In this document: piece after piece, positions 1 to 64,000 of the stretch
Position numbering within the stretch: position 1 is the first letter of the stretch
Layout of the letters: the number at the start of each line of letters is the position of its first letter
Source of the DNA: Flavobacteriales bacterium
GTDB taxonomy: Bacteria; Bacteroidota; Bacteroidia; NS11-12g; UBA955
Direction of reading: 5' to 3'
Assembly: GCA_947447955.1 (NCBI GenBank)
Contig: CANFLS010000010.1
Location: 1 to 64,000, forward strand
DNA: 64,000 bases
Program-made: the position numbers and the translations under genes
The notes under the pieces: model-generated
Told to the model about the DNA's origin: nothing
Seen by the model: only the letters and a program-made list of their open reading frames with translations
Databases searched by the model: none

Positions 1-47
1 CTTACCAAAAGTAAGGTTGAAAGCATGAGAAAGATGATTTTTTTCAT
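1..47 (-). CDS. N-terminal fragment of an exported protein (runs off the left edge)
   Basis: Reading leftwards from an ATG at 47, the first 15 codons give MKKIIFLMLSTLLLV and are still open at the window edge. A short lysine-rich head followed by a leucine-rich core is a typical Sec or lipoprotein signal peptide. Nothing of the mature protein is visible, so no function can be given. No TAnnTTTG element is evident just upstream. It would be divergent from the acetyltransferase at 246. Confidence 0.5.
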   Translation of the reverse strand, partial: MKKIIFLMLSTLLLV

Positions 48-233
48 ATCGTTTGTTTCGTCTAATTGACAGTTTTTTTAAAATGGATGTTGCCTGATTG
101 TATTAGTTAGTAATGATTATTTTTTCATGAATATATCTGTTGTAAAAGTATCTAAAATATTGCTGTTTATCAACTGGAATTTACCGTGCTATTTTGATTA
201 AATAACTTGGTTATTTATTGAAAGTTAAATTTA
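48..233. other. Intergenic region with no recognisable gene
   Basis: AT-rich spacer between the divergent gene start at 47 and the promoter of the GNAT gene. No tRNA, hairpin terminator or open frame of useful length was found. Confidence 0.4.
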
Positions 234-241
234 TAACTTTG
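234..241 (+). promoter_or_regulatory. -7 promoter element TAACTTTG, 4 nt before an ATG
   Basis: Exact match to the Bacteroidota -7 consensus TAnnTTTG. Four bases (tagt) separate it from the ATG at 246, so transcription should begin at or next to the start codon. No clear -33 TTTG at the usual ~19 bp spacing. Confidence 0.6.
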
Positions 242-245
242 TAGT

Positions 246-764
246 ATGATACGACGCGGTAATTTGGATGATGTTGCGCTTTTACAAACGATAGGCCGAA
301 AGACCTTCGATGATACTTTTGGCAATACCTGTACCAAAGAAGATATGCGTGGTGTGTTAGATTTGTATTTCAATGCAGACCAAGTTTTGTTGGAACTGCA
401 AGATGATACAGATAATTTCTTTTTCTTTGAGGAAGATGGCATTGTGAAAGGTTACATACGCATCAATGCAAAGCATGCTTGTCCGTTGGAATCTTTTCAA
501 AGTCGCAACTGCATTGAGTTGGTTCGATTGTATGTTTTAAAAGAATATCATGGAGCTGGCGTGGCAAATGAACTCATGAATTTTGCCATTGATTTTGCTC
601 ACAGAAATGGTTTCGATACAGTGTATTTATCAGTTTGGGAATACAACTTCCGCGCTAGAGGATTTTACGAAAAACACGGCTTTTTAAATTCAGGAATTGA
701 GAATGATTTTCCACTTGGGTCAACCCCACAAACAGATTATTGGTTTGTGAAGGAATTGAAATAG
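246..764 (+). CDS. GNAT family N-acetyltransferase
   Basis: The 172-residue product has the GNAT fold signature: the acetyl-CoA pyrophosphate loop YHGAGVA at about residues 101-107, followed by the helix LMNFAIDFA, and the late motif NFRARGFYEKHGF near residues 134-146 that closes the fold. These enzymes move an acetyl group from acetyl-CoA to an amine; the acceptor here could be a small molecule or a protein N-terminus and cannot be told from sequence. No signal peptide, so cytoplasmic. The ATG at 246 is fixed by the promoter element ending 4 nt upstream. It stands alone, convergent with the glycosyltransferase pair that follows. Confidence 0.88.
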   Translation: MIRRGNLDDVALLQTIGRKTFDDTFGNTCTKEDMRGVLDLYFNADQVLLELQDDTDNFFFFEEDGIVKGYIRINAKHACPLESFQSRNCIELVRLYVLKEYHGAGVANELMNFAIDFAHRNGFDTVYLSVWEYNFRARGFYEKHGFLNSGIENDFPLGSTPQTDYWFVKELK

Positions 765-807
765 AAAGGCAATAGCTTAATTCTGATTGACAACTATTCA
801 ACGCTGT

Positions 808-1575
808 TTATTTATGTCTAAACCAGCAATCGGTTCGATTGTTTTCATACCTTTTGAAAACGGTATTTACGGGTTCGCCATGAATGATTTGCTGATTGAA
901 CTTCGTTCTTGCTAAGTAATTGAAAGCTCCCATGTCGCCGGTATATTCCGTTTTGTTCTCACGATTGCCTTGTTCATGAATTTCACATAACTGTACTAAG
1001 AAATCCGAAAACAGTGGGGTAGATCCTCCAATGATTCCGCAATTAAGCAGGGTTTCATTCGCGAAAGTTTTTTCATAATCGGCATAATCAAATATGTTGT
1101 TTCTTAAATGTTCACTGTGAGCAATCATCCAATCATTGTTTAAGGGTTTGGGTTCGTCACCACAAAAAAGTGCATTTGGATTGTCAATAAAAAGAGATTC
1201 AGCAAATGGGTTTTTAACAAGCACAACATCGGAAATATCTGTGATGAAAATTCCATTGATGTATTGAATGTGCTGCTTTAAGAAATCTCTGTAAATAAAA
1301 TATCGAAATACATTGGGATTGAATTGGGGATCGTATTTTACTTTAACGAAAGTAATGTTTTCATTTCCGAACGATTTGCAAGTTTCCTCTGAGAAATTAT
1401 TATGAAAAATAATGCCTTTTAATTTTGCTGCTGTAATGGATTCTGCCCAATCCCTGACTAGTTCGTATGAATCGTTTACCAGTGTTTCGTTGCGGTTTAC
1501 ATCGTGTAAACCCGTAATGAGGCAACCCATTACTAAATTTGTATTTGGCTGAAAAATGATTGATTCAGCGGTCAT
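808..1575 (-). CDS. Putative glycosyltransferase (GT-A-like, DxxD motif)
   Basis: A 255-residue cytoplasmic protein that I do not place in a named family with certainty. The segment GIFITDISDVVLVKNPF (residues about 109-124) has hydrophobic residues leading into ITDISD and looks like the nucleotide-sugar and metal-binding DxD strand of GT-A transferases. Later segments such as LLNCGIIGGS and YTGDMGAFNYL resemble acceptor or donor loops seen after DxD in hexosyltransferases acting on surface glycans. It starts 2 nt after the stop of an upstream GT2 gene, so the two are co-transcribed and probably act on the same glycan. Substrate unknown. Confidence 0.6.
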   Translation of the reverse strand: MTAESIIFQPNTNLVMGCLITGLHDVNRNETLVNDSYELVRDWAESITAAKLKGIIFHNNFSEETCKSFGNENITFVKVKYDPQFNPNVFRYFIYRDFLKQHIQYINGIFITDISDVVLVKNPFAESLFIDNPNALFCGDEPKPLNNDWMIAHSEHLRNNIFDYADYEKTFANETLLNCGIIGGSTPLFSDFLVQLCEIHEQGNRENKTEYTGDMGAFNYLARTKFNQQIIHGEPVNTVFKRYENNRTDCWFRHK

Positions 1576-1577
1576 GT

Positions 1578-2243
1578 TTAAGCGCTGACAGGATTATCGA
1601 TTTTCATTTTTGCGCAGATACTATTTGGAATATTTCTGTGATAAATGTAAGTACGTAAGTCTAATTTTTTTACGTTAAAAAGTTTGTTAGCGCGATCGTA
1701 AAAATCTGAATCAGCAGAGAATCCAGTTTTGAAATCAATGCTCGTAAATACTTTTTTAAGTCCGAATAAAGTACCAAATAAAATAACATCGTCTAAATGG
1801 ATCAGTTTACTAAGGTCGTTTTTATCGGTTACATAATAATCGTTGTCACTATCAACAATTGTTTCAGAGGTTGAGCAAATTAAATCCAGTTGATTGATTT
1901 CACTCAAGCAAAGGCTCAAATGATTAGGCTTGTATTCGTCGTCGCTGTCTAGGATGGTAATATATTCCCCCAAACTATATAAAACGCCGCGATTAATGGA
2001 TTCTGATTGTCCGCAATTGCTATGTCTGATATAGCTGATTTTCTCTTCGTGTTTTTCTACATAACTCAACAGAGATGCTCGGTCATTGTCCTTGCTACCG
2101 TCGTCAATAATAATGAGTTCGAAATCTTGAAAATCTTGTTTTAGTACAGAATCAATTGCTCTTTTGGTGTACGAAAAATTGGTGTTGAAAACGGTCATTA
2201 AAACCGATATTTTCACTGGATTTACTATGGATTTTTCGAGCAC
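1578..2243 (-). CDS. Family 2 glycosyltransferase
   Basis: The 221-residue product is a minimal GT2 domain. SVLMTVFN at residues 13-20 is the first beta strand, IDDGS at 46-50 the nucleotide-binding turn, and LDSDD at 98-102 the metal-binding DxD. There is little sequence after the catalytic core and no membrane anchor, so it is a soluble enzyme that probably adds a sugar to a cell-surface polysaccharide, lipid or protein glycan. The frame opens with GTG at 2243; a second GTG at 2216 would remove nine residues ahead of the first strand. A TATCTTTG element lies at 2259-2266, 15 nt upstream of the first. Followed in an operon by the GT-A-like gene at 808-1575. Confidence 0.85.
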   Translation of the reverse strand: MLEKSIVNPVKISVLMTVFNTNFSYTKRAIDSVLKQDFQDFELIIIDDGSKDNDRASLLSYVEKHEEKISYIRHSNCGQSESINRGVLYSLGEYITILDSDDEYKPNHLSLCLSEINQLDLICSTSETIVDSDNDYYVTDKNDLSKLIHLDDVILFGTLFGLKKVFTSIDFKTGFSADSDFYDRANKLFNVKKLDLRTYIYHRNIPNSICAKMKIDNPVSA

Positions 2244-2258
2244 AACAAGATTTTACTG

Positions 2259-2266
2259 CAAAGATA
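2259..2266 (-). promoter_or_regulatory. -7 promoter element TATCTTTG for the glycosyltransferase pair
   Basis: Exact TAnnTTTG match on the minus strand, 15 nt before the GTG start at 2243. Back to back with the plus-strand element at 2340-2347. Confidence 0.5.
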
Positions 2267-2339
2267 AATTTTTATTCGTAGTAATTTCAGGTTGAGGGAA
2301 ATAAGATGTGAGATGCATTGAAAAATTAGTCTTTAATAT

Positions 2340-2347
2340 TAAATTTG
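2340..2347 (+). promoter_or_regulatory. -7 promoter element TAAATTTG, 3 nt before the ATG at 2351
   Basis: Exact TAnnTTTG match. Its position supports the ATG at 2351, in a different frame from the long open frame, as the true start of the hydrolase gene. Confidence 0.5.
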
Positions 2348-2350
2348 TTT

Positions 2351-3195
2351 ATGAAAAAACTGATAATAAGCATTTTACCAATGCTGGTTTTTTATCGGCA
2401 TGTAAAACAACACAAAGCACAGAAAATGATAGTGCCTTTCAGATTACCAAAACCATTGTAACTGATAGTCTTTCGGTGGGTGTGGTGATTGATAAGCCGA
2501 AGGGAACTTCTTTTGATGTTCTTATGGTTTTTCATGGTACAGTTTCGTACGATAGCCTTATATTGGATGCTGCTCAAAATACGCTCAATGGTTTTAAGCA
2601 AATATTGGATAAAAAAGATATGATGATTGTTAGCGTTGCCTATCCTGAGGAGAGTTTGTTGATGGGCGACAATTTGAAATACGCTGAAGTTGCCTTATTG
2701 CGGGTTAAAAACAAAGCGGCAACAGAACTTGGGATTAATATTAAAAAGGTATTTTTGGCTGGACATTCACAAGGTGCCTATGTGGTAACCCGCTTGAACA
2801 CAATGCATGAAACAAATGGGGTTATTGCCAATGCTCCGGGGCCGTTAAATTTAGTTTTTCGATGTAAGTTGGAAGAAGATGGCAAAATTGCAAATAGTGC
2901 GGTTTGCAATTTGATGAAAAGCAAATATGGAACAACAACAGTTAACCCGGATGCTTATCAATCGAGATCATTACTCAAATTTACAAGTGGTTATAAATCG
3001 GATATCTTGTTTGTACAGGGCTTGGATGATACCCAAATTCAAATAACATCTTGGCCTTTATTTATGCAGAAAGTGACAGATTGCATTGATTGTAAAAAAG
3101 TACAGGTATACGAGGTTTCAGGTTTTGGGCACGAATCATTGTTTGAAAATCCAAATGCGAGATTAGAGTTTAACCGATTTATCTCTGAGCGATAA
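2351..3195 (+). CDS. Alpha/beta hydrolase lipoprotein with an apparent frameshift in the signal peptide
   Basis: The catalytic part carries the alpha/beta-hydrolase nucleophile elbow GHSQG, preceded by strand KKVFLA, an early MVFHGT strand with an oxyanion-type HG, and a late GFGHES that would supply the histidine. The likely activity is an esterase, lipase or peptidase on the cell surface. The long frame can be read from an ATG at 2308, but that gives a charged N-terminus leading abruptly into LSAC. The ATG at 2351, one frame away and next to a -7 element, gives MKKLIISILPMLVF and would join LSACKTT if the T6 run at 2388-2393 had seven Ts. That makes a textbook lipoprotein signal with lipobox LSAC. 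Either the base is missing by error or mutation, or expression needs slippage. Confidence 0.7.
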
Positions 3196-3202
3196 AATTG
3201 GT

Positions 3203-3361
3203 TTAGACATTTCTGGTGATCGTTATCTCGCTTTTTTTGCGTTTGCTTGATTTAACAGCTTCTTCATATACTTTTATTTGTCTTTTGATTTCAGGCATAG
3301 CTTTATCCATCTGTTTCAGATAATAGGCAACTCTTTCTTCAGTTGATGAAAATTCTGTCAT
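3203..3361 (-). CDS. Small charged protein of unknown function (52 aa)
   Basis: A 52-codon frame on the minus strand from ATG at 3361 to TAA at 3203. The product starts MTEFSSTEERVAYYLKQ and is rich in Lys, Glu and Arg, with a middle helix-like segment (YLKQMDKAMPEIKRQIKVYEEA) and a basic KRKK stretch. There is no membrane segment or signal peptide. Its stop lies 7 nt past the hydrolase stop, so the two genes are convergent. I do not recognise a family. The composition looks like a real soluble protein rather than a chance frame, but support is only from composition and length. Confidence 0.45.
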   Translation of the reverse strand: MTEFSSTEERVAYYLKQMDKAMPEIKRQIKVYEEAVKSSKRKKSEITITRNV

Positions 3362-3402
3362 AATATGAAGTTACTACATAGTAATTAATAAACAACAACA
3401 AA

Positions 3403-3428
3403 AAAGCCTCACATTTCTGTGAGGCTTT
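3403..3428 (-). terminator. Strong hairpin between divergent genes
   Basis: Perfect 11-bp stem AAAGCCTCACA / TGTGAGGCTTT with loop TTTC. The run of A before it on the plus strand makes a T6 tail for minus-strand transcripts, and there is a shorter TTT on the plus side. Its place is odd: it is upstream of both the small minus gene (start 3361) and the plus gene at 3484. It could end the plus-strand hydrolase transcript or attenuate a minus transcript. Confidence 0.55.
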
Positions 3429-3483
3429 GAACTGATATGAAAATTGAGATTTATAAAATGGAAGTGATATTTTTGTTTCTTTA

Positions 3484-3885
3484 ATGGATAAACAAGATTT
3501 ATATAATGAATTGGCTTTTTACACCTTGTCTCATCCCGGCCCAGATTTTATTCATCAACATATTGTAGATGCATTTGTAGCACAGTCTGCAAAAAAAGAG
3601 ACAAAATGGATTGCAATTTATTATGCACTAATAGGGCTTTACCTGTATGTTGAGAAAGGTTATACAGGGAAACAAATTCAATTAGAACATATTCGTTTAT
3701 CAAAACAGAAAAAGGAATTTTTACCTTTTGAGTTACCTCGAAATAAGGGAAACTTCACAGTTGAAGATGTGTTAAAAACTGATCCAGGAATAGAAAGAGA
3801 TCTTGCAATTGAACTTTGGTGTAAAGTGGTTTGGGAAGCGCATAAAACTTGTAAATCTTATATTTTGGCTTATTTGGGGAAATAA
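3484..3885 (+). CDS. Conserved hypothetical protein, DUF5946-like
   Basis: The 133-residue soluble protein contains YTLSHPGPDFIHQHIVDAF near the N-terminus. This resembles the pattern of a family I recall as DUF5946, in which a His-Pro-Gly and a Val-Asp-Ala motif are conserved, followed by helices and a Pro-rich turn (here LPFELPRNKG) before a C-terminal Trp-containing helix. No catalytic function is known to me. A -7 element TATTTTTG at 3468-3475 lies 8 nt before the ATG and supports this start. Monocistronic, bounded by hairpins on both sides. Confidence 0.6.
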   Translation: MDKQDLYNELAFYTLSHPGPDFIHQHIVDAFVAQSAKKETKWIAIYYALIGLYLYVEKGYTGKQIQLEHIRLSKQKKEFLPFELPRNKGNFTVEDVLKTDPGIERDLAIELWCKVVWEAHKTCKSYILAYLGK

Positions 3886-3981
3886 GTTTATCAGATTTAA
3901 AGTTAAATTTGAAAAAGCACTTTTTTACAAATTCGCTCTCTGTTCTACTTCATTAACCACTGAAAACACTGGTAAAGGCAT

Positions 3982-4009
3982 AAAAAAAAGTCACCATTTC
4001 TGATGACTT
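3982..4009 (-). terminator. Intrinsic terminator of the tRNA-Asn gene
   Basis: Minus-strand hairpin AAGTCATC / GGTGACTT with a 6-nt loop, followed by eight Ts. It begins 7 nt after the tRNA 3' end. Confidence 0.75.
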
Positions 4010-4015
4010 CTGTTG

Positions 4016-4089
4016 CTCCCTGAGCTGGACTCGAACCAGCGACCTATTGATTAACAGTCAATTGCTCTAACCAGCTGAGCTATCAAGGA
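4016..4089 (-). tRNA. tRNA-Asn (anticodon GTT)
   Basis: A full cloverleaf can be folded on the minus strand: acceptor TCCTTGA / TCAGGGA with one G-U pair, D arm containing AGCTCAGCTGGTTAGAGC, anticodon loop CTGTTAA, and T arm with the GGTTCGAGTCC core. CCA is not encoded (the sequence continues CAACA). Followed by its own terminator. Confidence 0.93.
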
Positions 4090-4201
4090 ATCTGTTACCC
4101 TTTTTAAAGGAATGCAAAAATAGTATTATTCTCTATATAAATCAATACCTTTGTGAAAAAATATTTAAAAAAGTTTCTAAAAAAATTAAAAATATATGTT
4201 C

Positions 4202-5125
4202 ATGAGTTTGTTAGTAATTGGTTCTGTGGCATTTGACGCAATCGACACCCCCTTCGGGTCTACTGGAAAAATTGTTGGAGGCGCCGCCTCTTACATCGCT
4301 TTGGCCACTTCTCTCCTCCATAAACACGTTGGTTTGGTGGCTGTAGTTGGCGAAGATTTCGATTTTGACTTCATAAAATCCCTCAATAATAGAAATGTAG
4401 ATACCACCGGACTACAAATTAAACAAGGTGAAAAGTCATTCTTCTGGCATGGTAAATACCATATGGACATGAATTCTCGCGATACCTTGGTTACCGAGTT
4501 GAACGTGTTGGCCGACTTCGACCCAATTATCCCTCAAAATTGGTCAAGCCCAGAATATGTAATGCTTGGGAATTTAAGTCCTCAGGTTCAATTAACTACC
4601 TTAAATCGTTTGTCCGAAAAACCAAAGTTGGTGGTTCTTGATACCATGAATTTTTGGATGGATATTGCCCTCGACGATTTAAAAGCAGTGTTGAAAAAAG
4701 TGGATGTGCTTACAATCAACGACGAAGAAGCCCGCCAATTAAGCGGTGAATACAGTTTGGTGAAAGCTGCCCGCGTTATTCGTGAAATGGGACCACAAAC
4801 ATTGATCATTAAAAAAGGCGAACATGGTGCGTTGTTGTTTGGTGAAAACAATCAAATTTTCTTCTGTCCTGCTTTGCCATTGGAAAGTGTTTTCGATCCA
4901 ACAGGTGCGGGAGATACTTTTGCTGGTGGATTTATTGGTTTCTTGGCTTCTGTGGGAAGAACAGATTTCGAAGCAATGAAAACTGCCATCATTTACGGTA
5001 GCGCGATGGCTAGCTTCTGCGTTGAAGAATTTGGAACTACCAAATTGGCTTCGATTACCAAAGCCGACCTTGATGCGCGTTTGGAGCAATTCAAATCGCT
5101 TATGGGTTATGAAATAGTTGAATAA
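4202..5125 (+). CDS. PfkB/ribokinase-family sugar kinase
   Basis: About 307 residues. The N-terminal GGAASYIALATSLL is the Gly-Gly substrate-side motif of PfkB kinases, and DPTGAGDTFAGGFIGFLAS near residues 236-254 is the C-terminal signature with the anion hole (GAGD) and catalytic Asp. It phosphorylates a hydroxyl of a sugar or nucleoside using ATP in the cytoplasm; ribose, adenosine and fructose-type substrates are all possible. Two ATGs, at 4196 and 4202, are in frame; the second begins MSLLVIGS, directly at the first beta strand. A TACCTTTG element at 4146-4153 gives a leader of about 40 nt. Ends at a strong shared terminator. Confidence 0.9.
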   Translation: MSLLVIGSVAFDAIDTPFGSTGKIVGGAASYIALATSLLHKHVGLVAVVGEDFDFDFIKSLNNRNVDTTGLQIKQGEKSFFWHGKYHMDMNSRDTLVTELNVLADFDPIIPQNWSSPEYVMLGNLSPQVQLTTLNRLSEKPKLVVLDTMNFWMDIALDDLKAVLKKVDVLTINDEEARQLSGEYSLVKAARVIREMGPQTLIIKKGEHGALLFGENNQIFFCPALPLESVFDPTGAGDTFAGGFIGFLASVGRTDFEAMKTAIIYGSAMASFCVEEFGTTKLASITKADLDARLEQFKSLMGYEIVE

Positions 5126-5149
5126 TCAAATCTAAACCTTCCTTATACG

Positions 5150-5184
5150 AAAATAGGCTACCCACAGGTAGCCTATTTTGTTTT
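5150..5184. terminator. Bidirectional terminator between convergent genes
   Basis: Perfect 13-bp stem AAAATAGGCTACC / GGTAGCCTATTTT with loop CACA, flanked by A- and T-rich tails. It serves the sugar kinase on the plus strand and the amylase on the minus strand. Confidence 0.9.
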
Positions 5185-5204
5185 ATAAACTTTATAGAAA
5201 GTGT

Positions 5205-7121
5205 TTACTTGATGAGTTCGTAGATATTCGAAGATTCACCTTCAATACTTAGTGTTGTTCCCAATGCAGAAATTTCTCCGGTAATTACATTTTTTAATTT
5301 TGTATAGCCATTTGTAACCTCTGCAAATCTGTTCATATTCACGTCTGATTTTTCTTTGTTTTGACTGTAAATGCACAATACTGCATCATTTTCATGATGT
5401 TTGGCATAGGCATAAATGCCATTGATGCCAGTAAACTGAGTCATTTTACCCTCCGAAATTGCCTTCTGCGTTTGGCGATATTTGGCCAAGGTTTTAATGA
5501 AGTTAAAAGCTTCGTTTTCTTTTGCGTTTCTGTCTTCTGGTTTGAACTTGTTTTTTTCGTCAGCCGACCATCCCCCAGGAAAATCAAAGCGAACATATGC
5601 ATCGCTTTCTTTGGTAGTACCTGTCATTAGAATTTCGGTGCCATAATAAATGCATGGCAATCCTCTCAAAGTAAGTAGCATCATTTGACAACGTTTCCAA
5701 GCATTGAAATCTTCATTTACCACACTATAAATTCTCGACAAATCGTGGTTGTCTAAAAAGGTGCAGTTTTTATTCGGATCTTGATATAAATAATCGTCAA
5801 TGAGAGTCAGGTATAATTTGTTTAATCCTTCAACCCATCCAAAAGGTTTGGTTGCAGTTTCTTGCATGGCCCAGCAAAGCACAAAATCTGTTACCCCTGG
5901 CAATTGATTTTTCTCAAATCCCTTGATGTTGTTTTTTGTAAAAGCGGCTTGAACAGCGCTGGTTTGCACCCAAGTTTCTCCGTAGATGGTGAACTTAGGA
6001 TATTCTGAAAGAATCATTTCGCACAAGTGATTCATGTAGTTTTGATCGGGGTAGGGGTAGGTGTCAATTCTGTAGCCAGATAAACCTGCGGTTTCTATCC
6101 ACCACAAATACAATTGGTCTAAATATTTTGCAATATGTGTATTTTTTTGATTGTAATCGGGCATTGTTTTAACAAATGCGCCGTCGAAATTTAGGTTCTT
6201 TTCTTGAATGGAAGCGTAAGGATCCATTACCGTTGTTGCTCTAAAATTAGTTTGAATGAACGAATCTCGGTAATTAAACCACCCCGTATCGTAGTTATTG
6301 TACATCCAATGGTTGTTTCCAGTGTGATTTGGAATAATATCCATGACCATTTTAAGGCCGTGTTTTTTCATTTCTTGATTGAGGGATATATACTCTGCGT
6401 TGCTTCCAAAACGGGGATCAATTTTATAATGATCGGTAACGGCATATCCATGAAAGCTTTCTTCGGCTTGGTCGTTTTCTTGAACGGGATTCAGCCACAA
6501 TGTTGTTACTCCCAAGTCCTTCAAATAATGAATTTTGCTTTTGATGCCGGCTAAATCTCCGCCGTGTCTTTTTTTCAATGCAGCACGGTCAACCGGTTCG
6601 TTGAATTGCATCATTGCATTGTCGTTTGTTTTATCACCATTGCAAAATCTATCAGGAAAAATCAAATAGGTCACATCAGCTGGTGTAATGGGCACAAATA
6701 AATTGGCAGTGCGGCTTTTTAATTCATAATTGAAGCCAAAATCTTTGATGTATCTGTTGGGATTTTTATCGATACTCGAAGCTAGAAATGTAATGATTCC
6801 TGGTTTTGTTTTGAGGGATATTTTGAGGTTAAGGTAAGCAATATGTCTATTTGCTGTTTTAGTTACGGAAAGTAATGCTACACCCTCATAAGGTTGTAAT
6901 GATATATTGAACAAATCAATATTTTCTGCATGAAGAATAACTTCTAATGTGGTGTCCTTAAATCCAATATACCAAGAAGGGGGTGCAATTTGGTAAATGT
7001 CTTTTCGGGGCTGAACATTTGATTGGAGGGGTAAAGTTTGTGATGATGTTTGAGAAAATACGGGAACACTAGTAAATAGGGCGGCTATGGCTGCTAAAGG
7101 AATGATGAATAAACTTTTCAC
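5205..7121 (-). CDS. Secreted GH13 alpha-amylase / neopullulanase-type glucosidase
   Basis: 638 residues with a Sec signal peptide (about residues 1-23, ending VFSQ), an N-terminal beta-sandwich like that of cyclomaltodextrinases (~35-145), a GH13 barrel from about 150, and a small C-terminal beta domain. All four GH13 regions are present: DIIPNH (261-266), GYRIDTYPYP with the nucleophile D353, YGETW with the acid E382, and FLDNHD with D457. It should hydrolyse alpha-1,4 links of starch, pullulan or cyclodextrins in the periplasm, as SusA does. The start is GTG at 7121, set by a near-consensus promoter 4 nt upstream. Divergent from the T9SS binding protein at 7214, a probable partner. Confidence 0.92.
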   Translation of the reverse strand: MKSLFIIPLAAIAALFTSVPVFSQTSSQTLPLQSNVQPRKDIYQIAPPSWYIGFKDTTLEVILHAENIDLFNISLQPYEGVALLSVTKTANRHIAYLNLKISLKTKPGIITFLASSIDKNPNRYIKDFGFNYELKSRTANLFVPITPADVTYLIFPDRFCNGDKTNDNAMMQFNEPVDRAALKKRHGGDLAGIKSKIHYLKDLGVTTLWLNPVQENDQAEESFHGYAVTDHYKIDPRFGSNAEYISLNQEMKKHGLKMVMDIIPNHTGNNHWMYNNYDTGWFNYRDSFIQTNFRATTVMDPYASIQEKNLNFDGAFVKTMPDYNQKNTHIAKYLDQLYLWWIETAGLSGYRIDTYPYPDQNYMNHLCEMILSEYPKFTIYGETWVQTSAVQAAFTKNNIKGFEKNQLPGVTDFVLCWAMQETATKPFGWVEGLNKLYLTLIDDYLYQDPNKNCTFLDNHDLSRIYSVVNEDFNAWKRCQMMLLTLRGLPCIYYGTEILMTGTTKESDAYVRFDFPGGWSADEKNKFKPEDRNAKENEAFNFIKTLAKYRQTQKAISEGKMTQFTGINGIYAYAKHHENDAVLCIYSQNKEKSDVNMNRFAEVTNGYTKLKNVITGEISALGTTLSIEGESSNIYELIK

Positions 7122-7125
7122 GTTA

Positions 7126-7133
7126 CAAAGTAA
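7126..7133 (-). promoter_or_regulatory. -7-like element TTACTTTG, 4 nt before a GTG start
   Basis: Seven of eight positions fit TAnnTTTG on the minus strand. It lies within a perfect inverted repeat GTTAC-AAA-GTAAC (7122-7134) that could also be an operator overlapping the transcription start. Confidence 0.45.
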
Positions 7134-7155
7134 CCTAATTTTTTCGATATAGTTA

Positions 7156-7185
7156 TTGTCATATTGACACTTTTATATATATTTG
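7156..7185 (+). promoter_or_regulatory. Promoter TTG-N19-TATATTTG
   Basis: A -33-type TTG at 7156-7158 and an exact -7 element at 7178-7185 with 19 bp between them, the classic Bacteroidota spacing. The leader to the ATG at 7214 is about 25 nt. Confidence 0.7.
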
Positions 7186-7213
7186 CGTCAAATAAACCTA
7201 AAAATAACACATC

Positions 7214-8866
7214 ATGAAAAAATTATTACTAATTGCGTTAATGGTATCTGGAATAACAGGTGCCTTCGCTCAAACAAGAAAGGTGAAGTTTAGTGTTGAT
7301 ATGACTGGTCAAACAGTTGGCAGCAATGGCGTTCACGTAGCTGGAAATTTCCAAAGTTGGAAACCAGCAAACACAGCAATGACTAAAGTTGGGTCATCTA
7401 ACATTTACACAGTAATTGACAACGTGCCTGAAAATTCAGTAGTAGAATTTAAATTTATCAACGGTAACGATTGGCCACAAGCGGAAGGCGTTCCTTCATT
7501 TTCTCAAAAAGGAAATTCTGTAAACGGTGGTACAAACGACAACCGTTGGGCATTTGTTGCTGCAGGAACAGACACTTTAGACTTAGGTGCAATTGTATTT
7601 GGTGGAACTGCTCCAACTGGTAAATATGCTGTTAGATTGGCTGTTGATATGGCTAAAGAATCTTCAGTTAGTACTGATGGAGTTAGTGTAGCTGGTGATT
7701 TCCAAGGATGGGCTCCAGGAAAAACAAGAATGGCTAATTTGTTTTCTGCTGATAACAAAATTTACGAGGCAATCGTTTTTGTATCTGCTGGAACTTATGG
7801 TTACAAATTTGTAAACGGTAATGCATGGGGTAAAGATGAGTCTGTACAGTCTGCTTGTGCTACTAGCGGAAACCGCACTGTAACAGTTAGCACTGCTGAT
7901 CTAACAATTGGAAAAATATGTTATGGTACTTGCGCTGCTTGTCCAACACGTGCTATTCCTACTTACAAAGTAACTTTCAAAGTAGATATGTCTACTAGTT
8001 GTGATTTCGATACTGTTGACGTTGCTGGTGGCAAAATCAATGGTTGGGCTGGTGGAACCTTCTTGAAAAAAGGTGCTAACAAAATTTGGTCAGTAACTTT
8101 GACTTTAGATTCTGCTGAAATCCAATATAAATACAGAAAAATCAAAGGTACTTCTCCTTCATGGGAAGGTGTAGCTAACCGTGTATTTGTTCCACATTCA
8201 GATACAACTTTGGCTTTACATTGCTTTGATAGCTATACCCAATGCACTCCAGTACCTTCTGCGTCTGATATCACTTTCAAAGTTGATTTGACAAAAGAAA
8301 TCATTGCTGATTCTGTATTCGTAATTGGTAGTTTCACAACTCCACAATGGCAAGCTGGTAAAATTAAATTGACTGTTGATCCAATGAATTCAAACTACTA
8401 TTCTGCAACTGTAACAAAAATGTGCCCAGGTACATTTAACTACAAATTCTGCAATGGTAATCCAAGTACAATTGGTGAAGATTTCCCTGATACAACACAA
8501 CGTTCTTGCGTTACTGCAAACGGTATTGGTGGATTTAACCGTGGATATACTAGAACTAGTGCATCTCCAGTAGAATTGTTCAGTGTATATAACACTTGTC
8601 AACTTGGTGGAACAACTTCTGTTTCTCGTTTGACTTCTGAAGTTACTATTGCTCCAAACCCAGCTGTTGGTTCTTTCAACGTATCATTGGCAGGTAGCAA
8701 AATTTCTAAAGTTGTAATTACTTCATTAGATGGTAGAATAGTTCGTAGCTTGAGCGCGAACGAAGCAACTATCAATGTAAACGTAAACGGATTAAATGGT
8801 GTTTACTTTGTAAATATCACAGATAACATTGGTCGCACTGCAACCAAGAAAATCGTATTGCAATAA
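7214..8866 (+). CDS. T9SS-secreted protein with four carbohydrate-binding-like beta domains
   Basis: 550 residues. After a signal peptide (1-20, ending AFAQ) come four copies of one beta-sandwich module at about 22-130, 138-240, 250-345 and 352-462. Each opens with a strand of the type VKFSVDMT and most contain a V-x-V-A-G-x-F-Q-x-W motif and YKFxNGN. This pattern resembles the CBM48/glycogen-recognition E-set fold that binds alpha-glucans. Residues 471-550 form a type A Por sorting domain (APNPAVGSFNV, LDGRIV, GVYFVNI, KKIVLQ) that directs export by type IX secretion. With the divergent amylase it probably captures starch-like glucans at the cell surface. Modules 2-4 also carry paired Cys. 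Confidence 0.88.
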   Translation: MKKLLLIALMVSGITGAFAQTRKVKFSVDMTGQTVGSNGVHVAGNFQSWKPANTAMTKVGSSNIYTVIDNVPENSVVEFKFINGNDWPQAEGVPSFSQKGNSVNGGTNDNRWAFVAAGTDTLDLGAIVFGGTAPTGKYAVRLAVDMAKESSVSTDGVSVAGDFQGWAPGKTRMANLFSADNKIYEAIVFVSAGTYGYKFVNGNAWGKDESVQSACATSGNRTVTVSTADLTIGKICYGTCAACPTRAIPTYKVTFKVDMSTSCDFDTVDVAGGKINGWAGGTFLKKGANKIWSVTLTLDSAEIQYKYRKIKGTSPSWEGVANRVFVPHSDTTLALHCFDSYTQCTPVPSASDITFKVDLTKEIIADSVFVIGSFTTPQWQAGKIKLTVDPMNSNYYSATVTKMCPGTFNYKFCNGNPSTIGEDFPDTTQRSCVTANGIGGFNRGYTRTSASPVELFSVYNTCQLGGTTSVSRLTSEVTIAPNPAVGSFNVSLAGSKISKVVITSLDGRIVRSLSANEATINVNVNGLNGVYFVNITDNIGRTATKKIVLQ

Positions 8867-8885
8867 TTAATTGTCTTTTTCATAT

Positions 8886-8921
8886 AAAACAAAAAACCAC
8901 CTTCGGGTGGTTTTTTGTTTT
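8886..8921 (+). terminator. Intrinsic terminator with UUCG loop
   Basis: A 16-bp stem with core ACCACC / GGTGGT, the stable tetraloop TTCG, and an A-rich 5' and T-rich 3' flank that extend the stem. It ends the T9SS protein transcript 20 nt after the stop. Confidence 0.92.
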
Positions 8922-8941
8922 ATATGATTGTTGAATTATAT

Positions 8942-8949
8942 TATATTTG
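8942..8949 (+). promoter_or_regulatory. -7 promoter element TATATTTG
   Basis: Exact TAnnTTTG match, 18 nt before the lipoprotein ATG at 8968. Confidence 0.5.
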
Positions 8950-8967
8950 GTTTTGTAAATCAAACTT

Positions 8968-9507
8968 ATGAAGCACTTAGTGAATTTTGGATCCTTGTTT
9001 TTGGTGGTTTTGGTGTTAGCATCATGCCATACAACCTATAAAGAAATAGGATTTGGTGGAGGAATTTCAGCGCGAAATTTCGAGAAGGTAACCTCAAGTG
9101 AAAATGTAATTGAAATCTTGGCTAAACGCGATACGGAAAACATTTTTAATTCATTTGTAATTGCCAATCGAACAGCAGCGCTTCAAGCAAAATCAACCGT
9201 GAATTCAAAGGTGCAAAATGAATCCCCAATTAGGTTTATTTCTCCTAAAGGATTTGTAAAAAAACTCAGGCCAATTAATCACACTGCTCAAAACAAATTG
9301 AAGAAGCAAATGCTTCGAGAGAATACAAATTCCAAAGGTTTGAATTTGTTATTAATAAGTCTAGGCTTATTTGTAATTGGTGGATTGTTTATTAATATGA
9401 ATAACTATGCTGGTTTGTTATTGGGTATTTTAATCTGTGGTGCAGCAACAATTGCACTCATGTTGGCGGCATTTACCTTTGTCGCGGGATGGTTGTTCGG
9501 TGGTTGA
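8968..9507 (+). CDS. Lipoprotein with two C-terminal membrane segments
   Basis: 179 residues. The N-terminus is a lipoprotein signal with lipobox LASC (Cys about residue 20). The middle is soluble and basic (residues ~30-125). The last 55 residues hold two hydrophobic spans, LNLLLISLGLFVIGGLFI and a second from about GLLLGILICG to FVAGWLF. A lipid anchor at one end and membrane spans at the other is unusual and suggests an inner-membrane location. I recall similar small Bacteroidota proteins only as hypothetical. Monocistronic between a terminator and the convergent FAH-fold gene. Confidence 0.65.
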   Translation: MKHLVNFGSLFLVVLVLASCHTTYKEIGFGGGISARNFEKVTSSENVIEILAKRDTENIFNSFVIANRTAALQAKSTVNSKVQNESPIRFISPKGFVKKLRPINHTAQNKLKKQMLRENTNSKGLNLLLISLGLFVIGGLFINMNNYAGLLLGILICGAATIALMLAAFTFVAGWLFGG

Positions 9508-9517
9508 AATAAAAATC

Positions 9518-10126
9518 TTACCCTACCAAGAAATTAAACATTTCTTGGTTTTCAATAAAGCCAATAAGGCGGTCGGTTGATTTTACTGAACCAACGCCGG
9601 CTGGCGTTCCAGTGTAAATGTAATCGCCAATTTTCAATGTGAAATACTGTGAAACATGCGCAATGATTTCATCAATTTTATGAATCATTTGTTGGGTGTT
9701 TCCACGTTGTACTATTTCTCCATTTTTTTCTAATCGGAAATTCAAATCAGTTAAGTTTAAACCTTCTATAGAAATGAACGGAGCAATCACCGCCGAAGAA
9801 TCAAATCCCTTGGCTTTCTCCCAAGGCAATCCTTTTGCTTTTAAAGTCGATTGGACATCTCTGGCGGTGAAATCTACACCAAGGCTTATTTCGTCGTAAT
9901 AGTCTTTTGCAAATTGCACAGGAATGCATTTGCCCATTTTCTTTATTTTTACAACCAATTCAACTTCATGATGGACATCAGTGGTGAAATCGGGAATAAA
10001 AAAAGGTGCGTTGTTCCTTAATAATGCAGTATCGGGTTTGATGAAAATAACAGGTTCATCGGGAATGTCGTTGTTGAGTTCATGAATATGCTCAACATAG
10101 TTTCTTCCAATGCACACTATTTTCAT
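9518..10126 (-). CDS. Fumarylacetoacetate hydrolase (FAH) fold protein
   Basis: 202 residues, close to the whole FAH domain alone. Metal-ligand motifs are visible: HHEVELVV (residues about 52-59, Glu-x-Glu) and GVDFTARD (~84-91, Asp), followed by KGFDSSAVIAP and the late IYTGTPAGVG. The size and pattern match the FAHD1/YcgM group, which act as acylpyruvate hydrolases, oxaloacetate decarboxylases or isomerases of hydroxyhepta-dienedioate. The actual substrate is not predictable. It is the last gene of a fur-like/purA/FAH operon, 9 nt after the purA stop. Confidence 0.88.
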   Translation of the reverse strand: MKIVCIGRNYVEHIHELNNDIPDEPVIFIKPDTALLRNNAPFFIPDFTTDVHHEVELVVKIKKMGKCIPVQFAKDYYDEISLGVDFTARDVQSTLKAKGLPWEKAKGFDSSAVIAPFISIEGLNLTDLNFRLEKNGEIVQRGNTQQMIHKIDEIIAHVSQYFTLKIGDYIYTGTPAGVGSVKSTDRLIGFIENQEMFNFLVG

Positions 10127-10135
10127 TTTACGATT

Positions 10136-11401
10136 TTAACGGGTTAAAGTTTCGTCCCTACCTGGACCCATTGAAATGACACCAATTTTGGCTCCAATGT
10201 AGCTTTCTACAAAAGCCACATAATCTTGGAAAGATTGATCCATTTTTTCAAAGCCACCAGACAGTTGAATGTCTTCACTCCATCCCTCAAAATCATTGTA
10301 AACAGGAGTAATATCTGCACTGCAAAGATTTGCTGGCACTTGGTCTGTGTTGTTTCCATTGATGGTATAGGCAGTTGCCGCAGAAATGCTTTCAAGGCCG
10401 TTAAGAACATCGCCTTTCATCATAATTAACTCATCAACACCGTTTAACATGCAAGTGTATTTCAATGCTACCAAATCTAACCAACCTGTTCTGCGTTTAC
10501 GGCCTGTAGTTGCACCAAATTCATTGCCTTTTTGGCGTAAAAACTCACCCAAATCATTGTCTAATTCAGTAGGGAAAGGTCCAGAACCAACCCTTGTACA
10601 ATATGCTTTGAAAATACCGTAAACTTTGCCAATGTACTTTGGAGCTACACCCAATCCTGTGCAAACGCCACCTGTTAAGGTGTTGCTCGATGTAACGAAA
10701 GGATAAGTGCCAAATTCAACATCAAGCATACTTCCTTGCGCACCTTCTGCCAAGATTTTTTTACCTTCTTGAATGCATTGGTGAATGAAGTATTCGCTAT
10801 TGATTAATTGGTGTGTTTTCAAGAATTCAAGTGCAGAGAAGAACAATTCTTCTTCTTTGGCTAAATCGAAATCTGAAAATCCTAAAAATTCAATTTGTTT
10901 TAAGTGATCTTCAACCGTTTTTCTGTAACGGTCATTGAAGTCGGCTTCCAAAATATCACCAACACGCAAACCAGATCTTCCGATTTTGTCGCGGTAAGTT
11001 GGACCAATACCTCTCAAGGTGCTGCCAATTTTGGCATCGCCTTTTGCATTTTCAGATGCAGCATCTAAAATTCTGTGTGTAGGTAGAATCAAATGTGCTT
11101 TTTGAGAAATAAGTAAGCGGTCTTTATAGTCGGGACATTCATTTACAATGCGACCAATTTCTTCGCGCAAACGAACTGGATCAATTACAACACCATTTCC
11201 AATAAGGTTAATGGTTTCTTTTCTGAAGATACCCGATGGAATGGTATTCAAAACGAACTTTTTTCCTTCAAATTCTAAAGAATGTCCAGCATTTGGTCCA
11301 CCTTGGAAACGAGCAACTACTTGATAGTTTGGAGTAAGGTAGTCGGCAATCTTTCCTTTGCCTTCGTCGCCCCATTGAAGACCTAAAATTACATCAATCA
11401 T
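10136..11401 (-). CDS. purA: Adenylosuccinate synthetase
   Basis: 421 residues, the normal bacterial length. The N-terminal signature LQWGDEGKGKIADYL holds the GTP loop and catalytic Asp; NAGHS (residues 37-41) contains the conserved His; later motifs include GIGPTYRDK, QGSMLDVEFGTYPFVTSSNT and the C-terminal SMGPGRDET. It joins IMP and aspartate using GTP, the first step from IMP to AMP in the cytoplasm. Lies 21 nt downstream of the Fur-family gene and 9 nt upstream of the FAH-fold gene on the same strand, so all three are likely one operon. Confidence 0.98.
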   Translation of the reverse strand: MIDVILGLQWGDEGKGKIADYLTPNYQVVARFQGGPNAGHSLEFEGKKFVLNTIPSGIFRKETINLIGNGVVIDPVRLREEIGRIVNECPDYKDRLLISQKAHLILPTHRILDAASENAKGDAKIGSTLRGIGPTYRDKIGRSGLRVGDILEADFNDRYRKTVEDHLKQIEFLGFSDFDLAKEEELFFSALEFLKTHQLINSEYFIHQCIQEGKKILAEGAQGSMLDVEFGTYPFVTSSNTLTGGVCTGLGVAPKYIGKVYGIFKAYCTRVGSGPFPTELDNDLGEFLRQKGNEFGATTGRKRRTGWLDLVALKYTCMLNGVDELIMMKGDVLNGLESISAATAYTINGNNTDQVPANLCSADITPVYNDFEGWSEDIQLSGGFEKMDQSFQDYVAFVESYIGAKIGVISMGPGRDETLTR

Positions 11402-11422
11402 TTTATAAATAAATAGCTATTA

Positions 11423-11911
11423 TTATTGAATTTTGTTACATTGAATACACTGTCCTTCTTCGTCAACCAATGGGTCTCCATACAAATGTAGAGAGTGGTG
11501 ACTTACGTCGAACTTTAATAAATTCCCCATTGTTGAACTAATTTGCTGTACCCTTGGATCGCAAAACTCCATCACTTTTTTGCATTTGTTGCAAATCAAA
11601 TGATCGTGTTGTTTGTATCCGAAAGCTTGTTCAAAGTGGGATGTGTTTTGACCAAATTGGTGTTTTTTTACCAATCCTGAGTCTACCAATAAGTCGAGCG
11701 TGTTGTATACAGTAGCGCGACTTACATGGTAATTTCTTGATTTCATTTTGATATAGAGCTGGTCTACATCAAAATGTTCTTTATTCGAATAAATTTCGTC
11801 AAGAATAGCGTAGCGTTCTGGCGTTTTTCTTTGCTTGTTTACTTCCAAATATTGGGTAAACAAATCTCGAACTTCGTCTTTTATTTTTACTATTCTTGGG
11901 TCGGTTTTCAT
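11423..11911 (-). CDS. Fur-family metal-responsive repressor
   Basis: 162 residues. A winged helix occupies residues ~25-90 (VSRATVYNTLDLLVDSGLV is the recognition region). The C-terminal dimer and metal domain has HDHLICNKCKK with a CxxC pair and a second CIQC pair near the end, together forming the structural zinc site of Fur/Zur/PerR proteins. The sensed metal (Fe, Zn or peroxide-Fe) cannot be told. ATG at 11911 with a TAAATTTG promoter 22 nt upstream. Heads the operon with purA, a common arrangement in Bacteroidota as far as I recall. Confidence 0.93.
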   Translation of the reverse strand: MKTDPRIVKIKDEVRDLFTQYLEVNKQRKTPERYAILDEIYSNKEHFDVDQLYIKMKSRNYHVSRATVYNTLDLLVDSGLVKKHQFGQNTSHFEQAFGYKQHDHLICNKCKKVMEFCDPRVQQISSTMGNLLKFDVSHHSLHLYGDPLVDEEGQCIQCNKIQ

Positions 11912-11933
11912 AAGTTTTATGATGCGAACACTA

Positions 11934-11941
11934 CAAATTTA
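11934..11941 (-). promoter_or_regulatory. -7 promoter element TAAATTTG of the fur-purA operon
   Basis: Exact TAnnTTTG match on the minus strand, 22 nt before the ATG at 11911. Confidence 0.6.
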
Positions 11942-11979
11942 GGTACATGATTTAAATAACTATTAACAATTTACCCCAA

Positions 11980-12375
11980 TTACTTTTTTGCCGCTTTAAT
12001 GGGCATTTTGATTTTTTTGGCATTTGGGTAAAATTTGCGAATTTCGCTCAAGGCGTCATCAGCTTCATTTGAATTGTTATATGAACCCACATAAATTTTG
12101 AAATTGGGTTCGTCATAAACTACATGTGCTATGAAATTGTCGCCAAAGTGTTCTTGTGCTTCCGATTGGATTTTAGAAGCGTCGCTTCTTGAAGAGGTCA
12201 TTCCAATAAAAATGCGGTATCCTTGAACCAAAACATCGGCATTTTTACGTCTTTGGATTCGGGAATTTTCTAAACGTGCTACTTCATCTTCTACAACTAA
12301 AGTTACTTTTCCCTGAGCAAAACTTACGTTTGGCAACAAGTATAAACCTAAAATGAGTGCAGCGAACTTAAACAT
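11980..12375 (-). CDS. Secreted SPOR-domain protein
   Basis: The start at 12375 gives 131 residues beginning MFKFAALILGLYLLPNVSFAQ, a clean Sec signal. An upstream in-frame ATG at 12435 would add 20 residues reaching across the divergent promoter. The rest is a SPOR-like repeat: VQGYRIFIGMTSSRSDASKIQSEA, then VVYDEPNFKIYVGSYNNSNEADDALSEI, matching the two half-repeats that bind denuded peptidoglycan. Located in the periplasm, probably at division or remodelling sites. Its promoter-like element GATATTTG (12381-12388, 5 nt upstream) is back to back with that of gpmI. Confidence 0.82.
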   Translation of the reverse strand: MFKFAALILGLYLLPNVSFAQGKVTLVVEDEVARLENSRIQRRKNADVLVQGYRIFIGMTSSRSDASKIQSEAQEHFGDNFIAHVVYDEPNFKIYVGSYNNSNEADDALSEIRKFYPNAKKIKMPIKAAKK

Positions 12376-12380
12376 TACTG

Positions 12381-12388
12381 CAAATATC
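12381..12388 (-). promoter_or_regulatory. -7-like element GATATTTG, 5 nt before the SPOR gene ATG
   Basis: Seven of eight positions fit TAnnTTTG on the minus strand. It favours 12375 as the start of the SPOR gene. Confidence 0.4.
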
Positions 12389-12421
12389 GTTATTTTTCGT
12401 GTCATCTCGAATTTGCTTTTG

Positions 12422-12429
12422 TATTTTTG
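12422..12429 (+). promoter_or_regulatory. -7 promoter element TATTTTTG, 4 nt before gpmI
   Basis: Exact TAnnTTTG match followed by tatc and the ATG at 12434. It predicts a leaderless gpmI mRNA. Confidence 0.6.
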
Positions 12430-12433
12430 TATC

Positions 12434-13948
12434 ATGATTCAAAAAGTTGCGCTGGTTATACTCGATGGATGGGGAATTGGAAACCATACCAAATCTGATG
12501 CTGTATTCAATGCGAATACTCCGTTTACAGATTCATTGTCTATCAATTACGCCAATGCAACGTTGCGAACCGACGGTGAAAACGTGGGTTTGCCAGTGGG
12601 TCAGATGGGAAATAGTGAAGTTGGCCACATGAATATTGGTGCGGGCAGAATTGTTTGGCAAATGTTGGCCAAAATAAATAAAGCCTTTACCGATGAATCT
12701 ATCAAATCAAATCCTACTCTTTTAGAGGCAATGAACAAAGCCAAGTCAACTGGTAAGAAATTGCATTTTATTGGTTTGCTTTCCGATGGAGGAGTTCATG
12801 CCCACATTCAGCATTTGATTGGACTTTGTAATATTGCCAATGATTTTGGCGTTCCACATACTTATATTCATGCATTTTTAGACGGTAGAGATACGGATCC
12901 ACATAGTGGAATTAAATATCTTTCTGAATTAAATGAAGCCATTGAAAATACCAATACCAAATTGAGTTCTGTGGTGGGTCGCTATTACGCAATGGACAGA
13001 GATTCGCGTTGGGAAAGGGTTCAAAAGGCCTACGACGTTATGGTGAATAACCAAGGTGAATACACTGAAAATGTCCTTCAAACCATAAAAAACAAATATG
13101 ATGAAGGTATCACCGATGAGTTTATGTCGCCAATTCGTTGCTTAAAAGATTCTGAGGGACAAATTGAGGGCGGCGATATTGTACTTTGTTTCAATTACAG
13201 AACAGACCGTGGTCGACAAATAACCCGGGTTTTGAGTCAGGAAGATTTTCATGAGTTTAACATGCATAAACTAAATCTGCATTATTATACCATGACAATT
13301 TATGACGAAAAATATAAAATTGATGGTGCATTGTTTCACAATGATAACTTAGTTTTGACATTGGGTGAGGTAATTCAAAATGCGGGTGCAACCCAATTGA
13401 GGGCGGCCGAAACTGAAAAATATCCGCACGTTACATTTTTCTTTTCTGGGGGAAGGGAAGAGCCTTTTAATGGCGAAACACGAATCATGGCGAATTCACC
13501 AAAGGTGGCAACTTACGATTTACAACCAGAAATGAGTGCAGAGGAATTGTCAAATTCTGCCATTGATTTTATTCAAAAAGATCAACCTGATTTTGTATGT
13601 TTGAATTTTGCAAATGCCGATATGGTAGGACATACAGGTGTTTATTCAGCTATTATTAAAGCCGTTGAAACAGCAGATCGTTGTTTGGAAAAGTTGGTTA
13701 CAGCGTTGAAGCCTTTGGGATATCAATTTATTGTGATTGCCGATCATGGAAATGCCGATTTTGCAATTAATGACGATGGAACTCCGAATACAGCGCATAC
13801 CACCAACCCGGTTCCAGTATGGTTGATTACCGACAATAAATTTTTGAAAATTTCTGATGGTATTTTGGCCGATGTGGCTCCGTCAATATTGAACTTAATG
13901 GGAATTTCAGTTCCTGCGGAAATGACAGGTAAAAACTTAATTGCATGA
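12434..13948 (+). CDS. gpmI: 2,3-bisphosphoglycerate-independent phosphoglycerate mutase
   Basis: 504 residues, the usual length of iPGM. VILDGWGIGN holds the first metal Asp, and NSEVGHMNIGAGR contains the catalytic phospho-Ser. DGRDTDPHSG, RYYAMDRD and NYRTDRGRQ are the substrate-binding loops, and IADHGNAD with TAHTTNPVP supplies the remaining Mn ligands. It interconverts 3- and 2-phosphoglycerate in glycolysis. I chose ATG 12434 over the longer frame from 12353 because it begins directly at MIQKVALVILDG and lies 4 nt after a -7 element. Its last codons overlap the next gene by 4 nt. Confidence 0.97.
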   Translation: MIQKVALVILDGWGIGNHTKSDAVFNANTPFTDSLSINYANATLRTDGENVGLPVGQMGNSEVGHMNIGAGRIVWQMLAKINKAFTDESIKSNPTLLEAMNKAKSTGKKLHFIGLLSDGGVHAHIQHLIGLCNIANDFGVPHTYIHAFLDGRDTDPHSGIKYLSELNEAIENTNTKLSSVVGRYYAMDRDSRWERVQKAYDVMVNNQGEYTENVLQTIKNKYDEGITDEFMSPIRCLKDSEGQIEGGDIVLCFNYRTDRGRQITRVLSQEDFHEFNMHKLNLHYYTMTIYDEKYKIDGALFHNDNLVLTLGEVIQNAGATQLRAAETEKYPHVTFFFSGGREEPFNGETRIMANSPKVATYDLQPEMSAEELSNSAIDFIQKDQPDFVCLNFANADMVGHTGVYSAIIKAVETADRCLEKLVTALKPLGYQFIVIADHGNADFAINDDGTPNTAHTTNPVPVWLITDNKFLKISDGILADVAPSILNLMGISVPAEMTGKNLIA

Positions 13949-14508
13949 AAAAGAATCTAATTTATTTTGTAGGCATTTTATTGTATTTGGCGTCTTGCAA
14001 TGGCGGCGATCAGATAAATGAAAAAACCAAATACACCGATTTGTGGCAGATTTATATGTCTAATCAAATTGATACCCTCACCAAATCAAATCCAAGTTTG
14101 ATTAAAACCATAAACCAAGGCGAAGAAGTTGAAACTTTAAAAATGGATTCTGTAAATTGGGGAAATGAATTGAGTGGATTTTTGAATATTGATTTTAGTA
14201 AGGAATCTGTAAAAAATAAATATTCTCTGAGTACAGATTCTACGGGTAAAATTTCGATGATTGGTTTTTTTGCAAAAGATACCAATGCATATATTCAATC
14301 TTTCGAGGTAACCAGAATAGAAGGTAAAATTGATTTGTTACAATGGAAAACCAAAACCAGAAGTTTTTTAATTGACAGAGATCAGGTGTTGGCATACCAA
14401 CCTGGAAAAGGATTCCGCATTCAAATAAATGAAAATAGCCTTTGGGCTTCACCTAAAAACATTGAAATTTTTGGGGATATTCAAAATAAAGCATTTCTAG
14501 AAAGATGA
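13945..14508 (+). CDS. Hypothetical lipoprotein
   Basis: 187 residues with an LASC lipobox (Cys about residue 19) after a short hydrophobic leader. The mature part alternates beta-like segments, for example KISMIGFFAKDTNAYIQSFEV, and contains no motif I recognise. It starts inside the gpmI stop codon (ATGA overlap) and its own stop overlaps the ALDH start, so it is translationally coupled to both. That makes it a fixed part of the operon but does not tell its role. Confidence 0.75.
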   Translation: MKKNLIYFVGILLYLASCNGGDQINEKTKYTDLWQIYMSNQIDTLTKSNPSLIKTINQGEEVETLKMDSVNWGNELSGFLNIDFSKESVKNKYSLSTDSTGKISMIGFFAKDTNAYIQSFEVTRIEGKIDLLQWKTKTRSFLIDRDQVLAYQPGKGFRIQINENSLWASPKNIEIFGDIQNKAFLER

Positions 14509-15935
14509 AATTAAGCAACTTTATCAATGGAGCGTTTGTTGCTCCAATCAATGGTCAATATTTAGATAATTTTCAACCTTCTACAGGATTGAAATATGGT
14601 GAAATTCCAGATTCTGATGAAGCAGATGTTGTTTTGGCAGTTGAAGCCGCAAAAAAGGCACAGCCAGCTTGGAGCAATACACCGGCTGAAGAAAAGTTCA
14701 AAATAATGAACCGCATAGCTGAGTTAATTGATGAAAAAAGAGAATCATTGGCTAAAGCTGAGAGCATAGATCAAGGCAAACCATTTTGGCTTGCAAAAAA
14801 TGAAATGAACAGGGCTGCTCAAAACTTTAGGTTTTTTGCTACCGCTACCATGCAATTTGCAAGTGAAAGCCATGCAATGGAAGACAAGGCAATCAATTAT
14901 ACCTTACGTCAACCCATTGGCGTTGTGGGATGTATTAGTCCTTGGAATTTGCCATTGTATTTGTTTTCATGGAAAATAGCGCCTGCAATTGCTGCCGGCA
15001 ACGCGGTGGTTGCCAAGCCTAGTGAATTTACTCCGGTTACCGCGTTTATGCTTTGTGAAATCTGCAATGAAGCAGGATTGCCTCCGGGAGTGTTGAATGT
15101 AGTTCACGGATTGGGTGGTAAAGCAGGACAAGCCATTGTTGAATCTGAATTTACCAAAGCCATTTCATTTACGGGTGGAACGTCAACAGGAAAACATTTG
15201 GCAAGAACAGCGGCTCCAATGTTTAAGAAACTGAGCTTAGAGTTGGGTGGTAAAAATCCCAACATCATATTTGCAGATGCAGACTTAGAAAAAGCCATCA
15301 AAACCACTGTGAATAGTTCTTTTATGAACCAAGGTGAAATATGTTTGTGTGGAAGTCGTGTGTTTGTGCAACGAAGTGTTTACAATGAAGTTCGCGACAA
15401 ATTGGTTACCGAAGTTAACAAACTTACCATTGGCAATCCCCTCGATGAAAATAGAATCGGAGCCATTGTATCCAAACCTCATTTTGAAAAGGTTTTGTCA
15501 TATATAGCACTTGCAAAAGAAGAGGGAGGTGTAATTTTAACGGGTGGTAAGTCTGTTAAACCGGAAGGATTTGAAAACGGTTGGTATATAGCTCCTACCA
15601 TTATTGAAAATTTGCCTTTTGATTGCAGATGCAATACCGAAGAAATCTTTGGTCCTGTAATTAGCATTACCCCTTTTGATACAGAAGAAGAGGTATTGAT
15701 GATGGCAAATGCCACTGAATATGGATTGGCTGCTACAATTTGGACAACAAACTTAAATACAGCGCACCAAATGGCAAACAAATTGCAAATGGGCATTGTT
15801 TGGGTGAATTGTTGGTTGTTGAGAGATTTGCGTACACCATTTGGTGGTACAAAAAGTTCTGGTGTGGGAAGAGAAGGTGGTTGGGAAGCCATGAAGTTTT
15901 TTACTGAACCTAAAAATGTGTGTATAGCACTTTAA
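14505..15935 (+). CDS. NAD-dependent aldehyde dehydrogenase, muconic-semialdehyde type
   Basis: 476 residues of the ALDH superfamily. SPWNLPLYLFSWKIAPA is the cofactor-side strand, FTGGTSTGK the Rossmann loop, LELGGKNPNII contains the general-base Glu, and GEICLCGSRVFVQ contains the catalytic Cys. The GEICLC context is what I remember from ALDH8A1 and AmnC/XylG-like 2-(amino)muconic semialdehyde dehydrogenases, suggesting a role in kynurenine or aromatic ring-fission catabolism. Cytoplasmic. Overlaps the lipoprotein gene by 4 nt; the methyltransferase starts 3 nt after its stop. Confidence 0.9.
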   Translation: MKLSNFINGAFVAPINGQYLDNFQPSTGLKYGEIPDSDEADVVLAVEAAKKAQPAWSNTPAEEKFKIMNRIAELIDEKRESLAKAESIDQGKPFWLAKNEMNRAAQNFRFFATATMQFASESHAMEDKAINYTLRQPIGVVGCISPWNLPLYLFSWKIAPAIAAGNAVVAKPSEFTPVTAFMLCEICNEAGLPPGVLNVVHGLGGKAGQAIVESEFTKAISFTGGTSTGKHLARTAAPMFKKLSLELGGKNPNIIFADADLEKAIKTTVNSSFMNQGEICLCGSRVFVQRSVYNEVRDKLVTEVNKLTIGNPLDENRIGAIVSKPHFEKVLSYIALAKEEGGVILTGGKSVKPEGFENGWYIAPTIIENLPFDCRCNTEEIFGPVISITPFDTEEEVLMMANATEYGLAATIWTTNLNTAHQMANKLQMGIVWVNCWLLRDLRTPFGGTKSSGVGREGGWEAMKFFTEPKNVCIAL

Positions 15936-15938
15936 AAA

Positions 15939-16553
15939 ATGAATAAAGAATATTGGGATGAAAGATACGCCCGCAGCGAGTATGCTTATGGCGAAGCCCC
16001 AAATGTGTTTATAGAAGAAACTCTTCCTAATTATCCGATAGGTAGAATTTTGTTTCCTGCAGATGGAGAGGGACGAAATTCAGTTTATGCAGCCAAATTG
16101 GGTTGGACGGTTTCCGCGTTTGATTTAAGTGATACTGGTAAGCAAAAAGCAATGGATTTGGCAACTGCATTCGATGTTACAATCGACTACGAGGTGAGCG
16201 GTGCTGAAGAAATAAACTATGAACTTGAAAGCTTCGATGCAATTGCCTTTGTATTTGCTCACTTTCCAGCTGCTGTGAAACAACAATATAATAAAAAAAT
16301 GTTGGATTTCCTAAAACCAGGCGGTTTGGTGTTTTTTGAAGCATTTGGTAAAGACCACATTGAATACCAGAAAAAATATCCCTCAATAGGAGGACCAAAA
16401 GACGTAGATATGCTTTTTTCGAAAGAGGAATTGATGGATTCATTTGCAGATTTTGAAGTAATTTTATTGGAAGTGGTTGAGCAAACGTTGAATGAGGGAC
16501 CATTTCACCAAGGTGTGGGATCTGTAATTCGTTTCATTGGAAGGAAAAAATAA
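15939..16553 (+). CDS. Class I SAM-dependent methyltransferase
   Basis: 204 residues, opening YWDERYARSEYAYGEAPN, a head typical of the TehB/thiopurine-like group. The SAM loop is ILFPADGEGRNSVYAA (motif I, with Asp-Gly-Glu-Gly in place of the usual Gly-x-Gly), then VSAFDLS (acidic ribose-binding residue), SFDAIAFVFAHFP (motif IV) and LKPGGLVFFEAF. Substrate unknown; small molecules are more likely than nucleic acid. Three nt downstream of the ALDH gene and last of the gpmI operon. Confidence 0.85.
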   Translation: MNKEYWDERYARSEYAYGEAPNVFIEETLPNYPIGRILFPADGEGRNSVYAAKLGWTVSAFDLSDTGKQKAMDLATAFDVTIDYEVSGAEEINYELESFDAIAFVFAHFPAAVKQQYNKKMLDFLKPGGLVFFEAFGKDHIEYQKKYPSIGGPKDVDMLFSKEELMDSFADFEVILLEVVEQTLNEGPFHQGVGSVIRFIGRKK

Positions 16554-16598
16554 CGCAATCAGGCTTTTTGTGGCCAACTGTTTTCTGACTTTTCGTTG

Positions 16599-16606
16599 TA
16601 TTTTTG
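16599..16606 (+). promoter_or_regulatory. -7 promoter element TATTTTTG, 4 nt before thiL
   Basis: Exact TAnnTTTG match; tgaa separates it from the ATG at 16611. Confidence 0.6.
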
Positions 16607-16610
16607 TGAA

Positions 16611-17660
16611 ATGTTTGAAAATACCGAAAGAACTGAACTTTCTGCCTTGGGTGAATTTGGATTGATATCTCATTTATCCAAACACTTTACCAGTAAAAAT
16701 GAATCAACCGTTTTAGGAATTGGCGACGATGCCGCAATTGTGAAATTGGGCAACGAAATGATGGCCATTTCTACGGATAGCTACATTGAAGGGGTGCATT
16801 TCGATTTGATGTTTCATCCATTAAAGCATTTGGGATACAAAGCAGTTGCCGCAACGGTGAGTGATATTTGTGCCATGAATGCAATTCCAACACAAATTTT
16901 GGTTGCTATTGGTTTAAGCAATCGTTTTTCTTTGGAAGCCGTTGAGGAATTGTACGAAGGAATGCGTTTGGCTTGTGAAAAATACAACATTGATTTAATA
17001 GGGGGAGATACTTCCTCATCTCGCTCAGGATTGGTTTTGAACCTAACCGCTATGGGTAGGGTAGAAGAATCTAAAATGACATTAAGAAAAGGTGCCCAGC
17101 CCAATGATTTGCTAGTCGTTACTGGTGATTTGGGTGGAGCTTATATGGGATTGCAAATTTTGGAACGTGAAAAAAAGGTATTTTTAGAACATCCTAAAAT
17201 GCAACCAGATTTAGAAACTTACGATTACATTGTGGGTCGTCAACTAAAGGCCGAAGCGAGGGTAGACGTAATTCAATTGTTAGATGATTTAAAAATTATT
17301 CCAACCAGTATGATGGATGTGAGCGATGGTGTTGCCTCTGAATTGTTCCATTTGGGACAAGCTTCTGGGGTAGGTTTTGATATCTATGAAGAGAAATTGC
17401 CAATTGATCCTCAAACCATTGATGCAGCGTTGGAATTTGATTTGAATCCAAGTATCATGGCTTTGAATGGCGGTGAAGATTACGAATTGTTGTTCACCAT
17501 CAAACAGGAAGATTTCGATAAAATTAAAAACAATCCAGATTTTACAGTAATTGGCCATGCTACCGACATGGTAAACATTTATAGATTAAATACCAAAGCG
17601 GGTAATTCATTTGAAATTAAAGCGCAAGGTTGGGAGCATTTTTCTTCAGATAATAAATAA
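16611..17660 (+). CDS. thiL: Thiamine-monophosphate kinase
   Basis: The start at 16611 gives 349 residues, usual for ThiL. GIGDDAAIV is the N-terminal metal- and ATP-binding Asp-Asp, STDSYIEGVHFD the thiamine-phosphate and ATP loop, DLIGGDTSSS and VTGDLGGA further active-site strands, MDVSDGVASE the mid Asp, and NGGEDYELLF the C-terminal signature. It phosphorylates thiamine monophosphate to the active cofactor. The longer frame from 16596 would run into the promoter. No other thiamine genes nearby. Confidence 0.96.
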   Translation: MFENTERTELSALGEFGLISHLSKHFTSKNESTVLGIGDDAAIVKLGNEMMAISTDSYIEGVHFDLMFHPLKHLGYKAVAATVSDICAMNAIPTQILVAIGLSNRFSLEAVEELYEGMRLACEKYNIDLIGGDTSSSRSGLVLNLTAMGRVEESKMTLRKGAQPNDLLVVTGDLGGAYMGLQILEREKKVFLEHPKMQPDLETYDYIVGRQLKAEARVDVIQLLDDLKIIPTSMMDVSDGVASELFHLGQASGVGFDIYEEKLPIDPQTIDAALEFDLNPSIMALNGGEDYELLFTIKQEDFDKIKNNPDFTVIGHATDMVNIYRLNTKAGNSFEIKAQGWEHFSSDNK

Positions 17661-17666
17661 TCAACG

Positions 17667-17674
17667 TATTTTTG
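17667..17674 (+). promoter_or_regulatory. -7 promoter element TATTTTTG, 4 nt before aspS
   Basis: Exact TAnnTTTG match; taaa separates it from the ATG at 17679. Same geometry as thiL. Confidence 0.6.
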
Positions 17675-17678
17675 TAAA

Positions 17679-19433
17679 ATGTATCGTTCGCATACTTGTG
17701 GTGAATTAAGAGTTTCTCATGTTGGAGAAACAGTAACGTTGGCGGGTTGGGTTGCCAAATCTCGTGTTATGGGCAGCAGCATGGCTTTTGTGGATATCCG
17801 CGATCGTTATGGAATTACCCAATTGGCTTTCAACGAAGCTTATAGCAAAGAATTATTGGAAAAAGCCAGTACCTTGGGTCGTGAATTTGTAATTCAAGCA
17901 ACTGGAAAGGTTGCAGAGAGAAGTGCAAAAAACGGACAACTTGAAACTGGCGATATAGAAATTATTGTTGAATCTTTAACAATATTAAATGAGTCTAAAA
18001 CACCTCCGTTTACCATTGAAAATGAAACAGATGGTGGTGACGATATTCGTATGCAATATCGCTATTTAGATTTAAGAAGGGACATCGTTCGTAAGAACCT
18101 AGAATTGCGTCACAATTTGGCACAATCTATTCGCTCGTATTTGTCTAATCAGCAATTTTTAGAAGTTGAAACTCCTGTTTTAATTAAGAGTACTCCTGAA
18201 GGAGCCCGTGACTTTGTAGTTCCAAGTAGAATGAACAAAGGTCAATGGTATGCCCTTCCTCAAAGTCCACAAACATTTAAGCAATTGCTTATGGTGAGTG
18301 GTTTTGATAGATATTTTCAAATTGTAAAATGTTTTAGAGACGAAGATTTGCGTGCAGACAGACAGCCTGAATTCACCCAAATAGATTGTGAAATGAGCTT
18401 TGTAGAAAGAGAAGACATTATCCAAACTTTTGAGGGAATGATGAAGCAGCTATTTTCTGATGTAAAAGGAATTACTTTTGGCGATTTTCCAAGAATGAGC
18501 TATGCAGATGCCATGAAATATTATGGTTCTGACAAGCCAGATATTCGTTTTGGAATGTCTTTCGTTGAATTAAAAGCACCAGGAAATGAGTTGGATGTAG
18601 TTTCAGGTAAAGATTTTGGTCTATTTGACAATGCCGAGGCTGTAATTGGTATTTGTGCTACCGGAGCTGCTGTTTATACCCGCAAACAAATTGATGCCCT
18701 GGTTGAGTATGTAAAACGTCCTCAAATTGGCGCAACAGGAATCATCTATTGCCGAGTGGAAGCTGATGGCAGTTTGAAATCTTCTGTAGATAAATTCTAT
18801 GATGCCGATGCATTGTTGAAATGGAAAGAGGCAATGAATGCACAACCTGGCGATTTGATGTTGATTATGGCCGGTGGTTTAGATAAAACCAGAAAGCAAT
18901 TGAACGAACTTCGTTTGTTTGTTGGTTCTGACCTTGGTTTAAAAAATCCTCATGATTTTAAACCATTGTGGGTAGTTGATTTTCCATTGTTAGAATGGGA
19001 TGAAGATCATAACCGTTTCCACGCAATGCACCATCCATTTACCAGTCCTTTGCCAGAAGACAGAGAATTGATGAATTCTGATCCGGGCAAAGTGAGAGCC
19101 AATGCCTATGATATGGTAATTAATGGTGTTGAAATTGGTGGTGGATCAATTCGTATTTTCGATAAACAATTGCAGTCTGAAATGTTTGATTTGCTAGGGT
19201 TTACCAAAGAAGATGCACAATATCAATTCGGATTCTTAATGAATGCATTTGAATATGGTGCTCCTCCACATGGTGGATTGGCCTTAGGTTTCGACCGTTT
19301 GTGCAGTATGCTTGGCGGAAGTGACAGCATTAGAGACTTTATTGCATTCCCTAAAAACAATAGTGGTAGGGATGTAATGATTGATGCACCGAGTACGTTG
19401 TCTGCAGCTCAGTTGAAGGAGTTGGAGTTATAA
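17679..19433 (+). CDS. aspS: Aspartyl-tRNA synthetase
   Basis: 584 residues of the bacterial type. An N-terminal OB fold reads the anticodon ([23 protein letters not shown]), motif 2 is [18 protein letters not shown], the bacterial GAD insertion lies between motifs 2 and 3, and motif 3 is [21 protein letters not shown] is the flipping/KMSKS-like loop region. It charges tRNA-Asp in the cytoplasm. Whether it also charges tRNA-Asn cannot be decided here. The stop lies directly next to a tandem repeat tract. Confidence 0.98.
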
Positions 19434-19438
19434 TTGGG

Positions 19439-19536
19439 ATTAGACAGATTAGACAGATTAGACAGATTAGACGGATTAGACAGATTGGATTAGACTGGTT
19501 AGACAGATTGATTGGATTATGCCGATAGCTTTCGGG
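19439..19536. repeat. Tandem 9-bp repeat tract (ATTAGACAG) with palindrome
   Basis: Five near-identical copies of ATTAGACAG head to tail, then two diverged copies, then an imperfect palindrome around CCGATAGCTTTCGGG (19522-19536). The same two parts recur at 25575-25830. The tract fills the start of the gap between the convergent aspS and diacylglycerol kinase genes. It is interrupted by a stop in one frame and encodes Leu-Asp-Arg or Ile-Arg-Gln in the others; no gene is likely. Confidence 0.9.
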
Positions 19537-19569
19537 AAGATTGGCTGGGTTTGAGGGTTGTTAATTAAA

Positions 19570-19648
19570 CTAAACGACCGGCAGGTCCTCTAAACGCATG
19601 GTAATGCTTCTAAACGCTAAACGCACTAAGTGCTTCTAAACACTAAAC
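19570..19648. repeat. CTAAAC units separated by mini-hairpins
   Basis: Six copies of CTAAAC (starting at 19570, 19590, 19610, 19617, 19636 and 19643). Three of the spacers are short inverted repeats: GACC-GGCA-GGTC, GCAT-GGTA-ATGC and GCACT-A-AGTGC. The spacer sequences differ but each can fold, so the structure is kept while the bases change. The last units overlap the 3' end of the diacylglycerol kinase gene and provide its stop codon. Confidence 0.75.
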
Positions 19649-20013
19649 GCAGCGATGATGTGGGGAAGTAGAATATAAAGCCCTACGATGATAGAAACAG
19701 TGCTGGCGCAGAATGTGGCTCCAGCGGCCATGTCTTTTGATTGACCCACTCCCACGTGTAAATCTGGGTGCAATGTGTCTAATGCTTTTTCTAACGCTGT
19801 ATTCAATCCCTCAGAAACCAACATCAAGCCAATGGCAAGCCATAAAATAGCCCATTCAAAACGGGTTAGGTGTTGCCCAAAATATCCCAATCCAAATCCA
19901 GTGATTACAGTCAAAACCATACATCCTAAGATGATTTGAAAATTGCGCTCAGTTCTTGCTAGAAGAATAACTCCGTTAAGGGCGTATTTGAAAGATTTAT
20001 AAAAACGAAACAT
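19636..20013 (-). CDS. Diacylglycerol kinase family membrane protein (DgkA type)
   Basis: 125 residues with three membrane spans. The active-site pattern of prokaryotic DgkA/undecaprenol kinases is present: E near residue 31 (ARTERNFQI), SEGLNTALEKALD in the second helix region, and GQSKDMAAGA with the conserved Lys-Asp. It phosphorylates diacylglycerol or undecaprenol in the inner membrane using ATP. The final residues (AAFSV) and the TAG stop lie within the CTAAAC repeat array, so the C-terminus has been altered or captured by the repeat. Confidence 0.92.
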   Translation of the reverse strand: MFRFYKSFKYALNGVILLARTERNFQIILGCMVLTVITGFGLGYFGQHLTRFEWAILWLAIGLMLVSEGLNTALEKALDTLHPDLHVGVGQSKDMAAGATFCASTVSIIVGLYILLPHIIAAFSV

Positions 20014-20055
20014 AGATAATATTGATGCATCAAAGATGCGATTTCGTTTTTAAAT

Positions 20056-20082
20056 AAAAAAGGCTCCCATTGGGAGCCTTTT
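20056..20082 (-). terminator. Terminator of dnaA
   Basis: Minus-strand stem AAAAGGCTCCC / GGGAGCCTTTT with a 3-nt loop and a T tail, 20 nt past the dnaA stop. Confidence 0.85.
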
Positions 20083-20101
20083 CACATTTATGAGGTTATT
20101 C

Positions 20102-21541
20102 TTAGAATGTATTGATTTTGATACGTTTTTCAATTTCTTCAACGTCGTGACGGAACTTCTTATCTGTTTCGATAAGGTCGTTTACGGTTTGACAAGCATG
20201 AATTACGGTACTGTGATCACGTCCCCCAAAGAAAATACCGATGTTCTTTAAAGACGCCTTGGTAAGATCTTTAGTGAAGTACATAGCAATTTGACGTGCT
20301 TGTACAATTTCACGCTTTCTGGTTTTAGATTTAACAGCTTCTACAGGAATGTTGTAGAAGTCGCAAACCAATTTTTGAATATAATCGATGCTAATTTCAC
20401 GGGTTGAATTTTTCACAAAATTCTTCACGATTTGTTTCGCAAGGTTAAGGTCTAATTGTTTTCTAGTTAAAGAACCTTGTGCCAATAATGAAATTAAAGC
20501 ACCTTCAAGTTCTCTCACGTTGGTATCGATGTTATGCGCCAAGTATTCAACTACGTCTTTGTGCAACGTAATTCCATCTTGGTACATTTTGTTTTCAAGG
20601 ATAGAAACACGGGTATCGAAATCTGGACCGTTAAGGTCTGCAGACAATCCCCATTTGAAACGACTTAACAAACGCTCATCCATATTTTTCAAGTCTTTTG
20701 GAGGACGATCGCAGGTTAAGATAATTTGTTTTCCATTTTGATGTAAGTGGTTGAAAATTTGGAAGAAAACTTCCTGAGTTCTTTCTTTTTTAGCAAAGAA
20801 TTGAACATCGTCAACGATTAATACATCTAAATATTGATAGAAGTTAACAAATTGGTTGTTGTTTCCTTGTTTTGCTGAATCAATAAATTGATTGATGAAT
20901 TTTTCAGCACTTACAAATACAACTACTTTTTGTTTGTGTGTTTGTTTGATTAGATTACCAATAGCATGGGCCAAGTGGGTTTTACCCAATCCGCAACCAC
21001 CAAATACCATAAGAGGGTTAAAGGCAGTCCCTCCTGGTTTTTGTGCAATTGCCAATCCCGCGTTTCTTGCAAGTTTGTTGCAATCACCTTCAACGAAATT
21101 GTCGAAAGTGTAACGTGGATTCAATTGGCTATCAATATTCATGCGTTTCAATCCAGGAATAATGAATGGATTTTTAATTGGAGAATCTAAATTAATAGGC
21201 ATTCCCAATTCATTATTCACTTGTTTTGAAGAGTTACCCGTAGGTAAATTAATAGTAAATGGTTGTTGATCTACACCTGAAGCAGTTTCAACAATAATGT
21301 TATATTCTAGTTTAGCCGTTGGGCCAATAATCTTTTTTAAAGTCTTGTGTAAAAGTTGAACGTAATGTTCTTCAAGCCATTCGTAGAAAAATTGGCTGGG
21401 CACTTGAATTGTGAGTACTTTATTAGACATTTTAACTGGCTTGATAGGTTCAAACCAAGTCTTGAAACTTTGTGGGTTAACGTTGTCTTTAAAAATTTTT
21501 AAGCAGTCTTGCCAAATTATTTCATGTGCCTTTTTTTCCAT
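20102..21541 (-). CDS. dnaA: Chromosomal replication initiator DnaA
   Basis: 479 residues. Domain I (1-~80) binds DnaB/regulators and is followed by a linker. AAA+ domain III has Walker A GGCGLGKTHL, Walker B VLIVDDVQFF and sensor LSRFKWGL; domain IV is the DNA-binding helix-turn-helix with GRDHSTVIHAC (the DnaA signature). It binds DnaA boxes and opens oriC. A Cys in the third position of the Walker A loop is unusual to me, where Val, Ser or Thr is common. dnaN and recF are not adjacent. Upstream is a very AT-rich gap. Confidence 0.97.
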   Translation of the reverse strand: MEKKAHEIIWQDCLKIFKDNVNPQSFKTWFEPIKPVKMSNKVLTIQVPSQFFYEWLEEHYVQLLHKTLKKIIGPTAKLEYNIIVETASGVDQQPFTINLPTGNSSKQVNNELGMPINLDSPIKNPFIIPGLKRMNIDSQLNPRYTFDNFVEGDCNKLARNAGLAIAQKPGGTAFNPLMVFGGCGLGKTHLAHAIGNLIKQTHKQKVVVFVSAEKFINQFIDSAKQGNNNQFVNFYQYLDVLIVDDVQFFAKKERTQEVFFQIFNHLHQNGKQIILTCDRPPKDLKNMDERLLSRFKWGLSADLNGPDFDTRVSILENKMYQDGITLHKDVVEYLAHNIDTNVRELEGALISLLAQGSLTRKQLDLNLAKQIVKNFVKNSTREISIDYIQKLVCDFYNIPVEAVKSKTRKREIVQARQIAMYFTKDLTKASLKNIGIFFGGRDHSTVIHACQTVNDLIETDKKFRHDVEEIEKRIKINTF

Positions 21542-21749
21542 AATTGAATTTTTTTCTCTAATTGTATTTTAAGTTGTTAATAAAGTGTATTTAACTTATT
21601 GAAATACAATAACTGATTGATATTGTATTCCATTCTGTAAAGAAAAACAATTAATTCACATTTTGCTAATTTTTTTTACTTGTTTTTTAATTATTTTTTT
21701 TGTAAGAAGGATATTTTTTTTATAAACGGCAATTTATTTTTATAAAAAA
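21542..21749. other. AT-rich spacer upstream of dnaA
   Basis: About 208 bp with long T runs on the plus strand (for example around 21669-21722). One loose DnaA-box-like word, TTATTAACA on the minus strand near 21576, is the only candidate site. It holds no consensus DnaA box cluster, so I cannot call it an origin. It must contain the dnaA promoter, but no exact TAnnTTTG was found. Confidence 0.35.
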
Positions 21750-23288
21750 TTAGGCGAATTCACCGAATTCACTCCGCAAAATATCTGCAATTTCGCCAAG
21801 GGTGGCATATTGCTCAACAGCGTCCAATATATAAGGCATTAAGTTGTTGCTCGTTGAGCATGCTGCTTTAAGTTTTTGAAGCGACTCTGTTACCTTAATG
21901 TTACTTCTTTTCGCTTTTAACTCATTAATTTTTTGAGTTTGGGTATCTCTAATGCTATCATTTATTTTAAAGCTTGGAGGTGAAGCAACCTCTTCAACTT
22001 GAAATTGATTCACACCAACAACAATCGATTCTTTACTTTCGACTTCTTTTTGGTATATATAGCTGCTGTTTGCAATTTGATCTTGAATCCATCCATTTTC
22101 AACAGCAGAAACTGCTCCACCCATTTCAGAAATCTGATCCATCAATTTTAAAGCCTCCGCTTCAATTGCATTGGTGAGTTCTTCAACAAAGTAACTTCCC
22201 CCAAGAGGATCAACAGTATTCGCTATTCCACTTTCAAATCCAATAATTTGTTGGGTTCTCAATGCAGTTCTTGCCGCTTTTTCAGTAGGTAAATTCAAAG
22301 CTTCGTCAAAACCGTTGGTGTGCAAGCTTTGAGTTCCCCCCAAAACTGCCGCCATGGCTTGAATGGTAACCCTGCTAATATTATTCTCTGGTTGTTGAGC
22401 GGTAAGCGTAGAACCACCCGTTTGGGTGTGGAAACGCAACATCATTGCCTCGTTAGATTTTGCACCAAGATTTTTCATGGTGTTTGCCCAAATTCTTCTT
22501 GCTGCCCTGAATTTTGCTATTTCTTCAAAGAAATCATTGTGTGCATTGAAGAAAAACGAAAGTCTTTTTCCAAAAACATCAATGTCTAATCCTTTTGCAA
22601 GCGCACTTTCTACATACGCTTTTCCGTTTGCTAGGGTGAATGCCAATTCTTGAGCAGCCGTACTTCCAGCTTCACGAATGTGGTATCCACTAATACTAAT
22701 GGTATTCCAACGAGGTAGTTCTTTACTGCACCATTCAAAAATGTCAGTAATGATTCTCATGCTTGGTCTAACCGGATATATATACGTACCTCTTGCAGCG
22801 TATTCCTTTAATATGTCGTTTTGAATGGTACCGCCCACTTTTGTCAAATCGGCGTTCTGCTTTTTTGCCAAAGCCACATACATCGCCAACAAAGTGCTTG
22901 CGGTTGCATTAATGGTCATACTCGTGGTTACATTTTCAAGGGTAATTCCTTTGAAAAGCAATTCCATGTCCTCCAAAGAATCAATGGCAACTCCTACTTT
23001 TCCTACTTCGCCTTCGCTCATTGCGTGGTCACTGTCGTAACCAATTTGCGTTGGTAAGTCAAATGCCACAGACAATCCTGTAGTTCCTTGGTTCAATAAA
23101 TAATGATATCGGGTATTGCTTTCCTCGGCAGTACTGAAACCAGCGTATTGACGCATAGTCCACAATCTGCCACGGTACATGTCCTTTCTAACGCCTCTTG
23201 TAAATGGGAATTCTCCAGCATTTTCTGCCATCCCCGAAGGATTATTGTAAATTTCTTTTATTTCAATTCCGCTGCTCGTCTTTTTCAT
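21750..23288 (-). CDS. Methylmalonyl-CoA mutase, large (substrate-binding) subunit without B12 domain
   Basis: 512 residues from ATG 23288; the frame opens 3 codons earlier with TTG. The TIM-barrel domain is complete. [16 protein letters not shown] carries the Tyr equivalent to Y89, AARGTYIYP the Arg equivalent to R207, and SISGYH the His equivalent to H244, a set that indicates methylmalonyl-CoA rather than isobutyryl-CoA as substrate. The cobalamin domain with DxHxxG found in full-length mutases is absent, so a separate B12-binding subunit is needed and is not in this window. It interconverts succinyl-CoA and methylmalonyl-CoA in propionate metabolism. It starts 1 nt after the upstream gene's stop. 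Confidence 0.92.
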
Positions 23289-23289
23289 C

Positions 23290-23835
23290 TTAACCAAAAA
23301 TAAGTTCGATTTCGTTTTTAATCATACGCAATCCTTTTTCATGAGGGATTTCGCCTTTTTCTTGTAACGCATTTATCAATGCAACGCAATAATCGCTTGC
23401 AGTTCCGTTAGGATCTACTGTGCGTTCAACTTGTTGTAACATGATCATGGTTTGTTCTTTCACTATCTTTATCATATTCCAAGTTTGTTCACTCACATAA
23501 ACTTGTTGCGATAAATTATAATTGAACTCTTCTTGAATTGCCTTCATTGCCAAAATTTTAAATTCAGCAGGTGTGGTATTTGGATTTCCGTAAGTTTGAA
23601 TAAGGGTAGGGATGCTCGTTCTCTCCAAAAGGATTGACAATCTTTCATATGCCTGTAGTTTCAATTTGCCTAAAGCTTCATTGTTGTTTTTGAGGGACTC
23701 AATTTTAACCATTTGAATAATGGTTTGGGTGTGTGCCTTAAACATTGACTTTGCAAACATGATAATGATAATGGTTATTGCCAGAATGAAACTGGTTGCA
23801 TACAGTATATAGTTAAAGATTTCGGGATTTTTCAT
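23290..23835 (-). CDS. Single-span membrane protein of unknown function
   Basis: From ATG 23835 the product is 181 residues: a short head, one transmembrane helix ([20 protein letters not shown]), then a cytoplasmic helical domain with charged surface ([32 protein letters not shown]). I recall similar Bacteroidota proteins without known function. The longer frame from 23892 is less likely, since TATCTTTG at 23847-23854 lies 11 nt before 23835. One nt separates its stop from the mutase start, so they are co-transcribed; a functional link is not evident. Confidence 0.7.
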
Positions 23836-23846
23836 AAACTTTTCGA

Positions 23847-23854
23847 CAAAGATA
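23847..23854 (-). promoter_or_regulatory. -7 promoter element TATCTTTG of the mutase operon
   Basis: Exact TAnnTTTG match on the minus strand, 11 nt before the ATG at 23835. Confidence 0.5.
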
Positions 23855-23909
23855 ATGGCTTTGTCCGACAAGTCTATATTGAAAACTACCACTTATAGAA
23901 GATTTTCGC

Positions 23910-23917
23910 TAAATTTG
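23910..23917 (+). promoter_or_regulatory. -7 promoter element TAAATTTG, 4 nt before the IscA-type gene
   Basis: Exact TAnnTTTG match; taat separates it from the ATG at 23922. Confidence 0.6.
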
Positions 23918-23921
23918 TAAT

Positions 23922-24290
23922 ATGGAAAATGCAACTATTGAAACCCCTGTAGCTCTAGAAAAACCACCAATTGGATTTACAAATTCTGCCTTGGAGGAAT
24001 TGCATCGTTTGAATGATAATTTAGAATTAAAAGATGATGCCGTTTTGCGCATTGGTGTTAAAGGTGGTGGATGTTCAGGAATGAGTTATTTGCTAGCATT
24101 TGATAAAAAAGAAGAAGGTGATAATTTATACTCTCTTGATGGCATTCCAGTTGTAATGAACAAAGCCCATGTGATGTACGTTATCGGAATGGAAATTGAT
24201 TGGGAAAATGGATTGGCAAATCGTGGATTCTCTTTTAACAATCCAAATGCCTCTTCAACTTGTGGCTGTGGACAGTCATTCTCTGCCTAA
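23922..24290 (+). CDS. IscA/HesB-family iron-sulfur assembly protein
   Basis: 122 residues. The three conserved cysteines are present: GVKGGGCSGMSY in the middle and CGCGQSF at the C-terminus. A-type carriers use these to bind a [2Fe-2S] or [4Fe-4S] cluster and pass it to apo-enzymes. A 15-residue N-terminal extension rich in Glu and Pro precedes the fold. Monocistronic, with a permease gene 36 nt downstream. Confidence 0.93.
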   Translation: MENATIETPVALEKPPIGFTNSALEELHRLNDNLELKDDAVLRIGVKGGGCSGMSYLLAFDKKEEGDNLYSLDGIPVVMNKAHVMYVIGMEIDWENGLANRGFSFNNPNASSTCGCGQSFSA

Positions 24291-24326
24291 TTCATATTGA
24301 ATTTCTCCGATTCCTAATTCTGAAAA

Positions 24327-25568
24327 TTGTCTCTTTTTTTTGAAAATATCCGCCAAGGAATTGGGTCACTAAAATCACATCGATTAAGAGCGGTTATTAC
24401 ATCTTCTATTATTGCAATTGGTATTACAGCGTTGGTGGGAATTTTAACTTCCATCGATGCCATGAATAATGCCATTTCCAAAACAATGAGCCGAATGGGT
24501 TCTCAGAGTTTTACCATAAGCAACAGACTTAGGGTTGAACGTTTTGGTGTTCCTGCTGATTTTCCAAATATTCATTACGACCAAGCACATCAATTTGAAA
24601 ATTACTTTGGCAACAGGCTTCCGGTTTCGATTGCCTTAAATGCTTCTTTCAACAGCAAAGTAAAATGCAACCATTTGGAAACCAATCCAAATGTAAAAGT
24701 AATAGGCATTGAAGAAGATTATTTGAAAACTTCAAATTACGAAATTGACGCGGGTAGAAATTTTACCCCCAATGATATTCGAATGAATTTGCCACTCGCA
24801 ATCATTGGTTACGATATTCGAAACGATTTATTCAAAGGTTCTGATGCGCCGGGAAGAAGTATAGGCGAAATTATTTCTATTGATGGAAAGCCTTTTAAAG
24901 TGGTTGGCGAATTACAGAAAAAAGGTTCAAGTATGGGAATGTCTGGCGGAGATAGATTGGTGTATATTCCCATTCACAATGCCCGACAATCATTTGCCTC
25001 GGTAACAGATAATTGTACCATCACCATTCAGGTTGACAATGTTCAAGACCTCGATGATGAAATGAATGAATCGTATACCTTAATGCGAAGAATAAGACTC
25101 CTTAAACCTGCTGATACCGATGACTTCTCAATTGTAAAAAGCGATGCCTTGGCAAAAGATGCCAAAGAAAATATGGCCATGGTTTCTGGTGTTGGAACAC
25201 TAATAGGAATAATTACATTATTGGGTGCAGCTGTGAGTTTGATGAATATCATGCTTGTTTCGGTTACCGAACGTACCCGAGAAATTGGGTTAAGAAAAGC
25301 CTTGGGTGCTACTTCTATCAATATTCGCAATCAATTTTTAATTGAAGCCATCATTATTTGTCAGCTTGGCGGTATTGGGGGAATTATTCTCGGCTTGTCA
25401 TTGGGTAACTTAGTTGCACTGGGGTTGGGCAGCGGATTCATAGCTCCCTGGGCTTGGATCATTATGGCCTTTGTGGTCTGTATCATCGTTGGCCTTTTGG
25501 CAGGACTTTATCCTGCAAACAAAGCATCAAAACTCGACCCGATTGAGGCGTTGAGGCATGATGGGTAA
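24327..25568 (+). CDS. MacB-like ABC transporter permease
   Basis: 413 residues: an N-terminal membrane helix (RAVITSSIIAIGITALVGIL), a large periplasmic MacB-type core domain (~65-280), and three C-terminal helices with the FtsX signature RTREIGLRKALGA. It acts in the inner membrane with an ATPase not found next to it, in lipoprotein or small-molecule transport or signal transfer to the envelope. The start is TTG at 24327; the next Met in frame is beyond the first helix, so TTG is likely genuine. Downstream lies a repeat tract. Confidence 0.88.
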   Translation: MSLFFENIRQGIGSLKSHRLRAVITSSIIAIGITALVGILTSIDAMNNAISKTMSRMGSQSFTISNRLRVERFGVPADFPNIHYDQAHQFENYFGNRLPVSIALNASFNSKVKCNHLETNPNVKVIGIEEDYLKTSNYEIDAGRNFTPNDIRMNLPLAIIGYDIRNDLFKGSDAPGRSIGEIISIDGKPFKVVGELQKKGSSMGMSGGDRLVYIPIHNARQSFASVTDNCTITIQVDNVQDLDDEMNESYTLMRRIRLLKPADTDDFSIVKSDALAKDAKENMAMVSGVGTLIGIITLLGAAVSLMNIMLVSVTERTREIGLRKALGATSINIRNQFLIEAIIICQLGGIGGIILGLSLGNLVALGLGSGFIAPWAWIIMAFVVCIIVGLLAGLYPANKASKLDPIEALRHDG

Positions 25569-25574
25569 ATTCGG

Positions 25575-25830
25575 GGTTAGACCGGTTAGACAATTCGAGG
25601 TTAGACAGGTTAGACCGATTAGACGGATTAGACAGATTTTTTGATGAGATAGATTATATGTTTAGACGGAATAGACAATTCGGGGTTAGACTGGTTAGAC
25701 AGATTAGACGGATTAGACAGATTAGATTAGACGGGTTATCCCGAAAGCTTTCGGGAAGGTTAGACCGATTAGACAATTCGAGGTTAGACAGATTAGACAG
25801 ATTAGACGGGTTAGACAGATTAGACAGATA
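25575..25830. repeat. Second GATTAGACA-type repeat tract with GAAAGCTTTC palindrome
   Basis: About 20 copies of 9-bp units of type GATTAGACA or GGTTAGACC, in blocks joined by AATTCGAGG/AATTCGGGG links. A perfect 16-bp palindrome CCCGAAAGCTTTCGGG lies at 25740-25755. It lies between the convergent permease and the secreted protein at 25846. A long open frame crosses it (Leu-Asp-Arg repeats), but this follows from the 9-bp period. Confidence 0.9.
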
Positions 25831-25845
25831 TTTTGAGGTAACTGC

Positions 25846-26673
25846 CTATAAAAGGCCACTTACAATCAAATGTTTGGCAATATCTTGGGCTTCGAAAGCC
25901 AATCTCACAGAAACATTTGAACTAATTCCGTTGAATGTACTCATTACAGAGTAAACAACAGGTGCGGCGCCATTTCCTTTGGCTTGTGCAATTAATCGAC
26001 CGTCGGTGCTGAAAATGTTGATTTGGCATTCTGAGGCTCCTTTTGTTTCTGAATAGGTGCCTATAATTTTATTGTCTTGCTGAATGTTTCCGTTGAATGT
26101 AAAAATTGGCGCATTGGTGTTTCTCGCAACTTTGGCGGGAGGAGTATTATTCCCAATTTGAACATTGGTATTTCCAATTTTGATGCGAGAACCGTCTGAA
26201 ATCACAATTGAATTCATGCCTGGAGCATTTCTTGGATCTGGATTATCATTTAAGAATTTTCTTACCGCATTGTTATCCAAAAGGCCATTCACAAATAGGT
26301 TGTTTTTGATAATTGTCTTTTCAAGTCCCTCCCTAAAAAAAGCCTTTTCTTCGGTGCTCACAAACGTGAATTGGGTATAGCTCATGTTTTGGGTATTCTG
26401 CATTTCTTGGGCAGATTTGAATAAAATCCAAATGGCGTCATTTCCGTTCAAATCTTTAATGGTGCCATTCATGATGGTTCCCAAGAATTTGGTTTGGGCC
26501 TTAACAATGCAATAGGGTTTTCCCATATAAAATAGAGTGTCTTGGCTAATCACACCTTTTTCTTTTCGGAGGGATTTCTCAATTGCTTCTTGGTGTTTCA
26601 CCAATTCCTTTTCTGTCATTTGCGCATTTAAGGCCGTACTCGCCAAGAAGATTATGATAAAAATATTTTTCAT
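25846..26673 (-). CDS. Secreted protein of unknown function
   Basis: From ATG 26673 the product is 275 residues beginning MKNIFIIIFLASTALNAQ, a clear Sec signal. The mature protein has an N-terminal helical segment (KELVKHQEAIEKSLRKEKG), a middle mixed region and a late beta-rich part with a Gly/Asn-rich loop near 190-210. No recognised domain. The longer frame from 26739 would precede the signal peptide and is rejected. A TAATTTTG element at 26737-26744 gives a leader of 63 nt. Confidence 0.72.
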   Translation of the reverse strand: MKNIFIIIFLASTALNAQMTEKELVKHQEAIEKSLRKEKGVISQDTLFYMGKPYCIVKAQTKFLGTIMNGTIKDLNGNDAIWILFKSAQEMQNTQNMSYTQFTFVSTEEKAFFREGLEKTIIKNNLFVNGLLDNNAVRKFLNDNPDPRNAPGMNSIVISDGSRIKIGNTNVQIGNNTPPAKVARNTNAPIFTFNGNIQQDNKIIGTYSETKGASECQINIFSTDGRLIAQAKGNGAAPVVYSVMSTFNGISSNVSVRLAFEAQDIAKHLIVSGLL

Positions 26674-26736
26674 ATGGTTGATATATTTTGTTGAATAACG
26701 TGTTTTTGTAATGTGTTGTATTTTAAAATAAAGAAA

Positions 26737-26744
26737 CAAAATTA
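26737..26744 (-). promoter_or_regulatory. -7 promoter element TAATTTTG
   Basis: Exact TAnnTTTG match on the minus strand, 63 nt before the ATG at 26673. Confidence 0.4.
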
Positions 26745-26839
26745 AGGGAAATATATTTGAAAATAGATTCTGTTTATTTTGATTACGCTTAAAATGAAGT
26801 TCCGGAATTTCATTTATTTGTAAATTCTAAGGAAAATGA

Positions 26840-26847
26840 TACCTTTG
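26840..26847 (+). promoter_or_regulatory. -7 promoter element TACCTTTG
   Basis: Exact TAnnTTTG match, 47 nt before the lipoprotein ATG at 26895. The leader contains an 11-codon upstream frame (from ATG at 26873) that overlaps the gene start out of frame. Confidence 0.45.
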
Positions 26848-26894
26848 ATTGACAAGCTCTGAATCAGTGAAAATGAAAATTAAAATGACACCGC

Positions 26895-27536
26895 ATGAAA
26901 ATCATTAATTATATTCTCATATTCTGCTTTTGTGTAATATTTATAAGTGCCTGCTCAGAGTCACCTAAAAAACGACAAAGTAAAGTTAACCCCGTTGATT
27001 CTTGTAAGTCGATCAAAATTGATAACTTTTGTGTTGAGCCTAAACTAAATCTTGATTTTAATACTTTGATTAAATCTTCTGATGATACATTATCTCTAGC
27101 GGTTTGTGGTGATTACGTTTATCATCCATTTGGTCAATTAACGGCAAGTTCAGAATTAGCTACGAGTAGACTCAAGAATTTTAAAGTAATTAGTTCGAGA
27201 GGTAATGCTGAGTTATTTGGAATAAAGCATAACTCGAGCATGCTTCAACTTTATTTTACGAATGATTCAGAGTCGGTTAAATCTTCTTACATAAGAGGAG
27301 GAGAGATTTATGATAGTGATGTTAACTTCATTAATGGTATGAAAATTGGCATGAAGGTTAGCGATTTTTACGATGTATTATTTGTAGATTTTCCACCCAA
27401 ACTTTACAATAATTACAGTGTAATAGTCCTAGAATCTTGCGTAAATGGCATAAGGCATATTTACAACTTTCGTGAGAATAAACTTTTCTCGGTTAAGTTT
27501 GAATGTTTGGATTGTAATCAGAATATTGAGAGGTAA
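26895..27536 (+). CDS. Hypothetical lipoprotein
   Basis: 213 residues with a lipobox ISAC (Cys about residue 20) followed by a Lys/Ser-rich tether. The mature part contains four scattered Cys, including a terminal CLDC pair, and a segment MKIGMKVSDFYDVLF of a type seen in periplasmic beta-rich domains. No family recognised. Gene composition is more AT-rich than its neighbours, as is the whole 26.7-28.2 kb stretch, which may be more recently acquired or less constrained. Confidence 0.7.
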   Translation: MKIINYILIFCFCVIFISACSESPKKRQSKVNPVDSCKSIKIDNFCVEPKLNLDFNTLIKSSDDTLSLAVCGDYVYHPFGQLTASSELATSRLKNFKVISSRGNAELFGIKHNSSMLQLYFTNDSESVKSSYIRGGEIYDSDVNFINGMKIGMKVSDFYDVLFVDFPPKLYNNYSVIVLESCVNGIRHIYNFRENKLFSVKFECLDCNQNIER

Positions 27537-27607
27537 GGTTGTGCATAATGCTAATACCGCAGAAAAAATTGATGGGCAAGACAAACCAAAAGGTTAATTA
27601 TTATTAA

Positions 27608-27754
27608 TTTAATAAAAGTTCTATATTGGTTCTTTTAACAGCGGTTGGTATAGTTCTTACCGATATTTGGTTTCTATAGCCAGATCTTGTAATCCTTGTG
27701 AGTGTTTTTTGGTCATTATTTGGCGCTATACCTAATGTACTTTTGTTTTATTGA
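27608..27754 (+). pseudogene. Possible remnant of a small membrane-protein gene
   Basis: One frame encodes a hydrophobic stretch (ILVLLTAVGIVLTDIWFL), an in-frame TAG at 27677-27679, then a second hydrophobic stretch (PDLVILVSVFWSLFGAIPNV). Two helix-like pieces in the same frame on both sides of a stop look like a decayed two-span protein. Chance in AT-rich DNA is a real alternative. Confidence 0.2.
27738..27745 (+). promoter_or_regulatory. -7 promoter element TACTTTTG
   Basis: Exact TAnnTTTG match, 17 nt before the ATG at 27763. Confidence 0.4.
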
Positions 27755-27762
27755 TAAATTGG

Positions 27763-28110
27763 ATGAAATTATTCTTTAAAAATATCATTGTTCTAATAAT
27801 CTTGGTGGTTTTTTCATCATTATTAGCTGCGAGTTGGGATTATTTTCACTTTCCTTTGGAAGAATTTATATCTAGTATTTTTTTACCTTCGTTAGCTTTG
27901 ATAATTATATATTTCACCAATAGAAAGAAGGTTAAAAGACTATTCCCGGTTTTTTATTTTTTTTTAATGTATCTAATTTTATATTACTTAGTAATTTGTT
28001 TATTTTACAGCTTGAGGTGGTTTAGTATTGGCGGACTTTGGAATTTGATTGGTGAAATATTCTATTTATCGTTTTTTTGTTGTAATTCACTTGCTATTTC
28101 TCTGTCTTAG
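27763..28110 (+). CDS. Small integral membrane protein, unknown function
   Basis: 115 residues from ATG 27763; the frame also opens at TTG 27751. Three to four hydrophobic helices are seen (IIVLIILVVFSSLLAAS, ISSIFLPSLALIIIY, FYFFLMYLILYYLVICLFY and a weaker last one), joined by a basic loop NRKKVKRLF. I do not recognise a family. The location in a gene-poor AT-rich stretch makes it less certain than its neighbours. Confidence 0.45.
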   Translation: MKLFFKNIIVLIILVVFSSLLAASWDYFHFPLEEFISSIFLPSLALIIIYFTNRKKVKRLFPVFYFFLMYLILYYLVICLFYSLRWFSIGGLWNLIGEIFYLSFFCCNSLAISLS

Positions 28111-28248
28111 AAGCATATTTACTAGGTAAAACCAATTAAATTCAATTGGGTAGTATTATAAAACTTCCTTGGTTATTGCTGTTGAATCTGACATATTAGA
28201 AAAAGGTTTTTCCCCAACAATAGTAATAACAAAATCAAAGGGCACAAA

Positions 28249-28276
28249 AAAAGGCATTCCGAATGGAATGCCTTTT
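28249..28276 (-). terminator. Terminator of gcvT
   Basis: Minus-strand stem AAAAGGCATTCC / GGAATGCCTTTT with a 4-nt loop and a T tail, 20 nt past the gcvT stop. Confidence 0.88.
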
Positions 28277-28296
28277 CATATTTAAATTATTAATTT

Positions 28297-29391
28297 TTAT
28301 AAGAAAGGGATTTTGCAAACTTCAGCTTTCAATAGTTTGCCTCTTACTTCGATGTAAATTTCACTTCCAGTTGTAGCATGCGCCGAAGCTACATAACCCA
28401 AACCAATTGCTTTATTTAATGAAGGACTCATTGTTCCGCTTGTAACTTCACCAATAACAGTGCCATCTGCTGTGCAAATAGGGTAGTGTTGACGTGGAAT
28501 TCCTCTGTCAACCAAAGTGAAACCTACCAATTTCTTAGTTGGTTTGTTTTCTTTGATCGCCAAATGATGCTCGCTCATTGTAAATGGATGATTGAATTTG
28601 GTAATCCAACCCAATCCAGCTTCAATAGGAGAAGTTGCATCGTCAATATCGTTGCCATATAAGCAGAAACCTTTTTCCAAACGGAGTGTGTCACGCGCAC
28701 CCAATCCAACAGGAATAATGTCGAATTCTGCACCCGCTTCAAAAACAGCATCCCAAAGTTTTTGAGCATCGCTATTTTGGCTGTATAACTCAAATCCACC
28801 GGCACCCGTATAACCCGTATTCGAAATGATAATATCTAACCCAGCCAATTGTCCCTCAACAAAATGATAGTAAGGAATATCAGATAAGTTTACATCTGTT
28901 AATTTTTGTAATGCTTTAATTGCATTTGGACCTTGGATTGCCAATAGAGAAAAATCGTCGCTTACATTGTTTACTGTAGCACCAAAATTTTCATTGTTTT
29001 TGTTAATCCAAGCCAAATCTTTTTCAATATTAGATGCATTGATAACCAACAAAAACTTTTCTTGGTTGTATTTGTAAACCAATAAGTCATCAACAATACC
29101 ACCTTGGTCGTTTGGCATACAAGAATATTGAATGCGACCATCGTACAAGCTGCTTACATCGTTAGAAGTGATGTACTCAACCAAATCATAAGCTTTAGGA
29201 CCAGTAATATAAACTTCACCCATGTGGCTAACATCAAACACACCCATGCTGTTTCTCACAGCCAAATGTTCTTGAATCAAATTGGTGTATAAAACAGGCA
29301 TATTATATCCCGCAAAAGGAACCATTTTAGCACCTAAAGACTCGTGAAGAGCAGTTAGTGCTGTACGTTTTAGTGACATAGCATCCGACAT
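28297..29391 (-). CDS. gcvT: Glycine cleavage system T protein (aminomethyltransferase)
   Basis: 364 residues, normal for GcvT. FAGYNMPVLYTNLIQEH is the N-terminal signature, FDVSHMGE a folate-site strand, IQYSCMPNDQGGIVDDLLVYK the substrate loop with the conserved Asp, GYTGAGGFELY the mid-domain, and GLGARDTLRLEKGF the catalytic-region Arg/Asp; the C-terminal barrel ends with PSLNKAIGLGYV. It transfers the aminomethyl carbon to tetrahydrofolate and releases ammonia. The start at 29391 (MSDAMSLK) rather than 29379 is set by TACCTTTG 4 nt upstream. Confidence 0.97.
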   Translation of the reverse strand: MSDAMSLKRTALTALHESLGAKMVPFAGYNMPVLYTNLIQEHLAVRNSMGVFDVSHMGEVYITGPKAYDLVEYITSNDVSSLYDGRIQYSCMPNDQGGIVDDLLVYKYNQEKFLLVINASNIEKDLAWINKNNENFGATVNNVSDDFSLLAIQGPNAIKALQKLTDVNLSDIPYYHFVEGQLAGLDIIISNTGYTGAGGFELYSQNSDAQKLWDAVFEAGAEFDIIPVGLGARDTLRLEKGFCLYGNDIDDATSPIEAGLGWITKFNHPFTMSEHHLAIKENKPTKKLVGFTLVDRGIPRQHYPICTADGTVIGEVTSGTMSPSLNKAIGLGYVASAHATTGSEIYIEVRGKLLKAEVCKIPFL

Positions 29392-29395
29392 ATTA

Positions 29396-29403
29396 CAAAG
29401 GTA
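29396..29403 (-). promoter_or_regulatory. -7 promoter element TACCTTTG, 4 nt before gcvT
   Basis: Exact TAnnTTTG match on the minus strand; taat separates it from the ATG. Confidence 0.6.
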
Positions 29404-29460
29404 CGAAAAAGTTTAGATATTCGCAGAATTCCTCGTTTTGAGAGTTGATTGACAAATGAA

Positions 29461-30027
29461 TTAATTGGTAATTACAAAGGGGAAATCAACTTCTACATCG
29501 GTTTCTCCTGGGTCGCAAGTTCCGTTTTTGATACCAGGTTGGTGCTTTAATCGCACCTTTACAGAACCGATATCTGTCCGGTTCATTTTCCACATGGTTT
29601 CCAATCCTATTTCCAAGCCATTGTTGTCTTTATCGGCTCTAGTAATTGTTATACCCGCGTTAGGAGGCATCGTCATTGAATTTACATCAAAGCACAAAAG
29701 GTGATTTACGCCTTCGCTTTTGATTGTATTGGTAATATCTTGGAAGATTCCATGATGTTCCTCTCCGAATTCAGCGAAACATACATATTGCTTATTCGTT
29801 TTAAAGTGAATGGTGTCCGGAAGTCTAGGGTTGTTTCCGCCAATGCCGTCTGGATCATCCCAAAAAACATAAAGAGAATCTTTATTGCTGCTATCGGTAG
29901 AAATAAAACTCAACGATACCCTGGTAATTAATTCATTTTCAGATTTGGTTGAACCATCTTTATGAGGGTCACAACCAGCAATCATACTTGCTATTAAAAT
30001 AATAGCGATAGTAAATTTATTCTTCAT
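29461..30027 (-). CDS. TonB-receptor-associated lipoprotein
   Basis: 188 residues with lipobox IAGC (Cys about residue 19) and an early His pair. The mature part follows a pattern I recall from small lipoproteins encoded next to a TonB receptor in flavobacteria: DDPDGIGG.NPRLPDTI, FAEFGEEHH, DKDNNGLEIGLE and a C-terminal LKHQPG...GETDVEVDF. His, Asp, Glu and Cys are plentiful, suiting metal capture. It probably sits on the outer leaflet and hands substrate to the receptor encoded 1 nt upstream. Confidence 0.75.
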   Translation of the reverse strand: MKNKFTIAIILIASMIAGCDPHKDGSTKSENELITRVSLSFISTDSSNKDSLYVFWDDPDGIGGNNPRLPDTIHFKTNKQYVCFAEFGEEHHGIFQDITNTIKSEGVNHLLCFDVNSMTMPPNAGITITRADKDNNGLEIGLETMWKMNRTDIGSVKVRLKHQPGIKNGTCDPGETDVEVDFPFVITN

Positions 30028-30028
30028 A

Positions 30029-32404
30029 TTAATCTTTGTGTTTATTGTGGTGGTGTATTTGGTATGCTATTTTTAAGCCAATGTTTCTTCCCGGCATGTC
30101 CATGAAATATCTAAATCGGTCCGTATAATTTCTGTATCTTAGATTTGTAAGATTGTCGATATACATCCCAATTTCCCATTTTGATTTCAAAATCGTTTTT
30201 AACTCGGCTTTGTAAATAGTTGCTGATGTGGGTGGTGGTAAAAAATCAGATCCATTTGTATACCATTTTTGGCTAAATTGATGCAAAATATTCAATGATA
30301 AAAATAGGTTGGCAAATACTTCAGACTCTAAATTCAAATTGAAAGTTGCCGCAGGAATTCCAGTAGGGTAACCTCCGTTGATATACTTGCCATAAGTAAC
30401 ATTCATTTTGTTTTCAATTTGTATCAACTGTTTAGATTTAGTTGTCATTTTAATGTAGCGTAGGAAATATTCAAACCCGCTGTAAATGGTTGGAGCTTGC
30501 GTATATTTAAAAGCTGGGAAAGCTCCTTTTACAGTTAAAATTGGATCCTTCTGTGGTGTGAGTAAAATGAAATTTTGCGAGGTTTGAAAAAATCCAGCCA
30601 ATGATAAATCAAATTTATAGTATGCTTTTTTAACTGTGAACTGATAATTCAAATCAATTTTTTGTCCTGACTCAGGTTTTAAATATGGATTTCCTTCTTC
30701 GAAGGATGCGCTTCCATGATGTATTCCAAAACTGTATAGTTCATTCGGCGCAGGTTGGCGCCAAAGTTGGGATAGATGAATTTGCCAATTGTGTGAAATG
30801 TTGCGAATATTCTGAGTGATAAACCAAAATGAATATCCACCTGAAAATCCTTGATTCGATTGATTGAAGGGGGTTTCATTTCTTTCAAATCCCGATCTTT
30901 TTACAACATCAAATCGTGCGATAATCTCTTGCTTCCATTGAACTTGGTAGGAAGTGTTTTGCCAGTTCTTTGCTAAATAAAATCCAGACTTTAAGCCGTT
31001 GTAATCCGGCACCAAATAGTTAGAGCCAAATTTTTGATGAATGACTTGTTGGTCTGTTCCAATTTCAATTTTTGGATAATCCCAAAAATAAGTTGCTCTT
31101 ACATTGAGCGAATTTACATTGATATTGATTTGAGGGACATCGGACTTTCCCGTTCTGGTATAAGCAAATTCTTGTCGTAAATTGTTTTGATATGATAATT
31201 GAACTTCAAAATTTGGAGATATTTGGGTAGAATAAACCGTTGAAATTTGACGGGCCACTTGCTTTGGTAAATCCAATGCATAACTCATGTTTTCTGCCAA
31301 GTACATGGGTTTTGTAGCATGAATGGCTGTGTTTAAATCGGTAAGGTTTCCAATATGGCTTCCTGTATAAATTCCAGTTTCGGATTGATAAATGGAATAA
31401 TGGATTTCAGATTTCTTAGTTGAATGTCCCCCCGCCATTGAAAATTCATTCATTCCTGTATTTCTCAAAATTCCATCAGGCACTTTGTAATTCCCTAAAA
31501 CCTTTGCAGAAAATTTGATGTATGATGATTTGATCCTATTCGTTGGGCCATTTCCAATGCTGAGGATTCCCGAAGTTTTTAAACCATTGCCATTGCTTTG
31601 GAATTCAGTTTGGTGTGAAAAATCTAATTGGTGATGTGCTTTTGTAAAAGGATGTTTGAAATTTACCATGTTTCCCCATAAATCTGCTCCAAATCTCAAG
31701 GCTTCACTTCCTTTTTTGAGTTCAACTGTTTCATCTCCAAAAAGCGCAATTTCAGGAGCATGGTCACCGCCCCAATTTTGTCCCTCAATGCGAATACCAT
31801 TCCAAAATAATGGAGCGCGAATGCCACTCATTCCTTGAATCAAAGGCTTTGCAATGGTAGCCCCTGATTGAGTGGTTTGTACCATGGGGAGCTTCATAAG
31901 TAAATTGCCCAATGATAATTCCTTTATTTTTAGGCCCTTATTATTCAACTGTAATTCCCCAAGATATCGTCCAGGAAGATCACATATGCTTTTTCTATGT
32001 GTATTTCGTATATTGATATTGACTAAATTCAACTTCGAAAAGTCACCTCCTAAATTGGAATGAAATTTTACTTTATTAATTTGATTTACCGCTGCTTTTA
32101 GGGTAACGTGAAAATGGGTATCGGGCAATACCACATCAAATTCATTTACAGAATCACACAAATTATCAAATGAAACCGAACCAAGTTCATTGGAGTATTT
32201 TATTTTATGTGATTTTTCATGAAAGACTTCAATTCCCTGAACAAGTGCAGGATCGAAAGTATTCACCAATTGAATTTGGATTGAATACGTACAAAGATTG
32301 TTTTGAGATAAAACATCCCCCGAAAATAAAAAAAAGCATAAAGAAATTGATAAACTCCTGAATTGTATGCAATTAATTAGATATTTCAGGGAAAATTTAG
32401 GCAT
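30029..32404 (-). CDS. TonB-dependent outer-membrane receptor, probable metal uptake
   Basis: 791 residues: signal peptide (~10-33), a CarboxypepD-like N-terminal domain (~35-130), a plug with KPLIQGMSGIRAPLFWNGIR, EGQNWGGDHAPEI and VELKKGSEALRFG, then a long beta-barrel ending YRNYTDRFRYFMDMPGRNIGLKIAY. GQNWGxDHAPEI is like the GQQWGxDH loop I associate with ZnuD-type zinc receptors. The tail ends in a His-rich HHHNKH. It imports a ligand using TonB energy. The start at 32404 is provisional; no exact -7 element lies nearby. Followed by the partner lipoprotein. Confidence 0.9.
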   Translation of the reverse strand: MPKFSLKYLINCIQFRSLSISLCFFLFSGDVLSQNNLCTYSIQIQLVNTFDPALVQGIEVFHEKSHKIKYSNELGSVSFDNLCDSVNEFDVVLPDTHFHVTLKAAVNQINKVKFHSNLGGDFSKLNLVNINIRNTHRKSICDLPGRYLGELQLNNKGLKIKELSLGNLLMKLPMVQTTQSGATIAKPLIQGMSGIRAPLFWNGIRIEGQNWGGDHAPEIALFGDETVELKKGSEALRFGADLWGNMVNFKHPFTKAHHQLDFSHQTEFQSNGNGLKTSGILSIGNGPTNRIKSSYIKFSAKVLGNYKVPDGILRNTGMNEFSMAGGHSTKKSEIHYSIYQSETGIYTGSHIGNLTDLNTAIHATKPMYLAENMSYALDLPKQVARQISTVYSTQISPNFEVQLSYQNNLRQEFAYTRTGKSDVPQININVNSLNVRATYFWDYPKIEIGTDQQVIHQKFGSNYLVPDYNGLKSGFYLAKNWQNTSYQVQWKQEIIARFDVVKRSGFERNETPFNQSNQGFSGGYSFWFITQNIRNISHNWQIHLSQLWRQPAPNELYSFGIHHGSASFEEGNPYLKPESGQKIDLNYQFTVKKAYYKFDLSLAGFFQTSQNFILLTPQKDPILTVKGAFPAFKYTQAPTIYSGFEYFLRYIKMTTKSKQLIQIENKMNVTYGKYINGGYPTGIPAATFNLNLESEVFANLFLSLNILHQFSQKWYTNGSDFLPPPTSATIYKAELKTILKSKWEIGMYIDNLTNLRYRNYTDRFRYFMDMPGRNIGLKIAYQIHHHNKHKD

Positions 32405-32475
32405 AGAATATTTGGGCTATTTCATCAGTCTTTTGAATTCCCTGCTGAAACGCCAGTTTTGAATTTGAAACAATG

Positions 32476-32802
32476 TTAAGCCAAGGCTTGCATGTTGTTC
32501 GTCATTTCTCTAAGTTCTGTGCGGTTGATTTCGTTTTCACATTTTGCACATAAACTCAAGAAATAGATGAAGTTTTCAGTTTCATCTTCAATGTCTTCAG
32601 CCAAATCAATGGCAAAAGTATCATTTGCTTCTAAATGCTGCCAAGCCAAACGCAATGCACGTGAAACCAAAGGATCTTCCTCTTTCAAGGCAAATTCTCT
32701 TGCATCTTGCAACAAAGAAATAATTTTGTCAGCAACGATTCCGTCTTTTTCTACAATTGTGATGGCTTTTTCAATTAAAGCATTTGCTTTTTCAGTACGC
32801 AT
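32476..32802 (-). CDS. Conserved small helical protein of unknown function
   Basis: 108 residues from ATG 32802, all helical and acidic: MRTEKANALIEKAITIVEKDG, then SLLQDAREFALKEEDPLVSRALRLAWQHLE, then DLAEDIEDETENFIYFLSLC. Two Cys near the end (LCAKCE). No catalytic motif. The longer frame from 32832 is rejected because a TATATTTG element lies at 32811-32818, 8 nt before 32802. The gap to the TonB receptor gene is 71 nt, so it may share its transcript. Confidence 0.72.
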   Translation of the reverse strand: MRTEKANALIEKAITIVEKDGIVADKIISLLQDAREFALKEEDPLVSRALRLAWQHLEANDTFAIDLAEDIEDETENFIYFLSLCAKCENEINRTELREMTNNMQALA

Positions 32803-32810
32803 AAGTACTG

Positions 32811-32818
32811 CAAATATA
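32811..32818 (-). promoter_or_regulatory. -7 promoter element TATATTTG
   Basis: Exact TAnnTTTG match on the minus strand, 8 nt before the ATG at 32802. Confidence 0.5.
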
Positions 32819-32852
32819 CGAAAAAAAAGCAACTAAATAAATATGCTATTCG

Positions 32853-33737
32853 TTATGATTTGGCTTTGGGCGTGAATCTCGTTGCTGTAAATACCCCAAT
32901 TAATACCGCCAATATCAATCCAACTTTGTACAATGAAATATGATCTGTTTTTAAAACAAATGCAATGATGGTTGCCAATATAGGTTGTAAATAAATATAT
33001 AATCCAGCCAACGTAGGACCCGCTTTTTTTACGCTGTAGGCGTTTAATAAATACACCAAGAAACTTGTGAAAATGAGTATGTAAAATATTTTATACCAAA
33101 TATCTTGAGGGATGGTAGAAAAATGCACATTCACTAAAGGCAGCAGTCCAATGGGTGTTATGTAAAGTAGTCCAAAGGTAAATGTCCAGCGGTTTACGGT
33201 AATGGGACTATAAACTGTAGTGAGTTTTTTAACGCGCACTAAATAAACAGCATAAAGAATTGCATTGATGGCAACCCAGAAATCGCCCAACATGGTTTTG
33301 TCTGAAAATTTAGCTCCTTTTCCGGCAATGAGTAAAAACGAAGCTATGCCTGCAACGATGAAACCAATTGTAAAAGGTATATTCGGCAATTTCTTCACCC
33401 GAATATGGTCGAAGATGGCAACAAATAATGGAGTGAATAACATTAAAATTGCACCGTTAATTGGGTAGGTGCTTTCAAGTCCCTTAAAAAATAAAAACAT
33501 GTTGGCCGATGTCCCAAAAAATCCACAAATGGCGAACTCCTTCAAATGCAACTTCCAATTTACTTTATCTGTTTTTTGAAACAGGGCGATCAAATGGAAA
33601 AGGGAAGTGGCAAATGCAATTCTTAAAAATACAAATGCCTCAGCGGATAAATGATTGGGCATGATTTGTCCGGCCCATGAAAATAAAATTGCGTAAAGAA
33701 GAGAAACAAAAAAGAGGGCTATATGAACACGAATCAT
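32853..33737 (-). CDS. EamA/DMT-family transporter
   Basis: 294 residues with about ten membrane helices in two EamA repeats. Repeat 1 (~1-130) ends in the region [22 protein letters not shown] and repeat 2 (~145-285) contains [25 protein letters not shown], the usual last-but-one helix motif. It exports or exchanges small metabolites such as amino acids across the inner membrane; the substrate is not predictable. Starts in a TGATG-type overlap with the J-domain gene, so it is the third gene of the DUF4340 operon. Confidence 0.9.
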
Positions 33738-34489
33738 GACCAGCCGTTTTTCTTTTTGATGTTTTCGTAAGCTGCTTGAACCCTGTGGAATTTTTCTTCG
33801 GCTTGTTTTTTCTCACTTTCGCTTAAATCGTTCAATCGATCAGGGTGAAAACGCATTGCCAATTTTCTGTAAGCTTTCTTTACTTCTTCTTCGGTAGCAG
33901 ACTGACTTACATCTAAAATTTTGTAATCAGAGTCGGCGGAAGTAACGAACATGGCTTTCAACGACAAATAATCGGGAGTACTTATTCCCAATTGAGAAGC
34001 CACTTGATCTATGAGCGTTAATTCTGCCCTTGAAATTTCGCCATCGGCGCGAGATATTCTAAAGAGAATATGAACCAGTTCAAGCCTAGGGCTGTAACTC
34101 ATTCTATTTCTTAAATTCCTGCAAACTTCAGTTAAATTGTGGTTTTGCTGTAAATAGTCCCTCAAACGAAGAAGGAGCACTTTGGTTTCCGCTTCGCCAT
34201 AGGTTCTCAACAACATTGCTTTTACCATGTCGAGTTCGCTTTTGAGTGTTACCCCGTCGGCGCGCATGACTGCGGCAATTAGAATTAGCAGAGAATTTTT
34301 AAAATCGACCGGATGACTTTGGTAAGATTGATTGCTGCTGTATTGATGATTTGATTGATTGCGGGGAGTGCTTTCAGATTCACCATTTGAAATATAATCA
34401 ACGTAAAACCCGATTAAAAAACCAATAACGGCACCTACGCCGCCGCTAGACATATAGCCAATGATGGCACCAACGATTTTGAAACTCAC
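33734..34489 (-). CDS. TerB/J-domain membrane co-chaperone (DjlA-like)
   Basis: 251 residues. A Gly-rich N-terminal membrane segment ([21 protein letters not shown]) precedes a Ser/Asn-rich linker, a TerB-type helical domain (~65-170, with AAVMRADG and ISRADGEIS), and a C-terminal J domain with the HPD motif in [13 protein letters not shown] domains stimulate DnaK ATPase; this arrangement equals DjlA, anchored in the inner membrane with the J domain in the cytoplasm. The start is GTG at 34489, six nt after the DUF4340 stop. Confidence 0.9.
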
Positions 34490-34495
34490 TTTGTT

Positions 34496-35524
34496 TTATT
34501 GTAAAAAGTCTGACAATTTTTTCAAACGATTTTTCAAAATTACATCTTGTGCCATCCAAATCAAAGGATCATTGGATGCTTTTACCCAATATAATTCTGT
34601 TGAAATGGTTTTTGCAGACTCTCTATTGGCTTGCATAGCTATTGGTTCTGCGCTGTTTGGCAGCGGATAAGCTTGAATCACGATTTGCTTTTTGCTTTTA
34701 AGGGTATAGGTGAAAAGTACGTAAGGAGTACTCTTTAATATGGTATCTCTTTTTTGAAGATCGGAATTTATACCTGCAACTTGACCAGCCTCTCTGGCAA
34801 AATCTTTGCAAAGCAATAAATAACCGGCAATTAAACCGCGTTTGGCGTTTACGGGTTTGTTTTGTGAATTGAACAAAGTAAGTTCATCGTTTTGTTGGAT
34901 TATAGAAAATGATTCAGTTGGGTTGAAAGGATAAAATACAGAAAGTTTTTCTATGTTCGAAGGTTCTTCGTTAATTAAGTATGGAGTGCGCCAAGAATTG
35001 ATGTCGTTATTAAAGTAGGGGGTAACATAACCTTGGAAGCCTGGAATTTCAACTACGCAGGGTCTGTCGGTTTCTGGATAAAACATATAGGTTGCGTCAT
35101 TGGCTTGGGTGGAGTTCCCAATATATATAGTATGAACGGGTTGGTTGTCTTTATAGAATGTAGCTTTGGTACCATCGATGGTAAGAGCACGGGTTGCGAA
35201 TTTCTTTTCTTCGTCGGAGGTAGGTCTTTTAATTTTCAGTTTGGGCATAGCCCAATTGAGCAATAGGTTGATACTGCTGGAATCGGCCACGAAACGATCG
35301 GTATTATTGATTACAAACCAAACGCCGTCTATTTTTTGAAATTGGAGGGACGTTTTTTTGTCGTTATTGGGTGTAAAAACGAATTTGGTAATTTCGTTTG
35401 GATTTTTGAGGGCAAAAAGGTCGGATTTCCAATTGGAGGTATGGTTCATATTCCGCCAGAGCGCGAAGAAAGCAATAAGAGCAATAGCTGCGATGGCGAT
35501 AGGTTTAAAATATTTACGATTCAT
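34496..35524 (-). CDS. DUF4340 envelope protein
   Basis: From ATG 35524 the protein has 342 residues: one N-terminal membrane helix (YFKPIAIAAIALIAFFALW) and a long extracytoplasmic part. The segment ITKFVFTPNNDKKTSLQFQKIDGVWFVIN and repeats of that type match DUF4340, a periplasmic domain often found with gliding or ABC-2 transport genes (GldG-like) in Bacteroidota. No gliding genes are next to it. The upstream frame to 35545 is rejected. TATTTTTG lies 18 nt upstream. First gene of the operon. Confidence 0.8.
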   Translation of the reverse strand: MNRKYFKPIAIAAIALIAFFALWRNMNHTSNWKSDLFALKNPNEITKFVFTPNNDKKTSLQFQKIDGVWFVINNTDRFVADSSSINLLLNWAMPKLKIKRPTSDEEKKFATRALTIDGTKATFYKDNQPVHTIYIGNSTQANDATYMFYPETDRPCVVEIPGFQGYVTPYFNNDINSWRTPYLINEEPSNIEKLSVFYPFNPTESFSIIQQNDELTLFNSQNKPVNAKRGLIAGYLLLCKDFAREAGQVAGINSDLQKRDTILKSTPYVLFTYTLKSKKQIVIQAYPLPNSAEPIAMQANRESAKTISTELYWVKASNDPLIWMAQDVILKNRLKKLSDFLQ

Positions 35525-35624
35525 TATAATGAGAGAGAGGTGCAAAAATAAACGAAGTTGGGAGATTAAGTAGGGGGTTTGGGAATAAAAAATGAAAAAT
35601 TCTTAAATATTTTTTCAATTATGA

Positions 35625-35655
35625 TTTGAAAATGCAAAATAAAGTACTATTTTTG
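35625..35655 (+). promoter_or_regulatory. Promoter of the tRNA-tuf operon: TTTG-N19-TATTTTTG
   Basis: Complete -33 (TTTG, 35625-35628) and -7 (35648-35655) elements with 19 bp between them. It is the best full promoter in the window and lies 56 nt before tRNA-Thr, suiting the most highly expressed block here. Confidence 0.8.
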
Positions 35656-35710
35656 CAGTCCTTTAAGGAAAAGAACAACAGAACAGCGTTGTTATTACGT
35701 TCTAAAACAT

Positions 35711-35783
35711 GCCACCATAGCTCAGCTGGTAGAGCAACTGATTTGTAATCAGTAGGTCGTTGGTTCGATCCCGACTGGTGGCT
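35711..35783 (+). tRNA. tRNA-Thr (anticodon TGT)
   Basis: Complete cloverleaf: acceptor GCCACCA / TGGTGGC, anticodon stem ACTGA / TCAGT with loop TTTGTAA, T arm with GTTCGATC. No encoded CCA. First tRNA of the cluster leading into tuf. Confidence 0.96.
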
Positions 35784-35834
35784 CGGAGCACTTACGTGCT
35801 AAGGGTTTACATGTAAATGTAGGCCAAAAATTCT

Positions 35835-35917
35835 GGGGAAATACCAGAGCGGCCAAATGGGGCAGACTGTAAATCTGCTGACTTACGTCTACGGAGGTTC
35901 GAATCCTTCTTTCCCCA
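35835..35917 (+). tRNA. tRNA-Tyr (anticodon GTA)
   Basis: A class II tRNA of 83 nt with acceptor GGGGAAA / TTTCCCC, anticodon loop CTGTAAA and a long variable arm (around TGACTTACGTCTA). No encoded CCA. Confidence 0.96.
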
Positions 35918-35945
35918 CTATATAGCGTAAGTGCAACAGAATTTT

Positions 35946-36018
35946 GCGGGAGTAGCTCAGTTGGTAGAGCGACAGCCTTCCAAGCTGTAGGTCGCGAGTT
36001 CGAGCCTCGTCTCCCGCT
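35946..36018 (+). tRNA. tRNA-Gly (anticodon TCC)
   Basis: Acceptor GCGGGAG / CTCCCGC, anticodon stem ACAGC / GCTGT with loop CTTCCAA, and GTTCGAG T loop. No encoded CCA. Confidence 0.96.
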
Positions 36019-36057
36019 CAAACTAGTTTGTTAAGGTATAACCTTTGGCAGGCAAAA

Positions 36058-36129
36058 GCCGATGTAGCTCAGGGGTAGAGCGTTTCCTTGGTAAGGAAAA
36101 GGTCAGGGGTTCAATTCCCCTCATTGGCT
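36058..36129 (+). tRNA. tRNA-Thr (anticodon GGT)
   Basis: Acceptor GCCGATG / CATTGGC, anticodon stem TTTCC / GGAAA with loop TTGGTAA, and GTTCAAT T loop. It ends 37 nt before tuf. Together with the TGT isoacceptor it covers most Thr codons. Confidence 0.96.
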
Positions 36130-36166
36130 CAAACAACATTTAAAAAAAACATAAACAACAAACATT

Positions 36167-37351
36167 ATGGCAAAAGAAACATTTGACCGTTCCAAGCCGC
36201 ACTTGAACATTGGTACCATTGGTCACGTTGATCACGGGAAGACTACCTTGACTGCGGCAATTACATCAGTATTAGCCAACGCTGGTTTTTCTGAAGCGCG
36301 TTCGTTCGATTCAATCGACTCTGCACCTGAAGAGAAAGAGCGTGGTATCACTATTAACACTGCACACGTAGAGTATCAGACGGCTAACCGTCACTATGCG
36401 CACGTAGATTGTCCAGGTCACGCCGATTATGTGAAAAACATGGTTACAGGTGCTGCCCAAATGGATGGCGCTATCTTGGTAGTTGCATCAACTGACGGTC
36501 CTATGCCACAAACCCGCGAGCACATTTTGTTAGCTCGTCAGGTTGGTGTACCTCGTTTGGTTGTATTCATGAACAAAGTAGATATGGTTGACGATCCAGA
36601 ATTGTTAGACCTAGTTGAAATGGAAATGCGTGAATTATTAGAATTCTACGAATTCGATGCTGACAATACTCCTATCATCCGTGGTTCTGCATTGGGTGGA
36701 TTGAATGGTGACCAAAAATGGGTTGATACCATTCTTGAGTTGATGAACGCTGTAGATAATTGGATTCCAATTCCTCCACGTTTGGTTGACTTGCCATTCT
36801 TGATGCCAGTTGAGGACGTATTCTCGATCACAGGTCGTGGTACAGTTGCAACAGGACGTATTGAGCGTGGTGTAATTAACGTACAAGATCCAGTAGAAAT
36901 CATTGGATTTGGTTCAACGCTTACATCTACTTGTACTGGGGTTGAAATGTTCCGTAAATTGTTAGACCGTGGAGAAGCTGGTGACAACGCTGGTATCTTG
37001 TTACGTGGTGTTGCAAAAGAAGACATTCGCCGTGGTATGGTAATTTGTGCTCCTAAATCTGTTCAACCACATAAAAAATTCAAAGCTGAAGTTTATGTAT
37101 TGAGCAAAGAAGAAGGTGGACGTCACACTCCATTCTTTAACAAATATCGCCCACAATTCTATTTCCGTACAACTGACGTTACAGGTGAAATTACCTTAGC
37201 TGCTGGTACTGAAATGATTATGCCTGGTGATAACGTTTCTATTACAGTTGAGTTGATTCAACCAATTGCAATGGAAAAAGGCTTACGTTTCGCTATCCGT
37301 GAAGGTGGTAGAACTGTGGGTGCTGGTCAGGTAACTGAGATTATTGAATAA
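36167..37351 (+). CDS. tuf: Elongation factor Tu
   Basis: 394 residues. The GTPase motifs are intact: GHVDHGKT (P-loop), [11 protein letters not shown] (switch I), DCPGHADY (G3), NKVDMVDD (G4) and GSALGG (G5). Domains 2 and 3 follow, ending [10 protein letters not shown]. It delivers aminoacyl-tRNA to the ribosome. It is embedded between tRNA-Thr and tRNA-Trp, an arrangement typical of Bacteroidota. Codon use is strongly biased as expected for a very highly expressed gene. The leader is A-rich rather than carrying a Shine-Dalgarno sequence. Confidence 0.99.
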
Positions 37352-37370
37352 TAGTTTAGAACTATAGAAT

Positions 37371-37399
37371 AGAAGGGGTAACTCGTTATCCCTTCTTTT
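37371..37399 (+). terminator. Hairpin between tuf and tRNA-Trp
   Basis: Eleven-bp stem AGAAGGGGTAA / TTATCCCTTCT with loop CTCG, followed by TTT and the tRNA start. It is probably a partial terminator or processing site lowering secE-nusG expression relative to tuf. Confidence 0.6.
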
Positions 37400-37470
37400 A
37401 CGAGCATAGTTCAATGGTAGAATAGAGGTCTCCAAAACCTTTGATCAGGGTTCGAATCCTTGTGCTCGTG
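37400..37470 (+). tRNA. tRNA-Trp (anticodon CCA)
   Basis: Acceptor ACGAGCA / TGCTCGT, D arm with TTCAATGGTAGAA, anticodon loop CTCCAAA, and GTTCGAAT T loop. No encoded CCA. It precedes secE by 15 nt. Confidence 0.95.
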
Positions 37471-37485
37471 CTAATAAAATGCGCA

Positions 37486-37683
37486 ATGTTTGGTAGAATT
37501 TCAAATTACTTCCGTGAGATAAAAGACGAATTGGTTAACAAAGTGTCTTGGCCTACATGGAATGAACTTAGAGAAAGTACATGGATCGTAATCGTGGCAT
37601 CTCTGATTTTTGCTATGGTGATCTGGGGTCTCGATAGCGGACTTGGTGTAGTATTAACCCAGTTCTACAATATTTTTAAATAA
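37486..37683 (+). CDS. secE: Preprotein translocase subunit SecE
   Basis: 65 residues from ATG 37486. An amphipathic segment (YFREIKDELVNKVSWPTWNEL), the SecE signature, precedes a single membrane helix (WIVIVASLIFAMVIWGL). It clamps SecY in the inner membrane. The longer frame from 37441 would lie inside tRNA-Trp and is rejected. nusG starts 6 nt downstream. Confidence 0.96.
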   Translation: MFGRISNYFREIKDELVNKVSWPTWNELRESTWIVIVASLIFAMVIWGLDSGLGVVLTQFYNIFK

Positions 37684-37689
37684 AAAGAA

Positions 37690-38241
37690 ATGACGAATTC
37701 AGAAGACAAACATAAGTGGTACGTAGTTCGTGCTATCACCGGACAAGAGAAAAAGGTGAAGCACAGTGTAGAAGTTGAGCTAGAACGCGACAACAAGCTT
37801 AGTTATGTGCCTGAAATTCTCATTCCAACTGAAAAAGTTTACCAAGTTAAAAATGGTAAAAAAGTAATAAAGGAAAGAAACGCATTTCCAGGTTATATTT
37901 TAGTAAGGGCTGATTTTTCTGATCCAGAAGTAATGCCTCTTATTAAAAGTGTTTCTGGAGTTGTTGGATTCCTTGGGTCTAAAGATCAACCTGTTCCACT
38001 TCGCCCAAATGAATTGAGCCGTATTTTAGGTACTGCCGATGAATTGAGCACAGCGGAAGCTACCGACGAAGAACACTTCTTAGTGGGTGAGGCAGTGAAG
38101 GTAATTGATGGTCCTTTCAATGACTTTGACGGAGTAATTGAAGAAATAAACGAAGAAAAGCGTAAACTTAAGGTGATGGTGAAAATCTTTGGAAGAAGAA
38201 CACCACTTGAGTTGAACTATAATCAAGTACAAAAATTATAA
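37690..38241 (+). CDS. nusG: Transcription elongation/antitermination factor NusG
   Basis: 183 residues. The NGN domain starts KWYVVRAITGQEKKVKHSVE, contains FPGYILV and VSGVVGFLG, and a C-terminal KOW domain begins VGEAVKVIDGPFNDFDGVIEEI. It binds RNA polymerase and couples it to the ribosome (S10) or Rho. Located between secE and rplK as in most bacteria. It is the ordinary NusG rather than a specialised paralogue. Confidence 0.97.
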   Translation: MTNSEDKHKWYVVRAITGQEKKVKHSVEVELERDNKLSYVPEILIPTEKVYQVKNGKKVIKERNAFPGYILVRADFSDPEVMPLIKSVSGVVGFLGSKDQPVPLRPNELSRILGTADELSTAEATDEEHFLVGEAVKVIDGPFNDFDGVIEEINEEKRKLKVMVKIFGRRTPLELNYNQVQKL

Positions 38242-38262
38242 TAATTGTAACGTAACAGTATA

Positions 38263-38700
38263 ATGGCAAAAGAAGTATCAGGTTTTGTAAGACTCCAAGT
38301 TAAGGGCGGGATGGCAAACCCAGCTCCACCGATTGGACCAGCATTGGGTTCTAAGGGTGTAAACATCATGGAGTTCTGCAAACAGTTTAATGCGCGCACG
38401 CAGGACAAAATGGGTAAGGTATTACCGGTTGTTTTGACGGTTTATTCCGACAAATCATTCGATTTTATCATCAAAACCCCTCCAGTAGCAATTCAATTAG
38501 TTGAATATGCGAAGATTCAAAAAGGTTCAGCAGAGCCGAACAGAAAAAAGGTTGGTTCAGTAACTTGGGATGAAGTTCGCACAATTGCCGGTGAGAAAAT
38601 GCCCGATTTAAATTGTTTCACTGAAGAATCAGCTATGAAGTTGGTTGCTGGAACAGCAAGAAGCATGGGAATCACGGTAACAGGTGATGCACCATTTTAA
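38263..38700 (+). CDS. rplK: Ribosomal protein uL11
   Basis: 145 residues. The Pro-rich [30 protein letters not shown] is the L11 N-terminal signature, and the RNA-binding C-terminal domain ends with [10 protein letters not shown]. Part of the GTPase-associated centre with 23S rRNA; also needed for RelA-type activation. Starts 21 nt after nusG and 12 nt before rplA. Confidence 0.98.
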
Positions 38701-38712
38701 TTAAAAAGGATT

Positions 38713-39408
38713 ATGAAAGTTGGTAAAAAAAGAAAAGAAGCGCTAACCAAATTCGATAACACAAAGTCTTACTCTTTGTTGGAAGCTTGTGATATCGTAA
38801 AAAAGATTACAAGCACAAAATTCGATTCATCATTTGATATCGATGTTAGATTGGGTGTTGATCCTCGTCAAGCGAACCAAATGGTTCGTGGTGTAGCTAG
38901 CTTGCCACACGGTTTAGGTAAAACTGTTCGTGTTTTGGTTCTTTGTCCTCCCGATAAGGAGCAAGAAGCTAAAGATGCAGGTGCAGATTACGTAGGATTA
39001 GACGACTACATTGAGAAAATTGCAGGTGGTTGGACAGATGTCGATATTATCGTAGCTGTTCCTTCTGTAATGGCTAAATTAGGTCGTTTAGGTAAAGTAT
39101 TGGGTCCAAGAAACTTAATGCCTAACCCAAAGAGCGGTACTGTAACTACTGAGGTTGGTAAAGCTGTAATTGAAGTTAAAGCTGGTAAAATTGACTTTAA
39201 AGTTGATAAAACTGGTATCATACACGCATCAGTTGGGAAAGTATCATTTGATTCTGACAAATTGAATGAAAATGCGCTAGAGTTAATTAATGTTTTATAC
39301 CGTTTGAAGCCATCGGCTGCCAAAGGAACTTATTTCAAAAGTATCTTCGTTAGCAGTACAATGAGCCCAGGTGTGAATGTCGATGTTAAATCAATTTCAG
39401 GTATCTAA
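38713..39408 (+). CDS. rplA: Ribosomal protein uL1
   Basis: 231 residues. [16 protein letters not shown] is the L1 N-terminal motif and [22 protein letters not shown] the central signature. It forms the L1 stalk and in many bacteria represses its own operon by binding the mRNA; no obvious L1 site was looked for beyond eye inspection. rplJ starts 5 nt downstream. Confidence 0.98.
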
Positions 39409-39412
39409 GATT

Positions 39413-39931
39413 ATGAATAAGATAGAAAAACACGCTATTGTTGCTGAATTAGTTGATTCATTCAACGCAAACAACATAGTATATTTATGCGATACCGATG
39501 GATTATCTGCTAATGCAACAAACTCATTCCGTAAAATGTTATTCGAAAACGGAGTTCAAATGAGAATGGTGAAAAACACCTTGTTGAAATTGGCGATGGA
39601 TCAATCAGACAAAGATTTTGCAGAATTGCCAGAAGTATTAAAAGGAACAACATGTGTAATGTTTTCTGAAAATGCAAAAGCACCTGCTATTTCGATTAAA
39701 AAATTCCGTAAGGCTACTGACAAACCTCAATTAAAAGGTGCTTGGATAGATCAAAGCGTTTATATTGGTGACAACCAATTGGTGGCTTTGGAGAACTTAA
39801 AGAGCAGAGAAGATCTTATTGGAGAAATCATTGGTTTGTTACAATCACCAGCAAAGAATGTTATTGGTGCATTGCAAGCTAATGCCGGTCAGAAGGTTGC
39901 CGGTTTGGTAAAAGCACTTTCAGAAAGATAA
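39413..39931 (+). CDS. rplJ: Ribosomal protein uL10
   Basis: 172 residues from ATG 39413. The N-terminal fold (KHAIVAELVDSFNANNIVYLCD) and MRMVKNTLLKLA are those of L10; the C-terminal helix (VIGALQANAGQKVAGLVKALSER) binds L7/L12 dimers. The longer frame from 39377 overlaps the rplA end and is rejected. Confidence 0.97.
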   Translation: MNKIEKHAIVAELVDSFNANNIVYLCDTDGLSANATNSFRKMLFENGVQMRMVKNTLLKLAMDQSDKDFAELPEVLKGTTCVMFSENAKAPAISIKKFRKATDKPQLKGAWIDQSVYIGDNQLVALENLKSREDLIGEIIGLLQSPAKNVIGALQANAGQKVAGLVKALSER

Positions 39932-39975
39932 ATTAAACTAAATATTAAACAATAAAAAACTAAAAGAAATAAACA

Positions 39976-40353
39976 ATGGTAGATTTAAAAGAATTCGCGA
40001 ATCAGTTGGTAAATCTCACTGTAAAAGAAGTTAACGAACTTGCTCAAATTTTGAAAGAAGAGCACGGTATTGAACCTGCTGCTGCTGCTGTTGCAGTTGC
40101 TGCTCCTGCTGCCGGTGACGGTGCTGGTGCTGCTGCAGAACAAACAGAGTTTGATGTTATCTTGAAAAACGCCGGAGCTGGTAAACTTCAAGTGGTTAAA
40201 GTTGTTAAAGACTTAACTGGCTTGGGCTTGAAAGAAGCAAAGGATTTAGTAGACGGTGCCCCTAAAGCTGTAAAAGAAAAAGTTTCTAAAGCAGAAGCTG
40301 AAGACTTAGCAGCTAAATTGAAAGAAGCGGGTGCTGAAGTTGAAATTAAGTAA
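39976..40353 (+). CDS. rplL: Ribosomal protein bL7/bL12
   Basis: 125 residues. N-terminal dimer helix ([23 protein letters not shown]), an Ala/Gly hinge (~35-55), and the C-terminal factor-binding domain ([35 protein letters not shown]). It recruits elongation factors. The leader is A-rich (about 44 nt after rplJ). Confidence 0.98.
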
Positions 40354-40373
40354 GACCTCCAACATTTAACACC

Positions 40374-40400
40374 AAAGCCCCCGGTTTTCCGTGGGGCTTT
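40374..40400 (+). terminator. Hairpin (probable attenuator) between rplL and rpoB
   Basis: Stem AAAGCCCC / GGGGCTTT with an inner CGG-TTTT-CCG. There is no T run after it, so it should terminate only partly or be a processing site. This matches the known need to make far more L12 than beta subunit. Confidence 0.65.
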
Positions 40401-40449
40401 CGGCTGTTATTAGACTCACACCATTGTCAAACTAAAAAAAACAAAAAAA

Positions 40450-43400
40450 TTGAGTACAAAATTGAACACTAGGGTTTCTTTCGGCAAGGTAAAACATGCC
40501 ATTGAATATCCCGATTTCTTGGATGTGCAACTGAAATCATTCCAAGAATTTTTCCAGTTAGACACACCCGCAGATAAACGCGAAGGCGAAGGCTTATTCA
40601 AAGTGTTTCGCGAAAATTTTCCAATTACGGATACACGTAATATTTTCAATTTAGAATTTTTGGACTACTTCGTTGATCCACCAAGATATACCCTTCATGA
40701 GTGTATTGAGCGTGGTTTGACTTACGCTGTTCCATTAAAAGCAAAATTGAGATTGAGCTGTAATGATCCTGAACATGAAGATTTTGAAACAATCGTTCAA
40801 GATGTTTATTTAGGAACATTACCTTACATGACACCAAATGGTACTTTTATCATTAACGGTGCTGAACGTGTTATTGTAAGTCAATTGCACCGTTCTCCAG
40901 GTGTATTCTTTGGTCAAAGTATCCACTCAAATGGAACCAAACTCTTCTCTGCAAGGGTTATTCCGTTTAAAGGATCTTGGATTGAGTTTGCAACTGACGT
41001 GAACGCAGTAATGTATGCTTACATTGATCGTAAAAAGAAATTCCCGGTTACCACACTTTTACGTGCTATCGGTTTCGAAAGTGATAAAGATATTTTAGAT
41101 ATATTTGGATTAAGCGAAGAAGTGAAAGTTTCTAAAGCTGGTCTGAAAAGAATTATAGGTCGTAAATTAGCCGCAAGGGTTTTACGTACCTGGATTGAAG
41201 ATTTTGTTGATGAAGATACAGGTGAAGTAGTTTCTATTGAGCGTAACGAAGTTATTTTGGAACGTGATACAGAAATAACTGAAGACCATATTGATGTTAT
41301 TGTTGATGCAAATGTTAAATCTATCATCTTAAGTACTCAAGGTGAAGGCGACATTGATTACAACGTAATTTATAATACTTTACAAAAAGATACTTCTAAC
41401 AACGGTAAAGAAGCGTTAGAAGTTATCTATCGTCAATTAAGGAATGCAGATCCACCGGATGAAGAAACAGCTCGTGGAATTATTGAGCGTTTGTTCTTCT
41501 CAGATAAACGTTACGATTTAGGCGAAGTTGGTCGTTATAGAATTAACCAAAAGTTGGAAATTAATACTCCAATGGATGTTAAAGTATTAACGAAAGACGA
41601 TATTATTTCAATAATCCGTTATTTGATTGAACTTTACAATGGTTCAGAAATTTTGGATGATATTGACCATTTGAGTAACCGTCGCGTTCGTACAGTTGGA
41701 GAACAATTGTATGCACAATTCGGTGTTGGTTTGGCTAGAATGGCTCGTACCATTCGCGAAAAAATGAATATTCGTGACAATGAAGTATTTACCCCACAAG
41801 ATTTGGTAAATGCAAGAACATTGTCATCTGTAATTAATTCTTTCTTCGGTACCAACCAACTTTCACAGTTCTTAGATCAAATTAACCCACTTGCCGAAAT
41901 TACACACAAACGTCGTTTGAGTGCACTTGGTCCTGGTGGTTTGAGTAGAGAACGTGCAGGTTTTGAAGTACGTGACGTACATTATACGCATTATGGTCGT
42001 TTATGTACCATTGAAACTCCAGAGGGTCCAAACATTGGTTTGATTTCTTCGTTGTGTGTTCACGCGAAAATCAACGGAATGGGATTCTTGGAAACTCCTT
42101 ATAGAGAGGTTGTTGATGGAAAAATTTCTGGTGTAATTACTTATTTGAGTGCAGAGGAGGAAGATGGCAAAACAATTGCACAGGCCAATGCTGTATTAGA
42201 TGAAAAAGGTAACTTTATCACTCCTTATGTGAAAAGTAGAAAAGAAGGTGATTTTCCTTCAGTTCTTTCATCACAATTGGATTACATGGACGTTGCCCCT
42301 AACCAGATTGTATCTATTGCTGCATCATTGATTCCTTTCTTGGAGCATGATGATGCCAACCGTGCATTGATGGGATCGAATATGCAACGTCAAGCAGTTC
42401 CATTGTTGAAGCCTGAGGCTCCAATTGTTGGTACCGGTTTGGAAGAAAAAGTTGCGAGAGATTCTCGTTCAATGATTAATGCGGAGGGAAATGGTGAAGT
42501 TGTTTCTGTTGATGCGCGTGAAATTACAATTCGTTATGATCACAATGATGATGATGATTTGGTAAGTTTCACCGGTGATACAAAATCATATAGCTTAATT
42601 AAGTTCCGTAGAACCAACCAAAATTCATGTATCAATTTGCGTCCATTGGTTCGCAAAGGTGATAAAGTGAAAAAAGGTCAAGTTATTTCTGAGGGATATG
42701 CTACTCAAGGTGGCGAATTAGCTTTAGGAAGAAACTTGCAAGTAGCGTATATGCCATGGCAAGGTTATAACTTTGAGGATGCGATTGTAATTTCTGAAAA
42801 AGTTGTAAAAGACGATTGGTTTACTACTATTTATATTACGGAATATGAATTAGAAGTTCGTGATACAAAGCGCGGTGAAGAAGAATTAACAAATGATATT
42901 CCAAATGTAAGCGAAGAAATGACGCGTAATTTGGATGAAAATGGTTTAATTCGTATTGGTGCTGAAGTAAAAGAAGGCGATATTCTAATTGGTAAAATTA
43001 CCCCTAAAGGAGAAACTGAACCATCGCCTGAGGAAAAGTTGTTAAGAGCAATTTTCGGAGATAAAGCTGGTGATGTGAAAGATGCTTCTTTGAAAGCGCC
43101 TCCAGGTGCACAAGGAGTTGTAATTACTAAAAAATTATTCAGCAAAACTAAAAAAGATAAAGCAGTTCGTACCTCTGATAAAGGCAAATTAAATCGCCTT
43201 GAAGAAGATCACAAAAAAGAACTTGCGGCATTGAAAGATGAATTGGTTAAAAAACTATTTCAATTAGTGAATGGTAAAACTAGCCAAGGAGTTTACAATA
43301 TGTACAGTGAGGAATTGATTCCAAAAGGTACTAAATTCTCTCAAAAGAATTTGTTGAGTATTGATTATTCAAATGTGAACTATCACAATTGGGCATCTGA

Positions 43401-44253
43401 CGACGAAAGAAATGAATTAATTGTACGTGCGTTGACAAACTATATCAACTTGCATAACGATAAAATCACTAACTTTAAGCGTGAGCATTATTCAATTAGT
43501 GTGGGTGATGAATTGCCAACAGGTATCCTTCAATTGGCTAAAGTTTATGTTGCTAACAAACGTAAATTGAAAGTTGGAGATAAAATGGCAGGTCGTCATG
43601 GTAACAAAGGTATTGTTGCAAGAATTGTACGTGAAGAAGATATGCCATTCTTAGATGATGGAACTCCTATGGATATCGTTTTGAATCCGTTGGGTGTACC
43701 TTCTCGTATGAACTTGGGTCAAATTTATGAAACTGTATTGGGATGGGCTGGTAAAGAATTAGGTGTGCGTTTTGCAACCCCAATTTTTGACGGTGCGTCT
43801 TTAGATGAAATCAAAGAATACACAGACAAAGCAGGCGTTCCTACGAATGGTTTGGTGTATTTGAATGATGGATTATCAGGTAACAAATTTGATCAACCAA
43901 CAACAGTAGGTGTGAGTTATATGTTGAAACTTGGTCACATGGTTGATGATAAGATGCATGCTCGTTCAATTGGACCTTATTCGTTGATTACTCAACAACC
44001 ATTAGGTGGTAAGGCTCAATTTGGTGGTCAGCGTTTTGGTGAGATGGAGGTTTGGGCATTGGAAGCATTTGGTGCGGCTAATATCCTTCGTGAAATCTTA
44101 ACCATTAAATCTGATGATATCACTGGTAGAGCGAAAGCGTATGAGGCTATTGTGAAAGGTGATAACATCACAAGCATTGGTACCCCTGAGTCGTTTAATG
44201 TATTGTTGCACGAGCTCCGTGGTTTGGGCTTAGAAGTAACCTTTTTGGATTAA
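40450..44253 (+). CDS. rpoB: RNA polymerase beta subunit
   Basis: 1267 residues. It opens at TTG 40450 with A-rich sequence before it; no in-frame ATG precedes the conserved [14 protein letters not shown], so TTG is probably the true start. The rifampicin region reads [49 protein letters not shown] in outline (S and H residues of the sensitive type present). The catalytic-side motifs [12 protein letters not shown] and [31 protein letters not shown] (positions 43579-44073) are intact. It forms the polymerase core with RpoC, RpoA and RpoZ. rpoC follows after 19 nt. Confidence 0.98.
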
Positions 44254-44272
44254 TATTCCGTAAAAAAACAAG

Positions 44273-47200
44273 ATGCAAATTCAAAAGAAAACACAAAAAA
44301 TCGGAAGCAATTTTAGCAAGATTAGAATCTCGTTAGCTTCTCCTGAAAATATACTTCGTCGTAGCTTTGGTGAGGTTGTAAAACCAGAAACCATCAATTA
44401 CAGAAGCTATAAACCTGAAATGGGTGGATTGTTCTGTGAGCGTATTTTTGGTCCAATCAAAGATTACGAATGTCATTGCGGTAAATACAAAAGAATCCGT
44501 TACAAAGGAATCGTTTGTGACCGTTGTGGTGTAGAAGTAACTGAGAAAAAAGTACGTAGAGAGCGTATGGGTCACATTAATTTGGTGGTTCCTGTAGCGC
44601 ATATCTGGTATTTCCGTTCTTTACCAAATAAAATTGGATATTTATTGGGTATCCCTACCAAAAAGTTGGACATGGTTGTTTACTACGAACGTTATGTAGT
44701 AATTCAAACAGGTAACGCTACAAATGTAGGATACTTAGATCTTTTGACAGAAGAAGAATATTTAGATATTCTTGATTCATTGCCAAAGGAGAATTCAATG
44801 TTAGATGACCATGATCCTAACAAATTTGTTGCCAAAATGGGAGCAGAAGCGTTAGAAGATTTGTTGAAACGTGTGAACTTGGATAAATTAAGTTACGACT
44901 TAAGAATTCAAGCTGCTACAGAAACATCTCAACAGCGTAAGCAAGAAGCGCTTAAGCGTTTGAAAGTAATTGAAGGTTTCCGCAGTGCGCAAACTACCGG
45001 TGAAAACAGACCTGAGTGGATGATCATGAAGATGTTGCCTGTAATTCCACCAGAATTGAGACCTTTGGTTCCTTTGGAAGGTGGACGTTTTGCAACTTCT
45101 GATTTAAATGACCTTTATCGTAGAGTAATTATTAGGAATAACCGTTTGAAGCGTTTGGTTGAAATCAAAGCTCCAGATGTAATTCTTCGTAATGAAAAAC
45201 GTATGTTGCAAGAAGCGGTAGATTCTTTATTGGATAATACCCGTCGTGCATCTGCTGTTAAGTCTGAAGGTAACCGTCCGTTGAAATCTTTGAGCGATAT
45301 GCTAAAAGGTAAACAAGGTCGTTTCCGTCAAAACTTATTGGGTAAACGTGTTGATTATTCAGGTCGTTCTGTAATCGTAGTAGGACCAACACTTAAATTA
45401 AATGAGTGTGGTTTACCTAAAAACATGGCTGCTGAATTGTTTAAACCATTTATCATTCGTAAATTAATCGAAAGAGGAATTGTTAAAACTGTTAAAACAG
45501 CGAAGAAAATAGTTGAGAAAAAGGATCCAGCAATTTGGGATATTCTTGAGAATATTTTGAAAGGACATCCAGTATTGCTTAACCGTGCTCCTACGTTGCA
45601 CAGATTGGGTATCCAATCTTTCCAACCTAAGTTGATCGAAGGTAAAGCAATTCAATTACATCCTTTGGTGTGTGCTGGTTTCAACGCCGATTTTGACGGT
45701 GACCAAATGGCTGTGCACGTTCCATTAGGAAATGCTGCAATTGCTGAGGCTCAATTGTTAATGCTTGCTTCTCACAATATCTTAAACCCTGCAAATGGTA
45801 CTCCAGTAACTGTACCTTCACAGGATATGATCTTGGGATTGTACTATATTACTAAAGAAAGACTTTCAACCGACAAACATCAAGTTAACGGTCAAGGTTT
45901 GTCTTTTTATGGTGCAGAAGAAGTAATTATTGCTTATAACGAAAAACGTGCTGATTTGCATGCGAAAATTAAATGCCGCGTGAGAATCAAAGAAAACGGC
46001 GAATTGATTTGGAAAGTAATTGACACAACCGTTGGTCGTGTATTATTTAACGAAGTAGTTCCTGAAGAAGTTGGTTATATCAATGAATTATTAAAGAAAA
46101 AGAATTTGCGTGACATCATCTCTGAAATTATTCGTTTCTCAGGTGTTGCTGCTGCAGCTGAATTCTTAGATAATATTAAAAATCTAGGTTTCCATTATGC
46201 GTTTAGAGGTGGATTAAGCTTTAACTTAAGTTATGTGCGTATTCCAGACGAGAAAAACATTTTGGTAAACAAAGCAATGGAAGAAGTAATGGAAATCCAA
46301 TCGAATGCCGATATGGGATTCATTACCAACAACGAGCGTTATAACCAAGTAATTGATTTATGGACAAGGGTGAACAACCAATTGGCTAGAGTATTAATTA
46401 CTGACTTACAAAATGACGATCAAGGATTCAACCCAATTTATATGATGTTGGATTCTGGAGCGAGGGGTTCTAAAGAACAAATCCGTCAGCTTGGAGGTAT
46501 GAGAGGTTTGATGGCTAAACCACAAAAGAACATCGGTGGTGCAGGAGATACAATTGAAAATCCAATTATTTCTAACTTTAAAGAAGGCTTGAATGTATTG
46601 GAATATTTCGTATCTACGCATGGTGCTCGTAAAGGTTTGGCAGATACAGCGTTGAAAACTGCGGATGCGGGTTATTTAACTCGTCGTTTGCATGACGTTG
46701 CTCAAGATGTTGTAATCATTGAACGCGATTGTGGTACCTTACGTGGTATCAACATGAGTGCAATTGTTGAAAATGACGAGATTACAGAATCATTATATGA
46801 CCGTATTTTAGGTAGAACTGCTTTAGACGACATTTATCATCCTACAACGGGCGTTTTGGTATGTCCAGCAGGTCATGAAATTGACGAAATCAAAGCAAAA
46901 GATATCGAAGATGCAGGAATTGAGGAAATTGAAATCCGTTCAGTATTGACTTGCGAAACCTTAAGTGGTGTTTGTGCTCGTTGTTATGGTCGTAACTTAT
47001 CTACTGGTAGAATGGTTCAATCTGGTGAAGCTGTTGGTGTAATTGCTGCACAGTCAATTGGTGAACCTGGAACTCAGTTAACACTTCGTACATTCCATAC
47101 AGGGGGTGCTGCATTGAACATTGCGGCTGAAAATACACTTGAAACCAAATATGAAGGTGTAGTGAGTATTGATAGCATGAGAACTGTTATTAAAGAAGTT

Positions 47201-48571
47201 ACTGATGAATCAACTGGCGAAATCAAACAAACTGAAATCGTATTGGGTCGTTCAGGTGAAATTAGAATCTTAGATCCTAAAACCAAAACTATTATCACAA
47301 GTTTCAACGTGCCTTATGGTGCTCAACTTTTGGTAAAAGAAGGAATGAAGGTGAAAAAAGGTGATAAAATGTGTACTTGGGATCCATTTAACACGTTGAT
47401 TATTTCTGATATTGATGGTACTGTTACTTACGAGCAAATCATTGAGGGAATTAACATGCGTGAAGAAGGTGATGAGCAAACAGGATTGTCAGAATTGGTA
47501 ATCATTGAAAGCAAAGACAAAACCAAAGTACCAGTGATTCGTGTTGAAGGTGAAGAAGGAACAGTTAAAACGTTCAATATGCCTTTGAAAGCAATTTTGG
47601 TAGCTAAGAAAAACGCCGTAATTAAAGCAGGTGATATTTTGGCTAAAATTCCAAGAAGTGCTACAAGAACCCGTGATATCACAGGTGGTCTTCCTCGTGT
47701 AACTGAATTATTTGAGGCTAGAAATCCTTCAAATCCAGCAGTAGTTGCTGAAATTGATGGTATCGTAACCTATGGTATTTCAAAAAGAGGTAACCAAGAA
47801 ATTATCATTAACTCTAAAGATGGTGAAGTGAAGCACTACCAAGTTGCTTTGTCTAAACACATTTTGGTGCATGATGGTGATTATGTTCGCGCAGGTCAAC
47901 CTTTGTCTGATGGTGCTATTACGCCTCAAGATATCTTAAGAATTGAAGGTCCAGCTTCAGTACAACGTTATGTATTGAATGGAATTCAAGAAGTTTACAA
48001 CCTTCAGGGTGTAAAAATCAACGATAAGCATATTGAAGTAATTGTACGTCAAATGATGCAAAAAATGGAAGTTATGGATCCAGGAGATACTCGTTTCCTT
48101 GAAAGTGAAGCTGTTGATAAATGGACTTTACAGAAAGAAAATGACTGGATTTATGACAAGAAATTTGTAAGCGATGCAGGTGAAAGTACCGAAATGCATG
48201 CAGGACAGATTGTAAGTTTGAAAGACTTACGTCAAGAAAACAGCGCATTGCGTCGTCAAGATAAAAAAGTGGTACAATACCGTGATGCAGTTCCTGCAAC
48301 AGCAACTCCAATTTTGCAAGGTATTACCAAAGCTTCGTTAGGTACTCAAAGCTTTATGAGTGCTGCTTCTTTCCAAGAAACTACCAAAGTTTTGAATGAA
48401 GCTGCAATTTCTGGTAAAGTAGATGAGTTAAGAGGTTTGAAAGAAAATGTAATCGTAGGTCACTTAATTCCAGCGGGTACAGGTATGCGTCGTTTCGACA
48501 ACGTAGTAACTGGCTCACTAGAAGAATACGAACGTTTGATGGCAACCAAATACGAAGAAGAGGAAGCTTAA
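44273..48571 (+). CDS. rpoC: RNA polymerase beta' subunit
   Basis: 1432 residues. The N-terminal zinc site [19 protein letters not shown], the catalytic Mg motif [12 protein letters not shown], the trigger loop region ([16 protein letters not shown]) and the second zinc cluster with CVTCE-type spacing ([17 protein letters not shown]) are all seen. A long insertion-bearing jaw region follows (approx. 1000-1250), and the C-terminus is acidic (TKYEEEEA). Ends the operon at a strong terminator. Confidence 0.98.
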
Positions 48572-48589
48572 TTTAACTTAATCCATATG

Positions 48590-48621
48590 AAAGGGCTATC
48601 TAATTAGATAGCCCTTTTTTT
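48590..48621 (+). terminator. Terminator of the rpoBC operon
   Basis: Perfect 11-bp stem AAAGGGCTATC / GATAGCCCTTT with a TAATTA loop and T7 tail, 18 nt after the rpoC stop. Confidence 0.95.
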
Positions 48622-48623
48622 GT

Positions 48624-48655
48624 TTAGACAGGTTATTTTGATAGCTTACGGTAGG
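48624..48655. repeat. Possible decayed copy of the TTAGACAG element
   Basis: TTTAGACAGGTTA followed by GATAGCTTACGGTAGGA resembles one repeat unit plus the palindromic part of the element at 19439-19536. Only one unit remains, so this is a weak match. The rest of the 48622-48853 gap holds nothing further that I recognise. Confidence 0.3.
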
Positions 48656-48840
48656 ATTATATGGATTCAATGGCTTCATGAAAGTTTAATGAGAGTGGTA
48701 AATAATTTCTTTTTCAACAGTCAATTCTACCTTGAGTTTTGACAAATTTACATTTACTCAAACCTATTAATTGTATTTAAATTCATGTTCAAATAGTATT
48801 ACATTACTTTCTGAACTTTTTAAATTTGTTTTAGTCGAAA

Positions 48841-48848
48841 TATTTTTG
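48841..48848 (+). promoter_or_regulatory. -7 promoter element TATTTTTG, 5 nt before the Omp85-like gene
   Basis: Exact TAnnTTTG match; tttac separates it from the ATG at 48854. Confidence 0.55.
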
Positions 48849-48853
48849 TTTAC

Positions 48854-50251
48854 ATGAATTTTGAAAGTAATTTGCAACCAATGAATTCTTACTCTCCGAC
48901 TTGGGCTGTTACTTTAAATACCTTTTTTGTTTTTCTAACTCTTTTGAGCTTTTGTAATACGGTGTCGGCTCAATTTGATTCCTCTCATACTCCTGAAATT
49001 TCGGAAATTAAACGATTGCCAGATGATGAATTGGCGGACAAAAAGGAAGGACTTTACTTTACAGGTGTTCCTGATTTTAGTGCCGATCCACTAAACGGAT
49101 TTGGCTATGGATTGGAAGGAACTCTTTTCTTTAATGGAAAAAAATCAGACCATCTTTTTGCGTATACCCCTTATCGCCAAAAATTGGATATTGCCCTATT
49201 TAATACCACAAAAAATGCCAAAGAATTGTCGTTGAAATTAGATATTCCCTACATAGGAAATACGCCATGGCGATTGAGAACCGAAATCATATTAGAAACC
49301 AATCCCAACTTGGTGTATTTTGGAAATACATCGAAAAGCTTGGAGGGGTTAAATTTCTATGAAAATGGTGATAGTAGTGCAAAATATATTCAAAATGGGA
49401 GCTATTCCGGTTATGAAAAAAGCCTGGTAAATAACCGTGCTCATTATAACGACTTTATTAAAAAGGAATCTGTAATTAATGTTAGCCTCGAAAGAAGTTT
49501 AATGGAAGGTAAAGCCCGTTGGTTGATTGGATATGAATTCGCCAAGTTCAATAACGCATCAATTGCAAATTTTGGCAATGTGGTGAAGGACTCTAAGTTG
49601 TTAGAAGATGTAAATAAAAATGGCGTTTTGGGTTTAGGTGATGGACATATTAATATGGTTCAAATTGGATTGGTTTATGACACCAGAAATTTGGAAACTG
49701 ACCCTAGCAATGGCTATTTTGCAGAGATTACCCATGAAACATCCCTCAAAATAATTGGATCCGGATTCGATTTTAGTAAAACCTTTGCTCAAATAAGGGG
49801 ATATCATCAAATATTAAAAAAGTACTTCAAAAAGCAAGTTTTCGCTTGGAGAACTGGTGCTGGTATTACCTCTGGCAATGCCCCGTTCTTTGAATATGCC
49901 GATGAATGGAGTTCAGAAGGCAGTATAGAAGGTTTGGGTGGCACCAATACCCTAAGAGGTTATAAACAAAGCAGGTTCATGGCTCCGATAATGAATTTTA
50001 ACAATTTTGAATTGCGAAGCCAATTTTGGTCTGGGAAAGCCTTTCATCAACACCTCGCAATGTCTGCGGTTCCTTTTTTTGATTTTGGGGGATGTTGGGA
50101 TAACTTCTCCAAGTTGAACACTTCAAACTATAGATACAACAGCGGACTAGGGTTAAGAATTGCGTGGAATGTGAATACAATCTTGAGATTTGATTATGCG
50201 GTTTCTAAAGAAGACAATCAATTCTTCTTTCAAATGAATCATACGTTTTAA
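48854..50251 (+). CDS. Omp85-family outer-membrane protein lacking POTRA domains
   Basis: 465 residues. A long-headed signal peptide (~1-40, ending TVSAQ) leads directly, after some 20 residues, into beta-barrel sequence. The barrel has alternating strands throughout and the loop-6 motif GGTNTLRGYKQSRF with the Arg-Gly-Tyr hallmark of Omp85 proteins. It ends in the outer-membrane insertion signature FFFQMNHTF. BamA and TamA have several N-terminal POTRA domains; none fits here, so this is a noNterm-type Omp85 protein with unknown cargo. Confidence 0.82.
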   Translation: MNFESNLQPMNSYSPTWAVTLNTFFVFLTLLSFCNTVSAQFDSSHTPEISEIKRLPDDELADKKEGLYFTGVPDFSADPLNGFGYGLEGTLFFNGKKSDHLFAYTPYRQKLDIALFNTTKNAKELSLKLDIPYIGNTPWRLRTEIILETNPNLVYFGNTSKSLEGLNFYENGDSSAKYIQNGSYSGYEKSLVNNRAHYNDFIKKESVINVSLERSLMEGKARWLIGYEFAKFNNASIANFGNVVKDSKLLEDVNKNGVLGLGDGHINMVQIGLVYDTRNLETDPSNGYFAEITHETSLKIIGSGFDFSKTFAQIRGYHQILKKYFKKQVFAWRTGAGITSGNAPFFEYADEWSSEGSIEGLGGTNTLRGYKQSRFMAPIMNFNNFELRSQFWSGKAFHQHLAMSAVPFFDFGGCWDNFSKLNTSNYRYNSGLGLRIAWNVNTILRFDYAVSKEDNQFFFQMNHTF

Positions 50252-50264
50252 TTTCCTTCCGGAA

Positions 50265-52025
50265 CTACTTCAAATATCCCTCTTGGCTATTTTTATATAA
50301 ATTGGTGTAAACGCCATTCAAACTGATAAGTTTTTCGTGATTTCCGCGCTCGATAATTTGTCCTTTATCAATTACAATAATTTCATCGCAGTTTTGAATT
50401 GTGCTTAATCTGTGCGCAATAACAATGGCTGTTCTGTTTTTCAATAAGAGTTGAATTGCGTTTTGAATCATTTCTTCAGTATGTGAATCAATAGAACTGG
50501 TAGCCTCATCCAAAACAATCATTTCAGGCTTCATGGTGAGTGCCCTAATAAATGAAATCAACTGTCTTTGTCCTTGTGAAAGCGATAAGCCTCTTTCCTT
50601 TACATTGAAATCAAATCCTCCAGGTAATTTTTCAATAAAATCGTAAGCCCCAATTTCTCTGGCAACTTTTTCAATTTCAGAAGAACTTACCTCCTGGTTT
50701 TTAAGCACCAAGTTGCTTTTGATACTCCCCGAAAACAGAAATACGTCTTGTAAAACAACGGCAATTTTCTTTCTAAGCGTTGGCAGATGATAGTCGTTTA
50801 CATTTCTTCCATCAATATAAATATCACCTTTTTGGTGTTGGTACATTTGGGTAACCAAATTGGCAATGGTAGTTTTTCCGCTACCAGTAGCTCCTACAAT
50901 TGCTAACGACTTGCCTGCTTCGATGGTAAATGAAATGTCCCTCAATATCCAATTTTCATCATTGTATGCAAACCAGATATTTTTGAATTCAATATCTCCA
51001 TTTATTTTTTGAGGGATATAACTTCCTGTTTTTTCAATGTTTTCTTCAGAATCGATAAGCAAGAAAATCCTTTCGGCACTTACAATTCCCATTTGGATAT
51101 TGTTAAAGCGATCAGCAATTGCTCGAACAGGTCTAAAAAACAAGTTGATAAACATGATAAATGCGGTTAGTTCACCCAAGTGGATTGCTTGGTGAAATAC
51201 AGCTTGGCTTCCATAACTTACAATAATTGCAAACGCAACTGCAATTAACGCTTCAACAATGGGAAAGAATATAGAATAATAAAAAATACTTCTAATGTTG
51301 GCATCCTTATGTTTTTTATTGATGGCCTCAAATTTTTGATATTCACGTTCTTGCTGATTGAACAGTTGAACGATTTGCATCCCGGTTATTCTTTCTTGTA
51401 AGAACGCATTTAAATTGGCTACTTGATTTCGCACTTCTTGAAAAGTATCGCGGATGCCTTTTCTAAATTTGTTGGCGCTGTACATCAAAATAGGAATCAC
51501 CAATAAGGTTAAAAATGTAAGTTTTACATTGATGTAAAACATACAAACCAAGATTGCGATAATTTGAATGAGATCACCAAGTATGGTGATGATTCCTGAT
51601 GAAAATAAATCTGTAATGGTTTGAATGTCGGAGATACTTCTGGTTACTGCTGTTCCAACAGGTGTTTTGTCAAAAAAGCTTAATTTCAATTGAATCAGAT
51701 GGTCGTAAACAAATTGCCTGAGTTTTAAAATAATGGATTGGGCAATTCTCTCCGATAAATAGGCATTTACAAATCCAAGTCCCGCTTGTATTACCAACCA
51801 AATAACCAAAATGCCACACCAAAAAGACAGCAAGTGGAATTTGTTTGCTAAAATTACTTGGTCAATTACAATTTTATATAAGTAGGGTTGGGTTGCAGTA
51901 AGTAAACTTTGGATGATTGTTAAGGAAATAGCGAGTACAATCCATGTTTTTTGAAATTGTGCCAATTTGAGCAATCTCAATAATAAATGCCATTGTGAGG
52001 TGAATTTGGTTTTCTTCTCGGTCAT
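50265..52025 (-). CDS. ABC exporter, fused membrane and ATPase domains (MsbA type)
   Basis: 586 residues: six-helix membrane domain (~20-320) followed by an ATPase (~340-586). Walker A is GATGSGKTT, the Q loop is VVLQDVFLFSGS, the signature is LSQGQRQ (Gly to Gln at its third position), Walker B is MIVLDEATSSID and the switch His is in IVIAHRLS. It works as a dimer exporting lipid, drug or peptide. A TAGTTTTG element at 52033-52040 lies 7 nt before the ATG. Convergent with the Omp85-like gene. Confidence 0.93.
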   Translation of the reverse strand: MTEKKTKFTSQWHLLLRLLKLAQFQKTWIVLAISLTIIQSLLTATQPYLYKIVIDQVILANKFHLLSFWCGILVIWLVIQAGLGFVNAYLSERIAQSIILKLRQFVYDHLIQLKLSFFDKTPVGTAVTRSISDIQTITDLFSSGIITILGDLIQIIAILVCMFYINVKLTFLTLLVIPILMYSANKFRKGIRDTFQEVRNQVANLNAFLQERITGMQIVQLFNQQEREYQKFEAINKKHKDANIRSIFYYSIFFPIVEALIAVAFAIIVSYGSQAVFHQAIHLGELTAFIMFINLFFRPVRAIADRFNNIQMGIVSAERIFLLIDSEENIEKTGSYIPQKINGDIEFKNIWFAYNDENWILRDISFTIEAGKSLAIVGATGSGKTTIANLVTQMYQHQKGDIYIDGRNVNDYHLPTLRKKIAVVLQDVFLFSGSIKSNLVLKNQEVSSSEIEKVAREIGAYDFIEKLPGGFDFNVKERGLSLSQGQRQLISFIRALTMKPEMIVLDEATSSIDSHTEEMIQNAIQLLLKNRTAIVIAHRLSTIQNCDEIIVIDKGQIIERGNHEKLISLNGVYTNLYKNSQEGYLK

Positions 52026-52032
52026 TGCTCCA

Positions 52033-52040
52033 CAAAACTA
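52033..52040 (-). promoter_or_regulatory. -7 promoter element TAGTTTTG
   Basis: Exact TAnnTTTG match on the minus strand, 7 nt before the ABC exporter ATG. Confidence 0.5.
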
Positions 52041-52138
52041 CTTTGAAGTTTCCAATTGCCCTAATTCTATTAGTGTCTTCGGGTAATTGTGTAAAACTTT
52101 TGTAGGTAAATGATTTGCATAACCCCTTCATGATTAGT

Positions 52139-52146
52139 TAATATTG
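52139..52146 (+). promoter_or_regulatory. -7-like element TAATATTG, 4 nt before the nucleoside kinase gene
   Basis: Seven of eight positions fit TAnnTTTG; tagt separates it from the ATG at 52151. Confidence 0.5.
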
Positions 52147-52150
52147 TAGT

Positions 52151-52768
52151 ATGGCTCGTCACATTGCAATTGCTGGAAATATTGGTGCAGGAAAAACTAC
52201 TTTAACTCATTTGTTATCTAAACATTATGGTTGGGAAATGCAATTGGAAGATATGGATGACAATCCGTATATTTCTGATTTTTACGAAGACATGCAACGT
52301 TGGAGTTTTAATTTACAAGTGTATTTTTTAAATACACGTTGGAAACACGTTCAAGATATTCGTAAAGGTGAAAAAACAGTAGTGCAAGACAGAACCATTT
52401 ATGAAGATGCCTATATTTTCGCGCCTAATTTACATTCAATGGGTTTGATGAGTACCCGTGATTTTGAAAATTATAGCCGCTTATTCGAAAATATCAGCAC
52501 CCAAATTGAACAGCCAGATTTGTTGATTTACCTACGTGCCTCAATTCCTAAATTGGTTGACCAAATTCAAATGCGTGGTCGTGATTATGAAGATGCCATT
52601 CGTTTGGATTATTTAAAAAGATTGAACGAGCGTTACGAAGCATGGATTGGCGATTATAAAGGTCAATTGTTGATTTTTAATGTAGACGACATGGATTTCC
52701 AGGAAAACCCAGAAGATCTATCTCAAATCATTGCACAAGTTGAAAGCACATTGAACGGTTTGTTTTAA
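52151..52768 (+). CDS. Deoxynucleoside kinase
   Basis: 205 residues of the dNK family. P-loop GNIGAGKTT at residues 7-15, the substrate-side LEDMDDNPYISDFYEDMQRWSF region with the conserved Glu/Trp, the catalytic DRTIYED motif near 78-84, and a lid segment with MRGRDYEDAI. It phosphorylates deoxyribonucleosides (probably dG or dA) for salvage in the cytoplasm. Its stop overlaps the thioesterase start by one base, so they are co-translated. Confidence 0.93.
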   Translation: MARHIAIAGNIGAGKTTLTHLLSKHYGWEMQLEDMDDNPYISDFYEDMQRWSFNLQVYFLNTRWKHVQDIRKGEKTVVQDRTIYEDAYIFAPNLHSMGLMSTRDFENYSRLFENISTQIEQPDLLIYLRASIPKLVDQIQMRGRDYEDAIRLDYLKRLNERYEAWIGDYKGQLLIFNVDDMDFQENPEDLSQIIAQVESTLNGLF

Positions 52769-53187
52769 TGTCTTTAGATTACTCAGAATATCTATCCTTG
52801 GTTCAGGTTCGCCCTGACGATATTGATTTGTTTGGCCACGTTCACAGTGCCAAGTATTTAGATTATTTCTTGGCAGCTCGTTTTGAGCAAATGGAGAAAA
52901 ACTATCTCTGTGGTATGAATGAGTTTTTAAGTAAAGGTCTTGGTTGGTTTTTGCAAGATTTTGATATTTCTTTCAAAAGACAACTCAAAATGGGCGATGT
53001 GGCTCAAGTTTATACCCGAATTTTAAGTCTCGAAAGAACCGGATCTATTGTTGGTTTTAGAATGACTAATTCAGCTAACAAATTGGTTGCAGAGGGGAAG
53101 GGCAAGTTTGCCTTGGTAGATATCAATTCAGCAAGAGCGGTTTCCATGCCAGACTGGGTAATTGAACGTTACTCAGTTAAAGAATAA
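52768..53187 (+). CDS. 4HBT hot-dog acyl-CoA thioesterase
   Basis: 139 residues forming a single hot-dog domain. VRPDDIDLFGHVHSAKYLDYFLAARFE is the 4HBT signature, in which the first Asp (of DIDLFGHV) is the catalytic acid. It hydrolyses an acyl-CoA, physiological substrate unknown. Begins on the last base of the kinase stop (TAATG). The BatA-type gene follows 31 nt downstream. Confidence 0.88.
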   Translation: MSLDYSEYLSLVQVRPDDIDLFGHVHSAKYLDYFLAARFEQMEKNYLCGMNEFLSKGLGWFLQDFDISFKRQLKMGDVAQVYTRILSLERTGSIVGFRMTNSANKLVAEGKGKFALVDINSARAVSMPDWVIERYSVKE

Positions 53188-53207
53188 AATACTTAAATCC
53201 AATTCCT

Positions 53208-53215
53208 TACATTTG
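53208..53215 (+). promoter_or_regulatory. -7 promoter element TACATTTG, 3 nt before the BatA-type gene
   Basis: Exact TAnnTTTG match; aat separates it from the ATG at 53219. It favours that ATG over the earlier one at 53162. Confidence 0.5.
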
Positions 53216-53218
53216 AAT

Positions 53219-55234
53219 ATGCATTTTCAACAGCCAGGTTTTTTGTGGGGACTTCTGTTAATATTACTTCCAATTATTATTCATTTATTCCAGTTTAGAA
53301 AGTTTAAAACAATTTACTTTCCTGGGGTTTTTAGATTGGTAGAACAATTAAATGCATCAAAAAAGCAAAAAACAATTAAACATTGGTGGCTATTAATCAC
53401 GCGATCTTTGGCAATTTTCTTTTTGGTGATGTCTTTCTCAATGCCTTCTTGCAACGAACAGCATCAAGTAACAACGCTCGAAAACAAAATAGTAGTTGTC
53501 ATAGACTGCTCTCCGAGTATGATGCTCCAAAACAATGGGGAAGTTTTGTTGGAAAAAGCAAAAAACGCAGGACGTAAAATTATTAAAAATGCAAATGCGA
53601 ATACAAAATTTGCAATCATTGCCAATCATTCTCAAATGTCGCAACAGTGGCTCGATTCCCGAGCAGCATTGAATTTGATTAGTGAAATTCAGGGAAATCA
53701 AATTCCTGAATCACTTGCAGATTGGATGAAAAATATTGATCCCTTAATTGCCAGTAACGACGGTAGCAATTTATTTGTTTATCTTGTTACCGATGTCAAA
53801 CAAGATGTTTTTGAGGGATATAAGAACGTCAATTATACCAATGCAATTTGGAAGGTTGTAGAAATTGAATCTACAGACCCAATTAATTTCTCAATTGATT
53901 CTGCCTATATTACTAATCCATGGAATACCAATAACAAATCGCAAACAATTACAACCCAAGTGTCATGTTCACAAACTGATTTTGTGGGAAGTTTGAATGT
54001 TCAATTGATATCGGATGATAAAATTATTGGAAACAGCAAAGCTGAATTTAACAAGCAAAACAAATTAGAAGTAAATTTCTTACTGCCCAATGTATCACTT
54101 AATAAATTGCAATTGCGCCTTGAAGACAATGCAATTCAAGCAGATAATGCTTTATTGCTCTATTTGAATAAAAGCGAGGAATTTCCTTTGGTTGTGAGTG
54201 GGAATAATCCTTTCGTAAATAAGCTAATATCCAGCCAATCCATTTTTCAGGTAACTCCGTTTTCTGGATTTGATAAAATGAATCCGGAAGTTAAAACTGC
54301 TGTTATTTGTAATGCGGAGGCTATCAATACCAAAACGCTATCAAGTATATCTGAGTTAACACAAAAAGGGGTTAATGTTGTTTGTATCCCTCAAACGAAA
54401 AACATCAATGTCGATGATTTTTTCGGAATGAAAGTGAAGCTAAAAAAGGAAAAGTATGCCATCCTATCAAATGGTTTGAACAACGATATTTTCAAAAGTG
54501 CATTTACAGAGGCCATTGACGAAAAAACGCAAATGCCTTTTGTTACGGAGTATTTTCAAATCGAAAAGCAAATTGACCCTAACTGGCAAACCATTTTGAC
54601 ATTAGAAAACAACGACCCAATTTTACTGAAAAAAGAATCGGGGAATGGTACAATTTGGTTGTGGTTGTCTGATTTTGAATCGGGTAGTGTTTCCTTTGCC
54701 AAATCATCTTTGTTTTTGCCTTTGTTTACACAATTGTTTATGGGAAGTTTCCACGAATCCAAATCCATACTTGGATTTTTAAATTCAAACAACCCAATGC
54801 CCATTTCTCATGTGAAGGAATTTAACATTGAAAAAGGTGCAGTTTTAAGAAATGAGCAATCTGAATGGATGGTGAATTTAGAAATGAGTGAATATGGACT
54901 TGCTTTTAATACACAATTCCAATCCAACAAACCAGGTTACTACGGTTTGTGTCCCTCAAAAGAAAACAAATTCAAGGAAATAGTAGCACTAAATGCACTT
55001 AGAACTGAAAAAGATTTAAAATCAATTTCTTTAGAAAGAAAAAAAGAAATGCAACAGTTGGGTGTTAAATTTGTGGAAGAACAACAAATGTTGAATAAGT
55101 TAACAATGATTCAAGCTGATAATTCACTGTGGCGATTGTTTTTATGGCTATCGGCCCTGTTTTTTGCAGTGGAAGTGGTATTGTTGGTGTTGAAATATAA
55201 AAATAAACAAACGAATTCGGTAAAAACTTTATGA
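53219..55234 (+). CDS. BatA-domain / vWA-like membrane protein
   Basis: 671 residues from ATG 53219. It starts with the BatA N-terminal motif (FLWGLLLILLPIIIHLFQFRKFK), a membrane helix followed by PGVFRLVEQ. A second helix ends in MPSCNEQ. The vWA domain begins VVIDCSPSMML with a DxSxS metal site (~100-110). A long periplasmic region follows, and the last helix (LFLWLSALFFAVEVVLLVL) returns to the membrane. Such proteins in Bacteroidota are linked to envelope stress and aerotolerance. The next gene overlaps its stop by 4 nt. Confidence 0.85.
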   Translation: MHFQQPGFLWGLLLILLPIIIHLFQFRKFKTIYFPGVFRLVEQLNASKKQKTIKHWWLLITRSLAIFFLVMSFSMPSCNEQHQVTTLENKIVVVIDCSPSMMLQNNGEVLLEKAKNAGRKIIKNANANTKFAIIANHSQMSQQWLDSRAALNLISEIQGNQIPESLADWMKNIDPLIASNDGSNLFVYLVTDVKQDVFEGYKNVNYTNAIWKVVEIESTDPINFSIDSAYITNPWNTNNKSQTITTQVSCSQTDFVGSLNVQLISDDKIIGNSKAEFNKQNKLEVNFLLPNVSLNKLQLRLEDNAIQADNALLLYLNKSEEFPLVVSGNNPFVNKLISSQSIFQVTPFSGFDKMNPEVKTAVICNAEAINTKTLSSISELTQKGVNVVCIPQTKNINVDDFFGMKVKLKKEKYAILSNGLNNDIFKSAFTEAIDEKTQMPFVTEYFQIEKQIDPNWQTILTLENNDPILLKKESGNGTIWLWLSDFESGSVSFAKSSLFLPLFTQLFMGSFHESKSILGFLNSNNPMPISHVKEFNIEKGAVLRNEQSEWMVNLEMSEYGLAFNTQFQSNKPGYYGLCPSKENKFKEIVALNALRTEKDLKSISLERKKEMQQLGVKFVEEQQMLNKLTMIQADNSLWRLFLWLSALFFAVEVVLLVLKYKNKQTNSVKTL

Positions 55235-56496
55235 CAAATAATCTCCTTATTAAATCTGCAAAAGTTATTGATGCCACAAGTAAATGGAATAATCAAGTAG
55301 TTGATATTCAAATTGAAAATGGGAAAATTGCCAATATAGCGTCGGATATTAAATCCGATAATATTGAAACGTTTGATGCAAATGGAAATTTCATTTCACT
55401 TGGATGGTTCGATGCCTTTGCAACCTGTCCCGATCCTGGTGCAAATTGGAAGGAAGATTTGGTTTCATTGTCACATGCTGCCCGAATTGGAGGATTTACT
55501 TCTGTTGCGGCAATTTGTGGTTCTAATCCATTGCCAGAAAATGCAACCGTTATTTCACAAATAAAACATACAGCAAATCTATGTGACGTTCAAATATATC
55601 CCCTAGGACTATCAAGCGAACATCAGCAAGGTAAAGAAATGGCTGAGGTATTCGAAATGTTCAAGGCTGGAAGTATTGGTCAAACAGATGGCATCGTTTC
55701 TAGTGCTTCGGTTTCATTAAGAAGCAAATTGATGCAATACTGTGCATCATTGAATATTCCTTATTTGCATTTTCCTTTTGAATCGAAATTGGTTACAGGC
55801 GGGGTTGTAAATGAAGGTATTATCAATGTGAACTTAGGATTAAAAGGTTTACCTGTTGCTAGCGAAACCATGGCAATTTTGTCGGATTTGGTGATGGCAG
55901 AATGGTTGAATGCTCCTATTCGACTTATAGGAATTAGCAGTGCTGCTTCAGTCGAAATAATTAGAAAAGCAAAGGCAGATGGTATTGAAGTATACGCTGC
56001 GGTGCCAATTATGAATTTGGCTTATAATGAAAATGCAGTTGGTGAATTTGATGAAAACTTTAAAGTTTATCCGCCTTTGAGAACAGAAGAAGATCGCTTG
56101 GCTTTGATTCAAGGCGTTTTGGATGGTACTATCGATGCAATCATTAGTAACCATTGTCCGGATGATATTGAATCCAAAAATGTTGAATTTGAATATGCGT
56201 CATTTGGTGCGGCAACATTGCCTTCGTTTTTCAATATGATGCTCGATACATTTGGATCTGACTTTAATAAAGTAGTAAATACCTTGGCAAATGGGGCCAA
56301 TAAAATTTACAATATGCCTAAAAAGAGCTTTGAAGTGGGTGAAATTGCAGATTTTACTATATTTTCAACCGAATTAGAGCATACAATTACAAAGCAAAAT
56401 CAGGGTACCAAAGCATATAACGTTTTGGGATTAAATAAAACATCAAAAGGAAAAGTGATTGCAGTAGTTTCTAAGGGATTATTGCATAATAATTAA
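55231..56496 (+). CDS. Dihydroorotase-like protein without catalytic metal ligands
   Basis: 421 residues with the overall plan of type I dihydroorotase, including EDLVSLSHAARIGGFTSV and KVYPPLR. The metal and catalytic positions are all changed. DxHxHLREPG is here DAFATCPDPG (61-70, Phe63 and Thr65 for the two His); HIS is GIS (234-236); TPHHL is VPIMN (258-262); TDHAPH is SNHCPD (306-311, Asp to Asn). It should therefore be inactive as an enzyme. By analogy with Pseudomonas PyrC', it could be a structural partner of aspartate transcarbamoylase. It overlaps the BatA-type gene by 4 nt and is followed after 1 nt by the DUF4199 gene. Confidence 0.85.
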   Translation: MTNNLLIKSAKVIDATSKWNNQVVDIQIENGKIANIASDIKSDNIETFDANGNFISLGWFDAFATCPDPGANWKEDLVSLSHAARIGGFTSVAAICGSNPLPENATVISQIKHTANLCDVQIYPLGLSSEHQQGKEMAEVFEMFKAGSIGQTDGIVSSASVSLRSKLMQYCASLNIPYLHFPFESKLVTGGVVNEGIINVNLGLKGLPVASETMAILSDLVMAEWLNAPIRLIGISSAASVEIIRKAKADGIEVYAAVPIMNLAYNENAVGEFDENFKVYPPLRTEEDRLALIQGVLDGTIDAIISNHCPDDIESKNVEFEYASFGAATLPSFFNMMLDTFGSDFNKVVNTLANGANKIYNMPKKSFEVGEIADFTIFSTELEHTITKQNQGTKAYNVLGLNKTSKGKVIAVVSKGLLHNN

Positions 56497-56497
56497 T

Positions 56498-57064
56498 ATG
56501 GAAAAATTACAAATGATTTTTAATCGTCCCGCTGTACTTCATGGATTACTTGCTGGAGCTTTGCTTTTTGCAGTGAAAATGGTTTTTCTTTTTTCAGGCA
56601 ATTTCGACTATCGTTATTCGCCAACTTTTCCTATGTTGTCGTTTTTGCCCATTTATGCGGCAATTTTGATAAGCGGAAAGGCAGAAAAAATCATTCAAGG
56701 TGAAATCTATACGTATAAAAGAGCCTTTTTTGCGGCCCTAAGAACTATTTCTATTGCGGTTGTAATTTCGATATTGGCCGATAAGATTGCGCTATCTTCG
56801 AGTCCGCAAGTGTTAAACCAAGTCATCGAAATTGAAAGAGCACAGAAATTAGAAATATTCAAAGCACTTCCCAATTTATACGACAATAGCCAAAAAGACT
56901 TTATCATGTCGAATATCCATCCAAATAATTGGTTGGAAATCATTGGTAAAATGATAGGTTTGATCTTTTCAAATGGTTTATTGGCATTAATCATTGTGAA
57001 TTCAACCAAGTTTAGAAAGCCTAAAAATGAATGGTTGAATAACAACGATACTGAAAATTCATGA
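56498..57064 (+). CDS. DUF4199-type membrane protein
   Basis: 188 residues with about four membrane helices: AVLHGLLAGALLFAVKMVFLF, MLSFLPIYAAILISG, AALRTISIAVVISILAD and GKMIGLIFSNGLLALIIVN. A segment SGKAEKIIQGEIYTYKRAFFAALR between helices 2 and 3 is characteristic of DUF4199 proteins in Bacteroidota; function unknown. It starts 1 nt after the dihydroorotase-like stop and its stop overlaps the methyltransferase start. Confidence 0.78.
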   Translation: MEKLQMIFNRPAVLHGLLAGALLFAVKMVFLFSGNFDYRYSPTFPMLSFLPIYAAILISGKAEKIIQGEIYTYKRAFFAALRTISIAVVISILADKIALSSSPQVLNQVIEIERAQKLEIFKALPNLYDNSQKDFIMSNIHPNNWLEIIGKMIGLIFSNGLLALIIVNSTKFRKPKNEWLNNNDTENS

Positions 57065-57861
57065 TACGCGAAATTTCTAGCTTCCAAAATGATTGGGTAA
57101 AACACATTAAAGTTTTACAAGAGAAAAATCGTGCACGTAAAAAGGAAGGTGTTTTTCTTGTTGAGGGACTTATTGAAATTAAATTGTGTATTGAAGCAGG
57201 ATACATTATTAAAGAACTTGCTTTTTGTAAAGAATTGATTTCGGAGGGACATTTGTCTGAGAGAATAGGGATTGATTTAGAAACAATTGCGAACATTTAT
57301 TTACTTTCCTCCGCCGTTTTTGAATCTTTGGCTTACAGAGGTGGGGTAGAGAACGCCATTGCCATTGTTGCTTATCCTGAAAATAGACCTTCTTTGGATG
57401 ATTTGAAATCTGACGGATTGTACCTAGTTGCTGAATCAGTTGAAAAACCTGGTAACTTGGGTGCTATTTTAAGAACCGCCGATGCTTCGAAAATGGATGC
57501 GATTATTGTTTGTGATGAATTGCTAGATATATTTCATCCAAACGTAATTAGAAATAGTTTGGGATGTGTGTTTACCGTTCCAGTAATTGTTTGTAGTTCT
57601 AATGATGCTATTGACATGTTTAAAAAGAAAAATATTCAAATTTTTTCGACTTTTATGGATCAATCAATTTCATTATTTGAGGCCAACTTAACTGGCGGAG
57701 TTGCACTTGTTGTAGGAGCGGAACATCAAGGTTTGTCGGCTTCTTGGAGAAATGTTGGACAAAATATCAATATTCCCATGCTTGGTTTTGTTGATAGTTT
57801 GAATGTTTCGGTGGCTTCTGCCGTTTTAATGTACGAAGCAAGGCGTCAACGGATTAAATAA
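57061..57861 (+). CDS. SpoU/TrmH-family RNA 2'-O-methyltransferase
   Basis: 266 residues. An N-terminal substrate-binding domain (NDWVKHIKVLQEKNRARKKEGVFLVEG, residues ~10-36) precedes a knotted SPOUT domain with the three motifs: ESVEKPGNLGAILRTADA, VVGAEHQGLS and DSLNVSVASAVLMYEARRQ. It methylates a ribose 2'-OH in 23S rRNA or tRNA; the target nucleotide is not evident. Its start overlaps the DUF4199 stop by 4 nt. Confidence 0.92.
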   Translation: MIREISSFQNDWVKHIKVLQEKNRARKKEGVFLVEGLIEIKLCIEAGYIIKELAFCKELISEGHLSERIGIDLETIANIYLLSSAVFESLAYRGGVENAIAIVAYPENRPSLDDLKSDGLYLVAESVEKPGNLGAILRTADASKMDAIIVCDELLDIFHPNVIRNSLGCVFTVPVIVCSSNDAIDMFKKKNIQIFSTFMDQSISLFEANLTGGVALVVGAEHQGLSASWRNVGQNINIPMLGFVDSLNVSVASAVLMYEARRQRIK

Positions 57862-57867
57862 ATTTCG

Positions 57868-57875
57868 TATTATTG
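57868..57875 (+). promoter_or_regulatory. -7-like element TATTATTG, 4 nt before a GTG start
   Basis: Seven of eight positions fit TAnnTTTG; tatt separates it from the GTG at 57880. Confidence 0.45.
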
Positions 57876-57879
57876 TATT

Positions 57880-59208
57880 GTGCAAAAAATAGCAATTCTT
57901 GGCGCGGGCAGAAGTGCCGGTTATTTAATCGACCATTTGGCCCTTGTTTCTAAAGCGAAAAGCTGGGAATTGAAAGTATACGACAATAATTTTGAGGGAT
58001 ATTTTTCGTCATTCGGGGAAAATCCAAATTGCATATTTGAGAATTCTAATTTGGCTGATCTCAAAATATTAGAATCTATTGTTAAATACTCAGATCTTAT
58101 CATTAGTGTTTTGCCTCCCTCAATGCATTTTGGGGTGGCTCGTTTTTGTGTTTTGCATGGAACACATTTGGTAACCGCTTCCTATATTTCTCCAGAAATG
58201 AAGGCATTGCACGATGTGGCGGTTGAAAATGATGTAGTACTTTTGAATGAGTTGGGACTTGATCCTGGTATTGATCACCTATCTGCTGCGAAAGCAATTT
58301 TTGAGATACAAGAAAAAGGCGGTGAGATAGTTGGATTTGAAAGTTATTGTGGGGGATTAATTACTGAAAATGATTGCATGGGCAATCCTTGGAAGTATAA
58401 GTTTACTTGGAATCCAAGAAATGTTGTTTTGGCGGGGCAGGGAGGTAAAAGCAAGTGGCTTGCCAACGGTGAGTTACATCAAATTGCGCCTTCAGACGTT
58501 TTTAAACACATACAAAGGTTCGATTTTTCTGAATTAGGTCAAATTGAAGCTTATCCTAATAGAGATAGTTTAAATTACATTGATCAGTATCATTTACTTG
58601 GAGTAAAAACAATGCTCCGTGGAACCTTGAGAAGGGTTGGTTATTGCGATGCTTGGCAAATATTAATAGATGCAGGCTTTACCGATGATGAAAAAGGTCA
58701 AGATTTGGTTTTTGCCAACAGAAGAGTTTGGTTCGAATTTATTACAAAGTGCAAATCAGTTGAGGATTGGTTTATACATTTGAATCTAACCAATAATCAA
58801 ATAATAGAGAAATTAAAGTTCCTAGAATTAGATTTAGAAAATACCGTACCATTAGAAAATTTAAGTCATGCGGCTCATTTGCAAAATATCCTTCAAGATA
58901 AATGGAAATTGAATGAATCCGATAAAGATGAAGTATTGATGGTGCATAAAATTGATTATACATTGAACAATCTGGCTTTTCGGTATTCTGCAACTTTGCG
59001 CATCATTGGCGAAGGAGGAGCACATACTGCAATGGCTAAAACTGTAGGTTTGCCTTTGGCATTGGGTGCAATTGCAATTCTTGATGGAATTATTAAAGAA
59101 CGAGGTTGTTTAATGCCATTTAACGTTGTTTGGGGGAAGCAGATATTGTTGCAGTTGGAAGAACTTGGAATACAATTTGCAGAGTCGACACAACAAATTA
59201 ATAATTAA
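57880..59208 (+). CDS. Saccharopine dehydrogenase-like protein (glutamate-forming type)
   Basis: 442 residues starting at GTG. The N-terminal Rossmann loop ILGAGRSAGYLIDHLA is followed by the ISVLPPSMH and NELGLDPGIDHLSA motifs of LYS9/AASS saccharopine dehydrogenases, then SYCGGL and a C-terminal region ending HTAMAKTVGLPLALGA, also characteristic. In lysine catabolism the enzyme converts saccharopine to aminoadipate semialdehyde and glutamate with NAD(P). A partner LKR gene is not in the window. Confidence 0.88.
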   Translation: MQKIAILGAGRSAGYLIDHLALVSKAKSWELKVYDNNFEGYFSSFGENPNCIFENSNLADLKILESIVKYSDLIISVLPPSMHFGVARFCVLHGTHLVTASYISPEMKALHDVAVENDVVLLNELGLDPGIDHLSAAKAIFEIQEKGGEIVGFESYCGGLITENDCMGNPWKYKFTWNPRNVVLAGQGGKSKWLANGELHQIAPSDVFKHIQRFDFSELGQIEAYPNRDSLNYIDQYHLLGVKTMLRGTLRRVGYCDAWQILIDAGFTDDEKGQDLVFANRRVWFEFITKCKSVEDWFIHLNLTNNQIIEKLKFLELDLENTVPLENLSHAAHLQNILQDKWKLNESDKDEVLMVHKIDYTLNNLAFRYSATLRIIGEGGAHTAMAKTVGLPLALGAIAILDGIIKERGCLMPFNVVWGKQILLQLEELGIQFAESTQQINN

Positions 59209-59255
59209 TTATTTGTAGTTTTATCCACAAAGTGTATTTTCAGAATTCATTTTTG

Positions 59256-59263
59256 TATTTTTG
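59256..59263 (+). promoter_or_regulatory. -7 promoter element TATTTTTG
   Basis: Exact TAnnTTTG match, 16 nt before the WD40 gene ATG at 59280. Confidence 0.5.
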
Positions 59264-59279
59264 ATAAAATTTTATTCCC

Positions 59280-60473
59280 ATGATAAAACAATTGTTCTTA
59301 TTTTTTATCGCGTTCTGCTGCAGCATTTTAAATGCAATTGCACAACAAGATACAGTAGTTAATTTTGAGCAGAATTTACCCGGTCACACAAATGCGGTAG
59401 AAACTGTTGCGTATTCGAAAGATGGTAAATTTTTACTTTCGGGGAGTTGGGATAATACGGCAAGATTATATACTGTTGATACTAGCGGTGGTATCACCTT
59501 CTCAAAATCATTTACGGGTCATTTTGCGGCAGTTACTGCTGTGGCAATTAATTACCAAAGTACAATGGTTGCAACGGGTTCTAAAGATTTCACTGTTAGG
59601 GTGTATGACATTGCTACCGGTAAACTTTTGTTCGTTTCTCGCGATCACAAAGAAGCCATTTCGAATTTGTTATTTGATCCTGCAGGTTTGATGCTTTTTA
59701 GTAGCTCGCATGATGGTTCAATTCGTTTGTATGACGTTGCGAATTTCGAAAATAATAAAGCGGAAAAAGCGTTGCAATTTGGAACGAAAGTCAATGATTT
59801 TATTCTGTCTACTGCAAAAGGTGCCTTTTTGGTTGCTTCGGCAAAACCAGTGATAGAGCAAATAACCTTAAAGAAAAATGTAACAAAATCGTTTACTGGT
59901 CACACAGGTCCGGTAAATTGCTTGGATATGTCCCCCAATAAAAAAATGTTGGCGAGTGGTTCTGATGATAAATCAATCATTATTTGGGACATGGCAACAG
60001 CAACGGTTTTAAAGAAATTAACTGGACATGCTTGGAAAGTTACCTCTGTTCAATTTTCAGCAGATGGCAAATATTTGGTGAGTACTTGCAATACTGGTGA
60101 AATTAAGCTTTGGAATTTGGAAACCGGCAAATGCATGACCAATATTCAACCAAAGGGAACAAATGCACGTCAGGCTTGTTTCAATGCAAATGAAACCAGA
60201 ATTGCAGTGGCTAGCTTACAAACAGGTGGTTCTTATGGGGTTTCAATTTACAAAACACCAATTCGATTTATTCCATTCGTTAAAAAGCAAATGGTTAAAG
60301 GCAAAAACGGCAAGATGGTGCCTGCGCCATCTAATGGTCAACCAACTGAAGATTGGGCTTGGTCAGACGATGCAGACGGTGGTAAAGCAGACAAAGCCGA
60401 CAATACAGATAATGCTGGTGATTCTCCTAAAAATGCAGAAAAACCGAAAACACTTCCTAAAAAGAAAAATTAA
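59280..60473 (+). CDS. Exported WD40-repeat protein
   Basis: 397 residues. A signal peptide (~1-22, ending AIAQ) leads to a beta-propeller of WD40 repeats, with typical ends LLSGSWDNTARLY, VATGSKDFTVRVYD, LFSSSHDGSIRLYD, LASGSDDKSIIIWD and LVSTCNTGEIKLWN; about six or seven blades reach residue ~335. The last 60 residues are a charged, Lys/Asp/Pro-rich tail. It is a likely scaffold in the periplasm or on the surface. The RidA gene starts on its stop codon (TAATG). Confidence 0.88.
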   Translation: MIKQLFLFFIAFCCSILNAIAQQDTVVNFEQNLPGHTNAVETVAYSKDGKFLLSGSWDNTARLYTVDTSGGITFSKSFTGHFAAVTAVAINYQSTMVATGSKDFTVRVYDIATGKLLFVSRDHKEAISNLLFDPAGLMLFSSSHDGSIRLYDVANFENNKAEKALQFGTKVNDFILSTAKGAFLVASAKPVIEQITLKKNVTKSFTGHTGPVNCLDMSPNKKMLASGSDDKSIIIWDMATATVLKKLTGHAWKVTSVQFSADGKYLVSTCNTGEIKLWNLETGKCMTNIQPKGTNARQACFNANETRIAVASLQTGGSYGVSIYKTPIRFIPFVKKQMVKGKNGKMVPAPSNGQPTEDWAWSDDADGGKADKADNTDNAGDSPKNAEKPKTLPKKKN

Positions 60474-60886
60474 TGAGCGAATTATTTAATAGTAGCAAAG
60501 CCCCTGAACCGGTAGGTTTGTATCCGCATGCCCGCAAAGTGGGTAATTTATTGTTTTTAAGTGGGGTAGGACCGAGAGAAAAAGGAACCAAAGTAATTCC
60601 AGGAGTTGAACTTGATGAAAATCGCAATATTATCAGTTACGATATTGAAACACAATGCCGTTCGGTATTTCAGAATGTTCGTTGGATCCTTGAAGATGCC
60701 GGAAGCAGTTGGAATAACATTATAGATGTTACCGTATTTCTTACGAATATGAAAGACGATTTTCCAATTTATAACAAACTTTGGGCAGAATACTTCGGTG
60801 AAAACCCTCCGTGCAGAACTACGCTTGAAATTAATTGTTTGCCTACACCCATTGCCATTGAGCTAAAAGTGATTGCAACTGTTTGA
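60473..60886 (+). CDS. RidA-family deaminase, aminomuconate-deaminase-like
   Basis: 137 residues. The RidA/YjgF signature is present: Arg in PPCRTTLEINCLPTPIAIELKVIA and LFLSGVGPR near the N-terminus. RidA hydrolyses reactive enamine/imine intermediates; the longer member AmnD in Pseudomonas deaminates 2-aminomuconate. The SGVGPREKG loop and size are compatible with that group. Together with the muconic-semialdehyde-type dehydrogenase at 14505 it hints at kynurenine/aminomuconate breakdown, though the genes are 46 kb apart. Confidence 0.85.
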   Translation: MSELFNSSKAPEPVGLYPHARKVGNLLFLSGVGPREKGTKVIPGVELDENRNIISYDIETQCRSVFQNVRWILEDAGSSWNNIIDVTVFLTNMKDDFPIYNKLWAEYFGENPPCRTTLEINCLPTPIAIELKVIATV

Positions 60887-60904
60887 AAAATTATTGAATA
60901 ACGT

Positions 60905-60942
60905 AAAAAAAAACCTTGAAGAACTCTTCAAGGTTTTTTTTT
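60905..60942. terminator. Bidirectional terminator between RidA and hpf genes
   Basis: Stem ACCTTGAAG / CTTCAAGGT with flanking A8 and T8 runs, so it works in both directions. It separates the plus-strand RidA gene from the minus-strand hpf gene, and marks the likely edge of a past inversion. Confidence 0.92.
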
Positions 60943-60950
60943 GGTTTAAT

Positions 60951-61235
60951 TTAACTTTTAGTTTTCCGTATTTGATTCTTTAAAGCATTGATGCTTTTAC
61001 TCACTGCAATTTCAAATTTTTCCGATCGGGTAGAAGCGAAAATGTCTTTTCCAGCGCTGTGAATCATGATTTCTACTGTTTTGTTTTGATTTTTGTGCGC
61101 ATTTTCGGTCTTTAAAAAAATCTTAGCTTTAATAGCTCCGTGAAAGATTTTCTCTAATTTTTTGACTTTGCCCTCGATGAAATTAATCAATTTCTCATTG
61201 GGTCTTACATGGCTAGTTTGAATTGCGATTTCCAT
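60951..61235 (-). CDS. hpf: Short-form ribosome hibernation-promoting factor
   Basis: 94 residues, only the ribosome-binding HPF/RaiA domain: VRPNEKLINFIEGKVKKLEKIF near the N-terminus, KIFLKTENAHKNQNKTVEIMIH, and IFASTRSEKFEIAVSKSINALKNQI. It binds the decoding region of idle 70S ribosomes in stationary phase. It lies 92 nt downstream of the xer gene on the same strand, the standard rpsU-xer-hpf order of the phylum. Confidence 0.93.
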   Translation of the reverse strand: MEIAIQTSHVRPNEKLINFIEGKVKKLEKIFHGAIKAKIFLKTENAHKNQNKTVEIMIHSAGKDIFASTRSEKFEIAVSKSINALKNQIRKTKS

Positions 61236-61327
61236 GAATTTGAGTTTTTTAGGTGAAACATTTCACTCTTTGGAGTGATTTCATATTTCAATTTCTCAAA
61301 TTAAATTTACAATTGCAAATTTATTCG

Positions 61328-62200
61328 TTATTTCCTTGGATGAAGTTGATGGATTTTTTTCAACTTTTCAAATGAGTTTTTTGTATAAACCTGAGTTGCC
61401 GATAAATTGGCATGTCCCAAAATATCTTTAATTGCCATGAGGTTTGCTCCGTTATTCAGCATATGTGTTGCAAAAGAATGCCGCAATACATGGGGACTTG
61501 TTTTAGATGCATGCGAAAACAGTTTTAAATATTTATTTACGAGTCGATAAACAAATACAGGATAAAGCGGTTCTCCTGATTCCAAGGTAAATAAATAACC
61601 CCTTTCAATTTTTGAAATGTATATTTTCAACAAATCAATTCCCTCATCATGCAATGGAATTAAACGCACTTTGTTTCTTTTACCTAAAACCCTCAATGTA
61701 TTTCTTGATAAATCAACGTCGCTTGTTTTTAATCCTACCAATTCAGATAATCGCATCCCCGAGGTGTAAAATAGCAACAATAACAACCTGTCTCTTTCGC
61801 CATGTTCAACTTCATTCCAAGGAAACCGTTCAAACATATTTTTTAAATCTTCGGCAGGAATATCTTTCACCAGGTGTTTTGGTGTTTTGGGTACAGATAT
61901 TTTGATTAATGGATCGTGATCAATTACGCCATCTTTTCGAAGATGTTTTACCAAAGCTCTAATGCTTGATATTTTTCTATGAATACTTCTTGGAGCAATG
62001 TTGTGTTGCATCATGTCTGACATCCAAGCGCGCACATGTGTAGCTTTGAGTTGATTGATACTTGGATTGCCAAGAGAGTTTAAAAATGCCAGAAACTGCT
62101 CTAAATCGCCGCGGTAAGCAACAGTGGTATGGATGCTCATTCTTTTATTCTTCTCTAGGTAAAAGATAAAGTCATCAATATGTTGTTGCCAAGGGCTCAT
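61328..62200 (-). CDS. XerC/XerD-type tyrosine recombinase
   Basis: 290 residues, housekeeping Xer length. N-terminal SAM-like core-binding domain (~5-90) and catalytic domain with the full set R150 (GMRLSEL), K174, H237-xx-R240 (SPHVLRHSF), H263 (LGHANL) and nucleophile Y272. It resolves chromosome dimers at dif near the division septum. An element TATCTTCG (62205-62212), 7/8 to consensus, lies 4 nt before the ATG. Neighbours rpsU and hpf show it is the chromosomal recombinase rather than an integrase of a mobile element. Confidence 0.93.
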   Translation of the reverse strand: MSPWQQHIDDFIFYLEKNKRMSIHTTVAYRGDLEQFLAFLNSLGNPSINQLKATHVRAWMSDMMQHNIAPRSIHRKISSIRALVKHLRKDGVIDHDPLIKISVPKTPKHLVKDIPAEDLKNMFERFPWNEVEHGERDRLLLLLFYTSGMRLSELVGLKTSDVDLSRNTLRVLGKRNKVRLIPLHDEGIDLLKIYISKIERGYLFTLESGEPLYPVFVYRLVNKYLKLFSHASKTSPHVLRHSFATHMLNNGANLMAIKDILGHANLSATQVYTKNSFEKLKKIHQLHPRK

Positions 62201-62257
62201 AATACGAAGATAGTGGAATAAAAGGAGAGAAGGTTGGTGTTGTTTGGATAAACAAAA

Positions 62258-62278
62258 AAAGCCGCATAAAGCGGCTTT
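62258..62278 (-). terminator. Terminator of rpsU
   Basis: Minus-strand stem AAAGCCGC / GCGGCTTT, loop of 5 nt, T7 tail, 22 nt past the rpsU stop. It separates rpsU from the xer gene. Confidence 0.88.
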
Positions 62279-62300
62279 GAATATATTTTGAGCGGAAGAC

Positions 62301-62498
62301 TTATCCTTCTACTTCTTGAGTTTGCATCTTTTGTTTGTAAGCCGCACGAATTTTTTGCATACGCTTTGTAATGCAAGGTTTTTCGAAGGCTTGACGAGAA
62401 CGTAATTCTTTAACTACGCCAGTTTTTTCAAATTTCTTTTTGAATTTCTTAAGTGCTTTTTCTAGAGAATCGCTTTCTTTTACGTTTATTACAAGCAT
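62301..62498 (-). CDS. rpsU: Ribosomal protein bS21
   Basis: 65 residues: VNVKESDSLEKALKKFKKKFEKTGVVKELRSRQAFEKP followed by TKRMQKIRAAYKQK, the bS21 pattern. It belongs to the 30S platform near the 16S 3' end. In Bacteroidota bS21 helps cover the anti-Shine-Dalgarno and is reported to control its own synthesis through an SD in some members; here the leader shows no AGGAG before the ATG. Promoter TATATTTG at 62530-62537. Confidence 0.97.
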   Translation of the reverse strand: MLVINVKESDSLEKALKKFKKKFEKTGVVKELRSRQAFEKPCITKRMQKIRAAYKQKMQTQEVEG

Positions 62499-62529
62499 GG
62501 TATTGTGTTTTTCTTTGTTATTAGGGTTG

Positions 62530-62537
62530 CAAATATA
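62530..62537 (-). promoter_or_regulatory. -7 promoter element TATATTTG of rpsU
   Basis: Exact TAnnTTTG match on the minus strand, 31 nt before the ATG at 62498. Confidence 0.6.
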
Positions 62538-62566
62538 ATAAAAAACTCTTTTTTAAACAAATGTTA

Positions 62567-63709
62567 TTAATCTTTTAAAATTTGTCTTGAAATAACGAGT
62601 TTTTGAATTTCACTGGTTCCTTCACCAATGGTACATAACTTACAGTCGCGATAGAATTTTTCTACTGGAAAATCTTTCGTATAACCGTAACCTCCAAAAA
62701 TTTGGACAGCTTCATTGGCAACTCTTACGCAAACTTCGCTGGCATAATATTTAGCCATTGCACTTACTTTGGTTACACTTTTGCCATGGTTTTTCAAATG
62801 TGCACTTTCTTGAATGAGTAATTCAGCAGCTTCAATTTGAGTAGCCATGTCCGCAAGTTTGAATCCGATTGCTTGGAATTGTGAAATTGGTTGACCAAAT
62901 TGTTCGCGTTCTTTTGAATATTTCAGAGCAGCTTCGTAAGCTCCTTTAGCAATACCCAAACTCAATGCAGCAATAGAAATTCTACCACCGTCTAATACTT
63001 TCATCGCTTGGATAAATCCATCGCCAACATTTCCTAAAACGTTTTCTTCTGGAATTCGGCAATCTTCAAATATCATTTCGGCAGTTTCGGAAGCACGCAT
63101 TCCCAATTTATTTTCTTTTTTGCCACCTTTAAAGCCCGGAGTGCCACGTTCAACTACGAAAGCGGTAATTCCATGAGAGTCTAAAAGTTCGCCAGTTCTA
63201 GCCAATACAACAGCGATATCGCCAGTAATGCCATGGGTAATCCAATTCTTTGAACCATTAAGTACCCACTCATTGCCATCTTTTTTCGCAACGCATTTCA
63301 TGCGCAATGCATCTGAACCAGTATTTGCTTCTGTTAATCCCCAAGCTCCAATCCATTCTGCAGTTGCCAATTTTGGCAACCATCTTTTCTTTTGATCAGT
63401 GTTGGCAAATTGCAAAATATGACCCGTACATAAACTGTTGTGCGCTGCCATACTCAAACCAATACTTCCGCAAACTTTTGACAATTCATCAATAGCCGCA
63501 TAATATTCTAAATATCCAAATCCAGAACCGTTATATTCTTCAGGTACCAAAACACCCATTAATCCAAGTTTTCCAAGTTCTTTAAAAACATGAATTGGGA
63601 ATGTTTGTGATTCATCCCATTCCATTACATGGGGTCTGACATTTCTCTCCGCAAAATCGCGTACCATTTGGCGCACCATTTGCACACTTTCGTTTTCCTG
63701 AAAATTCAT
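62567..63709 (-). CDS. Acyl-CoA dehydrogenase
   Basis: 380 residues. The helical N-terminal domain includes [23 protein letters not shown] is signature 1 and binds FAD; the C-terminal domain has [38 protein letters not shown] and the catalytic Glu in [15 protein letters not shown]. That Glu position is typical of short/medium-chain acyl-CoA dehydrogenases. It performs the first beta-oxidation step in the cytoplasm, passing electrons to ETF; chain length is not clear. TAATTTTG (63721-63728) is 11 nt before the ATG. Confidence 0.95.
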
Positions 63710-63720
63710 AATTTGCCTTA

Positions 63721-63728
63721 CAAAATTA
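63721..63728 (-). promoter_or_regulatory. -7 promoter element TAATTTTG
   Basis: Exact TAnnTTTG match on the minus strand, 11 nt before the acyl-CoA dehydrogenase ATG. Confidence 0.5.
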
Positions 63729-63781
63729 ACGATATTTTTTACTTAAAAACTACCATTTACAAAAAATAATTTGGGATTAAA

Positions 63782-64000
63782 TCATTCACGGAAAAGTAGG
63801 TATGGTGTCAGTCTTACACTTGTTTCACGCGGTATTCCTAAAATTTCATTGAACTTATTTACAGTTAATGGAAAATGTGCATTTTTATAGGCCCATATAA
63901 TTTTGGCAAAGTCTTTACCAATGTAGGGATGTCGATATAGTAATGCTATTTCACAGTGGTTGATATCAATTTTATTTATTGATGTTTGGTCAATGATAAA
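63782..64000 (-). CDS. C-terminal part of a ComEA-like helix-hairpin-helix protein (partial)
   Basis: A minus-strand frame of 72 codons enters from the right edge and stops at TGA 63782-63784. It contains INKIDINHCEIALL and RHPYIGKDFAKIIWAYKNAH, the pattern of the helix-hairpin-helix repeats of Bacteroidota ComEA-type proteins (usually L-N-I-N-T-A then HPYI and A-x-x-I-x-x-Y-R). Such proteins bind DNA and are thought to act in natural uptake. The N-terminal part lies outside the window. Confidence 0.7.
   Translation of the reverse strand, partial: FIIDQTSINKIDINHCEIALLYRHPYIGKDFAKIIWAYKNAHFPLTVNKFNEILGIPRETSVRLTPYLLFRE

What the first reader, a model, noticed from the sequence alone, without database searches (positions are those of the whole stretch)
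2292..58123. Strongly over-represented octamer TTGAGGGA on both strands
By reading through the window I count 24 exact copies. Plus-strand starts: 2292, 6379, 6811, 18430, 23690, 31130, 33105, 47442, 51009, 53811, 57161, 57992. As TCCCTCAA: 4379, 4530, 10283, 16379, 28852, 31781, 34158, 49742, 50938, 54387, 54952, 58116. With about 37% GC, one or two would be expected by chance. All but one are inside genes, in all reading frames (e.g. FEGY, LVEG, IPQ, PSI, LRD), so the constraint is on the DNA and not the protein. Strand is balanced and it does not follow gene direction. It is nearly absent from the tuf-rpoC block. A Chi-like recombination word, a methylation or restriction target, or a nucleoid-protein site are possible readings.
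Basis: partly seen in the sequence, partly recalled or inferred. Interest (0 to 1): 0.72.

Follow-up and report, generated by a model that had tools for sequence, protein, structure and literature searches.

The report
Uptake-like DNA word in lake Bacteroidota
A short DNA word is scattered hundreds of times through the genome of a freshwater bacterium and kept there far better than chance, with related spellings in sister species; it looks like the self-recognition tags that some bacteria use to take up DNA of their own kind, but in a group where the pili known to read such tags were not found.

Summary
In detail: TTGAGGGA occurs 24 times in the window (shuffles 2.0) and 889 times in the 2.81-Mb genome (backwards control 41), on both strands equally. 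The fuller motif is about TTTTGAGGGA(Y)A with A/T-rich flanks. Six species of one Bacteroidota genus have it strongly; related words mark sisters (TTGGGGGA in one, TTCGGGGGA in two, weaker in others). None of 43 relatives from other genera is clearly enriched. Sites are maintained one by one: at 86% DNA identity 75-86% survive, against 35-38% of permuted words; synonymous positions inside the word are 91% conserved, 64% expected. Something reads the DNA itself. Replication polarity is absent, which speaks against Chi. The picture fits DNA uptake sequences. The genus has ComEC, DprA, ComF-like and tandem-HHH ComEA-like genes (the HHH gene crosses the window's right edge, comEC lies about 7 kb beyond), while no pilus ATPase passed its cut-off. 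Best reading: self tag of a pilus-independent transformation system (about 0.55). Uptake is inferred and the receptor unknown; even spacing and inverted pairs, usual for such tags, are missing, and Chi-like or other DNA readers are not excluded.

The parts
2292..2299 (+). TTGAGGGA site (intergenic)
4379..4386 (-). TTGAGGGA site
4530..4537 (-). TTGAGGGA site
6379..6386 (+). TTGAGGGA site
6811..6818 (+). TTGAGGGA site
10283..10290 (-). TTGAGGGA site in purA
16379..16386 (-). TTGAGGGA site
18430..18437 (+). TTGAGGGA site
23690..23697 (+). TTGAGGGA site
28852..28859 (-). TTGAGGGA site
31130..31137 (+). TTGAGGGA site
31781..31788 (-). TTGAGGGA site
33105..33112 (+). TTGAGGGA site
34158..34165 (-). 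TTGAGGGA site
47442..47449 (+). TTGAGGGA site, the only one in the tuf-rpoC block
49742..49749 (-). TTGAGGGA site
50938..50945 (-). TTGAGGGA site
51009..51016 (+). TTGAGGGA site
53811..53818 (+). TTGAGGGA site
54387..54394 (-). TTGAGGGA site
54952..54959 (-). TTGAGGGA site
57161..57168 (+). TTGAGGGA site
57992..57999 (+). TTGAGGGA site
58116..58123 (-). TTGAGGGA site
63782..64000 (-). Window part of a tandem helix-hairpin-helix (ComEA-like) gene that continues to contig position 64546; comEC lies at contig positions 70842-72626, outside the window. Proposed as part of the uptake machinery, by inference

Best explanation
TTGAGGGA (fuller form about TTTTGAGGGA(Y)A with A/T-rich flanks) acts like a DNA uptake sequence: a self tag that raises uptake of conspecific DNA in natural transformation. 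Free DNA with the tag would be bound at the surface by an unidentified receptor, pass the envelope without type IV pili, be handled by a tandem-HHH periplasmic protein, enter as single strand through ComEC with ComF, be protected by DprA and recombined by RecA. Because tagged alleles are taken up more often, tags accumulate and are restored in resident DNA, and the spelling drifts with the receptor between clades. Shown: enrichment, related words by clade, site-by-site maintenance at DNA level, absence of polarity, presence of ComEC, DprA, ComF-like and HHH genes, no pilus ATPase over the cut-off.
For: 889 copies against 41 control. Six same-genus species strongly enriched (G000 889, G007 780, G013 760, G006 558, G004 494, G009 477) and G012 fivefold (171 against 33); 43 of 43 relatives from other genera at most about 2.3 times their control. 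Related words in sisters: TTGGGGGA 462 against 24 in G012; TTCGGGGGA 181 against 4 in G002, 152 against 7 in G011, 110 against 15 in G005, 80 against 2 in G012, 72 against 3 in G010. The G012 and G002 words came out of a word scan without prior. On a protein tree the six TTGAGGGA species are one clade, G012 its sister, G002 pairs with G011. A/T-rich flanks. Excess of perfect copies 144 against 95 spread over 24 one-mismatch words in G000. Sites kept: 77/102 and 77/90 against 910/2610 and 910/2409 permuted words; synonymous 212/232 against 0.636. No polarity. Intergenic density 4.64 against 3.32 per 10 kb in ORFs. ComEC in 12 of 14, ComEA-like HHH protein in 14 of 14, DprA in 11 of 14 genus genomes. 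A ComF-like gene was found beside a type IX-exported protein gene in 12 of 13 loci examined. Riemerella needs ComEC, DprA, ComF, RecA, an HHH protein and others for transformation (PMC8459023: abstract, sections 19 and 21 read). Three species without clear excess each show a gap: G001 no DprA hit, G008 interrupted DprA, G003 no ComEC hit.
Against: No transformation data; all same-genus genomes are drafts. The readers known or predicted for such tags are type IV pilins, and PF00437 passes its cut-off in 0 of 14 (7 of 14 have weak sub-threshold matches). Word and competence genes do not match perfectly: G005 (96% complete) carries weak words but has no ComEC hit; G003 is 77% complete; G004 and G009 have the word but no DprA hit (74% and 58% complete). 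TTGGGGGA alone runs up to about 4.8 times its backwards control in the order, so its values in G001 (64 against 11), G003 (46 against 15) and G008 (85 against 21) are neither clear excess nor clear absence. Spacing is Poisson-like (CV 1.07 and 1.05) and there is one close inverted pair in 159 sites. In G007 the one-mismatch excess (137) equals the perfect excess (133).
Confidence: 0.55

Rival explanations
1. Chi-like word: a helicase-nuclease of AddAB/RecBCD type reads it at broken ends and switches from degradation to RecA loading.
For: Density of 1 per 3.2 kb, G-rich core, both strands, mostly genic; a PDDEXK protein is in 14 of 14 genus genomes, in G000 with UvrD helicase domains.
Against: 58%, 51% and 57% of sites lie on the G-rich strand in G000 (92:66), G007 (77:73) and G013 (43:33), where composition alone predicts 66%, 67% and 64%; consecutive sites share a strand in 68 of 155 and 63 of 148 cases, while Chi is described as polarised (PMC8022716, passages read). 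The PDDEXK protein is also in species without clear excess. PF12705 hits one protein per genome in 13 of 14, and within 9 kb of the G000 copy no other ORF is long enough for AddB.
Confidence: 0.19
2. Site of a chromosome-organising or other intracellular DNA-binding protein, or a methyltransferase target, spread over the chromosome.
For: Conservation at DNA level and wide spread only require a reader.
Against: Density is similar in the four sampled contigs (2.8 to 4.4 per 10 kb), no regional clustering seen there; restriction or methylation targets are usually not enriched (general knowledge). Not tested with modification or binding data.
Confidence: 0.22
3. Compositional or codon-pair artefact or mutational bias.
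For: High-order Markov models absorb the word.
Against: Backwards control 41 against 889, five frames and intergenic sites, synonymous conservation, near background in close genera.
Confidence: 0.03

Closest known systems
Uptake signal sequence (USS) of Pasteurellaceae
   Same: Short non-palindromic core, A/T-rich flanks, clade-specific spellings, genic and intergenic copies (PMC1626085, passages read)
   Different: Other phylum and sequence, no pilus ATPase over cut-off, weaker flanks on both sides, spacing not even, one inverted pair
DNA uptake sequence (DUS) dialects of Neisseriaceae
   Same: Spelling variants that follow phylogeny (PMC3630211, passages read)
   Different: DUS dialects number thousands per genome (2245 to 5918 in the passages seen) and are bound by ComP; no such reader is known here
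Chi
   Same: G-rich octamer, both strands, similar density (recalled for E. coli)
   Different: No polarity, varies within a genus, A/T-rich flanks
Riemerella natural transformation
   Same: ComEC, DprA, ComF-like and HHH genes present; R. columbina prefers its own DNA (PMC7965970, section 16 read)
   Different: No comparable tag is listed there (its table holds A/T-rich words); orthology of the HHH and surface proteins to the Riemerella ones was not tested
HIP1 of cyanobacteria
   Same: Very abundant octamer
   Different: HIP1 is palindromic (start of abstract seen in the listing, PMC4390886)

Membership tests
DNA uptake sequence (DUS/USS) | Experimentally preferred in DNA uptake | not testable with these tools
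   No culture or assay
DNA uptake sequence (DUS/USS) | Strong over-representation of a short non-palindromic word on both strands | tested here: met
DNA uptake sequence (DUS/USS) | Many more perfect than one-mismatch copies | tested here: inconclusive
   Excess over order 3: G000 144 against 95, G007 133 against 137
DNA uptake sequence (DUS/USS) | Spelling variants following phylogeny | tested here: met
   weak in G005 and G010, deep branches weakly supported
DNA uptake sequence (DUS/USS) | Preference for non-coding DNA | tested here: met
   4.64 against 3.32 per 10 kb, a modest difference without a formal test
DNA uptake sequence (DUS/USS) | Competence genes present | tested here: met
   In G000 ComEC, HHH, DprA and a ComF-like gene; RecA not searched
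DNA uptake sequence (DUS/USS) | Type IV pilus machinery carrying the receptor | tested here: not met
   PF00437 over cut-off in 0 of 14; pilin families not searched
DNA uptake sequence (DUS/USS) | Spacing more even than random | tested here: not met
   CV 1.07 and 1.05; that evenness is typical is partly recalled, the passage seen was cut
DNA uptake sequence (DUS/USS) | Some closely spaced inverted pairs | tested here: inconclusive
   One pair under 60 bp in 159 sites
Chi | Polarity with replication | tested here: not met
   GC skew stands in for the leading strand
Chi | AddAB/RecBCD-type enzyme present | tested here: inconclusive
   UvrD-PDDEXK protein in G000, PDDEXK in 14 of 14, partner not identified
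Methylation target | Modified base at the word | not testable with these tools
   No long-read signal

The most novel reading that the evidence does not exclude
A DNA uptake sequence with dialects in Bacteroidota, read by a surface receptor other than a type IV pilin (a candidate is the type IX-exported Calx-beta protein encoded beside the ComF-like gene), so that self-recognition tags evolved independently on a different uptake machine.
Probability: 0.4. Interest if true: 0.88.

Novelty: new variant of a known kind. Interest (0 to 1): 0.72.

Why it matters
Uptake tags are known from Neisseriaceae and Pasteurellaceae, where the DUS reader is ComP and the predicted USS reader is the minor pilin ComN (PMC12616744, abstract read). 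A tag system in Bacteroidota without a detectable pilus ATPase would show that self-tagging evolves with other receptors, and would make the unknown outer-membrane step of Bacteroidota transformation testable with a sequence-specific ligand.

Tried and rejected
Chi polarity: not seen. Even spacing and inverted pairs: not found, one pair only. In-place switching of spelling between G000 and G012, G002 or G001 at aligned sites: too little aligned sequence (2.3, 24 and 41 kb), no clear switch. G002/G011 site conservation: 2 of 3 and 2 of 2, controls 1 of 2 and 1 of 2, too few. Motif deserts as foreign DNA: low-GC polysaccharide clusters and the rplK-rpoC block are poor in sites, but composition explains part. 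Observed over order-0 expectation is about 10-fold in G000 windows below 34% GC against 16- to 18-fold above; in G007 4-fold below 31% (2 sites in 11 windows) against 11- to 16-fold above. The type IX-exported protein as a marker of word-bearing species: orthologues in 13 of 14 genomes (partial in G004 and G005; in G011 only the sorting tail matched), species without clear excess included, so not a marker. Its DUF5689 label is weak: the genome search gave it over the cut-off in 3 of 14 genomes only when neighbouring matches are added, and the Pfam scans of the protein at E up to 0.01 did not list DUF5689. AlphaFold model mean pLDDT 61, pTM 0.35, not searched further. Text search for the word itself: 1218 papers, the 20 listed unrelated by title.

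One search stopped with a script error after printing word tables; one search repeated the rest. In some searches overlapping BLAST hits were dropped. Word scans without prior covered 393 kb of G000, 480 kb of G002, 179 kb of G001, 158 kb of G012, 80 kb of G005, 71 kb of G010 and 40 kb each of G008, G011 and G013; G003, G004, G006, G007 and G009 were not in that scan. In the samples of G005, G010 and G011 the TTGGGGGA or TTCGGGGGA words were not the top words.

Full report
Observation. The octamer count is exact and far above chance: 24 in the window against a shuffle mean of 2.04, 889 in the genome against 41 for the backwards word, 443 to 446 by strand. In 457 kb of the genome the profile is T-rich upstream, TTGAGGGA, then mostly T or C, then often A, with A/T-rich flanks. 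The first position is loosest: CTGAGGGA and ATGAGGGA are also enriched.

Organism. The closest named relatives of a window protein are MAGs titled Flavobacteriales or Bacteroidetes bacterium, with pond and lake names in their titles (one of them, L012, is titled Chitinophaga pinensis). Equal contig lengths tie G007 to JAIYAW01, G013 to CANKVM01, G006 to CAMBFD01, G004 to CAIRMY01 and G009 to CANFVI01. The order was not established; freshwater origin is inferred from titles.

Distribution. Of 57 relatives (G000, 13 same genus, 21 same family, 22 same order), six same-genus species are strongly enriched and G012 about fivefold (171 against 33); the 43 outside the genus stay at or below about 2.3 times their control. 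Of 296 class genomes searched with TTTTGAGGGA (completeness 80% or more, drawn evenly; G000 the only one of this genus), G000 has 464 against 6; elsewhere no count exceeds 82 (control 42, an 8.2-Mb genome), and ratios built on small counts reach 18 to 2.

Related words. A word scan without prior gave G-rich words of the form TTTTGGGGGAT(G) as the top octamers and nonamers in G012, and TTCGGGGGA in G002. Whole-genome counts: TTGGGGGA 462 against 24 in G012; TTCGGGGGA 181 against 4 in G002 and 152 against 7 in G011, weaker in G005 (110 against 15), G012 (80 against 2) and G010 (72 against 3), and 9, 5 and 8 in G001, G003 and G008. TTGGGGGA exceeds its backwards control widely in the order, from about 1 up to 4.8 times, so its values in G001 (64 against 11), G003 (46 against 15), G008 (85 against 21), G010 (131 against 32) and G005 (189 against 39) are not decisive. 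On a tree of the UvrD-PDDEXK protein the six TTGAGGGA species form one clade with G012 as sister, and G002 pairs with G011; deep branches are weakly supported.

Maintenance. In 247 kb aligned between G000 and G007 (86% identity), 77 of 102 G000 sites and 77 of 90 G007 sites are identical in the other genome, against 910 of 2610 and 910 of 2409 permuted words. G013 (33 kb): 14 of 19 and 14 of 15, against 150 of 319 and 150 of 300. G006 (23 kb, 76% identity): 4 of 11 and 4 of 7, against 39 of 209 and 39 of 208. Among codons that stay synonymous, third positions inside the word are unchanged in 212 of 232 cases, against 63.6% for the same codons elsewhere. Raised conservation reaches from about -3 to +12. 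Selection or biased transfer therefore acts on the DNA word.

Not Chi-like. Sites show no polarity beyond composition; in G000 there is a slight tilt to the G-rich strand (92:66), below what composition predicts. The PDDEXK protein occurs in all 14 genomes, with or without the word.

Competence genes. A tandem-HHH protein gene spans 63782-64546 of the contig, crossing the window end, and comEC lies at 70842-72626. The two genes lie within about 8 kb in nine species: G000, G001, G002, G006, G007, G008, G010, G011 and G013. ComEC is found in 12 of 14, DprA in 11 of 14, the small HHH protein in 14 of 14. PF00437, the ATPase family of type IV pili and type II secretion, passes its cut-off in 0 of 14; 7 of 14 have weak matches of 17-21 bits. 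Pilin families were not searched. A 1060-residue protein with Calx-beta domains and a type IX sorting tail is encoded beside a ComF-like gene (phosphoribosyltransferase domain over, zinc ribbon just under the Pfam cut-off) in 12 of 13 loci examined, the thirteenth being a fragment in G004. Its DUF5689 label is weak. Riemerella needs ComEC, DprA, ComF, RecA, an HHH protein and a DUF5689-domain protein, among others, for transformation (PMC8459023; abstract and sections 19 and 21 read), and R. columbina prefers its own DNA (PMC7965970, section 16 read). Orthology to those proteins was not tested.

Gene loss and word loss. G001 (98% complete) has no DprA hit; G008 (82%) has an interrupted DprA beside a lepA full of stops, which may be decay or assembly damage; G003 (77%) has no ComEC hit. 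These are the three species without TTGAGGGA- or TTCGGGGGA-type excess. Against this, G005 (96%) has no ComEC hit but carries weak words, and G004 and G009 have the word but no DprA hit at 74% and 58% completeness. No formal test was made. Pasteurellaceae offer a parallel: H. ducreyi with fewer USS and inactivated competence genes (PMC1626085, passages read).

Verdict. A real, DNA-level, clade-specific genome word with related spellings, best read as an uptake tag; Chi or another DNA reader remains possible. That such a tag is not described in Bacteroidota rests on searches in an open-licence library without preprints; the one relevant paper they listed was PMC7965970.

Noticed in passing
window 19438-19509 and 25568-25829; G000 contig C1 60117-73394 and 126971-136959: 9-bp tandem arrays of G[AG]TTAGAC(N); in the window they lie between ORFs. 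In C1, 16 arrays of three or more units lie within 13 kb, often in pairs about every 1 kb, like spacers of a cassette array. The 40-kb G011 sample has an analogous CCAAAGACC word.
   Followed up: partly
L266 (G008 contig C12 53000-59000): lepA is full of stop codons and the neighbouring dprA match starts only at residue 92; real decay or assembly damage.
   Followed up: partly
L283 13737-19675 (G000 contig C5): ComF-like gene next to a type IX-exported Calx-beta protein gene, kept in 12 of 13 loci examined across the genus.
   Followed up: partly
G000 contig C1 93679-121342; G007 contig C1 141319-159858 and 319513-335767: Low-GC (28-32%) stretches that look like polysaccharide gene clusters (from protein starts, not scanned) and are nearly free of the word.
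   Followed up: partly
G000 contig C1 220709-220730: Single close inverted pair of the word, a perfect hairpin with a T-run, terminator-like.
   Followed up: no
L185 (G000 contig C47): A second PDDEXK match in an open frame of about 928 residues, found only in G000 among 14 genus genomes.
   Followed up: no
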